DNA from: Nemania diffusa
Taxonomy: Eukaryota > Ascomycota > Sordariomycetes > Xylariales > Xylariaceae
Reading direction: 5' to 3'
DNA length: 64,000 nucleotides
Assembly: GCA_038501195.1 (NCBI GenBank)
Contig: JBBPUQ010000005.1
Coordinates: 1-64,000 of the forward strand
Shown here: one piece after another, positions 1-64,000 of the stretch
Layout of the letters: each line of letters begins with the position of its first letter
How positions within the stretch are numbered: the first letter of the stretch is position 1
Notes under the pieces: model-generated
Told to the model about the DNA's origin: nothing
Seen by the model: only the letters and a program-made list of their open reading frames with translations
Databases searched by the model: none
Program-made: the position numbers and the translations under genes

Positions 1-119
1 TAACCCTAACCCTAACCCTAACCCTAACCCTAACCCTAACCCTAACCCTAACCCTAACCCTAACCCTAACCCTAACCCTAACCCTAACCCTAACCCTAAC
101 CCTAACCCTAACCCTAACC
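1..119. repeat. Telomere, (TAACCC)n tract
   Basis: About 20 uninterrupted TAACCC units run from the first base to about 119, where the phase breaks at CCGACCCC. This is the C-rich strand of a TTAGGG-type telomere, as expected at the left end of a chromosome read 5' to 3'. The tract is essentially perfect, in sharp contrast to the hypermutated DNA beside it, consistent with constant renewal by telomerase. TTAGGG repeats occur in most filamentous fungi but also in animals and others, so the repeat alone does not fix the organism. Confidence 0.98.
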
Positions 120-175
120 GACCCCACGCCCTTAAACCATAACTTCAACCACATTTTCCACTTTTATATAATAAC
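120..175. other. C-rich collar next to the telomere
   Basis: A short transition with many C and almost no G on the plus strand (ACCCCACGCCC, AACCA, TTCCACTT) links the telomere to the AT-only block. It includes degenerate telomere-like words (CCTTAAACC). The strand asymmetry continues that of the telomere, so it may be decayed old telomere repeat or a junction sequence. No gene is visible. Confidence 0.6.
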
Positions 176-3100
176 TTTAATTATAATAATATTATATACT
201 TTTAAACTATAACTTAAATTATTTATATTTTATATTTTTAAATTATAATTTAATTTATTTATATTTTATTTTATATTTTTAAATAATATTTTTAAATTTT
301 AATTATATTTTTATTTTAAATTATAATTATAATAAAATTATTATATTAATTATATTTTTAATTATATTATATATTTTTATATTATAATTTAAATTATAAT
401 TTAATATTAATTTATTTTAATTTATTTAAAATAATTTAAAAAACAAATTTTATTTATAAATTTATATAATATAATTTATAATTAAAAAATAACTTTAATT
501 AATATTTAAAATAATAAAATAACTTTTTATTTATATATATATATATTTTTATAAAATTATTATATTAATTTTATTATTTTAAATATTTTAAAATTATAAA
601 TAAATAAATTTTTATATATATTTTTATATATTAAATAATTAATAATATAATAATTAATATTTTTAATAATATTTAATTTAAAAATTTTTAAAATTATATT
701 ATATTATTAAAAAATTTAAATTATAACTTTAATTATATTTTTTATTTTAAAAAAATTATTTTAATTATAATAATATATTATATTTTTAATAATAAATAAT
801 TTAATTTTTTTTTTATATATAAATATAATATATATTATTTATATTAAATTATTTAAAATTATTATTTTATTAATAATAATTATATATATATAATATAATA
901 TAAATTTTAATTAATAAAATTGTTAAAATTTATAAATATATTAAATTTATTTAATATAAAAAAAACTTATATAATTTATTTATTAAAATAATAATATTAT
1001 TTATAATAAATATATATTTAAATTTTATTATTTAATTTATTAATTATTTATTAAAAAAATTATTATATTTTATTATAAATAATATTAATTATTTATATAT
1101 ATATATTTTATATATTAAAAAAAAATTTTAAATATAAAATTAAAATAATATTATATTTAATATATTTTTTTTTATTATATTAATTATATTTAATATATAT
1201 TTTTTTTTTATTATATTAATTATTTTAATATATAAATTTATAAATAATATTATAATTTTATAAAATATTAATAAATTAATTAAAATATTTAAATTATTAA
1301 TTATAATTATAATAATATAATTAAAAATATTTAATTTAAAAAAATAAATATATTATAATATAAATAAATTATTATTAAAATTAATTTTAATTATTTAATT
1401 ATAAATTTATTATTTATTATATATAATTTAATATATAAAATTAAATTAATATTAATTAATAATTATATTATTTTTTATATATAATAATAATAATTAATTA
1501 AAATATAAATTTTATATTATATATTTATATTTTTTATTTAATAAATTTTTATTTTTAATTATAATAATTTTTTAATATTTTTAATAAAAAATTAAATTAT
1601 AATAATTAAAAAATTATTATAATTATTAAAATTAATAATAATATTATATAAAAATATTTATTTAAAATAAATTAAATTTAAATTATTATTAATATATTTT
1701 TATATATTTATATATAAAATATATTTATTTAAATTTTATTTATATATATTAAAAATTTTTTAATAATTAATTATATTTAAATTATAATTTATATTTATAA
1801 AAATTTATATAATTAATTAAAATATTAAAATATTAAAACTTTAAATTATTAATATAATTTATATTTATATTTATAATAATAATATTTTTTATTATTATTT
1901 AATAATTTTTATTTTTTATATAAATTATTATATAATTTTAAATTTAATATTATAATATATTTATTTATATTTATTATTTATATATATTATATAAAATAAA
2001 ATTATATTATTAAAAAAATATAATATTTTAATAAATTATATAATTTTTTAAATAATAAAATTTATTTTAATATTTATTTTAATATTTTATTATAAATTTA
2101 TAATTATATTATTATAATTAATATTAATTTAATTTAAAATTTATTAATAAAATTTATATATAATAATATTATTTTTAAATTTATATAATAAAAAAATTTA
2201 TTAATAAAAAAACAATAAAAAAATATTTATTATATATTAATATTAATAATATAACTTTTTATTTAAAATAATAAATATAATTAATAAAAATTAAAATATT
2301 AAATAATAAATAATATATATTATTTATTTATATATAATATTAAATTAAATAAATTTTAATATAAAATATATTATAAAATAAATATTAAATTAATTATATA
2401 TTTAATATTTTTATATAAATAATATAAAATTTTTTAAAAAAAACTTTATAAAAAATATTTAATAAATTTTAAATATTAATTATTATATATATATATATTA
2501 TATATTATTTAAATTAATAATATTTTTAATATTTTAAAAATTAATTTATAAAATATTTTTTATTAATATTTATATATATTTTTATATTTTTAATAATAAT
2601 TAAATAATTATTAAATAAAATATTTATTTAATTAATATTAAATTAAAATTAAAATTATTATATATTAAAAAATATTTATTAAATTTAATTAAATTATTAA
2701 TAAAATTAAAAAAATATATAAATTTTGTTATTATATATATAATATTTTAAAAAATAAAATAAATTATAATATAAAAAATAAAACAATTTTATAAAAAATA
2801 ATAAAAAATTTAATAATATAATTATTATTAATATATATTAATAAATTAATTAAAAATTTTTATTATTTTTAAATATTATATAAAATATAAAAACTTTTAA
2901 TAAAAATTATATAAATATTTTTAATATATTAATTAAAAATAAAATTATTTATATAATTAATTTATATAATTATTTTTATTATATAAAATATAAATTATTA
3001 AAATATTTAATATTAATATTAATATAATTAATAATTTTATAAAGTTTTATTATATATAAATTATATTTTATTATTATTAATAAAAAATATAAAATAAAAT

Positions 3101-3189
3101 AATAAAAATAATATATTATTTATTTTAATAAATATTTTATAAAAAAATTTAAATTTATAAAATATAATTTTAATAAATATTATTAATAA

Positions 3190-3430
3190 AATTATATATA
3201 TATATATATATATATAAATTTAAAATAATTTATAAAATTTAAAATTTATTTTTAAATTTTAAAATTTTATATAAATTTATATATATATTTTATATAAAAA
3301 AATATAATTAAAAAAATTATATATTAATTATTTATATATATATATATATAAAATTTATAAATTTTTATATTTTTTATTTATTTAATTATTTAATAAATAT
3401 ATATAAATTTTATTAAATTATTAATTTAAT
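3190..3430. repeat. Decayed dispersed repeat, copy 1
   Basis: A (TA)n run followed by a characteristic order of words (AATTTAAAATAATTTATAAA, then AAATTTATTTTTAAATTTTA, then another TA run, ATTTATA, TTTTTATTTATTTAAT and ATAAATTTTATTAAATTATT). The same order recurs at 7,318-7,605 and, more weakly, at 9,340-9,560. The long ordered match is far beyond what an A/T-only alphabet gives by chance, so this is one former element in three copies. Confidence 0.7.
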
Positions 3431-6400
3431 ATTAAATATTTTTTTTTATATAATAATTTTAATTTTAATATTAATTAATTTTTTATTATTTTTTTTATTA
3501 TTTAATTAATATATATATATTTTTATTTATATAATTAATATTTTTAATATTTAATTAAATATTTTTTTTTTATAAATATTTATATAAAAATTTAAATTTT
3601 ATATATATAATTAATAATATAATTAATAATTTTATTATAAAAATAATTTTTAAAAAATTTTATTAAATATATTAATATAATTAAATTTATTAATTATATT
3701 ATATAATTTATTTATTAATAAATTATATATAATTTATTTATAAAAATATTTTTTATATAATTTTTATTAATTAATATAATTATAAATTTAATTTAAAAAT
3801 AAAAATTTTTATATAATTAAATTTTAAAAATATATAATATAGTTTTTATTATATATTATTAATTTATTATTATATTTATATATTTAATTTTTTAATATTA
3901 TTTTTTAATAACTTTTAAATTTATATAATAATTAATAAATTATATAATATTTTTTTAATTTATTAAATAATATATTATTAAAAATAATTTTTTATATTAA
4001 AATTAATAATATATAATTATTTAATTTATTTATTTATTTAAATTTTATTTTTATTAAATTTAATAAAATATTTAAATATTAATTTTATTTTTAATTTTAT
4101 ATAAAATAATAATTTAGTTTTTTTTTTATATAAAAACTTTTTAAATATAATATTAAAAATATTATTTATTTAAAATTTTATAATTATAAATTTATAAAAA
4201 AAAAATTTAATATATAATAAATATAAATTATATATAAATATATTTATATTTAATTTTTAATAATAATATTTATAATAAATTTTATATTAATATAATTTTA
4301 ATTTAATTAATTTATATAATAATTATATAATTTAAAATATAATATTTATTAAATATTTATTTTTTAATTTAATTTATTATATAATTATATATATATTATA
4401 ATTTTAAATTAATAATAATTTTAAAATTATAATAAATTATTAATTTATATATTAAATTATTAATATTTATATAAAAATTTAAATTTTATTATTATTTTTA
4501 TAATTTTATATAATTAATTTAAACTTTTTATATAATTTATTTATTTTATTTTTAATTTTTTATATAAATTTAATTTAAAATATTTTTATTTAATTATATT
4601 AAATTAAATTATATTATATATATTAAAATATATTTTAAATTATTAATATATTTATTTTAATTATATTTAATTATTTAAAAATTATATTAAATATAATAAT
4701 TATATTATTTTATTTTAATTTTATAATTAAAATATAATTATTAATTTTTTTTAATATAAAATATTAATTATTAATAAATATAAATAATTTTTTAATTTAT
4801 TTTAATATTTAAATTATAATTATTTAATAATTTAAAAAAAATTATATAAAAAATTATTTTTTTATATTATAAATAAAATATAATTTTTTATTAATAATAT
4901 AATTTAATTTATATATAATAAAGTTTAATTAATTTATTTATTATATTAATTATAATATTATAATTTTTAATTATAAAAACTTTATATAATTTTATTTAAT
5001 TTTTAAATTTTTTTTATATTATAATTTTATTTTAAAAAAATAAAAAAAATATTTTAAATAATAATATTAATTTTTTTTTTTAATTTATATAATTTAATTA
5101 ATATTAATATTTATATAAATATTTTTTAATATTTTTATAGTTTTTTATATAATTTTTAATAAAAAAAATAAATTTTTATTAATTTTAAAATAAATTTTAA
5201 AAATTAATAAAATAAATATAAAATTATTTAATTTAAATATATTATTTATAATATTATTTTTTTATTTATATAATATTTAATTTTTATAATAATATATTTT
5301 ATTTTAATAAATATTTTTTTATATAAAGTTTTAATTAATTATATATTATTATAAAAATTTTTAAATAAAAAATTTATATTAAAATTATATATAATATAAT
5401 TAAATAATATTTAATATATTAAAATTTAATATTAATATAATATATTTTAAATATTATATATATTTAAAAATTTTATAAATTTAATTATTTAAAATAAAAT
5501 ATTTATATTAATTATTTATTAATTTATATAATATTAATAATAATTTTATAATTAAAATTATATTTATTTTTTTAATAAAATTTTTATTTTTTTAAAATTT
5601 AATTATATAATTAATAATAATAATAAAACTTTTTAATTTTTTAAAATATTAAAATATTAATATTATTATATTTAATTTTTATATAATTAATAAATTTAAA
5701 ATATAAAATTTAATTAATTTAATTAATATTAAAATTATTATTATATTTATAATTTTAAAATTTTTAATATTATTAAATTAAATTATTATATAATTTAAAA
5801 TTTAATTTATTTATATAAAAAAAATTTTTTATATAAAAGTTTTAATTTAAACTTTTTTAATAATTAAAATTTTAATTATATTAATATTTTATTAAATATT
5901 TTAATATTTTATATTATATTAATAATTTAAATAAAAATTATTTAATATTAATATTTAATTTTAAATATATATATATTTTTTTTTATTATATAATAAAAAT
6001 ATATTAAATTTATTAAAAAATAAATTATTTTATTTTTAATTTTAAAATTTAAATTATTATTAAATTTATTATTAAATAAAAAGTTTTTATTATTTTTATA
6101 ATTTAATATAAATATATTATATTTTTTTATTTTAATATATTATATATAATAAAATATTTTATTTTTAATTTTTTTTATTAATTATAATTAATAATTTAAT
6201 AATTAAATTTTTTATAAATAAAATATTTTTTATTATTTTTATTATTTTTATTATTTTTATTATATAATTATAATAATTTTTAATAAAATTTTTTTAATAA
6301 TTAAAATTATATAATTATTTTAAATATTTAATATATAATAATAATTTATTTTTTAATTAAAAAAAATTTATAATATTATTTATAAATTAAAAAATAAAAC

Positions 6401-7317
6401 TTTATATATAAATTTTTAATTAATTAAAATAAATTTAAATTTAAAAATATTAAAATATATTTATATAATTATTATATAAAATAATATTTTTTTATATTAA
6501 TAAAATTTTAAAATATATTATATATTAAAATTATTAATTTTAATATAATTAATTATAATATTTAAAAAATATATTATTATTTAAATTTTTATTATTATTT
6601 TTATTAAATTTTTTAAAAATATATATAAATTAATTATTTAATATTTTTTTATATATTTTTATATTTTTTTTATATTTAATTATTATAATAAATATTTATT
6701 TAAATATATAATTAATATTTATAAATATAAATTTTAATTAATTATTAAAAATTATTATAAATATTTATATAAATTATTTATTTTTAATTTTTAATTATAT
6801 ATATTTTTTTAAATATTATATAAAATATATTAATAATTATATTAAAATAATTATATTATTTAAATTAAATATAATATTTTAATATTTTAAATTAAGTTTA
6901 TTTTTTTTAATTTTATTTTTATATAAAAATAAATATAATTTTTTATTTAAAAAATTAAAATAATTAATTTTAATTATTATAATTATAATTATTATAATTA
7001 ATTTATTTATAAATTTTTATAAAATTATAAAAAAAAATAAATATAAAAATAAATAAAATAATTTAAAATTTTATTAATTTTTATATAAAAATAATAAAAT
7101 TATTATATAAAAAATTATTTTAATTTTATAATATTTAAATTTTATTTATTTAATAATTAATTTAATTTTATTTTTTTTAATTAATATAAATATTAATTTA
7201 TTTTTTATATAAAAAATAAAATATTAAATATAAAAATTATTTTATAATTAAATTTTATTTTTTTATTTTATTAATTTATAATTATTTTTTATAATTATTA
7301 ATTAATATTAATAAAAT

Positions 7318-7605
7318 TTTATATATATATATATATATAAAAATTTAAAATAATTTATAAAATTTAAAATTTATTTTTAAATTTTAAAATTTTATATTAA
7401 TTTATATATATATATTATAAAAAAAAATATAATTAATAAAATTATATATAAATTATTTATATATATATATTTATAAATTTTATAAATTTTATAAATTTTA
7501 ATTAATTTTTATATTTTTTATTTATTTAATAAAAATTTTAATTTAAATTTTAATTATATATATTTAATATATATATATAAATTTTATTAAATTATTAATT
7601 TAATA
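7318..7605. repeat. Decayed dispersed repeat, copy 2
   Basis: Best match to the copy at 3,190-3,430, with the same flanking TA tracts and the same internal words in the same order. It differs by small insertions, such as a reiterated TTTATAAATTTTATAAA stretch near 7,472-7,500. No coding content remains. Confidence 0.7.
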
Positions 7606-9339
7606 AATATTATAATATTTAAATTTTTAAATTAAAATTTAAATATAAAATTATATATAAAAATATTTAATTATATAAAAAATTTTAATTAATAATATAA
7701 AATTATAATAATTTATAAATAAATTAATATTTAATTTTAATTTTTAATTTTATTTTATTTTAAAATTATAATATATTATATAAATTATAAATTTATATAT
7801 ATTTATTTATTAAATTTAAAAATAAATATTTTTAAAAAATTAAAATAATTATTATTATATATAATATTAATTTATTAATTATTAAAAAATAATATTTTTA
7901 AATTTATAATTTTAAAATTTATAATTAAAAAAAATTTTAATTTTATATTATAAAATTTAAAATTAATATATTATTTTAATTTAAAAAAATTAAATAATAT
8001 AATTATTTAAAAATAATTTTAATATAAAAATTTTATATAATAATATATTAAAATATAATATTTATTAATTAAAAATTTTATATAATTTATTTATTATTAT
8101 TTAAATTATTAATATTTAAAAAATTAATATAATTATATTAAATTAAAAATTATAATAAAAATTAATATTTATATTTTATAATTTATATATAATTTATTTT
8201 TTTATTTTTATAATAAAATTATTTATAAATAATAAAAATATAATATTATTTATTAAAATTTAATTAAATATAAATAAATAATTAAAAATATATTAATTTA
8301 TAAATTATATATAATAATTATTTAATTTAATAATATAATTATTTTTTATATAATTATTTAAAAAATTTTAAAAATATTAATTATATTATAAATTTTAATA
8401 ATATTATATTTTAAATAAAAATTATTATATAATTATATAATTAAATTTAATATATTATTAAAAAATAAATTTATAATTAATATTATATTATTATATAAAT
8501 TATTTAAAAAATATAAAAAATTTATTAAATTAATAAACAATAAATTTAATTATATATTAAAAATATTAACTTTTATTAATTAATTATATATATATAAAAT
8601 TTTAATTAAAATATAAAATTTTAAATATTAAAATTTATTTTATATATTTTATATTTTATTTAATAAATAATTAATTATATTTTATTATATATAATATTAA
8701 TAAATATTTAATTAATTTATAAAATAAATATATATATATATATTATATATATAAATTATTTTTTTAAATATTAAAATAATAATAATATTATATAATTATA
8801 ATATTATATTTTATTTAAATTATATTATATATAATTTATAATATAAATTAAAATTAATATTAATAATTAATTTTAAATTAAATATAATAAAAAAAATTTT
8901 AATTTATTTTTTATATAAAATATATAATTTTTATATTTTATTTATATATAAATTTAATTTTATTATATAAAATTATAAATATATTATATTAAATTATTTT
9001 AATAATTATAATTATTATTATTTTTATTATAAATATAAATATAATTATAAATAATAAAAAAATTATAAAATATATAAAAAAATTTATAATTTAATTAAAT
9101 TTTATATAAATTTAATTAAAAAAATATTAAAAAATTTTTTATATTTATTATATTTAAATTTAATTTTATTTAATAATTTATTTAATATATTTTTAATTAT
9201 TTAATAAAAATTATTATTTATATTTATATAAAAAAAAAATATATATATTATAAAAATTATTTTTAAAATAAATTAATTTTTAATTTTTAATTTTATAAAT
9301 TTATAATTATAATTTAAAATATTTAAATTTTATTTTTAA

Positions 9340-9560
9340 ATTTTAAAATTTTATATTAATATATATATATATATTAAAATATAAAATATTATTAAATAAA
9401 ATATTTATAAATTATTTATATATATATTTATATAAAATTTATTAATTTTAAAAATTTTAATAAATTTTTTTATTTTATATTTATTTAATTAATTTATTAA
9501 AATTTTAATTAAATATATTTATATATATATATATATATATATAAATTATATTAAATTATA
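9340..9560. repeat. Decayed dispersed repeat, copy 3 (divergent)
   Basis: Shares the core TTTTTAAATTTTAAAATTTT, the following TA run, the ATTTATAAATTATTTATATA segment and the late TA tract with the copies at 3.2 and 7.3 kb. The left part is more diverged. It is the weakest of the three members. Confidence 0.5.
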
Positions 9561-11843
9561 AATTTTAAATTATATAAATAAAATAAATAAATTAATAATT
9601 TTTATTAATAAAATTATAATATATTATATAATAAATAAATATTAATATTTTTATTAATTTATTTTATTAATTTATATTTTATTTATTTATTTAAATATTA
9701 TTATTATAATAATTTTATTTTAATAATTTAATTTTATTATTAATATTTTAAATTTTAATTATATTATATAATTTAATTAATTAATAAAACTAATAATATT
9801 ATAAAATTAAAAATATATATATAAAATTAATAAAATTTAAATATATTAAATAATATAAATAAATTTAAATATATTTATAAATTAATTTATAAATTTAATA
9901 AAATTTAATAAATAATTATAATAATTAATTAATTAAATTTAAATAAATTAAATATTTTTATTTTATAATTAATAATAAAAAAAACTTTTATTTAAATTAT
10001 TATTAATTTAAAATTATATAAAATTAAAAATTTAAAAATTTATTATTTTTTTATATTTATATATATAAATTTATAATTAATTTAATATAATTTATATTAT
10101 TATAAATATATAAATAAAAAATTAATAAATTTTATAAAATTATAAATAATATTATATATAATATATTTTTATTTAAAATAATAAAATTAATTAAATTAAT
10201 ATAATAAATATAATTAATTAAATTTTATAATTTTATATAATATATAATTAAAATAATATATTAAAAATAATATTTATAAAATATTTAATTATTTATATAT
10301 ATATATAATTATATTTTTAATATAATTTAATTAATTTAATTAATTTATTTTAATAATAAATATTATTTAATAAAATAATATAAAATATATAAAAAAATTA
10401 ATATATTAAATAAATTTTTTTAAAATTTAAATAAAATTTTAAATTATATATATTTAAAAATTAAAATATATTTATTATAAAAAAATTAAAAAAATTAAAA
10501 AAATAAAAATAAAATATATAATTATAATTATATATTTAATATATATAATAATAAATAATATTTAATTAAAATAAAAAATTTAATAATATTATAATAAATA
10601 TAAATTTTTAATATTATAATAATATTATATTTATAATTTAAATTTTATATTAAATTATATTTAAATATTTTTTATAATATAATAAAATTTTTATAATTTT
10701 ATAATTTTAAAAATTTTAAATATTTTATATTTTTTATAATATAATATTTATTTTATTTATTATATAATTTATTTAATTTATTATATTTAAAATTTTATTT
10801 ATTATAATTTTATAATTATAAATTATAAATATTAATTAAATTAATTTTATATTTTTAATTTATAAATAATTAATAATTTTAAAAATATTTATTTAATTAT
10901 TAAATTTAAATTTTTATATATTTTAAATTATAAATTATAAATATTAAATATATATAAAAATAAAAATTATTTAAAATTATATTTTTTAAATATATTTAAT
11001 AATTAATATTTAATTTTTTTATATATAATTTTAATTTTAAATTATAAAATAATATAATAATTTTAATTATAAATTAAATTTAAATATAATATATAATTTA
11101 ATATTTATAATAATTATAATTATATAATAAATTATAATATAAAATATTAATTATATAAATAAAATATTTTTTTAATTATTTAATATAAATTTAAATATTA
11201 TAAATATAAAAAATTTAAAATTATTATAATAATTAAAAATATTTTTTTAATAAAATATTAATAAATAAAATTATATTATTATTATATTTATAATAATAAT
11301 TTTTTATATAAATATTTTTAAATTATAAAAATTTATTTTATTTTTATAAAAATAATATAAATTAATATATAATTAATAAAAAAAATAATATTAATATTAA
11401 ATATTTATAAAATTAAATAAAAATAATAATAAATTATATTAAATTTAAAATTAATAATATTAATTAAAATATTAATTAAATTAATTTAATATTATATTAT
11501 TATTATAATATTTATATATATAAATTAAAAATATTTTATATTAATAATTTAAATAATATAATAAATAAATAAAAAATTATAAATTAATTATTAAATATTT
11601 ATATATAATATATAAAATTTTAATAATAAATTTTAATTATATTATTAAATAAATAATATTTTAATATATAAAAATTAATTTAATTTAAAAAATATATATT
11701 AATATTATAATAAATTTATATAAATAAATTATTATTATAAATAAAATAAATTAATTTTAAAAATTAATAATAATATTTTAAATAAAATTATATATATATA
11801 TTTTAAATATTTTATATATTTTATATTTTTTATTATATATATT

Positions 11844-11930
11844 TTTTATATTTTATATATTTTATATATTTTATATATTTTATATATTTTATATATTTTA
11901 TATATTTTATATTTTATATATATATTATAA
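11844..11930. repeat. 9-bp tandem repeat (TTTTATATA)n
   Basis: Six perfect units of TTTTATATA occupy 11,851-11,904, with imperfect units on both sides. This minisatellite inside the AT-only block probably expanded by slippage after the DNA had already lost its C and G. Confidence 0.85.
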
Positions 11931-12093
11931 ATTTTATATATTTATTTATATTATATATATTATATATATTATTTAAAATTTATTTTTTTAATTTTTTTAA
12001 TATAAATATTATTATTATAAATTTTATTTTAATTTTAAATTAAATAATATTTATAATATAAATATTAAATTAAATTTATTATATTAAATAATA

Positions 12094-12495
12094 AATATAA
12101 AATAAATTATAAATATAAAAAAAAAAAATATTTAATTTTTTAATATTTTATTAAAATATTATAAAATATATTAATTTATATTTTTTATTATTATAAATTT
12201 AAATAAAAAAAATTTATTTAAATATAAATATAAAATAACATAAATTATAATATATAATAAATATAAAAAAAATAATTATTAAATATTTTATTATTTTATT
12301 ATAATATTAAAAAATATATTAATTTTAAAAAATCTTTTATTTATTATAATAAATATTAAATATAAAATAAATTATAAATATAAAAAAAATTATTATTAAA
12401 TTTTTTAATATTTTATTAAAATATTAAAAAAAATATTAATTTTTAAAAAAATTTATTTTATTTTTTTTATTATTATAAATTTAAATAAAAAAACT
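12094..12495. repeat. ~131-bp tandem repeat, three decayed units
   Basis: Three successive units begin near 12,094, 12,225 and 12,356. Each contains TATAAAATAA, an A-run, TTAATATTTTATTAAAATAT, TTAATTTT and TTATTATTATAAATTTAAAT or a variant. The units are diverged, with some indels. The array sits at the telomere-distal edge of the AT-only block, about 200 bp before composition changes. Confidence 0.65.
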
Positions 12496-12711
12496 TATTA
12501 AAATATAATATTAATATTTTATTATTTTAAAATTAAAATATATAAAATATATATATATATTTTTAAAATAAATATAATAAAAAAAACTAAATAATTTATT
12601 TTATTATTTTAATTATATTTTATTTATTTATTAATTTATATATTTTTTATAAAATAAACTTTAATTTTATTTTTATATTTTTTTTTATAATTATTATTAT
12701 AAATATTATAT

Positions 12712-13765
12712 AACATTATTAATTTTATACTTTTAATCACTATTTCATTATTAACACTATTACAAAAACAACATTACTAGTTTTACATTTTACATACTAT
12801 TTTATTGTTAGTACAATTACAAAAACAATGCTTTTATTAAATGCTAAACATAGCTAGAGAAAACAAAACAAAGCGCAGGCGCAAAAGCAAAAAGCACTGC
12901 TATAAAAAGCTTTTCAGCTAAATAGCTAGTTTTACTTTCTTTTTACTTTGCTGTTAACACAGCTTTTTAAACAACACTTTATTTAAAATAACTTACAACT
13001 TGACTTAATTAGCTTACTTTTTAACTTAACTGCTTTATTTTCTATTTTGATCAAATTTTTAATACAGTTACAGCATTAATATACAACTAAATCCTAGAGC
13101 TATAAGTTTTTATTACTTTTAAACGCAACTTATAACAATTTAACTACTTAACTTATTAACTTTTAGATCGATATTTTGCTTTATTGCTGCGCTATTTTTT
13201 TTTTTAATAGCGCTAGCATAATTAAAACACTAAAAAATAACTAGCGTTTACTTTTTTAATTATATTATATACTAAACGCTGCTTTCAATAGCTTAAATTA
13301 TATTGTTTTTTAATATAGTTTAAAAGTTTTAGACTTTTTTTATAATAATAACTAAAGCAGGACAAACTTTGTTACTTTTTTAATAAATAGTAACAGAGCT
13401 GCAGTTAAAAATTTAAATAGCGCTATACTTAATAAACTAAACTTATTTAACTTTAAACCTGACTATTTAACAACTAGTAAAACAACCTTTGAACTTTAAG
13501 CTATTATTGTCAATAATTACTTTATTAAAAATACCGATGTTTTAAAAAACCTGTTATTTACTGCTTAGTTAATAAAAGAAGCTTTTAATTTAGCTTTTTT
13601 GTATAACTAGCTAAAATAGCAATTTTTTACTTTTTTAAAGCAAAAACACAACTTTGTTCAATATTAATTGATAGTAATGTACTAAAAAGTGTATAACTGT
13701 AGTATGTTTTCTAGCTAATTTTACTTTTTGTTTTTTTTATCTGTTAACTAAGCCGCTTGCTGTTT
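12712..13765. other. Hypermutated DNA, no gene recognised
   Basis: G and C reappear abruptly from about 12,712. Surviving C and G cluster in AGCT, AACT, GCTT and GCAA words. A slightly richer patch at 12,850-12,900 includes GCGCAGGCGC. All frames carry many stops. No tRNA, satellite or element ends were found. Confidence 0.6.
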
Positions 13766-13945
13766 TTAAAAAGCTTTTAAAAAACGGAATATTTAATTTA
13801 AAAGCTTTTAAAAAACAAACTATTTGATTTAAAGCTTTTAAAAAACAGAATATTTGATTTAAAAACTTTTAAAAAATAAACTATGTAATCTAAAAGCTTT
13901 TAAAAAATGAAATATTTAATCTTTGCAAATATTTTATTTTTTAAG
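13766..13945. repeat. Palindrome-family element with reiterated left arm
   Basis: Five direct copies (about 36 bp apart) of a unit around AAAGCTTTTAAAAAACGGAA precede one inverted arm at 13,926-13,944 (AAATATTTTATTTTTTAAGC). The first copy keeps the least mutated half-site, ACGGAATATTT; later copies read CAGAATATTT, TAAACTAT and ATGAAATATTT. It belongs to the dispersed palindromic family seen up to about 30 kb. It may be a MITE-like element whose left terminal inverted repeat was amplified in tandem. Confidence 0.75.
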
Positions 13946-15914
13946 CTTTTTTTTTAACTTTTCCCAAATTTGTTCAATATTTTAGTTATAAACTCTTTTT
14001 ATATACTTTTACTAAATATATATTAAAAGTAGTACTAACAGCTATATTAAATAATAATAAGTACAAAAAAAGCAATATTTTATTTTAGTTAGCTAAGCAT
14101 ATTACTAACAATAACTTAGCTATATTTAATAATATTTTAACAAACAACAACTTAACAAATAAAATAGCATTTTAAAAAAAATTAACATATTAAAAAATAC
14201 TGTTTTAACATTTACTATTAAATTATAACAAGTTTAAACTTTCGTTTTAATTAATTAAAAACTTTTTTTTTATATTGCAAATACAACTTTTAGTTAAAAA
14301 AAGTTATAATATTAATAGTTATATTATTTAGCTTTAGTTTTTAAAGGTGTTTTTAAAGCATGCATTTTATTTGTTCTATATTTCTTTTTTTTATACTATA
14401 CTGTTGTAGAACTTACACTATATTTTTTAATCTATTGTACTTTATATAACATATAATATACAACTTAGTGTTTATAATATTAGCAGATTTAACTATATAC
14501 ATTTGTTTTTTTTAAACGTACTGCTTGTTTTTAAATAATATACTGCTTATTTGTTTTTTAACATGTAGTTTTTATTTGTTAACAACTATATACTACTAGC
14601 GCTTAAATATTTTTGTTTACACACTGTTATAAACTAATATTTTACGTTGTTTACTTAAATGTAAACAAAAGCTAACATACTATAAACTAAAATTTAAGCT
14701 TATATACAAAAGTGCTAGATTTATTTACAATATTGTATACTATATAAATATACTGCTAAATTTTAAAAACATTTAAAACAGTTATATAATAAGTACAAAT
14801 TGCGTTATTTTGCTGGTTTAATTATTATTTTGTAAAAATATAACACAAAAGATGTTACTGCAAATAATACTCCAAAAAAAGCAATTTATAACTTTTACTG
14901 CAAATATTTATTAACTATTAACTTTAATCTATTAAACTCTAAAACAACTTAAGTAAATTTTAAGTTTTATAATATACTATATATTACTAAACTTAAAAAT
15001 TAAACTAATGCTTTAGCTTTATTATTTATATTGCTTTATAAGTTAAAATGTTTAATTTATATAAAACAAGCAATTAATTATATATTTAAAAAGTTTATAA
15101 TATATTTATATTTATAAAACTTGTTTTAAAATATAAATTTGTTAAATATAATAAAAAAACTTATTAAAAAGCTTTTTTTGCTATATTAATTAAAAGCTTA
15201 TAATATTTATAAATAGCACTTTTAAACACTAAATAAAAACTAGTTTTTGTTTAATACGCTATAGTTTAAACTGCTTATATTAAGCTTTAATTTTATATAA
15301 ACTTTTTATTGTTTTTAAACTAGTATATTTATTTTTAAGCAGCTTATAAATATAAAATATATTTTTTAAACTTTTTAAAATTATAAAAGCTAGCTATATG
15401 TTTTGTTATTTTTTATACTGTTGCAAGTATTGCTGCTTAATTATAGCTTCTGCTGCAAATACTGCGTTTTATAATCACACTTTATAACTGTTAACTTTTA
15501 ACAGCTTATATTTGTACAAATATACTAACTGTTTGTTTTAGTAAACTATACAAAATATAACTTTTACTTTTTTGTTTTAACTAAAAATTTTAACACTTTA
15601 ATACTAATATATACTATTTATTTTATTAAGCTTATTAAAAAACTTGTTATATTTGTTTTATTTAATATTAATTTATTTACTAATTAGTTTTTAGCAAAAT
15701 TGTATATTAAACATTTATATATTAATCAGTTACTTTTAAGTCTGTTTTAGCTTACTTGTATTAGTAGTATGCCCTTTTAATACTTTTAAATATAAAAACA
15801 AAAGTTTAATATTTATTTTTTTAACAAACAAAAGTAACAGTACTATAAGCTTAAAATTGAAAATATTGTATACAAATATAGTATAATATAATTACTAAAT
15901 AATATATTTTAATA
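13946..15914. other. Hypermutated DNA upstream of a coding relic
   Basis: About 2 kb of AT-rich DNA with scattered AGCT, GCTT and AACT words. No tandem structure or terminal repeat was seen. It may hold the 5' part of the relic that follows, but stops are too dense to follow a frame. The stretch 14,341-14,580 was used to count mutation contexts. Confidence 0.5.
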
Positions 15915-15919
15915 GTATA

Positions 15920-16880
15920 TGCTCCGGTTTAACAATACTGTTTTAAACAAAATATATTTACTGTTTTTAAAACTATTTTATAACAATAAACAGCTATATT
16001 TATAAAGTACTATATAAAATGTTATTAAAGCTAATACTTTATTTAAAACTATGTTACAAATAAATATAGCGTAAATATTAATATATATAGTATTGTTTAA
16101 ACAATATAACAAAATATACAAGTTATATAATAAAACATATAAACTAGTACTATAAACTGTTATTTATATATATAATTTTAACTTTTTTAAAACTTATAAA
16201 AAGTTATTTAAACAATTAAACTTTTTTAGTACTGCTGTTAAAACTACTTTATATAAAAGTTTATTAAACTTTAATAGCAGTTATTTTTATGTTTTTATAC
16301 TTTTTAATTTATATAAACTTTATATTAAAATATTTTTAGCACTAAAAAAAAAAAAAGTTATTGCTTTGTTTAAAAAAAACAATATATTATTTAATAGTAG
16401 TATATTACTACTATTTATTTTAATGCAGCAGCAGCGGCTTAAAATAAGCGCAGCTAATAACAAATTTAATAAATATAAACGCTGCTTCTAGTTATTGTAT
16501 GTACAGTTAATACTAAACAGTTAAGCTAAAATTACAGCTTAAAAAGCTAAAACTTTCGTTTATTAATATACTAAAGTTTAAACTGTTTAAAATACTGCAT
16601 TCAACTATTGGAACTTTTATTATATATTATAAAACAACTAAACTAATTACTATAAAGTTTATACTAAAACTTATATCTTTATTACGTTTAACTTTAAATG
16701 TATAAAGTTTTTATGCTTATAATTGTTAAAACGTAATAACAATTAACAATTTGACTTTTTTAGCATTTTTTACTACTGCTTCAGCTTTTTAACTTATTAT
16801 ATAAAAAATTATTTAAATTATAACGTATTAACTTTTTTAAACTAAGTATTTTTGTTTATAGTAGCTATTTATTTATTATT
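15920..16880 (+). pseudogene. Coding relic riddled with TAA/TAG stops
   Basis: Read in one frame from ATG at 15,920, the first ~165 codons contain only about four stops, where DNA of this composition would give roughly fifteen. Those stops are all TAA, as expected from CAA, CAG or TGG by C-to-T and G-to-A change. The frame continues past 16,480 with denser stops, and C still sits at silent third positions (TAC, TGC, TTC and AGC codons near 16,765-16,790). The residues are rich in K, N, F, L and Y, as expected after hypermutation; a QQQRLKISAANNKFNKYKR stretch lies near 16,425. I do not recognise the family. A transposon protein or a subtelomeric helicase-type gene is possible, but nothing diagnostic such as a Walker or catalytic motif remains. 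The start codon is not certain. Confidence 0.4.
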
Positions 16881-17610
16881 AGCTAAAAGCTAGTTTAAAC
16901 TATAAATATTTAATATATACTTTATAATATATTAACGTTATATTATTTAGTAAATAATACTATGCAAATTTAAAAAATATATTAACTTTATTGTTTTATT
17001 AAAATATTTAATAATAAAAAGTTGCAACAGCAATTTTTATATATGTTTTAAATAGTTTTTTGTACTTTTAATAGCTTGTTTTATTTTATATAAAAGCTAA
17101 TTGTATTACTGCTTCAATATATATTTTTATACTGCAAAACTGCTGTTTTTGCTTATTAATATATTTATATAACTTAATTTATTAAATACAATTATAAATT
17201 AATTAATATATGCTATAAATACAAATAATAAATATAGTTTTAATATAGTTATAAATTTTATAAAAAAGCAAAAAAAGCTTTTTTTAAAACTTACTAAGTG
17301 AAAAAAACATATCAAACAATATAATATAAAAAGTAAAAGCAGTATTAGTTTTATATTAGCTATTAATAATATTAACTATACTAATAATAGCAATTATATT
17401 AATAATACTAATAATATTAATAATTATTTACTTTTAAAATAAATAAACTTTTTTAAAATTTATAATAAAAAAAAAATTAAATATAGTTTTGCTTTTATTT
17501 ATAATATAGTTTTAACTTAATATAATAGTTGTATTATTTAAACTTTAAAAAAAGCTATAAAATATAGTTAGCTTTTAAAAACTAACTTTTTTATATTAGT
17601 TAACTAAATA
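16881..17610. other. Hypermutated DNA with an AAT/ACT microsatellite
   Basis: No gene is visible. A trinucleotide-like run of ATTAATAATA and ACTAATAATA words lies at about 17,345-17,425. The rest is A/T runs with sparse AGCT words. The coding relic before it may extend a little into this stretch. Confidence 0.5.
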
Positions 17611-17760
17611 AGCTTTTAAAAAACAAAATATATAATTAATTTAAATATTTTATTTTTTAAGCTAGTTTTAAATAATTAACTTTTTTATTTTGTTTAATTA
17701 TATAAACTTTTATAAAACAAAATATATAATTAATTTTATATATTTTATTTTTTAAGCTAG
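17611..17760. repeat. Two palindromic elements
   Basis: The first (17,611-17,662) starts AGCTTTTAAAAAACAAAATA and ends with the inverted arm TATTTTATTTTTTAAGCT. The second (about 17,705-17,758) has arms ATAAAACAAAATATA and TATATTTTATTTTTTAAGCT. They are members of the dispersed palindrome family; here every CGG in the half-site has become CAA or TAA. Confidence 0.75.
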
Positions 17761-18089
17761 TTTTTAAGCAAACGTTTAAATTTATAATATTTAATTGTTT
17801 TAATTTTTATTATTATTTAATTTAGCTATAAAAATTTAGATTTAATTAATTTTACAAACTACGACTTTTTTTTTTTTTTGCTTAGTGCTTTTACAAAAAC
17901 TGTTTTAAAAGTACTATTTTTAAAAAGATGCTTTTTTTTAGCACTTTTTTTTAAAACTAGAGCTTTTGTTAAAACAAGCAAAACGTTAGCTAAAAGCGCT
18001 TGTTTTTAAGCTTTTAATAAAATAGCTAAAATGTTAGTTAAAAGCGCTTGTTTTATTTAAAAGCTTTTTTTTAAAAAGCTTATTAATAT
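17761..18089. other. Mutated spacer with a short direct repeat
   Basis: Contains a roughly 45-bp duplication around TAAAAGCGCTTGTTTT (near 17,990 and 18,035) and inverted AGCACTTTTTT words. No coding sequence was found. Confidence 0.5.
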
Positions 18090-18440
18090 TGTATAGTTTA
18101 CAAAATGTTTATTTATTTTTATTTATTGTATACTGCTTTTAATAGTTTGATTATATGCTGCTAGCAGTACAAAATCTTTATTTATTTTTATTAATTGTAC
18201 GCTTAGTTTAATAATTTAATTATATATTACTAATATAACAGAATTTTTATTTATATTTATAAATTTTATACTTAGTTTAGTAATTTAACTATTTTTTGCT
18301 AGTATTGCAAAATTTTTGTTAATATTTATTAAATTTGCGCTTTGTTTAATAATTTAACTATTTTTTGCTAATACTATAAAATATTTGTTAATATTTATCA
18401 AATCTGCACTTAGTTTAATAACTTAGCTATGTTTTTTTAG
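18090..18440. repeat. ~68-bp tandem repeat, about five units
   Basis: Units recur at about 18,096, 18,165, 18,236, 18,304 and 18,371, each with an ACAAAATCTTTATT-like core, a TTTATTAATTGTACGC-like middle and AGTTTAATAATTTAACTAT. Divergence is mostly C/T and G/A. The array ends in a slightly GC-richer edge (GTAGCGCAGG, 18,441-18,450). Confidence 0.75.
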
Positions 18441-19523
18441 TAGCGCAGGATTTTTTTCGGCATTTTTTTCGGTATTTTTTTTATTATTTGTTAAATCGTT
18501 TATATTATATATCTAAGCTTTTAACTACAGTTTATTATTTGTTAAATTTTTGTTTAAGTTAATAATTTAGCTTTTAACTTTTTTATAATAGCTGCTATTT
18601 TTATATTTGAAGTTTTTTTGTTTTAAAAATGCTTTATTTTAAGCTTTATGTTAACTTTTATTATATTTGCTCTAGTTTTAGTTTGTTAACTACTTTTTAA
18701 ATGTTTAGCTAAATGTAATTTTATTGTTAGCTTGAACTTAAACTATTAAAAAAAATAACAGCAATTTAATAAAGTCTAGCTAATTTACTAGCTGTTTAAA
18801 TGTTTGTTAGCTATACAACTTTGTATTAAAAATGTCAAGCTTTTTATAATTAATATATATTACAAACAATAGTAAATTAATATTTAATATTTAATTAAAG
18901 TTTTTTTACTTAATAAACTTATTATTTAATGCTATATTAACATATAAAAAGTAATTTAATATAAAACTAGCACTAACAATTATATAATAGCAATAGCTGC
19001 TTAAAAAAATATTTTATATAAACTAAAAATATAAGTTTACTGTTATACTTAAAGCGTTTTTTATTTTAATAGCAAATTTTAAACAAGCGAAAAAAATGTT
19101 ACAGCTTTATAATATATTTTTATAATATAACTAAATTATATAGCTGCAATTAGTATTGTTTAAAATGCTAGCAGTAATAAAAAAATCTTAATAGATTTTA
19201 AAATTCAAAGTTTTGCTGCTAAAGCTAAGCATAGTATAAAATAACAGATTTAAAAAATTTAAAAAACTAAAAAAAATGCTATAACAACATAAAGTTTTCT
19301 TTTATAATAAAAATTAATTAAAATAAGCAATATTTATAATAATAATTTTAGTAGTAATATAAAATTAACTAAAATCTAATATATATATATTAATATTTTT
19401 TTAACAAATATTAAAGTAAATATTATAAACAAACAAATTAGTTATACTAAAAATACAAGCTATATATTTTATAAATAAAAGTTAATACACTGTAAACAAA
19501 AAAAAAAAGCAAAAAAAAAAAAA
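18441..19523. other. Hypermutated DNA, no gene recognised
   Basis: Begins with a doubled TTTTTTCGGCATTTTTTTCG motif near 18,450-18,480, then AT-rich sequence with AGCT and GCTT islands and poly-A runs near 19,500. No open frame of useful length and no repeat family member was seen before the palindromes at 19,524. Confidence 0.5.
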
Positions 19524-19670
19524 AGCTAAAAAACAAAATATTTATAATTAATAAATATTTTGTTTTTTAAAAGCTAAAAAAAAAAATATTTACAACTTGT
19601 AAATATTTTGCTTTTTAAAAGCTAAAAAACAGAATATTTACAACTTGTAAATATTTTGTTTTTTAAAAGT
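19524..19670. repeat. Three palindromic elements in tandem
   Basis: Three head-to-tail hairpins of about 49 bp at 19,524-19,573, 19,571-19,622 and 19,619-19,670 share their AGCT borders. The third is clearest: left arm AGCTAAAAAACAGAATATTT, loop ACAACTTG, right arm TAAATATTTTGTTTTTTAAA. A perfect arm pairs with a C-to-T decayed arm, which shows the original half-site to be AAAAAACGGAATATTT. Confidence 0.85.
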
Positions 19671-21102
19671 TAAAGCTATATATAAAATATTATTTACTAT
19701 TAAACAAAAAAAAAAAGCGTTACTATAACATAATATATAATTTTTTTTTTTAGTTTGTTATTAGCAAATAAAACATATAAAAGCTTGTTTAATATAACAA
19801 ACTAATTAAACAAAAAGTATAAATAGTTATAGCAAAAAATTAACAACTAAATGTATTTATTAGTACAAAAAATGTTAAAAAAAAATAAAACGCTAATATT
19901 GTTATATTTATAAAATGGTTTTTTAATTGCTATAGCTTTAATAAATAAACTTTTAAACTTAATAATTTTACTGTTAAATTTTTGTAGCTTTAATAGTTTA
20001 AACAGCTTAATATTTACATTTATAGTAAATATAATTTATACTATAGTATAGTTATAAAAAAGTAATGTTTTGCTGCTTGTACTAGTTATTACATCGAAAT
20101 ATTTTTACAAAATATTATTTAACTATTATAAATATTTATATAAGTTAGTTTTGTTAAGTTTAAAATTTAAACAGCGTATAATAAAAAATATAGCTTGTAC
20201 TTTTTTAAAATAGCATATTATGTTCGCAAAATTTAATATTTAAGTTTTGTTTATAGTAACATTATTTATTTTCAGTTTAAAGTTTTTTTTTAAATTAACA
20301 TTAGTTCGATTTGTAAATATTAGCTTAAAATTAGCAACTTTTTTATTTGTTAAATCTAATATTTGTTAAGTAATATTATTTAGCAGCAATATTACAGTTA
20401 AGTTTAAAGCATATAATATAAAATCTATTGCTTTTGTAAACTTTTTATAAAAGTTAAAGTTTTTTTTATACTTTTTATATACTAATTTATAGTTTTTAAC
20501 AGTTATACTAAAAAACTTAAGCGTATTTATAACTGTTTGTATTTGTAACAAAGCTAAGTTTTATATATTTTAAATTTTTTAATATACTTTTATACTTAAT
20601 AAAATCAATTTATATTTTAGTTTTATATTAATAGCTTTTTAAAACAAAAAGTTTATTTTAAAAAAAGTGTACTTTATATTAGTAGCTTAAAAGCAAATAA
20701 ACATTAAATAAATATATAGTGCTTAGCTTTAGTTCTTTATTAAATATTTAAAAACAAAAACTAAATTATAAAATAACATTTTGCGATTTGTTTTATTAAA
20801 TTACTAAAAGTTTGCTTTTATAAATATATAAAGTGTTACAATTAATGTTATTATATATTAAAAAGTTAAGTTTTTAGTATTAATAAAAACAGTATTTGCT
20901 TTTAGTTTTTAAATAAATATATTATTTTTAACGTTTATAAAAAATATAATAGTTGTAAAAACTGTTTTAACCTAGAAAGCATAAATAAACTGTTTTTTAG
21001 TTCTAGTAAATTCTGCTAAAGCTTTGTTATAAAAGAATTTATATGTTAGCTTTAAAAAATCAGCAGCTATTAATATATTAGCAAAACATTTAGTTATAAA
21101 TA
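19671..21102. other. Hypermutated DNA, no gene recognised
   Basis: About 1.4 kb with TTAGC and AACTT words and scattered poly-A. A short minus-strand frame near 20,366-20,551 is rich in K, N and I and has no recognisable motif; I do not call it a gene. Confidence 0.5.
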
Positions 21103-21153
21103 AAGCTTTAAAAAATAAAATATTTACTAGTTTAAATATTTTGTTTTTTAAAA
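21103..21153. repeat. Palindromic element
   Basis: A single copy of the dispersed hairpin: left arm TTTAAAAAATAAAATATTTA, loop CTAG, right arm TTTAAATATTTTGTTTTTTA. Only G and C positions of the half-site are altered. Confidence 0.75.
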
Positions 21154-21612
21154 ATATTATATTTGTTTTTTAGCTTAAATTACTTACTATTTATATAAAA
21201 ATAACATTTATAATATTTTATAGTAGCAAAATATATATATGTTACTTTAATATTTAAATTGCTTTTTTAATTAATTAAAAAGCAAAAAATGCTAAAAATA
21301 TAAGCAGTTTTTTTTATAAAACTTGCTTTGTTATTATTATTTTTATTAATATAATTTAACAATACTTTGTAAACAATTACTTTTTTAAGTTTATAAAACT
21401 AATCAGAAATATTAAAACTTTTTTTTTTAATAATATTACAAAAGTTCTATTTATTATAATTACTTTGTTTATTTAAATAGTATTATATTTTTTAAACAAT
21501 AAAATTTTAGCGTTTTTTGCTGTACTTTTTTTTAAAAGTTTTTTTACTTATAACAAACAACATATTAATAAATATATAAAAAATTTATATAACTAAAGCA
21601 AAAAAATAAAGC
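21154..21612. other. Hypermutated spacer
   Basis: AT-rich with poly-T runs and sparse GC words. No gene, tandem repeat or hairpin was seen. Confidence 0.5.
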
Positions 21613-21945
21613 TTAAAAACAGAATATTTAAAAAAAAAGCATTAAAACAAAAAAGCTAAAATAAATAGCAAAAAGCGCAGCTTTCGAAAAAAAGTTGTAA
21701 AAAAAATAAAAAAAGTAATTATACAAAAGTTATAAAAAAAATAAAAAAAGTAATTGTATAAAAGTTATAAAAAAAATAAAAAAAGCAGCTGTAAAAAAGT
21801 TGTAAAAAAAATAAAAGAAATAGTTGTAAAAAAGCTATAAAAGAAATAAAAGAAATAGTTATAAAAAAGTAATAAAAAAAATAAAAAAAAAAGTTGTAAA
21901 AAAAGCTAAAAAAGTAATATATATATTCCGTTTTTTAAATAAATA
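21613..21945. repeat. Palindrome half-sites flanking a ~35-bp A-rich array
   Basis: A left half-site (CTTAAAAACAGAATATTT, about 21,613-21,631) and a right half-site (ATTCCGTTTTTTAA, about 21,926-21,940, which keeps the unmutated CCG) enclose about six units built on AAGTTGTAAAAAAAATAAAA at 21,690-21,900. The layout is that of a small element with terminal inverted repeats and an expanded interior. In the plus strand the interior reads as K- and Q-rich low complexity, which I treat as a by-product. Confidence 0.6.
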
Positions 21946-22059
21946 GTAAAAAATATATTTATATATATAAAAAAAAGTACAAATTATAATATATTTAAAA
22001 TATAACTTATACTAGCTTAATATTTTAAAAATTAGTTATAATTTTTAAAATATTATATT

Positions 22060-22695
22060 TTAATACAATTTTACTAAAATATTAGTATTACTAGCTATTA
22101 CTAATAAGTTTACTATAATTTTATTTATATTTTCTGTTTTAGCTTTTTTAGCTGCAAGCTTTTTTATAACGTTTTTTTTTTGCTTACAAAATACTTTAGC
22201 AAAAAATGCAATAAAATTTATTATAAAAATATCCTTTTGTATAAAAAATATGTTTTTTTTTTTTTGCATTGTTTTAATTTTAAGCTTAAATATATTAATA
22301 AGTTAGCTAAAATTATAAAAAAACAAAACTATTAATACGTTGTTTATAGTAGTTATATTTTGTATATTAACAGTTAATTTTAAGTTTAATATTAAATCGA
22401 GGCGTTTTATTAAAATATTAATATCTATAAAATTAGTATTTAAATTAAAAGCTAGAACATTTTTATTAAAATGTTTTAACAAAATCTCTAGTTTTGCAAA
22501 AAACACGTTTGTTTTAAATATTGCTTTACTGCTATTTTTATTCTTTTTATTTAGCGCTTCAAGTAAAAATGTAAATACAGCAGTAGTTTTATCTGTTTTT
22601 TTTTCCAATTGCTTTTTTTCTATTTTGCTAACTTTATTAACTTCAGCTATTTTAATATCTATTAAAAGTATTATATTAAAAACTAATATAAACAA
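22060..22695 (-). pseudogene. Lysine-rich coding relic, reverse strand
   Basis: On the minus strand 22,695-22,303 is open for 130 codons and 22,269-22,060 for 69 codons, very long for DNA this AT-rich. The upstream part reads as a helical, charged protein (KVSKIEKKQLEKKTDKTTAV, then LLEALNKKNKNSS and AKLEILLKHFNKN). The downstream part contains KKNVIKKLAAKKAKTEN. The plus strand of 22,340-22,735 is also open but would encode a monotonous hydrophobic chain, so minus is preferred. G-to-A change would turn E, D and R codons into K and N codons, so the ancestor was probably acidic. A gag-like or transposon accessory protein is possible, but no zinc knuckle or catalytic motif is visible. Confidence 0.4.
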
Positions 22696-22739
22696 AGCTA
22701 TATTTAAAAAATTGTTATTAGTTGCAAAAGCTTAGTAGT

Positions 22740-23723
22740 TTTAAACGCTGTTTGTTTTATAGTCTGCTATTTTATTTTCAAGTAGTAAACTCAGTAGCTT
22801 TTTAAAAGCTATATTTACTATTTATTAAAGTACAACATATAACTAAAAAACTAATACTTACAACTAAACTAAATATTTATACATAAAATATAACTTAAAA
22901 AAAGATCTGTTTTAAGTTTAATTAGTTTATAATATATTATATAATTTAAAATGCTAAATTGCTGTAATAATAAATGCGCTAAAAAAGCAAACAAACTTTT
23001 AAGCAATAATATTTGCTGCTTTAAAGCTATACAAAAACATTAGCGCAAAAAAAACTAGTAGTAAATATAAATTAATATAAATAATATAAATATAAAATAA
23101 AATTTAAAGTTACGATTTTAATAGTAAAATATTATATAATACTACAAATAACAAGTTAATAAAAATAAAATAAAAAAAAAATAAAGCAAATATAAGCTTT
23201 ATTTATATATTAACTTTAATAATTTTATTTTATATAAGTTTAAAATCAAATGTTTATTTAAAAATAAAATCAAAGTTGTTTTTTTAATAAAAAATATCTT
23301 AAATATATTAGTTTAAAAAAAAACTAAAAAAAAAATTAAAATAAATACTAAAATAACTAGCTTAAAAAACTAATAAAATAAATACTAACTAAACAAAAAA
23401 ACTATAGTGTTTAACAAATATGCATTTTTTTATAATGTAACTATATATAATGTCCGAAGTACTTAAAATATCTTAAACAATTGATCTAAAAAAAGATTTA
23501 AAAAAAGTGTTACAACAAAAAATCTATTTTTAAAAAGTATACTATATAAAGTACAGCAACTTATTAATATTATATTACTTTTTAGCTTTAATAAATATAT
23601 AGTATATATTAAAACATTTAAAGTTAAAAAAGTTATTAAAGTTAAATAAAAGTTTAATATACTAGTTTAATTTTTTTTATTAATACTAAAAAATATAACA
23701 TAGTTTATTAAAATATTTTTTTA
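22740..23723. other. Hypermutated DNA, no gene recognised
   Basis: AT-rich with AACTT, AGCTT and poly-A words. It leads into the 172-bp array. No open frame or hairpin was recognised. Confidence 0.5.
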
Positions 23724-24420
23724 TAACAAAAAAAATAAATCTTTAATAAAAAAATATAAATTTTTAACAGATAGCAATAATAAAATGTTTAAAAGTTATA
23801 TTTTAAACTATTTCAACTAGCTATATATTAAAACTTGCTTTTTTTTTATTTTTTAAAAAAATGTAATTATATAGCTAAATCTAAATAAGTTTTTATAACA
23901 AAAGAAATAAGTTTTTAATAAAAAAGTATAAATTTTTAACAAATAGCAATAGTAAAATATTTAAAAGCTATATTTTAAACTGCTTTAACTAGCTATATAC
24001 TAAAATTTGCTTTTTTTTTATTTTTTAAAAAAGTGTAATTATATAGCTAAATTTAAATAAGTTTTTATAACAAAAGAAATAAGTTTTTAGTAAAAAAATA
24101 TAGATTTTTAACAGATAGCAATAGTAAAATATTTAAAAGCTATATTTTAAACTACTTTAACTAACTATATACTAAAACTTGCTTTTTTTTTATTTTTTAA
24201 AAAAGTGTAATTATATAGCTAAATTTAAATAAATCTTTATAACAAAAGAAATAAATTTTTAATAAAAGAATATAAATTTTTAGCAGATAGCAATAGTAAA
24301 ATATTTAGAAGCTATATTTTAAACTACTTTAACTAGCTATATATTGAAACTTGCTTTTTTTTTATTTTTTAAAAAGATGTGATTATATAACTAAATCTAA
24401 ATAAGTCTTTATATTAAAAT
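23724..24420. repeat. 172-bp tandem array, four units
   Basis: Units start at 23,724, 23,896, 24,068 and 24,240, an exact 172-bp spacing each time. Each contains TAACAAAAGAAATAA, TAACAGATAGCAATAGTAAA, TTAAAAGCTATATTTTAAAC, TTTTTTTTTATTTTTTAAAA and TATATAGCTAAAT. Differences are almost all C/T or G/A. The unit is unrelated in sequence to the 173-bp satellite at 34-38.8 kb although the length is the same. Confidence 0.9.
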
Positions 24421-24765
24421 TTAATTTTTGTATATTAATTAAGTCTTTATAAACTTGTAAATGTTTTGCTAAATAAGTAAAAGTTACTATAAAAAAGCAA
24501 GTTGCTATATATTTTGTAAAGTTGTTTTTTTTTATTTAAGTATTATTAGTAGTTAATATATTGTACATTTTAAACATGTTTATATATTTTTTAATATATA
24601 TAATTAAAGTTTAGTTATATTAAAAATATAATAATATATTATATAATTATTTAGATTTATTTTTTATTAAAAACTAAAGATTATTTTAGCTAAAATAACG
24701 CTATTTTTTGTTTAACTTTTATTAAATTTTTATTTGTAAACAAAGCAAGTTATTTAAACTTTTGT
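24421..24765. other. Mutated spacer downstream of the 172-bp array
   Basis: No gene or repeat was seen. It lies 3' of the reverse-strand lysine/alanine relic and could hold its mutated 3' flank. Confidence 0.45.
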
Positions 24766-24975
24766 TTTTTTTTTCCTTTTTTTAGCTGCAGCTGCTTGTT
24801 TGGCCTTTTTTTTGGCTTTTTTAGCAGCTTTTTTCTCTGTTTTTGCTTTCGCTTTTTTTTTGGCTTTTTTTGCTTTTGCTTCAGCTTTTTTTCTAGCTTT
24901 TTCGATTTTAGCGTTTGCTTTTTTTTGTGCTAGCTTTGTTTTTTCGATTCTTTTTTTTTTAAAGTTTACATTTTT
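24766..24975 (-). pseudogene. Lysine/alanine-rich C-terminal tail relic
   Basis: The minus strand from about 24,960 to 24,766 is open for some 65 codons of strongly alternating charge: KKRIEKTKLAQKKANAKIEK, then KARKKAEAKAKKAKKKAKAK, then TEKKAAKKAKKKAKQAAAAK. The GCA, GCC, GCG and GCT codons keep their C because it follows G, so alanine survives where other residues were lost. Basic K/A/E coiled-coil tails like this occur at the C-terminus of pogo/Fot1-type transposases of fungi, and that is my best guess. No DDE motif can be seen upstream, where an in-frame TAA (probably a former CAA) soon interrupts. The forward strand is also open but only as poly-F/A, a mirror of the K/A pattern. Confidence 0.45.
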
Positions 24976-25829
24976 TTTAAACTTAGCTTTTGCTTTTTAA
25001 ATAGTAATAAAAACTTCTTATAGTGCTTTTTCAAACTTACAGTTGCTTAAGTTTTATTTAAAGCAATTTGCTAAAAAAACTAGCTTTAAAATTGTAGTAA
25101 ACAATATAAAATTAAAGTTGTTAAAGTTAGCAACAAATTATATAACATTTGCAATAAAATCAAGTTTATTATAATTATTTAAGTAGTAGTAATTTGCTAA
25201 GTTGTTAAATGTAAAACAAGCTATAAAAAACAACATGTTAGTAATTTTAACTATATACTTTTTGCTAATAAAAACCAAAGAAACAAAAGCTTTTAAAATA
25301 TAGTAGGTAGTAAGCTAGTTGTAAAAGCAACAAATGATTTTATATATAATTAAAATGCTTACTTTTTTGCAAATCTTTTTGTTGATTTCGCTTTTTGTAG
25401 CAAGTTAGCAAAAGAACTTTTGTTATATAATCGCTTCATACTATTTAAATATAGTTTTAAGTATAATAATAATTATTTAGTTTATAAAATATTTTTGTTT
25501 AATTTTAATAAGTCTGCTTAAAATTTAGTTTAAATTGTTTATATTTTACAAAATTAAAAAAACAAAACTGCAGCAACAATAAAAATATAAATTAATGTTT
25601 GTTTTTATAATGTATATATTGCAAATTAAAACATTTATAGTTAATGTAAAATTGTTAAATGTAAATATAATATTAGCCCGTTTTTTAATTGTATAGTAAA
25701 ACGTAATCGTAAAAATATTTAAATCGAATAAATTAAGCAAAATATATAATTTTTTGTTACTAAATAGTTAATATTGCTAAATAAACAAAGTAACTTATAT
25801 AATAAGTATTAAAATTAAATAGAACTTTT
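24976..25829. other. Hypermutated DNA, possible body of the K/A-tail relic
   Basis: If the tail at 24.8-25.0 kb belongs to a transposase, its body should lie here on the minus strand. The stretch has AGCAAC, TTGCT and ACAAG words and broken frames. A 64-codon minus frame at 25,546-25,740 carries no recognisable motif. Confidence 0.4.
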
Positions 25830-26026
25830 ATTAAAAAATAAAATATATAGCTAAATAATATATTTTATTTTTTAGCTTTATAGTTATAGTACACTTGCTT
25901 ATTTAATTTAAAAACGAAATATTTAAATATATTAAATATTTTATTTTTTAACTGTACAATTATAGTACATTTGCTTTTTTAGTTAAAAAACAAAATATTT
26001 AAACATGCTAAATATTTTGTTTTTAA
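25830..26026. repeat. Three palindromic elements about 75 bp apart
   Basis: Hairpins at 25,830-25,877, 25,905-25,952 and 25,983-26,026 are separated by a conserved spacer (TTATAGTTATAGTACACTTG and its variant ACAATTATAGTACATTTG). The whole is therefore a tandem triplication of hairpin plus spacer. Half-sites read AAAAAATAAAATATA, AAAAACGAAATATTT and AAAAAACAAAATATTT. Confidence 0.8.
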
Positions 26027-26389
26027 TTTTTTTTTTAATATATTGCAATAAAATAAAATATAACAAAAAATAACTTACTGCTGTAACTACAGCAAATCTA
26101 TTATAACAACTGCTTAAAGCAACAGACTTTTTTTATTTTCAAGCTTATATATATAGTCGAAAATTTAAATAATAAAGTAAGCTATAAACAGGCTTTATTT
26201 AACTATATATTAAAATTAACTAATATAGTCGGTAGAAAAAGCAGCACAGTGATTTTTTTTTGTTTTTTTGAAAATATAGTTAGTGCTACTGTTATTAATA
26301 TTTACAATTAGTTTATAAACTTTTTAAACATTTATTACAACAAAAAAAAGCACTAGTTGCTTTTTTTTATCAAAATTGCTATTTTTGTT

Positions 26390-26476
26390 AAATATATTGT
26401 TTTTGCTACTTTTGCTGTTTCTACTGCTTTTGCTATTTCTGCTGTTTTTGTTATTTCAGCTGTTATTGTTTTTATT
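26390..26476 (-). repeat. 12-bp-type microsatellite, charged repeat in reverse frame
   Basis: TTTTGCTATTTCTGCTG-type words repeat with a period near 12 bp. On the minus strand the frame gives a regular charged series (TAEITKTAEIAKAVETAKVA), like a coiled-coil fragment. It is short, so coding origin is only possible. The K/A/E style resembles the relic at 24.8 kb. Confidence 0.4.
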
Positions 26477-26974
26477 ACAACTACTATTTTATAAAAAAGC
26501 TTTATGTTTTTGCTTCTTTTTTTTTTTTAAATATAAAGCTTAGTTGTTTTTAAAGCATAATGTTTTTTTATTATTTAGATTTAAAGCTAAAATATTAAGC
26601 TTTTTTTAAACTTTAAAGTTAAATGTAGCAAAATCCTTTTTATTTTAAATATAGTTCTGTTTTTTCTTTTTTGCGAATTTTTTATTTATAAGATTTTTAA
26701 ACATTATATATAAACATTTTTAATAGTGTTTAAACCAAAAATTATACATGTTTTGTTTAATAGTATTTAAAGCAACTTATACTGTAGTAAATTTTGCGCT
26801 AAAAATATTATTATTAAAAAAAATCCAGTTTTTGTTAAAGTTTATAATTTTTGTGTTTATATTTTAATACAAAAAAACTTGTTAGTAAATAGCATTTATT
26901 ATAGTGTAGCAAAAATCAAAGCTTTAGTTGTACTATTTTGTAGTTATTTAAAAAAACGCAAGCAAAAATATTTA

Positions 26975-27280
26975 TTAGTAATAGCTGTTTTTAAAATAAG
27001 CTAAAGCGAGCTTAAGTTTAAATAATAAAACATCAAAGTTTTTTAATTTTTTGAAAAAAAGTACGTAAAAAAGTTGTATAAACAAACGTTTAATACTGTT
27101 TATATTAATATATAAAGTATAACTAAGCAAGTTATAAAAGTTTAATATATTTTTATATAGTTTTAACTTATTATAACAAAACAGTAAATATAAAGTTTTT
27201 AATAGCTTTAAAAACTTTAAATAAAAATATTTTAATATATTGTAAAAGTAATTTATTAACAGTGTTATTAAACAAAACAA
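26975..27280 (-). pseudogene. Possible coding relic, 101 open codons
   Basis: An uninterrupted minus-strand frame of 101 codons rich in L, F, Y, N and K (it ends KLKNFDVLLFKLKLALAYFK). With stops expected about every eleven codons, 101 open codons is unlikely by chance, though the window offers many trials. No motif is recognisable, and the composition is what hypermutation makes of many proteins. It lies on the same strand as the relics at 22 and 24.8 kb. Confidence 0.25.
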
Positions 27281-27665
27281 AATAGTATTGCATTAAATAA
27301 AAGCAATTATTTAATATATAATGTTTTAAAAGTTTTTAGCTATATAAGCTTTATTAACAACTAACAAGCTAAAGCAGCACTATTTCAAAGTAAAAATAAT
27401 ATCGATTTTACTTTTTTTTTTTAGCTTTATTTGCTTTTTAAAATCCTTTTTTGTTAAAATTTGCTTTATTAAACTTGCTTTAAGTTCAAGCTTAATAAAA
27501 TTATTATTATTGAACAAGCTAAATTTTTTTTGCTTTAACTAAATAAAGTTTTTAATAAACTGCAAAGTTTTTATAGTATAGCAATTAAAAAAAGTTTGTA
27601 TAAACGTTATAATAACTATTTAGCTAGTTTAAAAACAGTTAGTACAAATAAGCTTAATAAAAGTA

Positions 27666-27716
27666 TTAAAAACAAAATATTTGTAAACACAAGCAAAATA
27701 TTTTGTTTTTAAAAAA
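27666..27716. repeat. Palindromic element
   Basis: A dispersed hairpin with left arm TTAAAAACAAAATATTTG, a short AACACAAG loop and right arm CAAAATATTTTGTTTTTAA. Confidence 0.75.
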
Positions 27717-29418
27717 AATTGCTTATTTTATGATTTTTTTTATTAATAGTTGTTATTATTTTTTCTAAATTTTACTAGCTTAAAACTTAACTTTTTTTTG
27801 TGCAGTTATATTTAGCTTTGTTTTTTTTATATACAAAAAAAATTTCAAATATATTTTTAAAAAACTTTTGTAAATGTTAAAAAATTTAAACCGTTATAAA
27901 AAACATAATAAAAACTAAATAAAAATAATATTTTAATAAGCTTTTTACTTGCTTGACTTTTATTTTTAAAATATAATAAACTATTGTTTTATTATAAATA
28001 ATAGTTTTGTTAATTTTACATTTATTTGCAAAAAAAGCAAAACGTAAAAATGTTAACATTTTGTTTAAAAGCTTTGTTATATTTATTAAAAAAAAAAAGT
28101 TAGTAGTAAGCTGCAAAGTTAAAAAACGAAATATGTTTAAATAGCTAAATATTTTGTTTTTTAAATAAAATAAAACTATATTTACTAACAAATTAATAAA
28201 GTTAATAAATAATTTTACTATTTAAAACTATTTTCGCGTTTTTTTAGTTAATTTTAAAATAACAAGCAGTGTTTTAAACTAAAAGCGACTTTTTTACAAA
28301 ACTGCTAGTTATTAATTAATTAATAGCAATATATTTTTACTTTTAAATTTTTGCTTTTTTAACTGCTTTTGTAGCTAAAGCAGTATTGTTGTTACTAGTT
28401 TTATTTTTAAGCTTATTTTTTGCAACTTTAAAAGCTTGTTAAGCTATATTCTGCTTAACTAAATTTTTTAGTTTATTTTTATTGTTAGTAAAAATAATTG
28501 TTTCAATTTTAGTGTTTTTTTTGTTTTATATTAGTGATTTAAAGTTGTTAACAATACTTTAGCTAGCTAAAGCTTTTATTTAATTACAAATATATTTGTA
28601 ATTTGTAATATTTAAATATAGTAATTTTTGTAAGCTTTTTGTTACAAACAATAACAGCATCTGCTTTTAAATAGTAAACAGCTAAAACAAGATTTTCTGT
28701 TTTTTTTAAAAACTTTAAAACTTGTAAAAATTAATAAAAGCATTATTTATTAGTTTTTTTAAATAATTTATTGCGTAATATTTTTTGCAGCTTTTTTGTT
28801 TTGTATATTATAATTTAGTAGTTATGTTTGCTTTAGCTATAAATTTAAAACTAGCTAATGTACTTTTAGCTATATTATTAGCAGCAAGTTTGTTAGTGTT
28901 TATTTTAAAAATAGTATATACAACTTTATTAGTAATAATAAAAAAAGTAATAATGTTTTTGTTTATATATTACTGCTTACAATAAAAATCACTGCTTAAT
29001 TTATATTAGCAAAACTAGTAATAAATTACTACAGCTAATACTTAGTACTAGTTTTTTATAATAAAGCTAGAAATTATAAAGCAGCTATTGCTGCTACAAA
29101 TACAAAAATAGTCAAAAAATGCAAAAAGCAAATTTTTTGCTGCTGTTATTGTTGTATAACTAATAGTAAATAGTAAATAATTTTTATTAGTTAGTTTAAT
29201 ATTTGTATTAAAAAAGCTAAATATATTGCTTATTATTTACTAAACTATTATATTATAAATTTTGCTAGTATTTATTAATAGCTGTAGTTTATTGTTTATA
29301 AAGTTTAAAAATATAACAACTTTAAGTATTTTTATACTTATATAAGTATTACAATAGTTGTAATATAGTTTTAATACAGCTAATACTATAAAAAAGTTAA
29401 AAACAAAAAACAGTAGCA
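27717..29418. other. Hypermutated DNA, no gene recognised
   Basis: Apart from the hairpin at 28,119-28,165 nothing is identifiable. A 101-codon minus frame (27,886-28,191) overlaps that hairpin and has no motif; a 66-codon plus frame at 28,785-28,985 is hydrophobic and equally featureless. Remaining C and G lie in GCTT, TAGC and GCAA words. Confidence 0.45.
28119..28165. repeat. Palindromic element
   Basis: Left arm GTTAAAAAACGAAATATGTT, right arm TAAATATTTTGTTTTTTAA. The C of the half-site is kept and one G has changed to A. Confidence 0.75.
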
Positions 29419-29464
29419 GTTAAAAAACAGAATATATAAAAAACCAAATATTTTATTTTTTAAC
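29419..29464. repeat. Palindromic element
   Basis: Left arm GTTAAAAAACAGAATATA, right arm AAATATTTTATTTTTTAAC. The borders are GTTAAA and TTTAAC. Confidence 0.75.
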
Positions 29465-29885
29465 TTTATATAAATAAAATGTATAAAAAAAAATTATATA
29501 TTATATATATTAATAAAAAAGTAAAACATGTTTATATTTGCAAAATAAAGCTAATAAATAAAAAACTTACTTTATAATTTGCAGCAAGTTGTACTATAAA
29601 CTTTAATGTTATATATTTGTACATTTTTTACTTTGTTATAGTTGTAAATAATCTACGCTTATGTTGCTTTTATAGTTAATAGCATTTTAACTAGTAAAAT
29701 TTTAGCTTTATTGCAAAAAAAATACTAAGTTAGCTAAAAGTTGTTTAAATAAGCAGCAAAAAGCTTTTGTATATTTTTGCTATAAAAAGAGTTTTTTTCT
29801 TTATAAAAAATTAATAATAATTTAGCTATTTTATAAATATGTTAATATATATATATAGCAAAAAATAAAACATATAGCAAAAAAA
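29465..29885. other. Mutated spacer
   Basis: AT-rich, with no gene or tandem repeat seen. Confidence 0.45.
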
Positions 29886-30170
29886 GACTTAAAAAATAGA
29901 ATATTTAAAAAAATAAGCAAGCACTTTTAATAAAAAAAAATATAAAAAAAAAAAAAGTAAGCACTTTTAAAAAAAAAAGTTATAAAAAATAAAAAAATAA
30001 AAAAAAGTAAAATAAAAAAATAAATAAATATAAAATATTTTATTTTTTAATTTTTTAGTTAAAACTAAAAATATTTAAATATTAAAATAACTATATATTA
30101 AATATTTCGTTTTTTAATAAGTTATTTAAATAATAAAATAATTATATATTAAATATTTTATTTTTAATAT
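29886..30170. repeat. Cluster of palindromic elements with A-rich interior
   Basis: A left half-site (CTTAAAAAATAGAATATTT, about 29,887) and a right half-site near 30,033 (AAAATATTTTATTTTTTAA) enclose a doubled GTAAGCACTTTTAAA unit. Two further right arms follow at 30,099-30,118 (TTAAATATTTCGTTTTTTAA, with the CG retained) and 30,150-30,168. This repeats the layout at 21.6-21.9 kb: inverted half-sites around an expanded A-rich interior. Confidence 0.65.
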
Positions 30171-30484
30171 ATATAATTAAATATAAAAAAATAAAAAATA
30201 ATAATAAATAATAGTTATTAATAATTAGTTGAATATTAACTATTAATACTATAAACTTATAGTATATTTTAAAAAAGTTTAACAATTTATTTAACTAAAT
30301 ATAAAAACTATTATAACTAAAAATTTATATATATATAGTAAATTTAATATATATAAATAAACAAATTTATAACTATTTATTATTTAATAATATACTAGCT
30401 TATTATTATAAGTATATAACTATATTGTTAAATAATAACTAGCTTATATATTAAATATATTGTTTAATATTTAATTAAGTAAAT
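30171..30484. other. Mutated spacer
   Basis: AT-rich sequence of AACTA, TATAGTA and TTAATAA words. No feature was seen. Confidence 0.45.
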
Positions 30485-30920
30485 AATAAAAAAGTAAAAA
30501 AAAGCAGAAAATACAATATAATATCTATTGTTTTTATTAAGTACATAGTTAAAAAGTAGAAAAGTGCAGAAAATACAACATTAAATCTGTTGTTTTTATT
30601 AAATATATAGTTAAAAAGTAAAAAAGCGCAAAAAATGCAACATAATATCTGTTGTTTTTATTAAGTGCATAGTTAAAAAGTAAAAAAGCACAGAAAATAC
30701 AACATAATATCTGTTGTTTTTATTAAATATATAGTTAAAAAGTAAAAAAGCGCAAAAAATGCAACATTAAATCTGTTGTTTTTATTAAGTGCATAATTAA
30801 AAAGTAAAAAAAAGCAAAAAATGCAACACAATATCTAGTGTTTTTATTAAATGTATAGTAAAAAAGTAGAAAAACGCAGAAAATACAACACAATATCTAG
30901 TGTTTTAATTAAGTGCATAT
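30485..30920. repeat. 61-bp tandem array, seven units
   Basis: Seven units spaced about 61 bp, each with AAAAAGTAAAAAAGCGCAAA, ATGCAACATAATATCTGTTG and TTTTTATTAAGTGCATAGTT or close variants. Alternation among CAGAAAATAC, CAAAAAATGC and CAACATTAAAT forms shows mostly C/T and G/A differences. Confidence 0.9.
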
Positions 30921-31430
30921 AGTTGATATAAAAAAAATAAAACAAAATTTTAACTAAGTTAAACAAGTGCTTAAGGTTAACTTTAACTTATAACTTGTTA
31001 TAATTTAATAACGTAGTATTAACTTAATGCTTTATTAATATTTTAAATTAAAATAAATTTAAAGCATTGATTTATATATTAGCTTTTTTTAACTAAAAAG
31101 CAAAATTAAACCAGATTATAATATTTAATAATATATTTTTAATTAATTATAAACATGCTTTTTTAAATTTTATTATAAAAAATATTATTTGTTAGCGCTA
31201 GCTAATAATATTTTGAAATAGCTTTTAGTATATTATAATACTTGTTTATATTATATTTACAATTAATTCGTTGTAAAATCAAAGCATTAAAAATGTTGTA
31301 ACTATTACTTATAATAAAAGCTTTTAAAATGTTAAACTGTTGCTTATAGCTATTGCTTGTAAAAAAATCAAATAAGCTAAAAAATAAGTACAACTTAGCT
31401 TTTGTTTAATTAGGTATAAATAAGCTTAAA
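30921..31430. other. Mutated spacer upstream of the duplicated relic
   Basis: No clear gene. A 63-codon minus frame at 31,202-31,393 has no motif and lies opposite the approach to the duplicated relic. One GGTTAACTTTAAC word occurs near 30,973. Confidence 0.45.
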
Positions 31431-32280
31431 ACATTTTCGCAAAAAAGTTTGTGCAATAAAAAATTACTGCAAACAGTACAAAAGGTTTAAAGTTTCGAAA
31501 TAATACTACATAAACACAAAAAAAGATCTATAGTTTAATTATAAAAACTATTAAAGTTTTAAACACTTTAAACTTTTGTTAGTTTTAGTGTTTTTTTGTT
31601 ATTTTGAAGTAATAGCTTGTTTAAAGTTAGTATATTTAGTATTTTTTAAACTCGTAGATTGTAGTAAAACTTAAAAGCGAATAAATTTTTATTAACTTGT
31701 AATTGTTTATTAAAATTTTTACTACAATAATTAGTACATCTGTTTAAAATGTAGCTATTTAATAAACTTAGCTATAATATATATGTTACAATTAAAAGTT
31801 TAACAAATATATTTGTGTTATTGAAACTAAAAATAAGTTAAAACAAAATTTACAAAATGAAACTTATATAAAAAGTAAGTTGAAGCTTTAAAATAAACTA
31901 TAAAGCTGCTTTTATAGTACTAAATTAACTGTTTAAAGTAAAAGTTTGAAATATGTCGATTTGCTGCAGCAAAAACGCAAAATCTATATATGTATAAGTT
32001 ACAATTAAAAAAGTACTAAAAAATTTTGTAGCTTATGTTTAAAAACTTATTTTGAGCTTTTAAAAAAGCTAAAGCTTAAAATATATTGTTGCAAAAATAT
32101 AGTTTGTTAATTGTACTTTTGAATATAAATAAGTTAAAAAATTATATAAGCTTTAACAAGCTTAAAAATTTACAGTTTACTTTAATTAAATATACTTTTT
32201 TTAAAAGCTTAGCTTTTTTTGTTACTTTTACAAAAAAACATAATATGTTAATTAGTTTAAATATTTACTGCGTATAAAGC
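31431..32280 (+). pseudogene. Duplicated coding relic, copy 1
   Basis: Read from 31,436 the frame gives FAKKFVQ, stop, KITANSTKGLKFRNNTT, stop, TQKKIYSLIIKTIKVLNTLN and so on, ending in an open 63-codon segment at 32,086-32,277 in a shifted frame. Coding origin is shown by comparison with copy 2 (from 32,748). The codon at 31,496 is CGA here and TAA there. In a LK-stop-stop-LV stretch the second TAG here is CAG there, and the TAG after AACTCG is likewise CAG in copy 2. Stops therefore come from former Gln and Arg codons by C-to-T and G-to-A change. The family is unknown; a mobile-element protein is plausible. Confidence 0.6.
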
Positions 32281-32739
32281 AAACTAGCAGTATAAATTAT
32301 AAAAAAAAATAAAAAATGTACAAAAAGAGTTAATTAACTAAATAGAAATTTTTAACAAAACTTTATTAAAAGTACTAAGTAAATACTTTAGCAAATGTTT
32401 AAAAAAAAAATAGATTTTAATAATTTAAATACAAATATAAAAAAGTATAAATAAAAAGTTTAAATAAAAAAAATCAAAAAAGAAATAATTAAAAAAAGTA
32501 ATAGTAAAAAAAAAAAAAAGTTTAAAAAATTGTTAGTTTAAAAAAAAAAGAAAAAAAAGTTTAAAAAACTGTTAGTTTAAAAAAAGTAAAAATTAACAAA
32601 AGAAACAAAAAATAAAACATAACAAAAAAAGCAAAAGTAAAATTTTTTTTGTTTTATAGACTTTTTTACTATTTTTAATATTATATTTTAATGTTATATT
32701 ATAAAGCTTTAGCTAATAATACGCTGTTTTGTTTAACTT
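32281..32739. other. A-rich spacer between the two relic copies
   Basis: Contains a doubled AAAAAGTTTAAAAAA...GTTAGTTTAAA unit at about 32,500-32,590 and long A runs. No gene was found. Confidence 0.5.
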
Positions 32740-33475
32740 AAGAAGTTTTTGCAAAAAAGTTTGTGCAAAAAAAAATTACTGCAAATAGTACAAAAAGTTT
32801 AAAGTTTTAAAATAATATTATATAAATACAAAAAAAAATTTATAGTTCAATTATAGAAACTATTAAAGTTTTAAATATTTTGAGCTTTTGTTAGCTTTAA
32901 CGTTTATTTGTTATTTTGAAATAACAGTTTGTTTAAAGTTAATATATTTAGCATTTTTTAAATTTGCAGATTATAGTAAAACTTAAAAGTAAATAAATTT
33001 TGATTAACTTATAATTGTTTATTTAAGTTTTTATTACAATAATTAGCATATTTGTTTAAAATGTAGCTATTTAACAAACTTAGCTGTAATATATATACTA
33101 CAGTTAAAGATTTAGCAAATATGTTGTTGTTATTAAAGCTAAAAATAAGCTAAAATAAAATTAGTTAAAATAAATAATAAAGCTGCTTTTATAGTAAAAA
33201 CTTAAAATGTACTAATTTAATGCAGCAAAAAATGCAGAATTTTTATATATATAAATTATAATTAAAAAAGTATAAAAAAAGTTTTTAGTTTAAATTTTAA
33301 AAAGATTTATTATAAGTTTGCTAATAAACTAAGCTTTAAAACATAATATTATAACTAAATGTTTTGTTAGTTGTACTTTTAAATATAAACAAGTTTAAAA
33401 ACTATATAAATTTTAATAAGTTTAAAAATAAAAAGTTTATTTTAGTTAAAAGTATATATAAAAATGTTTTTTAAA
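32740..33475 (+). pseudogene. Duplicated coding relic, copy 2
   Basis: Frame from 32,748: FAKKFVQKKITANSTKSLKF, stop, NN, and so on, collinear with copy 1. Codon 8 is AAA here against TAA in copy 1; codon 21 is TAA here (32,808-32,810) against CGA. Further on, two CAG codons here match TAG stops in copy 1. Similarity extends to about 33,475 but this copy is slightly shorter, with a deletion near 33,150-33,180 relative to copy 1. It is more mutated than copy 1. The two lie about 1.3 kb apart in direct orientation, the kind of duplication RIP-type processes recognise. Confidence 0.6.
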
Positions 33476-34099
33476 ATATAAAAATAACAATAGTATTGTA
33501 TAATTATAGTATTATATTTTGCTTTAGTTTTTGCTATATATAATTAATTATATAAAGCTAAATCAACATTTATAATATTTTCTGCTATTATTTTTATTTT
33601 TTAATATATTATTTATTTAAATTTTTTATAATTTTTTTAATACTTTCGGCTTTTTTTTTTATTTATAAAAGTTTACTTTTTTTAAAAAAAAATAAGTTTA
33701 GTTAAACAGTTAATTATAATTTTACTTATATTATTTATATTATTTTAAGTTGTTATTTTTATATTTATTTATATAATTTTTGTTAGTAGAACTTTGTATA
33801 TATATATACACAAAAGTATTTGGATTGTTTTATAAGTGTTAAGTTTTTAGTCCAAGTATATTAGTGTTACTAAGTTGTTATTACAAAAAATATTTAACTA
33901 TAAAAGTTAAACAAAAGCTAATTTATATGTAGGCTTGTTGTGTGCGTAAGCTTTATTGCGTTATTTTATTAGCTATTTAATAAAAGACCTAGTTGTACAA
34001 CAGCTATATATTTTTGTACGCTAGCTATTTATATATAAGTTAAGTTATACATTTAACAAGTTTATTATGTTTTTTTTTATTATGCTAATATATATAAAA
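33476..34099. other. Mutated spacer before the satellite
   Basis: AT-rich. A somewhat less mutated patch lies at 33,820-33,960 (TTTGGATTG, GTCCAAG, GTAGGCTTGTTGTGTGCGTA), perhaps an edge of another element. No ends or coding sequence could be defined. Confidence 0.45.
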
Positions 34100-34244
34100 A
34101 ACTTTTTATTATAAAGCTTACTAAGTTTATTTTTATTATTATATATTTTTTATAAAAAAAAAGTTTAAATAAAAGTATATATTAAATTTTATATTCAAAG
34201 TTTTTTATATTGTTTATTTTTTTAAATATTTTATAAAAACCTGC

Positions 34245-34350
34245 TGTTATAATTATAAAATGTATAAAAGTTTAATAATTGATTTTATTAAGTAAAAATA
34301 TTGAAATAATAAAAAAAAAACTAAATTACAAATATATAATACACAAAGTA
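34245..34350. mobile_element. Truncated LTR fragment in the satellite
   Basis: Starts TGTTATAATTATAAAATG and follows the same word order as the three solo LTRs: GTATAAAAG, AATTGATTTTATTAA, an A-run, then ACTAAATTACAAATATAT. Similarity stops near 34,345, where a short inverted piece (AAATTTAGTTTTTTTTT) precedes the return of satellite sequence. Satellite lies on both sides, so this was an insertion that later lost its 3' part. No target duplication can be shown. Confidence 0.6.
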
Positions 34351-37040
34351 TACTTGTAATTTTTGTATTGTTTTAAATTTAGTTTTTTTTTATAAAATTT
34401 ACTATGTTTATTTTTTGCTACAAAGTAAGTTGAGCCGAGAGCTTATATTGAACTTTATATTTAAAATTTATTTTGTTTTATATTGTTATTTTTAGCTTTT
34501 TTTATACTATTTTACTCTGTTTTTTTTGCTGATTCTTTTAGTATTTTTAACTTTTTTTTCTGTATAAAATTTACTAAGTTGAATTTTCTGCTCTAAAGTA
34601 AGTTAAATCGAGAGTTTAAATTAAATTTTATATTTAAAGTTTACTTTGTTTTATATTGTTATTTTTAGCTTTTTTAATACTATTTTATTTTGTTTTTTGC
34701 TATAGTTTTTTATATATTTTTAGTTTTTTTTTCTGTATAAAATTTACTAAGTTGAATTTTCTGCTTTAAAGTAAGTTGAACTAAGAGTTTATATTAAATT
34801 TTATATTTAAAGTTTGTTTTGTTTTATATTTTTATTTTTAGCTTTTTTTATATTATTTTACTTTGTTTTTTGTTTTAGTTCTTTGTATATTTTTAGTTTT
34901 TTTTTCAGTGTAAAATTTATTAAGTTGACTTTTTTGCTTCAAAGTAAGTTTAGCTAAAAGTATATATATAATTTTATGTTAAAAGTTTACTCCGTTTTAT
35001 ATTGTTATTTTTAGCTTTTTTAATACTATTTTACTTCTTTTTTTCTTTTAGTTCTTTATATATTTTTAGTTTTTTTTTTTGTACAAAATTAACTTAGTTA
35101 AACTTTTTGCTTTAAAGTAAATTGAGCTAAAAGCTTATATTAAATTTTATATTTAAAGTTCGCTTTGTTTTATATTTTTATTTTTAGCTTTTTTTATACT
35201 ATTTTATTCTGTTTTTTGCTTTAGTTCTTTGTATATTTTTAGTTTTTCTTTCGCTGTAAAATTTACTAAGTTAATTTTTTTGTTTTAAAGTAAATTGAGC
35301 CAAGAGCTTATATATTATTTTATGTTAAAAGTTTATTTTGTTTTCTGCTGTTATTTTTAGCTTTTTTAATACTATTTTTATTTTTTTCTTTATTTAGTTC
35401 TTTATATATTTTTAGTTTTTTTTTTGTTATAAAATTTACTAAGTTGACTTTTTTGCTTTAAAGTAAGTTTAACTAAAAGTATATATATAATTTTATATTT
35501 AAAATTTACTTTGTTTTTTGTTGTTATTTTCGGTTTTTTTGATACTATTTTATTTCGTGTTTTTTTCTAGTTTTTTGTATATTTTTAGTTTTTTTTTTGT
35601 TGTAAAATTTACTAAGTTGATTTTTTTGCTTTAAAGTAAGTTTAGCTAACAGTATATATATAATTTTATGTTAAAAATTTACTTTGTTTTTTGTTATTAT
35701 TTTTAGCTTTTTTGATACTATTTTATTCTGTTTTTTTTGCTGCTTTTTATAGTATTTTTAACTTTTTTCTTTATATAGAATTTACTAAGTTGATTTTTCT
35801 GCTTTAAAATAAGTTAAGCTAAAAGCTTATATTAAATTTTATATTTAAAGTTTATTTTGTTTTATATTGTTATTTTCAGCTTTTTTAATATTTTTTTACT
35901 TTGCTTTTTTATATGGTTTTTTATATATTTTCAGTTTTTCTTTCGATATAAAATTTACTAAGTTGATTTTTTTGCTTTAAAGTAAGTTTAGCTAAAAGCT
36001 TATATTAAATTTTATATTTAAAGTTTACTTTGTTTTATATTGTTATTTTTAGCTTTTTTAATACTATTTTACTTTGCTTTTTTACTTCGTTTTTTATATA
36101 TTTTCAGTTTTTTTTTTGCTATAAAATTTATCAACTTGATTTTTCTGCTTTAAAGTAAGTTGAGCCAAAAGCTTATATTAAATTTTATATTTAAAGTTTA
36201 CTTTGTTTTATATTGTTATTTTTAGCTTTTTTTATACTATTTTATTTTGTTTTTTCCTTTAGTTTTTTATATATTTTTAGTTTTCTTTTCGCTGTAAAAT
36301 TCACTAAGTTGACTTTTTTGCTTTAAAGTAAGCTTAGCTAAAAGCTTATATATTATTTCATGTTAAAAGTTTACTTTGTTTTTTTTTGTTATTTTTAGCT
36401 TTTTTTATACTATTTTTTTTTTTTTTTTTATTTAGTTCTTTGTATATTTTCAGTTTTTCTTTTTATATAAAATTAACTTAATTGAACTTTTTGCTTTAAA
36501 GTAAGTTTAGTTAAAAGCTTATATATAATTTTATGTTAAAATTTTACTTTGTTTCTTGCTGTTATTTTTAGCTTTTTTAATACTATTTTATTTTGTTTTT
36601 TGCTTTAGTTTTTTATATATTTTTAGTTTTCCTTTCTGTATAAAATTTACTAAGTTGACTTTTTTGTTTTAAAGTAAGTTAAGCCAAAAGTATATATATA
36701 ATTTCATGTTTAAATTTTACTTTGTTCTCTGCTATTATTTTTAGCTTTTTTAATACTATTTTACTTTGTTTTTTTTGCTGCTTTTTTTTGTATTTTTAAC
36801 TTTTTTTTCTATATAAAATTTATTAAGTTGACTTTTTTTCTCTAAAGTAAGTTGAGCCAAGAACTTATATTGAATTTTATATTTAAAGTTCACTTTATTT
36901 TACATTGTTATTTTTAGCTTTTTTAATACTATTTTATTTCGTTTTTTTTGCTATTTCTTTTAGTATTTTTAACTTTTTTCTCTGTATAAAATTTATTAAG
37001 TTAATTTTTCTGCTTTAAAATAAGTTGAGCTAAAAGCTTA

Positions 37041-37351
37041 TGTCACAATTATAAAGAGCATAAAAGCTAGTTTATTGATTTTATTAACTGAAAACTTTAA
37101 AATAAAAAAAAAAGGAAAAAAAAGCTAAATTACATGTGTATGCTACGCGGGGTATATAGGTATATAGGACTGCAAGTGGTTTTTCTAAAGTGGGCTTTAC
37201 AAAGTGGATTTTTTAAAGTAAGTTATTTTAAAGATTGTAGTTTTTACAAGTTAATAAGAATCGCGGGGTTATGTTGCAACAAAGTATATAAGTCTTTGTT
37301 TACAATTAATAAAATAGGCGTAAAAATTAGTTGCTTATATAAATTATTATA
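37041..37351. mobile_element. Solo LTR inserted in the satellite, 5-bp target duplication
   Basis: Begins TGTCACAATTATAAAG and ends TATTATA, a decayed form of the TGTTACA end seen in its relatives. It is flanked by GCTTA at 37,036-37,040 and GCTTA at 37,352-37,356, and the satellite monomer resumes exactly where it was cut (AAAAGCTTA, then TATATTATTTCATG). The element is about 311 bp with no internal region, so it is a solo LTR left by recombination. It is clearly less mutated than the host satellite (CTACGCGGGGTATATAGG, GTGGGCTTTAC), so it came later. A 72-codon open frame inside it is not a gene. Confidence 0.85.
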
Positions 37352-38812
37352 GCTTATATATTATTTCATGTTAAAAATTTACTTTGTTTTATGCTGTTAT
37401 TTTTAGCTTTTTTAATACTATTTTATTTTGTTTTTTGCTTTAGTTCTTTATATATTTCTAGTTTTTTTTTTTGTACAAAATTTACTAAGTTAATTTTTTT
37501 GCTTTAAAGTAAATTAAGCTAAAAGCTTATATTGAATTTTATATTTAAAGTTTACTTTGTTTTATATTGTTATTTTTAGTTTTTTTTATATTATTTTATT
37601 CCGTTTTTTCTTTTAGTTTTTTATATATTTTTAGTTTTTCTTTTGCTGTAAAATTTACTAAGTTGACTTTTTTGCTCTAAAGTAAGCTTAGCTAAAAGCT
37701 TATATATTATTTTATATTAAAAGTTTACTTTGTTTTCTACTGTTATTTTTAGCTTTTTTAATACTATTTTTTTTTTTTTTTTTATTTAGTTCTTTGTATA
37801 TTTTTAGTTTTTCTTTTGCTATAAAATTCACTAAGTTGATTTTTTTGTTTTAAAGTAAATTAAGCCAAAAGTATATATATAATTTTATGTTTAAAATTTA
37901 TTCCATTTTATGTTATTATTTTTAGCTTTTGTTATATTATTTTTTTTTGTTTTTTTTACTAATTTTTTTAGTATTTTTAACTTTTGTTTTTATATAAAAT
38001 TTATTAAATTAAACTTTTTTCTTTAAGGTAAAATTAACTAAAAAAGTACATTTAAGTTTATTTATAAGATTTTCTTAGTGCTTTGTAATAGTTTGTAGCT
38101 TTATTAATTCTATTTTACTTTGTTTTTTTTGCTAATTTTGTGCATATTTTTAGTTTTTCTTTTGCTATAAAATTCATTAAGTTTACTTTTTCGCTCTAAG
38201 GTAAGCTTAGCTAAAAAAATACATTTAAGTTTATTTATAAGATTTTTTCAGTGCTTTGCAATAGTTTGTAGCTTTGTTAATTCTATTTTACTCTGTTTTT
38301 TCTGCTGATTTTATGCGTATTTTTAGTTTTCCTTTCGCTATAAAATTCATTAAGTTCACTTTTTCGCTCTAAGGTAAGCTTAGCTAAAAAAGTACATTTA
38401 AGTTCACTTATATGATTTACGCAGTGCTTTTTAATAGTTTTTAGCTTTTTTACTACTATTTCTTTCCGTTTTTTCCGCTGGTTCTGTGTATGTTTTTAGT
38501 TTTTCTTTTACTATAAAACTTACTAAGTTTACATTTTTCTCTAAAGTAAGTTTAGCCAAGCATTTATTTATAATTTCACTTTATAGATTTACTTTATTTT
38601 TTGCTATTTTTTATAGTTTTTTTATACTATTTTATTCCGACTTTTTCGCTAGTTTTAGCAGTGTTTTTAGTTATTTATTATATATAAACTTTACTAAGTT
38701 AACTTTTGTTTTTTTAAAGTAAGCTTAGCTAAAAGCATATATTTAATTTCATTTAAAAAGTTCACTTTGTTTATTACTGTTATTTTTAACTTTTACTATA
38801 TTAATTTCCTTT

Positions 38813-39167
38813 TGTCACGATTGCAGAGTAAGCATAAAAACTTATTAATTGATTCTATTAACTAAAGACTTTTAAATAAAAAAGAAAAAAAAAAAGGGCT
38901 AAATTACAAATGTATGCAGCAAAAGATATACAGGTGTGTGAAGTAGCAAGTAAGGTTATAGTAAGGTGTTAATAAATGCGTGCAAAAGATTCGGCTAAAG
39001 TTCCTCCAGGGTGGGTCTCCTGCAGGTAAGTCTAAGGTAAGTCCCGGGTAGGTTCTCCCGAATAAGTGGTCCGAAGTTTCTCCAAAGTGGGTCTTTTGTA
39101 AGTAAGTCTAAAGTAAGTCCCGGGTAAGTTCTCCCAGGTAAGTGGTTTTTAAGGGCTGATTGTTACA
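38813..39167. mobile_element. Solo LTR, least mutated member
   Basis: TGTCACGATTGCAGAG at the start and CTGATTGTTACA at the end give a 355-bp element with TG...CA termini. The flanks are CCTTT (38,808-38,812) and CTTTT (39,168-39,172), a 5-bp target duplication with one C-to-T change. It sits at the edge of the 173-bp array. Inside is a ~76-bp direct duplication carrying AAGTCCCGGGTA at about 39,039 and again at about 39,115, with repeated GGTAAGT words. It keeps abundant TpC and CpC, unlike its surroundings. TG...CA ends and a 5-bp duplication fit Ty3/gypsy or Ty1/copia elements; without an internal region the superfamily is open. Confidence 0.88.
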
Positions 39168-39172
39168 CTTTT

Positions 39173-40221
39173 ATTCTTTTTACTTAGTATATTTCTTTTT
39201 ACAATATTAAATTTAGTAATAATTTAAAGCTTTAACAGCTTTTTAATTTTATACTAAGCTTTTTCAGCTTTTTTCTTTGTTATTGTTAATGTTATAAAAG
39301 CTTAAGTTTTTTAGCTTAAATATGTAACAAAAATACTAGCTTACTAGTTAGTTAGTCAGTTAGCTAGTCACTTATATATAAGATTTATAGCTTAAAGAGT
39401 TTAAAAACTTATTTTTTAACTTTTTCAAGTTATTAACTTCTCTTTTAGCCATTTATTAATAGTTTACCCCTTGTACACTTATTGCTTTGTTTTTATTTCG
39501 TTAATAACTCGCTATTGCATTTAGTTAAGTCGAGTTTTTATAGCTTATTATAAGTTTAATAACTTATATAAGTCTATGTTGTAACAATTAATATATTTCA
39601 GTGTTTATTATACTAGCTTCCTAGTAAGTAATTATTTTGGACTTTTTAGTAGCATGTAAAAACAACTAGTTTATATATAGTTTAAAAGCTGTTTTTTGCT
39701 TTTTCTAGTATGCAAAAATAAGCAATAAACCTTACAAGTTATTTTTATAGAACTAAAGTAGTAAAAAAACATTACTGTATTACTAGACTATTATACAAAG
39801 CTTTTTTTACCTAAGGTAAAAAATAGGCTAAATTTAAGCGGTACTATTTTATAATTAAAAAAATAAAGTAAAACTGTTGTTTTTTAACCCGGAAGCTTTT
39901 AAACTGGTTTAACAGTAATATTAAAACGAGTTTTATTATATACAAAAAATTATCAACTTTTTAAGCTGTTTTTGTAGAACTTGTTTAAACAAACTTAAAT
40001 ATATAAGATTTACTGTGTAAAAACTACTTGAGCTATTATTTGAAGCTTCAATTTGTAAGCAGCAAACAAAAGTTAAACAAGCAGAACTTTTCAACATAGA
40101 GAATATTTGTTACAAACACATATATTACTTCTTTAAAAAAAAAAAGAAAAAGAAGTTTTGAACTAGTTTTAAAAAACTAGTTAGCATTTGTTTTAAAAAC
40201 TTAAAATGTTTTAAAAAAATC
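39173..40221. other. Moderately mutated DNA downstream of the LTR
   Basis: GC is higher than in the left half. A GTTAGTTAGTCAGTTAGCTA run at 39,348-39,367 resembles the motif of the island at 58.1-58.5 kb. Other GC-retaining spots are near 39,460 and 39,885 (AACCCGGAAGC). No open frame of note was found. Confidence 0.5.
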
Positions 40222-40235
40222 ATGTTATTAGTACT

Positions 40236-40435
40236 AAAAATGTATGTTAAGTTAAGTTTTTTGATCTATGTTAAACTAAGTTTTTTAATCTATGTTAAGT
40301 TAAACTTTTTAAAATATTTAATTTGTGTTAAATTAAACTTTCTAAAGCATTTAATTTATATTAAGCTAAGCTTTTTAAAGCATTTAATTTATATTAAACT
40401 AAGCTTTTTAAAGCATTTAATTTGTTTTTTAAATA
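40236..40435. repeat. 30/40-bp tandem repeat
   Basis: Two or three ~30-bp units (TATGTTAAACTAAGTTTTTT) pass into ~40-bp units (AAAGCATTTAATTTATATTA with AAACTAAGCTTTTT). The 84-codon plus frame across it is a repetitive chain (YVKLSFL, then HLIYIKLSFLK repeats) that follows from the unit having no stop in that phase. I do not call a gene. Confidence 0.8.
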
Positions 40436-40989
40436 GTTTAACTTTTTTACAAGAAACAACTATAAAAATTAATTAATTTTGCTAAAAATATAAACGTTTT
40501 ATTATAAAAATTAACTTGTAAAGATCTTTTAATGTTATTTTTCAGTATTATTTTTTAGTGTTATTTTTTAGTATTATTTTTTAGCGCTTAGTATAGTTGA
40601 AAACAAGCTTTCAATATACTGAATTAAACAAGTGTTTTTTTTTAAATAAACAGTATAGTTAAATACTTATACTAAAAAAAGTATTTAGTATAATTTAACA
40701 AAAGCTAGCAATATATAAAGCTCAGCTTAAATATAAATATATAAATATACTTACAGCGATATAAATACTATTAATAAAGCAGTAGTATAAATATTAGTTT
40801 AAAAAAGTTGATTTTTGCTAAGCTTAGCTAGCAATAAGCAGTTTTAAAAAAATAAACAGAACTTACAAGAATTTTTTATAGTAAAAAACGAAAAAAGACT
40901 TGCGCTACTTAAGTTTATAAAGGTTTGATATTATATTTTATAATATAGTACATTTGTAAGCATTAAAAACAAGTATTATAATTTCTACA
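40436..40989. other. Mutated DNA with a short TTAGTATTATTTTT repeat
   Basis: Three or four ~15-bp TTATTTTTTAGTA units lie at about 40,535-40,590; otherwise AT-rich with AGCTTAGC words. No gene was found. Confidence 0.5.
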
Positions 40990-41115
40990 TATATTAAAAG
41001 TTCGCGGGGGAGATGGATCACTTGTTGGAATTACTTTTTAAGTTCGTTTTTTTATGTATTTACTGACTTTACTTGGGTTTAAAGCACAGGCCGAATTATT
41101 CTTTTTTAAAAAGTG
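40990..41115. other. GC-retaining patch
   Basis: A short stretch with far more G and C than its flanks: TTCGCGGGGGAGATGGATCA near 41,002 and AAGTGGGTCCCCGAAAAAG near 41,111. It may be the tip of a late insertion (the GTGGGTC style recalls the LTR family), but no ends were found. Confidence 0.45.
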
Positions 41116-41224
41116 GGTCCCCGAAAAAGTATTTATATAGAAAATAACTTACAGAGCTACTTTTGAACTAAGTTTTAAAAAAGTTAGCATTTTTAACTTA
41201 GGGAAAAAAAGTCACTTTATAAAA

Positions 41225-43055
41225 AGTAATAAAAAAGCACTTATTAATATTTAATACTTAGTTTTATTAATATTTAATACTTATATTTATTAATAGCTAT
41301 ACTATACTTATTATATTTATTAACTATTAAATACTAAAATTTGAATAAAGCGTTTTTTAGCAGAAATTAGTACTATAGTAGTAGTTTTTAAGTTATACAG
41401 CAAAATAAATTTTAAAATCCGGTTTTTTTAACGATTAAACGACTTGGCATAGTGCATTTTATATCATTTAATATGCAATTGAAAGCGCTATCAATTGATA
41501 TAAAATGTATTATTACAGGACAAAAACTAATTAAGTTATTTAAGTTGTAGTGTTAAAAGTTATTAACAAAAGTGTAGCTAGCTTACTAACTCTTCTATAT
41601 ATAAAGCACTTAAATAACTTATTATTTACTAATGCTTTATAACTAACTTACTAAATTATTTTATTAATTATTAACACTTTTGCAATTTATTTACTAAATT
41701 GTACTATTATTTACTAACTTTTTTATATATAAAGCACTTAAGTAACTTACTACTTATTAACGCTTTATAATTAACTTATTAAATTATTTCATTAATTATT
41801 AATACTTTTGCAATTTATTTACTAGATTATATTATTACTTATTAACACCTTTGCAAATTTATTAACTGCTAAACATTAAAATTTGAATAAAGTGTTTTTT
41901 AGCAGAGATTAGCACTGTAGTAGTAGTTTCTGGGCTATATGAGAAAGTAAATTTTGAAGTCTGGTTTTTTTAACGACTAAACAACCTAGTATAATGCATT
42001 TTATATTATTTGATGCATAATTGAAAGCGCTATTAATTAATATAAAATGTACTATTATAGAACAAAAACTAGTTAAATTATTCAAGTTGTAGTATTAAAA
42101 GTTACTAATAAAGGTATAGCTGGCCTATTAACCCCCCTGCACACAGAGCACTTAGGTAATTTATTACTTACTAACTTTTTACAACCGATTTACTAAATTA
42201 CTTTATTAACTACTAACTTTTTTTATACAAAAAATATTTAAGTAATTTATTACTTACTAACTTTTTACAACTAACTTATTAAATTATTTTATTAATTATT
42301 AATACTTTTGCAATTTATTTACTAAATTATACTATTATTTACTAAACCTCTTTGTATAAAAAGCACTTAAGTAATATATTATTTATTAACTTTTTATAAC
42401 TAACTTATTAAATTTTTTAATTATTTACTAACACTTTTGCAAGTTTACTAACTGTTAAACACTAAAATTTGAATAAGGCGTTTTTTAGCGGAAATTAGCA
42501 CTGTAGTAGTAGTTTCTAAGCTATATAGTAAAATAAACTTTAAAATCGAAGTTTTTCAACAATTAAGCGACTTAGTATAGTGCATTTTATATTATTTAAT
42601 ATATAATTAAAAGTGCTATTAATTAATATAAGATGTACTATTATAGAACGAAAACTAGTTAAGTTATTTAAGTTGTAGTATTAAAAGTTACTAACAAAAG
42701 TGTAGCTAGCTTACTAATACTTTTATATACAAAGCACTTAAATAATTTATTATTTACTAACATTTCAGTATATAATATAGTTAAGTAATCTATATTTTAT
42801 TAACGCTTTGTTATTTATTTATTAAATTGTATTATTACTTACTAATACTTTTTTATATAATATATTTACTACTTTAGTTTGTAAGTTAAACAATAAGTTC
42901 AATTTTAAAGTTATATTTTTTAAGCAACTAAAAAACTTAATATTGTACACTTTATATCAATTGATATGTTTTTAAATGTACTATTAATTAATACAGCTTG
43001 CAAAACTACAATATAAGAACTAGTTAAATTATTAAAGTTATAGTAAAATGTATAT
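41225..43055. repeat. ~540-590-bp tandem element, three units plus a partial one
   Basis: The landmark AAAATTTGAATAAAGCG occurs at about 41,338, 41,880 and 42,467; a fourth, left-truncated and more decayed unit lies at about 42,845-43,055. Each unit holds a hairpin region (in unit 1, 41,453-41,509), then TTATTTAAGTTGTAGT, then a ~128-bp sub-repeat (TTACTAACTCTTCTATATAT, AAAGCACTTAAATAAC) that repeats two or three times and explains the unequal lengths. Unit 2 has a much less mutated patch (AACCCCCCTGCACACAGAGC near 42,131). Whether this is a tandem satellite or a multiplied MITE is open. Confidence 0.85.
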
Positions 43056-44645
43056 AAATGTGTAAGTTGGGATTTCTATCAATAGAGTTTATTTAATGTT
43101 TTTTTATATTGTTTTTAAAATTGTGCTTTTTAAGCGCTGTTATTTTTAATAAATAAATTTCAAACTGTTGTGTTTAATAAATTAAATTTTAAAAACTAAT
43201 TGCTATAATTAAGCTATAGCTATTTTTGTTAACAGTTACTATTAGTTTATTAAATTTTTGATTTTAGTTTTTTTTAGCAACTTAGCTAATAATATAAGCA
43301 ACTCGGTTGTATAAAAAGCTAAATATGCTATTTTGTTTGTACTTCTAGTATTTTCAGTGCTTTTAGTGCTTCTAGTACTTTTAGTGCTTTGATTTGCTTT
43401 TATAAGTGTAGAAATAAGCTAAATATTTATATTAAATAAAATAAACTTTTATAAAAACGTTTTGATATTATTAATGTTGTTTTTAAGTATTAGCTTAACT
43501 ATTTTTTTATTAATAGTTTTATAAATTGATTTTGTTAGTTTAATAGAAGTAGCACACTAAATATACTAGCAAAAAACAGAAAGTTTGGACTTTTTAGCAA
43601 GTATAGTTTTTAGCAAAGTTTAAAACTTAAACAAAAAACTATTAATATAATATTATTAAAAAAAAAAAAAAAAAACTTATAGTTTTTTAAACTATTTAAG
43701 CTTTAAAAATGCAATAATTTTTAAATTAAATGTTTTAATTAAAAATTGAAAAAGCTGTAGCTTGAACTTTATAGCAATTTATTAATAGTTAGTAAGTTTA
43801 AACTTGTTACAAATATATTTAAACAAGTATTTTTGCTAACTTATTTTTTGTTGTAGTTAATAGTTTTATTGTTTTAAAAAATTTATTAACAGCTATAGCT
43901 GATTTAAAAAAAGTTTAACAAATGTTTGTTTTTAATTTAACGCTTGTTTTAACTGTTTAACTTTTTTGTACTACTGTTACTTTTAATACAGTTTATATAG
44001 TTCAGCTATTGAAATAAATCAACTTGTACTATATACTATTTAAGTTCTTTGAAAAAATAATTTAAACTGTTGCAATAAATTAATAATTAACAGTAGTTTT
44101 TTAGTTTTAATTTTAACTTATTTTTTTATATACTGCAGTTCAAAAAATTAAAAACTGTTTAAAAACTTTTTGAAATGTTTAATGCTTTGTAAACTAAATA
44201 TTATATTATATATAATCTATGCTAACAATAATACAAAAGTTTCGTAAAACTTAATTACTGCTTGTTTAATTAAAAAAAAATTATATGTTGTTTATATTTG
44301 TTTTATTACAGCATATATATATTGTTTTGTATTAGTAAAATAAATATTATTATAAAGTTAAATAAACTGAATTTAAAGTGTATTAATATTGTTAATAATG
44401 TTGCTTTTATAAAATAAACAGCTTGTTTAATTTAATTTTCAAAGTTTTTTGTTTAATATTTTTAAGTTTATACTTTTATTTTTTTTTTGTTTATAAACAA
44501 GTTGCAAATAATCAATAGTTGTTAAAACAAATGTTTGTTTTAGTATAAAACTATAAATAGCGATTGGTTAGCTAGCACTAAAAACATTAATAAGTATAAA
44601 GTCGGAAAACGTAAAAGTAAAAGATGTAAAATTAAAAATATTTAA
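43056..44645. other. Hypermutated DNA, no gene recognised
   Basis: About 1.6 kb. A 10-12-bp AGTGCTTTTAGTGCTTCTAG run lies at about 43,340-43,395 and an A17 tract near 43,660. No relic, hairpin or LTR was recognised. Confidence 0.5.
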
Positions 44646-44650
44646 GTTGA

Positions 44651-45275
44651 ACTGTTTATTAAACTATTAAGTATTTTTTAAGTCGCTGTTTACTTATTTA
44701 ATATTTACTTCTTTTTTATTGAACTACTAAGTATTTGTTAAGTCGCTGTTTATTTATTTAATATTTATTTCTTATTTATTAAACTATTAAATATTTGTTA
44801 AATCGCTATTTTTTTATTTAATATTTACTTCTTTTTTATTAAATTATTGAATATTTGTTAAATCGCTATCTTTTTGTTTAACATTTACTTCTTTGTTATT
44901 AAACTACTAAATATTTGTTAAATTGCTGTTTTTTTACTTAATATTTACTTCTTTTTTATTAAATTACTAAATATTTGTTAAATCGCTGTTTTTTTGCTTA
45001 ACATTTACTTCTTTTTTATTAAACTGCTAAATATTTGTTAAATCACTGTTTTTTTGTTTAATATTTATTTCTTTTTTATTAAACTACTAAATATTTGTTA
45101 AGTTGCTGTTTTTTTGTTTAACATTTATTTCTTTTTTATTAAACTAGTTGTTATTTAACAGCTCAGTATTTAATAAAGTATTATTTACTTGTTTAACATT
45201 TGACTTTTTTTTAAACTAGTTTCTATTTAACAGTTTAGTGTTTAATAGTTCGCTGTTTGTTTGTTTAATATTTAA
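44651..45275. repeat. 60-bp tandem array, eight to ten units
   Basis: Units of exactly 60 bp (TTATTAAACTACTAAATATT, TGTTAAATCGCTGTTTTTTT, TAATATTTACTTC) repeat from 44,651 to about 45,150 with no length variation. Two or three degenerate, longer units follow to about 45,275. TCG is retained in most units, CpG surviving next to T here; other differences are C/T and G/A. Confidence 0.92.
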
Positions 45276-45892
45276 TTTTTTACAATTAAAAAAGTCGAAA
45301 TTAAAAGTTTTAGTAATAGTAAGTTCAATATTAATAAAATAAAAGTAAAAACATTAACAGTTAAAAAAAATAAAAGTAGTATTAGCTGCTTTAAAAATAA
45401 AAAGCTTAAAGTTTGTTGAAATAGTAGTAAAAAGTTTAACAATAGTTAAAAAAAAATTAAAAACAATTAAACTAAAATTAAAAAGTATAAGTTTACAAAT
45501 TTAAAAGTTAATAGCAATAAAAAAAACATTGAATATATTTACAACATAGCATTTTAAAATAGTTGATTAAAATTAATACAAACGTTATATTGTATTATAT
45601 ATTAAATAATAACACAAAATATAAATTAGTATAATAAAACAGTAAAAAAAAAAAAACAACAATTAAAAAGCTGTTTTAATGTTTTATAAAGTTTTTTTAC
45701 TGCAGCTTTTAAATTAAAGCTAAAAAGTGTTAAAAAAACAAAAAATAATAACAAAATTGAAAATATTGTAATAATAGTAAATTAAAAAATAAAAAGAAAA
45801 AAAACAGAACTATTTTTAAAAACAAATATATATTTTAAAAGAACTAAAGTATTTATTTTTAATATAGTTATAAAAATAAGTTTAAAAGTAGT
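45276..45892. other. A-rich mutated DNA, possible lysine-rich relic
   Basis: The plus strand reads as K- and N-rich fragments broken by TAA and TAG. This is suggestive but not enough to call a pseudogene. A-runs dominate. Confidence 0.35.
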
Positions 45893-46150
45893 ATGCTTTT
45901 GCTACTTGCTTAAAGTTGTAAACTTAAAATAAAACTAATGTGTTTTTGTTATTTGCTTAAAGTTGCAAACTTAAAACTTGTGTACTTTTGTTACTTGTTT
46001 AAAGTTACAAACTTAAATAAAACTAGTATATTTTTGCTACTTGTTCAAAGTTACAAACTTAAAATAAAACTAGTGTACTTTTGCTATTTGCTTAAAGTTG
46101 CAAACTTAAAACTTGTATACTTTTATTACTTGCTTAAAAATTACAATTTA
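45893..46150. repeat. ~44-50-bp tandem repeat, six units
   Basis: Units carry TTTTGCTACTTGCTTAAAGT and TGCAAACTTAAAACTTGTGT or TACAAACTTAAAATAAAACT; short and long forms alternate. The 71-codon open frame here follows the repeat phase and is not a gene. Confidence 0.85.
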
Positions 46151-48180
46151 TAACTTAAACTTAGAAATTTTTAAACGTTTTAATAATAAATTTTATAAAA
46201 CGAAATAAAAATATATATAGATTTTTTTGTTTAGTAATATAAAAAAAGTAGCTATATATAAAGAACTTTTAATAATTTAAATATTTTTAATAGAAGAATT
46301 TCTTGTTGCAACGTAAAAAAAAATAGTTATATATATAAGAGATTTTTTTAACTTGGGAGAATTTCTGCTGACTTAGTATTTTTAACAGTAAATTAACAAA
46401 AGAATTTTTTGTTAAAAGGTTTTTTTTAATTATTAAATATTATATATTGCTGTTATAGCTAGTGTTACAAAATAAAAGAAACTATAAATTAAATATAATA
46501 TAATAAGTAGTATATAACTAATAGTATATATTATATAAAACTAAAATTTAAAAAAAAAAAAAATTTTTTTTAAAACATATATAGAAAAAATATATACAAA
46601 TATACTAGTACTTTTTTAAATTTTAGCTTTTAAATTTTAACAATTAAAAAACTAAAAAATATAATAATAAAAACTTTAAGCTTTTATTGTTAAATTATAA
46701 TATAAATTAGTTTTTTTAGTAATAGTATATATATTGTTTTAATATTATTAACATTAGTTTTTAATTTTAAACAGCTGCTTTTTTTACGTTTGTTTAATAT
46801 ATAATATAATCTTGTTTTGCTTTAGAATTTGTAATAGCTTTTTGAGCTGAAAAAAAAAAGTCATACTTGAAAAAACTGTTGAAATAATTTTTTTGTTTAT
46901 AGTTTGAACTACAGCAAATAGTAATCGATGCTTTTATATATTTATAAATTGATTGCTTTTTAATAGTATAATTAAATTTCTTTAATAAAAGTTAAACTAT
47001 AAAACAAAACTATAATAAAACTAAAACTAATTAAAAAATATTTATTAAAAATTATAACTTAGTATATTATTTTGTAAGTATAAACTTTTTAACTTTGTTT
47101 TAAATGTTTTGTATAGCTAACTAAACTTAGTATTTTGTTTAAATAAACAGCGTTGTTAGTACAGAAAGTTCTTTAAGCTTAATGCTAAAAAATAGTTATA
47201 AATTGTTATAATTGAAATATTAAACTGCTATATAATTAGTGCTATAAAATACAACTTTAATTTTGAAAATTTATTTAAGCGCAGTTTTAACTTTTGAAAC
47301 AAGTTTTAATTTACGCTGTAACATTTAACTACTTATTAAAAGCTTAGCTAACTAAATTCGATATAATTATATTAAATAGTTTTTTAAAGTTGCAAAATTT
47401 GCAAATTATTAGCTACTAATAAAACGTTTTAAAAAACTTTTGTAACTATTTTTTGTTTTTATGCTTATATAATAACAGCAAAAGTTAACGAAACAATAAT
47501 TCAAACTGTATAAACAAAATTGTAAAAATTTAACTTGTTAAAAGCTAGCTAATAAACTTTAATGTTTAAAAGTTAATTTTTATGCAATTTTTTTTTATAT
47601 AAAACTATAAAACTTTTTAATAATTAAACAACTTTTATTATTTAAAGTAAAAAATTAGTATGTTTATTAAAATAAGTAATTTTAAGTACTTTAATTATAA
47701 AAAATAAAAAGCAAAAACAAAAAATAAAATCAAAAGCAATTTTAAATGTAATTTAGTTAATAATAAATAAATAAATATATTTAAACTTAAATTGATGTTT
47801 TAAGTTTTAAAAATATATTCTATAGTTTTAAATTTGCTCGTTTTTTTAAATAACAGTATGATATAAATAGTTAAAAATATACTAGTTTTTAAAATAAAGC
47901 GAAACAATAAAATTTTAAACTTAAGTTTGAAACAGCATATATAAAAAAACAAAATAATAGTTTAATAAACAAGTATGCAAAAAAGTATAAATATAATCAA
48001 ATATAATTAAACTTTTATAAAAAGTTTAATAAATAAACGTTTAAAAAATAAAAAATAAAACAACAAAAAAACAATTTTTAAATATTTTCAAATAGCTTAA
48101 AAAATTGTTGTTTTGAACATATGCTTTATTAAAAGCTGTGTTATAAAAAGTTCTATATTAAATAGTTTCTTTTTGAAAAT
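46151..48180. other. Hypermutated DNA, no gene recognised
   Basis: Two kilobases of AT-rich DNA. A weak doubled AGAATTTCTTGTTG / GAGAATTTCTGCTG motif lies near 46,295 and 46,357. No satellites, hairpins or coding relics were recognised. Confidence 0.5.
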
Positions 48181-48255
48181 TTTTGCTTTAAAACATATCG
48201 CTTTTAAAAAAATCGCTTTAAAAAATATTGCTTTAAAAAATATCGCTTTAATTAT
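48181..48255. repeat. ~18-bp tandem repeat, four units
   Basis: AATATCGCTTTAAAAAAT-type units recur four times; in one the CG has become TG. A small minisatellite. Confidence 0.75.
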
Positions 48256-50447
48256 TTTAGTTTTATAAGCTATTTTGCTTTTGTTTTTAGTTTTTTTTAG
48301 CTTGTATTAACTTTTAATAAAACTATATAGTTGTTTGAACTTTAAACTGCTAAAAAAATGAAATTTTAACAGAAAATTTAATACTTTTTAAAATTTGTTT
48401 TTTAAAAGCAACATTAAAAGCTTTATAATTTGTTTATTTAAAATTAAACAATTTGTTTTAGCTTTATAAACTTTTAAACTTGTTTTTAAAATAATTAAAG
48501 TATAGCAGCTTAAAATTTTGCTAAAAATAAATGCTTTTAAAACTAAAAGCTATTTTATATATTAAATATAATTGAACATATTATATATTAGCAATAAACT
48601 ATAAACAGTTAAAATATAGTTTTAACAATAAAGTAATAGTATTATAAAACTTAAGTAATAAATATTTTATATATAAGCTAGATTTAACAAAAAAAGTTAT
48701 AAACTAGTACATAATTTAATTATTTTTAATGTTTTAATTTTTAGTGTTGTTTTACTTTTTAATAACTGTTTTATAATTACTATATAAAAACTATAGCGTA
48801 TTTTAAATGCAATATTAACGGATTAATAAAATGCTTTGTTTTTTTAATTGCTATTAAACTACAAAATTAAAAAATTGAGTTTGTTACTGCTAAAAAACTA
48901 TAGCTTGAAATATTTAGCTAATAAACTAGTATTTAAAAAAAGCATTTGAAATTGTTTAGTAAAATTTATATAGTAACTTTGTATTTTTTTTGTTTAAAAC
49001 AAAAAAAGCTTTAGTAAAATTTGCTTTGTTGAAATAAATATGCTAACAAATAAGATTTGTTTGAATAGCTTTAAATATATTTATATTTAGTTCTATAATT
49101 AAAAAAATAATACAACTATTAGTTTTAGCTTTAGTTTTTATGTTGTTTGTTTTATTATAATGTATATATAGTGCAAATAATGCTAAAGCTTGCACTTGTT
49201 AGTTAAAACTAGTAGAAACAATTATTAAGTAAACAATTTGTTTATATATATATACTAACTTTTTTGTTATTAAAAAAAACGAAAAAGCGTTATGTTTATA
49301 TATAGCAGAAAATATTATATATATTACTGCACTGTTATATTTATTGAAATAAATATAAAGAACTTTATAAAATAATATATGTATTAAAGATTTTATTGCT
49401 AGATTTATTTTTACTACAAAAAAAATATAAACATTAAAATGTAATAAACAAATAAACTAAAATAAAACAATATAGCAAACATTTTAAATAAAGTTTAATA
49501 GCTATAAAATTTAAATATAGCTATTAATATTGTATATAATATATAACATATTAAAATTAGTCGAGTTTTTTGTACTTAAACATATTTTAATTAAAAATTA
49601 GCTGTTTATAATTAACGATTCAGTTGTATCAAATAAATAATGTGTATTAGAAAAATCAACAAAAAAAAACATTGTAAATTGTGTAAAAAACATATTTAGT
49701 TTTTAAAAGTATAGTTTGCTAAATATTTATTAAAAATAGTTAACAAGTAAATATTTAACACGAAATTGTTTAAAAAGTGTTTAGTATAAAGTAGCATTAA
49801 AAAAATATAACTTAATATTAGTTATAAGCTGCTAAATGCTGTTACTAAACTAAATTGTTTAATTTAAAAAAAAATGTCGATTATTAATACATTAGCTTAA
49901 AGTTGAAATATTATAGCTGTAAGTATAAAAAGTTTAAATATAAAAGTTTTTAATACAAAAAACAAAGCTATAACAAAAAACAAAATAAAATATATAAACA
50001 ACTTAAATATTAAAGCATAAAAAACTTTAAATCTATTTCAGTAGCTAAAAATAAATAAAAAGCTAAATAGCAAGTTAGTTATTGTTTAATAGCTAATTAA
50101 TAAAGTAGCTATTGAAAAAATCGTTGTTATTGTTGTTGTTGTTACTTTGATCCGAATCTATATTAAAAAAAAAAAAAAAATACAGAAAAAACAAAAAACA
50201 CAAAAAATATAATAATTTATTGTTAAATTCAATATTAAAGTTAAAATCTGCTATAAAATCAAATACTGCTAAAAACAAACATTTTTTAATTAGTTAAAAA
50301 AAAAAATAAAAAAAAAACAAAAGTACATATTAAATAAATTGTTGTTTAAGTGAAAAAGTAAGCTTAAAAAATTTATTGAACTAGTTATTAAATAATTATA
50401 GTAAAACTAAAGCTGTTAAAAAAACTAAAGCAATAGCAAATATTAGT
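48256..50447. other. Hypermutated DNA, no gene recognised
   Basis: No gene was identified. A GTT trinucleotide run at 50,122-50,142 would read as poly-Asn on the minus strand within a 61-codon frame; this is most likely a microsatellite. Confidence 0.45.
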
Positions 50448-50582
50448 ATAAAGTTAAAAAAATAAAAGTTAAAGTTAAAAATAAAAATAAGCTTAAGCTT
50501 TAAAAAAACAAAGTAACAGCAGTATTTAATATAAAGTTAAAAAAACAAAAGTTAAAATTAAAAATAAAATTAAGTTTAAAAA
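50448..50582. repeat. Short A-rich tandem duplication
   Basis: Two units about 80 bp apart share ATAAAGTTAAAAAAATAAAA, GTTAAAGTTAAAAATAAA and AAGCTTAA words. A lysine-rich translation is possible upstream (KAVKKTKAIANISIKLKK) but stops follow at once. Confidence 0.5.
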
Positions 50583-51660
50583 CTATTATAAAAAACATAG
50601 AACAGTATATATAAAGTATAATAAAGTAATAAGTAATTACAGTTCGAAATTATATTTTACAGTGCAACAAAAACAAATATTTTATATAGCATATAGCTAA
50701 TATAAATTTACTATAATTAACACTCAAATACTAGCTATAAAATATATTAAAAATAGCGTAAAAAATTAACAGAAAAAATAGTAAAATAAATAAATTATTA
50801 ACTATACTATATAGTATAAACAAATAAAACTAGTACTTTATATTAAATAAAGTAGCATATATAAATAAACTAATTATATATAATAAAAATATTAAAACTA
50901 GTGTTTATATAATTTAATATATAAAAGTGTAAAACTTGCTTTGTTAAATATTTACGCTAAACTAAACTTGCAACAAAAGTTTGCAATAAAAGTTTATAAT
51001 AAAAATTAACTGCAAGTTTACTAAAAAAATTAGTATGCTAAAAAATACTAAATAAAGTATATTTTTATAAATAATAACTATATAAATAAAATAACATAAA
51101 AAATAATAGTATAAATATTTTAAATAACAAAGCTAACGAAAAAAGTAATAAACTAGTATTTATAAATAGCATAGTAACATAAATGTTTAAAACTTTATAT
51201 AGCAGTATATAAATATAAAAAAAGTACAAAAGTACAAAAAGCTAAAAAGCTGTATTGTTATATTAGTATATAAAAAAATAATATATTAAAAAAATAAGTA
51301 AAAACTTAGCAAAATTAAAACTTTTAGTTATATAAGTTAATAAGTTTAAATAAAACTACAAATTAGTTAAATAACTATATATTAAATAACTAATTTGCAA
51401 ATTAGTCGACTTGTTAAATTATTAACAAGTTTATCAACTTATTAACAAAAAAAATCCCTTTTAAGTTTTATAACAAACTACTAAGCAATAAATAAAGCTT
51501 TAATAATTTTATTAACTTTAAATAATTTTATATGTTTATATTTCAGCGCTATTGTTTTAATATTTATGTTTTAATATTTATATTTTAACGTTTTTATATT
51601 TTTGTTTTTTATATAGCTAGTTAAGCTTGCAAATAAATCTAGCTTTTTTATATAACAGCA
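50583..51660. other. Hypermutated DNA, no gene recognised
   Basis: AT-rich. Near 51,350-51,470 a set of inverted AACTAATTTGCAAATTAGT and TTATTAACAAG words may be a boundary of the module that follows. No coding relic was seen. Confidence 0.45.
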
Positions 51661-52560
51661 AAGTTTGTAATTAGTTATTGTTGTTTAGTTTAATAAACTT
51701 TATATAACTAATTAATAAATTGTAATTTGTCGATTTTTTTGTTTAAAAAGTAATTGCTATACAAAAAAAAAAAAGTATTAAATATTGTACAAAAAAAATT
51801 AAATAATATTAAATAAAATATTAGTTCATACAAAGCTATATTTTAAATATATATATTTGAGCAGTTTTTATTTGCTTCTATTTTTTTTTTTTTTTTTTTT
51901 TTTTTTTTGTATATTTATTTATTTATTTATTTATATATACATATATATATATATACATACATATATATACAACAGCAGCAGCAAAAACATAGCTATTTGT
52001 TTTTGCTTGCTTTTAGTGCTTACAGCAACATATTATAGTTTTAAAATTTTGTTTGTACTAAAAATAATAGCTATATAAAAGTATACAATTTTTTAACTAA
52101 AAGTTAGCTTTATTAAACTATTATGTAGAAATTTTATATAAATATATATATTTTTATATAAATAGTTTGTAATATATTTTTTTAATTAATATATTTGATT
52201 ATATAATAAATTAAAAAAAAAATTGTTTGTACTGCTTTTTTTACTAATATTTTATTTTAAGTATTATTTTTAAACAATTTCGAAAATGTTTAAACAAAAC
52301 TTGTTTACTAAAAAAAATACTTTTAAGCTATTTTAGTTTAAAGCTAAAAGTATTATATTTGCTATATATAAAAGTTCTAAGTTTATAAAGTAGCTATTGC
52401 TATTATATTAAGTCGCTGTTTCTAAAGTGTTATTAAATCTTTAGTTTTTAAAAAAGTGCTTGTAATATTTATGTTTAGTGTTTGTATAAAGCGCATTGTT
52501 TTATATATAACTAAAAAAAAAAAAAAAAAAAGTTATGTTTTAGTTAAAAAGTTATATAAT
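51661..52560. repeat. Subtelomeric module X, copy 1
   Basis: Collinear with 53,640-54,620: GTTGTTTAGTTTAATAAACT, then TAATTGCTATACAAAAAAAA, TATTAAATATTGTAC, a long T tract, a TTTATTTATTTATATA tract, a TA/CA microsatellite, GCAGCAGCAG, TTTTTGCTTGCTTTTAG, TTTTTAACTAAAAG, and TTTAGTTTTTAAAAAAGTGC near 52,440. The shared order over about 900 bp makes this a true segmental copy. The 73-codon frame across the T and TA tracts (51,857-52,078) is a by-product. Function unknown; no coding sequence is shared. Confidence 0.85.
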
Positions 52561-52659
52561 TTGCTAAAAAGTTTTTAATAAACAATATTTTTTTTTTGTA
52601 GTGTTTTTACGTTTAATTTTACTTTAGCTTTTTTTTTTTTTTATATATAAACAAAATAT

Positions 52660-53100
52660 TGTATAGTATATTGTATAAATGCTCTATATATATAAAACAT
52701 TGCGCTATGTTATATATACATAAATATAAAGTATTGCGCTATATACATACATAAGCTATTGTGTTATATTATATATAAATAAACTATTATGCTATATTGT
52801 ACATAAATAAAACAATGCGCTGTATTATATGTACGTAAGTATAAAACATTGCTTTATGTTTTGTAAATATATATAAAGCAATACAATATATTGTGTATAT
52901 ATAAAATATTGCACTATATTATACATAACTAAAATATATTGCGCTATATTATATATAAGTAAGTATAAAATAATGTGCTATAATATATATAAATAAAAAG
53001 TATTGCACTATATATATGCATAAAGTATTACGCTATGTTTTATATACATAAATATAAAGCAATATATTATATTGTATATAAACAAAACATTGTATAATAC
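52660..53100. repeat. Satellite S, array 1 (~35-40-bp units)
   Basis: About ten degenerate units of ATTGCGCTATATTATATATA plus AAATAAAA-type spacer. Variants show C/T and G/A changes (GCGC, GCAC, GTGC, ACAA). It follows module X copy 1 and precedes module Y copy 1. The same satellite returns at 56,550-56,880. Confidence 0.85.
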
Positions 53101-53140
53101 TTGTTTGCTATTTTAGTATACAAGTTAATTCGATTTTTAT

Positions 53141-53405
53141 TAAATAAGCTATATATATATAATAGTATATATTAGTTATATATAAACAGAATATAAAACT
53201 AGTTGTACTATGTTTATATTAATAATTGATACTAAAAAGAGTTTTTTTGTACAGCTGGAGATTTTATTGTAAATGAAATCTTTACTAGCGTACGAAGTAA
53301 GTGCTTGCTTATATAACTATATACTTAGTTGTACAACTGCAGTACAAATACTGCAGCATATAAACTATAACATATAGTTATAACTAATACTAGTATTTTA
53401 ATACT
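53141..53405. repeat. Module Y, copy 1
   Basis: About 260 bp matching 55,991-56,253: AGTATATATTAGTTATATAT, TTGTACTATGTTTATATTAA, AGTTTTTTTGTACAGC, GAGATTTTATT, GAAATCTTTACTAG, then a palindrome-rich end (CTGCAGTACAAATACTGCAG; ATAACATATAGTTATAAC; ACTAGTATTTTAATACTAG). It could be a solo LTR or small element, but the ends could not be fixed. This copy keeps more GC than copy 2 (GCTGGAG, GCGTACGAAG). Confidence 0.75.
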
Positions 53406-53539
53406 AGCTCTTTTTTTTTTTAATAACAACTAAATATTGTACAAAAACAAAAAAATAAAAAATAAAAGTACAACATGCTTTATAATAACTTAGTTCTATT
53501 ATACAGTAAGTCAGTTGTTTTATAGCTATATACAAATAA

Positions 53540-54620
53540 CATAGTTTAATTATTTGCTATATTAACTTAGCTTATATATTATATAACACTTTTAGTTAAT
53601 TGAAATAGCTAATTGCTACTTATTGAATTATTAATTACAGTTAATTCAATAAAAGTGACTTTTTTATACAGCAGTTAAATCTACAATAAATTATTGTTAG
53701 TTAATTTAGAAGTTTTTATACAGTTGATTGATTAGTTGTTATATATTAACTTGTTTGTTTAATAAATAATTGCTATACAAAAAAAAAAAAATATTAAATA
53801 TTGTACAAAAAAAAATAAACAGTATTAGTTGAAGTGTTAGCTTATATAGTATAAAACTTTAAGTATATTTAGTTAGTTTTTATTTGTTTCTGTTTTTTTT
53901 TTTTTGTTTCTTTTTTATACGTTTGTTTGTTTGTTTATTTATTTATTTATATATATATATATATTACACGCATACATATATATACATATATATACTTATT
54001 TATTTATATATATATATACATTATATAGTAGCAGCAGCAGTAATACAATAGCTACTGTTTATTTTTGCTTTATGCTTGCTTTTTTGAGCAGCATAATGTA
54101 GTTTTAAAACTTTGTTCAAACTAAAAACAATAAAGCAGTAAAAGTATACAGCTTTTTAACTAAAAGCTAAGTTTACAAAACTTTTATATAATTGCTTTAT
54201 ATAAATATATATTTATTTTTGTACAAATAAATCTTTTTATATATTTTTAACTAATATATTTAATTGTACAATAAGCTAAAAAAAATATTGTTTATGCTAC
54301 TTTTTCTACTAACATTTTTTTTTAAGTGTTTATTTTGGACATTTTTACAAACGTTCAAACAAAGTTTATACACTAAAAGAAATACTTTCGAACTATTTTA
54401 GTTTAAAGTTGGAGTTTAATTACACTACTTTATACTAATAGCTTTCGAAATAGTTATTAATGCTACATTAGCGCACTGTTTACTAAGTATTATTAAATCT
54501 TTAGTTTTTAAAAAAGTGCGTGCAGTATATATATTTAATGCTTGCACAGCGCTTGTTGCTTTTAGCGTAGCTTATAAAAAAAAAAAAAAAAAAAAAAAAA
54601 AGATTTAGTTTTGCTTTGTT
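53540..54620. repeat. Subtelomeric module X, copy 2
   Basis: Matches copy 1 over its length and copy 3 over its left end (TTAGCTTATATATTATATAA near 53,568 and near 57,433). It holds the same T tract, TTTATTTATTTATATA tract, AGCAGCAGCAG near 54,030, GCTTGCTTTTTTGAGCAGC, ACTAAAAGCTAAG and a long A tract (54,573-54,600). Here the A tract is 28 bp. The 65-codon frame at 53,904-54,101 and the 74-codon minus frame at 54,501-54,725 follow these low-complexity tracts and are not genes. Confidence 0.85.
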
Positions 54621-54819
54621 TTTTATATAATAACTAAAAAATAACAAATTCAATTTTTTAGTTTTTTTCAACAATGTTTTTTTTATATATACTATATAAA
54701 TATTTTTTATACATATATATAACAAAATATTTTATATTATATATAAGTTGTTAAATATATATATATTTTTCAACTTTTTTTTAAATATAAAAGTTTATTA
54801 TACATATGTTTATTAGTTA

Positions 54820-55045
54820 ACTTAAAATAAAAATATATTATATATATATATATTAATTAATATATAGTAAATATATATTATATATATATATAACTGTCGA
54901 TATATAGTAAAAATATATTGTATATATATATAGCTATTAATATAAAATAAAAATATGTTGTATATATATATAGCTGTTAATATAAAGTAGAAATATATCG
55001 TACATATATATAGCTGTTAATATAAAGTAAAAATATGTCGTATGT
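54820..55045. repeat. 40-bp tandem repeat, five to six units
   Basis: Units of 40 bp read TATAAAGTAAAAATATGTTG then TATATATATATAGCTGTTAA. The last unit breaks at ATGTCGTATGTAAG. Differences between units are mostly C/T and G/A. Confidence 0.9.
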
Positions 55046-55990
55046 AAGTAATTCTAAATACATATAACAAAAAAAGAAAAAAAAAAATCAAAAAAATTAA
55101 CACAGCTCAAAATCGATAATTTTCAATATTAATTTAGAACTATATATACTTTAGCTAAAAATTAAACTTGAAATATATAGTAAATGCTGCATATATTACT
55201 GCTACACTACTAAAACTTGTTTATTAAATATAAATTTTTTGTAATATTTAAATATATACTTTTTTATATAAAAAAAAAAAAGAGCAACTTTTATATAAAA
55301 GTCATTTTATATTGTATGCTTTTTTTAGCTAGTATATGAATTATTTTTTGCTAGATTAGCTTTTACAAACTGTTTTATGCTTTATATATTTAAAAAAAAA
55401 AATCTTTAACATACAATATTTAAAATAGCTAGCTAATAACATTTAAGTATTTATATTTAATAATATAGCGAGTTATTTAAATATTAAACATAATTAGCGT
55501 TACAGTTGTAAAATCAGGTTTTTGATTTTAATATTATATATTGATTGAATTTTGTACAATATATTTGCTAATTTTGTAGTTTATAGCAATTTTGTTGTAT
55601 TAGTTTATATTATTATATATAGAAAGTTTTCCCTTGTTATATAAATGTTTTAACACTATAGTAGTTAAAAAAAATAACAAAATATAAAAATAAAGTAGTA
55701 AAAAATTTGTTGTTTAGTTATTATATAACAAATAATCTAGTATAATTATATACTATTTTTTTTAATATTGCTTGTTGTATATAAACTTTATAATGCAGTA
55801 AAATATATTCGAAAATAATATCTAAGCTTGATTTTTTTTTTGAACTTTGTTATACAAAAATTACTCAATTTATATAAAACAAAAGCTTCAAAGTATAATA
55901 CAAAAACTTGTTCAAGCTATTTAAGCTTTAAGCTAGCTTTATTTTTACTTTTGTTAATTTATAGTATATTTTGCAACTACTAATTAATAT
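55046..55990. other. Hypermutated DNA between modules
   Basis: No gene was found. AATCGATAATTTTCAATA and TTTTCCCTTG words are isolated GC remnants. It lies between the 40-bp array and module Y copy 2. Confidence 0.45.
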
Positions 55991-56253
55991 TAAATGAACT
56001 ATATATGTACAATAGTATGTATTAGTTATATATAAATAAAATATAAAGTTAGTTGTACTATGTTTATATTAATAATTAATACTAAAAGAAGTTTTTTTGT
56101 ATAACTAGAGATTTTATTTACAATGAAATTTCTGCTAGTATATAAAGTAAGTATTTGCTTATATAACTATATATTTGTTTGTACAACTATAGTACAAATA
56201 TTACAGTGTATAAACTATAACATATAGTTGTAACTAATATTAATATTTTAATA
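55991..56253. repeat. Module Y, copy 2
   Basis: Same order as copy 1 but more mutated: GTACAGC has become GTATAAC, CTGCAGTACAAATACTGC has become CTATAGTACAAATATTAC, and the terminal palindrome is lost. It precedes satellite S array 2 after about 300 bp of mutated spacer, so the Y/S order is reversed relative to copy 1. Confidence 0.75.
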
Positions 56254-56549
56254 AGTAATATATTATTTATTGCTAAAAAACTTACAATATATTTAGTTAA
56301 CTGAATTTTTTTCGATTTTTTTAACTAAGCTTTTTGTTAGTGCTTTCGCTATTATTTTCGAAATTTTGCTATTAAAAATTTTTTTTTTGCTTTTTTTTAT
56401 TTGCTTTTTTAGCTAACACTTGTATAAAACGTAAATTATAGAACTTTTATATTTTGCTATATTAAATATTTTCGAAAAAATATAAATGCTTTTAAATCGG
56501 CTTTTTTAGTTGCAGTAAATGTTCTAGCCAACTGTTTTTATTTTTTAAA

Positions 56550-56880
56550 AATATTGCGCTATATTATACATATATAAAATATTATGCTATATTATATATA
56601 AGTAAAATATATTGCGCTATATTATATTTAAGTAAAACATATTACAATATATTATATATAAATAAAACATATTGCAATATATTGTATATAAGTAAATATA
56701 AAATAATATGTTATAATATATGTAAATAAAAAGTATTGTGTTATTTTCTATATATAAAAGTATAAAGTAATATATTATATTGTATATAAGCAAAATATTA
56801 TATAATATATAGTGTAAATTTTTATTTTATATAAGTATATAACAATATGTTATATTATATATAAACTGTTAATTTATATA
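56550..56880. repeat. Satellite S, array 2
   Basis: About eight units of the ATTGCGCTATATTATATATA satellite, more decayed than array 1 (ATTACAATATATTATATATA; ATTGCAATATATTG). It ends about 40 bp before the solo LTR. Confidence 0.8.
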
Positions 56881-56920
56881 TATTTTTTAATTGTTTGAAT
56901 ATAAAATATATTGCACTAGT

Positions 56921-57264
56921 TGTTACAATTGTAAAAAGTATAGAAATTAATTAAATAATTTTATTAGTTAAAAACTCTAAAATAAAAAAGAAAAAAAAAA
57001 AAAGCTAAATTATATATATATACTATGTAAAGTATATAAGTATATAAAACTACAAATAAAGTTGCAAATAAAATTGTAAAGTTTAGCTGAAGTTTTTTTA
57101 AAGTAAGTTTTATAAAGTAAATTTTTTAAAATAAGTTATTTTAAAAATTATAGTTTTTATAAAGCAATAAAAATTATAAAGTTACGTTATAACAAAATAT
57201 ATAAATCTTAATTTACAATTACTAAAATAAGTATAAAAATTAATAGCTTATATAAATTGTTACA
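56921..57264. mobile_element. Solo LTR, heavily mutated, 5-bp target duplication
   Basis: TGTTACAATTGTAAAAAG at the start and AAATTGTTACA at the end bound 344 bp collinear with the LTR at 37,041-37,351: GCTAAATTATATATATA where the other has GCTAAATTACATGTGTA, then ACTATGTAAAGTATATAAG for CTACGCGGGGTATATAGG. The flanks are CTAGT (56,916-56,920) and CTAAT (57,265-57,269), a 5-bp duplication with one G-to-A change. It is the most decayed full-length member, so it shows what the mutator does to a known template. The start itself changed from TGTCACGA to TGTTACAA. Confidence 0.85.
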
Positions 57265-57399
57265 CTAATTATTTTATATTATATAATAAAGTAATTATTT
57301 TGTTAAAAAATATATATTGTTTTATATTATATATTAATTAAATTATTTTGTAATATTATATAAATAATTTAATTTAATAATTGTATAATATATTTAATA

Positions 57400-57800
57400 T
57401 AGCTTATTTAATTTATAAGCTTTATTAATTTAGCTTATATATTATATAATATATTTAAATAGCAAAAAGCTACTAAATATTACTAAATTACTAGTTATAG
57501 CTAGTTTTAAGTTATAGCTTTGTTATATAATAACTAAGTGCACTAATAACTTATTGTTGTTTAATTTAGTAAGTTTTGTAAAAAAAATTAATAAGTTGTT
57601 ATATATTAAACTGTTTATTTAATAAATAATTGTTATATAAAAAAAAGCAGTATTAAATATTAAACAGATAAAAAATTAACAGTATTAAAACAAAGTTAAT
57701 TTATACAACAAAAAATTTTAAATATAAAAACTTAAAAAACATTTTTTTAATATTTGTATATTTATATATACATGTATATATATATACATATATAAATATA
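57400..57800. repeat. Subtelomeric module X, copy 3 (partial)
   Basis: Shares the left part of module X: TTAGCTTATATATTATATAA, TTGTTGTTTAATTTAGTAAG, GTTATATATTAAACTG, TAATTGTTATATAAAAAA and TATTAAATATTAAACAG, ending in a TATATACATGTATATA tract. The right part with the T tract, GCAGCAG run and A tract is missing. It is the most decayed copy. Confidence 0.7.
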
Positions 57801-57837
57801 TTAAAAGCTTTTTAAAGTTAAAAACAAAAAAGCTTTT

Positions 57838-57930
57838 GTTTTTAAAAGCTACAAGCTATATAAACTATATAAACTATATAAGCTACATAAATTATATAAG
57901 CTATACAAGCTATATAAACTTTCAATAAGC
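57838..57930. repeat. Short AAGCTATATAAACT repeat
   Basis: Degenerate 9-12-bp units (AAGCTATATAAACTATATA and AAGCTACATAAATTATAT) repeat about eight times directly before the GC-richer island. Confidence 0.75.
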
Positions 57931-57949
57931 TATAAAAAACGAAAGCAGC

Positions 57950-58510
57950 TTTTTTTTTTAGCTTTTTTTTTACTAACTGTGTGCTTTGCTGCATAAGCGC
58001 TTCGTGCGTGCAGCTCCCGCTTCTTTTTAGCTAAAAGAAAAAACTGCTTTTGTTTTTAACGCCTTTAATCCTAGCTTTTTTAATCTTAGCTTTTTAATTC
58101 TAGCTCTAGGTCCTAGGCCCTTGTTGACTTGCAGTTAGGTCTGCAAGTAGGTAAGTAAGTCAGTTGGTCACTTAGCAGGTAGGTAGGCCGGCTAGTGACC
58201 CACTTGGTAAGCTGGCAGGTCACTAAGTAAGTCGGTCAATCACCTGACTGGTAGGTAGGTAGGTCAGTTACTTGACTGGTAGGTAAGTAGGTTGACTGAT
58301 AAGTAAGTAAGTTATTTAACAGGCAGCCAAATCGGTAAGCTAACTGGTAAAGTGGTAGGTTAGCTAGTATGTTACTTGGTTAGCTAGTAGACCGGCTAGC
58401 AAATAACTTAGTAAGTCGGCAAGTTATTTAGTAAGTAAGTAGGTCACTTAACAAATAAGTCACTTAATAAGTAAGTCATTTAACAAGTAAACAAGTTAGT
58501 TAGCTACTTA
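57950..58510. repeat. GC-richer island of degenerate GGTAAGT/GGTAGGT repeats
   Basis: The only sizeable stretch with near-normal composition. 57,960-58,120 is unique-looking (GCTTCGTGCGTGCAGCTCCC near 58,000, a triplicated TTTTAATCCTAGC-type unit near 58,065, and TCTAGGTCCTAGGCCC near 58,105). From about 58,130 it becomes a loose tetranucleotide-based array of GTAGGTAGGTAGGTCA, AAGTAAGTCGGTC and CACTTGGTAAGCTGG words. GC falls from left to right: the last 100 bp is AAATAAGTCACTTAATAAGT-like. TpC and GpA are frequent here. No open frame or RNA gene was recognised. It may be a young repeat or part of a late insertion. Confidence 0.8.
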
Positions 58511-59039
58511 TTAAAATAGTAGTATATGTATATATTGTTAAGTATTTATAACGTAAGCTTTGTAAGCTTTCTGTAAAAATTGTATATATAAAAAACAGCT
58601 TATATATAAATATAGCTGGTTTAGCTAATTATAGCTACATATATGCAATAAAAGCTAAATTGAACAAACTATACCTAAATAAATAAAGAAAATTTCTTAT
58701 TTAAAATAAAAAACAGTTTTGGAAATTTTTCAATAATTAGCTAGCTCACTTTTTTTAAATAAAAAAGCAAAATTATTTATTTCAGCTATAAAATTTTGCT
58801 GAAAATTGTTTATAATATTACAAATAACTTTTTGTTTTACTTAGTTGTTCTTTTTTCGTTAAAAACAAAAGTATATATAAAGTAATTTTTGTTGAAAATT
58901 TTAATTAAACTGTTTTTATAATAACAATTTAACAATATAAATATATTAAAACTAAACATTTAAAACATTGAAATAATTTAAAGTTTTATAATATAATATA
59001 AAAAATAAAAATTGTTTATATAACTATAACTTAAATAAA
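58511..59039. other. Mutated DNA between the island and the long array
   Basis: AT-rich, with GTAAGCTTTGTAAGCTTT near 58,552 and TTAGCTAGCTCAC near 58,738. No gene. The last ~50 bp begins to resemble the end of the 1,139-bp monomer. Confidence 0.5.
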
Positions 59040-62000
59040 ATATAAATTAAAGATTTTTCAAAATTATAAAATTAATTATAGTATAAAAAATGAATATTTT
59101 TTTAACTAAATTATATAATTTAAACAAACAAAAAAAACTGATTTAAATAGTATAAATAGTTATATAAAATAAGCTAGAAACTGTTTTTAATATTAAAATA
59201 AAGTGAAATTTTAAAAAATATTAATATATATTAATTTATAAATAAATCTAGTACTTTGAGTTTTTAAGTTAATAAGCTAAGCTTTATATTAATAAAAAAA
59301 AAAAAAAAAAAACAAAAATAATAGTATAAGTAATTAAAAAAATTTTTAAAAAATTATATTGTATATATTAAAATTTGAAAAAAAAAGAAAAAAAAATAAA
59401 TCGAATTTATAAACAAGTTAAACAAATAAAATCAGTAAGTTGTAATAATTATAACAAAGTGTTATTTTAAAATTTACTAAAATAAAATTTAAGCAAAGCT
59501 ACTAATAGCTTTGTTTTAATTAGTTCTAGTAAAATTAAAGACTTATTTGTTTAAACTAAGTTATTTAAAAAAAAAAAAATAAAACTTTGTAAGTTTTTAA
59601 AATAAACAAAAACAAAAAGTAGTAATAAAATTAATAAAAAATATAAAATAAAACTATATAAAAAATATATAAAAAAGTCCAATTTTGAAAACTTAAATTC
59701 AAAAAAAAAATTTAATAAAAAAATTTAATAAACTTGTTAGTAAACATTATAATAAATTATATATAATTTTTAATAATAACTAAATATAAAAAAACTAATA
59801 TATATAAAAAAAAAAAAAAAAAAAAATAAACTAAAAAACATAAAAAATAAAATAAAAAAAAATATAAAAATAATAAATATATTTAATATTTTTAATATAA
59901 AATATATAGTAAATAATATATTTTTTAACACTTTGTAAAAGTAATAAAAAATACACTAGTTTTAAAATAAGTTTAAAGTATAAAAAGTATTATAATAACT
60001 TTAACTATAAAAATACTATTAAATTAAAAAAAAAAAAAAGTTATTTTTATTTTAATTAAATTATAAAAAAATAAGTTGAAAAATTTTTTAATACTTTATA
60101 AAAGTGCTAAAAAATATACTAGTTTTAAAACAAGTTTAACTTATAAAAAACACTATAGTAATTTTAACTATAAAAATATTATTAAATTAAAAATTTTTTA
60201 AAATTATAAAATTAATTATAGTATAAAAAATAAATATTTTTTTAACTAAATTATATAGTTTAAACAAACAAAAAAAACTAATTTAAATAATATAAGTAGT
60301 TATATAAAATAAACTAAAAACTGCTTTTAATATTAAAATAAAATAAAATTTTGAAAAATATTAGTATATATTAACTTATAAATAAATTTAACACTTTAAG
60401 TTTTTAAATTAATAAACTAAGCTTTATATTAATAAAAAGAAAAAAAAAAAACAAAAATAATAGTATAAGTAATTAAAAGAATTTTTAAAAAATTATATTA
60501 CATATATTAAAATTTAAAAAAAAAAAAAAAAAAATAAATCAAATTTACAAACAAATTAAACAAATAAAATTAACAAATTATAGTAGTTATAACAAAATAT
60601 TATTTTAAAATTTACTAAAATAAAATTTAAACAGAACTATTAGTAGCTTTATTTTAATTAGTTTTAATAAAATTAAAAACTTATTTGCTTAAATTAAATT
60701 ATTTAAAAAAAAAAAAGTAAAACTTTATAAGTTTTTAAAATAAACAAAAACAAAAAGTAATAATAAAATCAGCAGAAAATATAAAATAAAACTATATAAA
60801 AAATATATAAAAAAGTCTAATTTTAAAAACTTAAATTCAAAAAAAAAATTTAGTAAAAAAATTTAATAAATTTATTAATAAACATTATAGTAAATTATAT
60901 ATAATTTTTAATAATAGCTAAATATAAAAAAACTAATATATATAAAAAAAAAAAAAATAAAATAAACTAAAAAACATAAAAAATAAAATAAAAAAAAATA
61001 TAAAAATAATAAATATATTTAATATTTTTAATATAAAATATATAATAAATAGTATATTTTTTAACACTTTGTAAAAGTAGCAAAAAATATACTAGTTTTA
61101 AAATAAGTTTAAAATATAAAAAGCACTATAATAACTTTAACTATAAAAATACTATTAAATTAAAAAAAAAAAAAAATTATTTTTATTTTAATTAAATTAT
61201 AAAAAAATAAGTTAAAAAATTCTTTAATACTTTATAAAAATAGTAAAAAATATGCTAATTTTAAAACAAGTTTAACTTATAAAAAGTATTATAATAACTT
61301 TAATTATAAAAATACTATTAAATTAAAAATTTTTCAAAATTATAAAATCAACTATAGTATAAAAAATAAATATTTTTTTAACTAAATTATATAGTTTAAA
61401 CAAATAAAAAAAGCTGATTTAAATAATATAAATAATTATATAAAATAAACTAAAAACTACTTTTAATATTAAAATAAAATAAAATTTTAAAAAATATTAA
61501 TATATATTAACTTATAAATAAATTTAATACTTTAAGTTTTTAAGTTAATAAACTAAGCTTTATATTAATAGAAAAAAAAAAAAAAAACAAAAATAATAGT
61601 ATAAATAATTAAAAAGATTTTTAAAAAATTATATTATATATATTAAAATTTAAAAAAAAAAAAAAAAAAAGTAAATCGAATTTACAAATAAATTAAATAA
61701 ATAAAATTAACAAGTTGTAATAGTTATAACAAAATATTATTTTAAAATTTACTAAAATAAAATTTAAATAAAACTACTAATAGTTTTATTTTAATTAGTT
61801 TTAATAAAATTAAAAATTTATTTATTTAAACTAAGTTATTTAAAAAAAAAAAAATAAAACTTTGTAAATTTTTAAAATAAACAAAAACAAAAAGTAATAA
61901 TAAAATTAATAAAAAATATAAAATAAAACTATATAAAAAATATATAAAAAAGTTTAATTTTAAAAACTTAAATTCAAAAAAAAAATTTAATAAAAAAATT

Positions 62001-62083
62001 TAATAAATTTGTTAATAAACATTATAGTAAATTATATATAATTTTTAATAATAACTAAATATAAAAAAACTAATATATATAAA

Positions 62084-62114
<31 letters not shown>

Positions 62115-64000
62115 ATATAAAAAATAAAATAAAAAAAAATATAAAAATAATAAATATATTTAATATTTTTAGTATAAAATATATAGTAAATAATATATTT
62201 TTTAATACTTTATAAAAGTAGTAAAAAATACACTAGTTTTAAAATAAGTTTAAAGTATAAAAAGTATTATAATAACTTTAACTATAAAAATATTATTAAA
62301 TTAAAAAAAAAAAAAAGTTATTTTTATTTTAATTAAATTATAAAAAAATAAGTTGAAAAATTTTTTAGTATTTTATAAAAGTACTAAAAAATATACTAGT
62401 TTTAAAATAAATTTAATTTATAAAAAACACTATAATAACTTTAACTATAAAAATACTATTAAATTAAAAATTTTTCAAAATTGTAAAATTAACTATAATA
62501 TAAAAAATAAATATTTTTTTAATTAAATTATATAGTTTAAACAAGTAAAAAAAGCTAATTTAAATAATATAAGTAATTATATAAAATAAATTAAAAACTG
62601 CTTTTAATATTAAAATAAAATAAAATTTTAAAAAATATTAGTATATATTAACTTATAAATAAATTTAGCACTTTGAGTTTTTAAGTTAATAAACTAAACT
62701 TTATATTAATAAAAAAAGAAAAAAAAAACAAAAATAATAATATAAATAATTAAAAAGATTTTTAAAAAATTATATTATATATATTAAAATTTAAAAAAAA
62801 AAAAAAAAAAAGTAAATCGAATTTACAAACAAATTAAATAAATAAAATCAGCAAATTGTAATAGTTATAACAAAATATTATTTTAAAATTTATTAAAATA
62901 AAATTTAAATAGAACTACTAATAGCTCTGTTTTAATTAGTTCTAATAAAATTAAAAACTTATTTGTTTAAATTAAATTATTTAAAAAAAAAAAAATAAAA
63001 CTTTATAAGTTTTTAAAATAAACAAAAACAAAAAGTAATAATAAAATTAATAAAAAATATAAAATAAAACTATATAAAAAATATATAAAAAAGTCCAATT
63101 TTAAAAACTTAAATTCAAAAAAAAAATTTAATAAAAAAATTTAGTAAACTTATTAGTAAACATTATAATAAATTATATATAATTTTTAATAATAACTAAA
63201 TATAAAAAAACTAGTATATATAAAAAAAAAAAAAAAAAAAATAAACTAAAAAACATAAAAAATAAAATAAAAAAAAATATAAAAATAATAAATATATTTA
63301 ATATTTTTAATATAAAATATATAATAAATAATATATTTTTTAGCACTTTATAAAAGTAGCAAAAAATATACTAGTTTTAAAATAAGTTTAAAATATAAAA
63401 AATATTATAATAACTTTAACTATAAAAATACTATTAAATTAAAAAAAAAAAAAAGTTATTTTTATTTTAATTAAATTATAAAAAAATAAATTGAAAAATT
63501 TTTTAACACTTTATAAAAGTACTAAAAAATATACTAATTTTAAAACAAGTTTAATTTATAAAAAACATTATAATAACTTTAATTATAAAAATACTATTAA
63601 ATTAAAAATTTTTTAAAATTATAAAATCAACTATAGTATAAAAAATAAATATTTTTTTAACTAAATTATATAATTTAAACAAATAAAAAAAGCTAATTTA
63701 AATAATATAAATAATTATATAAAATAAACTAAAAACTGCTTTTAATATTAAAATAAAATAAAATTTTAAAAAATATTAATATATATTAACTTATAAATAA
63801 ATTTAATACTTTAAGTTTTTAAATTAATAAACTAAGCTTTATATTAATAAAAAAAAAAAAAAAAAAAAAAATAATAGTATAAGTAGTTAAAAAAATTTTT
63901 AAAAAATTATATTATATATATTAAAATTTAAAAAAAAAAAAAAAAAAAGTAAATCAAATTTATAAACAAATTAAATAAATAAAATTAGCAAGTTATAATA
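59040..64000. repeat. ~1,139-bp tandem array, four units plus a partial one, continuing
   Basis: The landmark CAAAATTATAAAATTAATTA or its variants recurs at about 59,058, 60,196, 61,334, 62,474 and 63,612, giving 1,137-1,140-bp monomers. The units are very alike; most differences are C/T or G/A. Each monomer has five or six A tracts of 9-27 bp on the plus strand, giving strong A-over-T skew. Each also has an internal direct duplication: TTTTTTAACACTTTGTAAAA with TACACTAGTTTTAAAATAAG at 59,922-60,030, and again with small changes at 60,085-60,195. No open frame exists. The array runs off the window end. Confidence 0.95.

Follow-up and report, generated by a model that had tools for sequence, protein, structure and literature searches.

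C-to-T hypermutation led by a 5' pyrimidine in the repeats of Nemania diffusa

Introduction

The stretch of DNA analysed here (64,000 nucleotides, hereafter the window) is a chromosome end, C5:1-64000, of the 55.6-Mb assembly of the ascomycete Nemania diffusa. Much of it is AT-rich and repetitive, and it raises the question of which neighbour of a cytosine decides whether C-to-T hypermutation reaches it. In Neurospora crassa, repeat-induced point mutation (RIP) has the preference CpA>CpT>CpG>CpC as given in PMC5496416, and a 2025 survey describes a CpA preference as common to RIP-like defences (PMC12543289). The original prediction, made from the letters of the window, was that the base before the cytosine matters here instead.

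Results

Layout of the window

The window opens with 19.8 copies of the telomere repeat TAACCC (positions 1-119), which form the chromosome end, followed by a subtelomere nearly without C (120-12,650; 60 C:G pairs among 12,531 bases), whose longest run of A and T only is 2,253 bases, starting at 9,986. The main hypermutated stretch (12,712-57,800) is rich in repeats, has 17% GC, and its surviving C mainly follow a purine. It includes a pair of copies with 77% identity (31,425-32,190 and 32,737-33,450), a tandem array with a unit of ~173 bp (34,360-38,815), a least mutated segment (38,941-39,180) that matches five sites close to the ends of other chromosomes (C7, C8), and repeats (40,255-46,400) shared at 78-89% identity with L007 (C1 start), L013 (C5, 0.5 Mb) and L019 (C8, 1.0 Mb). 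All 215 differences between the least mutated segment and its matches are transitions. An island richer in GC lies within the AT block at 58,000-58,500 (GC 0.24-0.52 in 50-base steps), and the window ends in an array built from a 1,144-bp unit repeated in tandem (59,005-64,000; 8% GC), whose neighbouring units are ~93% identical and in which the 5' rule described below holds too.

Mutation affects repeats and spares genic stretches (49% GC; presumed to be single-copy). The borders are sharp: at three of them GC falls from ~0.4-0.5 to <0.1 inside ~100-200 bases. C14 and C16, which had seemed to have 0% GC, were dropped, as the first 10 kb of each is N.

Residual cytosines follow purines

Across 12,712-57,800, both strands, the share C/(C+T) depends strongly on the upstream base (0.267 after A, 0.387 after G, 0.049 after T and 0.047 after C) and little on the downstream base (0.148 before A, 0.183 before C, 0.165 before G and 0.189 before T), and in genic DNA of the same genome (10 stretches, 100 kb) it is 0.453-0.542 by upstream base. 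The upstream pattern is common to all other AT-rich stretches that were compared (L007, L008, L012, L013, the first 5 kb of L019, and L020). C-to-T hypermutation with a 5'-pyrimidine preference is thus confirmed as real in the window.

The hand counts behind the original prediction were recomputed. Those for 14,341-14,580 on both strands are exact (ApC 30, GpC 10, TpC 5, CpC 1; CpA 22, CpT 21), and the quoted strings were located at 31,493, 31,524, 32,805, 38,813 and 56,921, those at 31.5 kb and 32.8 kb aligning with each other within the copy pair given above. For 39,001-39,167, the upstream bases of the 32 plus-strand C are as counted (T 16, C 13, G 2, A 1), but this is a single strand: the 47 C of the minus strand have A 24, C 18, T 3 and G 2 upstream, so the count alone gives no starting composition. 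The neutrality of CpA that had been read from the equality of CpA and CpT needs correction, as the residual share in the window is lower for ACA (0.207) than for ACT (0.341), and RpC sites of heavily mutated copies are hit more often when a purine follows.

A polarised comparison

Six stretches of a Gypsy-type element, the one family that was polarised, were compared with its least mutated copy found (14,747 aligned sites, 6 copies); this reference has ~45% GC and shows light mutation of its own on one strand. Among 4395 substitutions 4269 are C:G to T:A, and 16 are transversions. The mutated share is 90% after C (1087/1211), 83% after T (1376/1665), 58% after A (1054/1832) and 42% after G (752/1793), i.e. 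CpC is mutated at least as frequently as TpC. Deviance drops by 1017.6 for position -1, 313.4 for -2, 180.0 for +2 and 131.3 for +1, so that the preceding base explains about eight times as much as the following one. The odds ratio is 6.01 for Y versus R at -1 (site bootstrap 4.96-7.11) and 1.59 for A versus non-A at +1 (1.31-1.90). A composition-corrected table of this kind had been proposed as the test of the 5' preference, which stands in this family.

A weaker effect of a 3' purine is seen on RpC in the heavily mutated copies (ACA 0.65 and ACG 0.69 versus ACC 0.43 and ACT 0.50; GCA 0.57 and GCG 0.49 versus GCC 0.30 and GCT 0.34), with hardly any on YpC. The most mutated context of all is CCA (272/288), and TCG (326/436, 0.75) is the lowest of TCN.

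In one copy of the element a light round of mutation can be observed, mostly on one strand (63/493 sites on plus versus 13/407 on minus). It obeys the upstream rule (Y 46/142, R 17/351; Fisher p 5e-15) and, within this one copy and its 17 RpC events, has no CpA excess (RCA 5/91, RCG 2/84, RCT 9/127).

Other repeat families

Families other than the Gypsy-type element, including seven sets in the window, were compared without polarity. The 5' rule is seen in most of them: for example, in the ~173-bp array a C/T difference makes 0.82-0.89 of positions variable after Y and 0.26-0.43 after R, and in four pairs among nine mutated Copia-type copies 65/79 are variable after Y and 322/515 after R. It is absent from the array at 44.6 kb, one of the seven sets (Y 28/55, R 99/197 variable). 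A Copia-type copy on C10 (L046) was dropped as a reference, since at 40-45% identity to the nine mutated copies it is too distant, and a search with an integrase profile (PF00665) gave one match, under the cut-off.

Six near-identical RVT_2 retroelement copies on six contigs have six substitutions over ~2.7 kb each, none of them C>T, so RIP has not acted on these six copies. RIP is expected to mutate young repeats over its length limit, and these copies, left untouched, count against present-day activity of the mutator; they could also mean that there was no recent sexual cycle.

Candidate enzymes

The search for RID and DIM-2 homologues suggested with the original prediction was productive. 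A 738-aa frame on C8 encodes a RID with SPPCQ (PCQ) and EQT motifs, and a 374-aa frame on C6 encodes a second RID/Masc1-type protein; both carry the PCQ and EQT that assign a protein to the RID/Masc1 class of methyltransferases. The genome also encodes a DIM-2-like protein with BAH and a fourth methylase. According to PMC6709928, EQT is a mark of Masc1/RID proteins, and methyltransferase activity had been demonstrated for none of this fungal family. Three genes have an OTT_1508-type deaminase domain (OTT_1508_deam). A search for NAD1, covering one APOBEC family, gave no match, and its control was uninformative.

Discussion

Probable RIP with a changed target rule

A RIP-like process with a different context rule had been proposed, and the polarised table led by Y at -1, together with the RID-class genes, supports it. 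RIP with a changed target rule is probably the right reading. Its observed parts are the near-exclusive C:G to T:A change, the sparing of genic DNA with sharp edges, the light round mostly on one strand and the RID-class genes; CpA, the usual though not universal leading context in ascomycete RIP, does not lead here (deviance 1018 at -1 against 131 at +1). Under this reading duplicated DNA would be recognised during the sexual cycle, presumably before meiosis and triggered by homology, and cytosines would become thymines by way of a DNA methyltransferase of the RID/Masc1 class, with one strand affected per round, so that repeated rounds could bring an element from ~45% GC to 10-22% GC or lower. 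The target would be chosen mainly by the preceding base, YpC far above RpC, helped by a pyrimidine at -2 and +2 and, only where -1 is a purine, by a purine at +1. The rule may be set by the RID on C8, by the other RID-type protein (C6) or by a partner.

The table might instead overlay two processes, a YpC-specific mutator (e.g. the RID-type protein on C6) and a weaker CpA/CpG mutator (e.g. DIM-2 or the first RID with deamination of 5-methylcytosine) that is visible only where -1 is a purine. This is possible but somewhat doubtful: two RID-type genes exist, and the 3'-purine effect falls on RpC, hardly on YpC, and is absent from the light round, but that round has few RpC events (17), and a single enzyme with a graded preference yields the same table once YpC sites are saturated.

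Direct editing of repeat DNA by a cytidine deaminase, APOBEC-like or of another class, is improbable. APOBEC-type enzymes do favour a 5' pyrimidine (TpC or CpC), and the three OTT_1508-type genes offer candidates; here, however, repeats are the target, and the full RID/DIM-2 set is present and accounts for that targeting.

Ordinary CpA-type RIP, with the 5' pattern as an effect of composition, is far less probable still. In its favour are the classical indices, which are positive in the window (TpA/ApT 1.42; (CpA+TpG)/(ApC+GpT) 0.68), and the secondary effect of A at +1. We mutated genic DNA of this genome in silico under a pure CpA and a pure 5'Y rule, one run each. The CpA rule left C/(C+T) equal after Y (0.197) and R (0.202), and 0.022 before A; the 5'Y rule left 0.030 after Y and 0.346 after R, close to the window (0.048 and 0.303), and by itself reproduced the classical indices (1.51, 0.70). 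These are positive under a rule without any 3' preference because ApC is spared. The simulation and the polarised table, which begins from a copy of 45% GC, together reject pure CpA RIP.

Damage of the UV type at dipyrimidines, whose signature is YpC to YpT, is rejected as next to impossible, since mutation is rarer at RCY (748/1872), where a dipyrimidine is present, than at RCR (1058/1753), where there is none, the two are equal in the light round (10/176 and 7/175), and genic DNA is spared.

Comparison with known systems

A 5' W context is known in Magnaporthe. RIP with a shifted context is described for several ascomycetes in reports that concern the base after C: CpA about equals CpG in Trichoderma reesei, and CpT is described for Botrytis, Sclerotinia and Magnaporthe (PMC5496416, PMC4352252). 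RIP in Neurospora crassa (RID, DIM-2) resembles the process in Nemania in making C:G to T:A changes only, in AT-rich repeat blocks, in one-strand rounds (one-strand clusters are 91.9% as reported in PMC7296669) and in a RID with EQT; it differs in being led by CpA, whereas the base before C leads in Nemania, whose genome has two RID-type proteins. The TpCpG hypermutation of Microbotryum and other Pucciniomycotina shares a 5' T in the target (PMC5381629) but requires a 3' G, and the basidiomycetes concerned are described as lacking RID (PMC4352252); such a rule is rejected here by the TCG and CCA shares given above.

We found no report of a 5'-pyrimidine rule in an ascomycete in the literature searched, which was seen in part. 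Set against the CpA preference described as common to RIP-like defences, the leading determinant here is on the opposite side of the cytosine, and the genome offers a natural variant for asking which part of a RID-class enzyme selects the target. The usual indices, like the alignment tool, take account of nothing but the base that follows C, and under them a pure 5' rule looks like CpA RIP; surveys based on classical indices or on CpN counting are blind to the difference between 5' and 3' rules. We tentatively suggest that some Xylariales have re-aimed their RIP, with a RID-class enzyme (perhaps the second protein of RID/Masc1 type) reading a 5' pyrimidine (~YYCRY) rather than a 3' adenine, and that such rules may be widespread but hidden. 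The RID protein matches one recorded under Hypoxylon argillaceum at 97% identity, those of Nemania and Xylaria being next nearest, and the second RID/Masc1-type protein is common to Nemania and some Xylaria relatives.

Target preference of the hypermutation

The hypermutation of C to T at cytosines that follow a pyrimidine (the 5' Y rule) is a real, strong effect. Its anatomy identifies it as repeat-induced point mutation (RIP) and its target rule as a variant, with no description of a 5'-pyrimidine variant for an ascomycete found in the literature searched. The depletion of YpC first noticed by eye is borne out: across 12,712–57,800, C/(C+T) at sites preceded by a pyrimidine is lower by a factor of 5.4 to 8.2 than at sites preceded by a purine (R), and the spread among the four downstream bases is 1.3-fold. 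Other AT-rich stretches examined have the same upstream-base pattern. Of the hand counts in the original prediction, the one at 14,341–14,580 is exact on recount; the one at 39,001–39,167 agrees exactly on the plus strand, and on that strand only.

Residual composition by itself could mislead, so a polarised comparison was made, using as reference the least mutated copy found of a Gypsy-type element (C7:2,395,455–2,398,154; ∼45% GC), the only repeat family for which a GC-rich copy allowed polarisation. A DNA search with this element gave 19 further matches, and seven of these, in six stretches, were tabulated. The 14,747 aligned sites hold 4269 changes of C to T or G to A, 110 of the reverse kind and 16 transversions. 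Sorted by upstream base, the mutated fraction is 1087/1211 (C), 1376/1665 (T), 1054/1832 (A) and 752/1793 (G), and in all six stretches both pyrimidines rank above A, and A above G; sorted by downstream base, it is 1129/1540 (A), 1111/1610 (G), 744/1212 (C) and 1285/2139 (T). With starting composition taken into account, an upstream pyrimidine leads and CpA, the context favoured by classical RIP, does not dominate in this one family, as had been predicted.

A logistic model (6501 sites, with a separate intercept per copy and strand) ranks the neighbouring positions by drop in deviance: 1017.6 for −1, 313.4 for −2, 180.0 for +2 and 131.3 for +1. Because the copies share sites, the odds ratios were given bootstrap intervals by resampling the 1194 sites: 6.01 (4.96–7.11) for a pyrimidine at −1 and 1.59 (1.31–1.90) for A at +1. 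Pentamer classes extend from YYCRY (321/339 mutated) down to RRCYR (140/590). The effect of a 3' purine in the Gypsy-type copies is present with a purine at −1 (ACA 0.65 and ACG 0.69 vs ACT 0.50 and ACC 0.43; GCA 0.57 and GCG 0.49 vs GCT 0.34 and GCC 0.30), and scarcely otherwise.

The reference copy is itself lightly mutated. Among positions where at least one other copy retains C, the reference reads T at 63 of 493 on the plus strand vs 13 of 407 on the minus strand. This light round also follows the upstream base (Y 46/142 vs R 17/351; Fisher p = 5e-15), and a following A has no effect in it (14/120 vs 49/373, p = 0.75). In all six stretches the remaining plus-strand C of the reference are mutated less than the minus-strand C, because the reference had already lost susceptible plus-strand sites. 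In Neurospora, 91.9% of RIP clusters are reported to lie on one strand (PMC7296669).

Other repeats were compared without polarity. Variable C sites are commoner after Y than after R in six of seven repeat sets within the window; the array at 44.6 kb shows no upstream difference (Y 28/55 vs R 99/197). Between the window and seven dispersed loci (11 pairs), C is variable at 744/916 sites after Y and 1761/3275 after R; by 3' base the counts are A 925/1316, T 1233/2267, G 65/101 and C 10/60, so that a CpA effect is visible there also. Between the 39.0-kb segment and five matches that overlap in part, C is variable at 140/247 sites after Y and 35/180 after R, and all 215 substitutions are transitions; four pairs of mutated Copia copies give Y 65/79 and R 322/515.

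Standard RIP indices

The 5' rule escapes the standard RIP indices. We simulated mutation of 60 kb of genic DNA from this genome, with one run per rule. A sevenfold 5' Y rule without any 3' preference, at 18% GC, gave TpA/ApT of 1.51 and (CpA+TpG)/(ApC+GpT) of 0.70, approximating the window (1.42 and 0.68). Under a rule of CpA alone the two indices were 1.36 and 0.13, and C/(C+T) was equal after Y and after R. RIPCAL, according to its authors, was not designed for trinucleotide bias (PMC2621366). A 2025 survey concludes that CpA preference is common to RIP-like defences, and no word in its main text begins with TpC, trinucleotide or Xylari (PMC12543289).

Methyltransferases and deaminase domains

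Homologues of RID and DIM-2 were sought, and two RID-type frames and a DIM-2-like protein are present. A PF00145 profile search of the genome gave six matches at four loci: a RID-type methyltransferase on C8 (738-aa frame), a second RID/Masc1-type protein at C6:3,188,744–3,192,625 (stretch L027; 374-aa frame), a DIM-2-like protein with a BAH domain on C7, and a fourth methylase within a 2142-aa frame on C5. Both RID-type frames have SPPCQ and EQT motifs; EQT in place of ENV is described as marking Masc1/RID proteins (PMC6709928). Upstream of the C6 frame lies a 245-aa frame that, by eye, resembles the N-terminal part of its relatives.

Among 120 listed of 732 matches, the best match to RID, at 97% identity, carries the name Hypoxylon argillaceum; identity is 62–83% for Nemania proteins and 59–74% for Xylaria proteins. 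These matches place the host within the Xylariaceae or close to that family. For the C6 protein (120 listed of 306), the top relatives, at 54–77%, are from Nemania and some Xylaria, Astrocystis and Poronia, and the remainder are below 50% (Fusarium ∼40%); among the matches listed, its carriers within Xylariaceae are mainly Nemania, some Xylaria, Astrocystis and Poronia. Three genes with open frames encode an OTT_1508-type deaminase domain (C6:2,385,096, 555 aa; C8:2,140,892, 467 aa; C4:1,604,663, 318 aa).

RVT_2 copies without C-to-T change

Six copies of an RVT_2 element (L040–L045; 44% GC) lie on six contigs, at C2:4,402,145, C3:4,363,826, C4:2,589,163, C7:3,300,373, C8:1,947,038 and C10:2,785,090. 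Over ∼2.7 kb each they differ by six substitutions, none of them C to T; beyond this, some pairs diverge, with up to 46 mismatches over ∼3 kb. These near-identical copies, which count against current RIP activity, coexist with heavily mutated other repeats of the genome. The possible reasons are that no sexual cycle has taken place since their spread, that something shields them, or that RIP is inactive.

Genomic context and base composition

The assembly has 55,621,613 bases in 16 contigs; at the start of the window, which is the first 64 kb of C5, TAACCC is repeated 19.8 times. Mean GC content is 49% in ten genic stretches. AT blocks are mostly below 25% GC, as are 36 of 150 one-kb windows from 15 chromosome-internal 10-kb stretches chosen at round coordinates. 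Window positions 120–12,650 (12.5 kb) hold only 60 C:G pairs and include a stretch of 2,253 bases made up of A/T alone; RpC sites too are almost lost there. At 59,005–64,000 a 1,144-bp unit (8% GC) forms a tandem array up to the window end.

C12 (220,760 bases) has ∼30% GC at its start and shares with C13 RVT_1 matches of equal score, several with internal TGA; the two contigs are perhaps one very large mitochondrial genome. Nine equal-scoring RVT_1 matches (88.4 bits), without stops, lie at C3:909,099 (one) and on C14 (four), C15 (two) and C16 (two).
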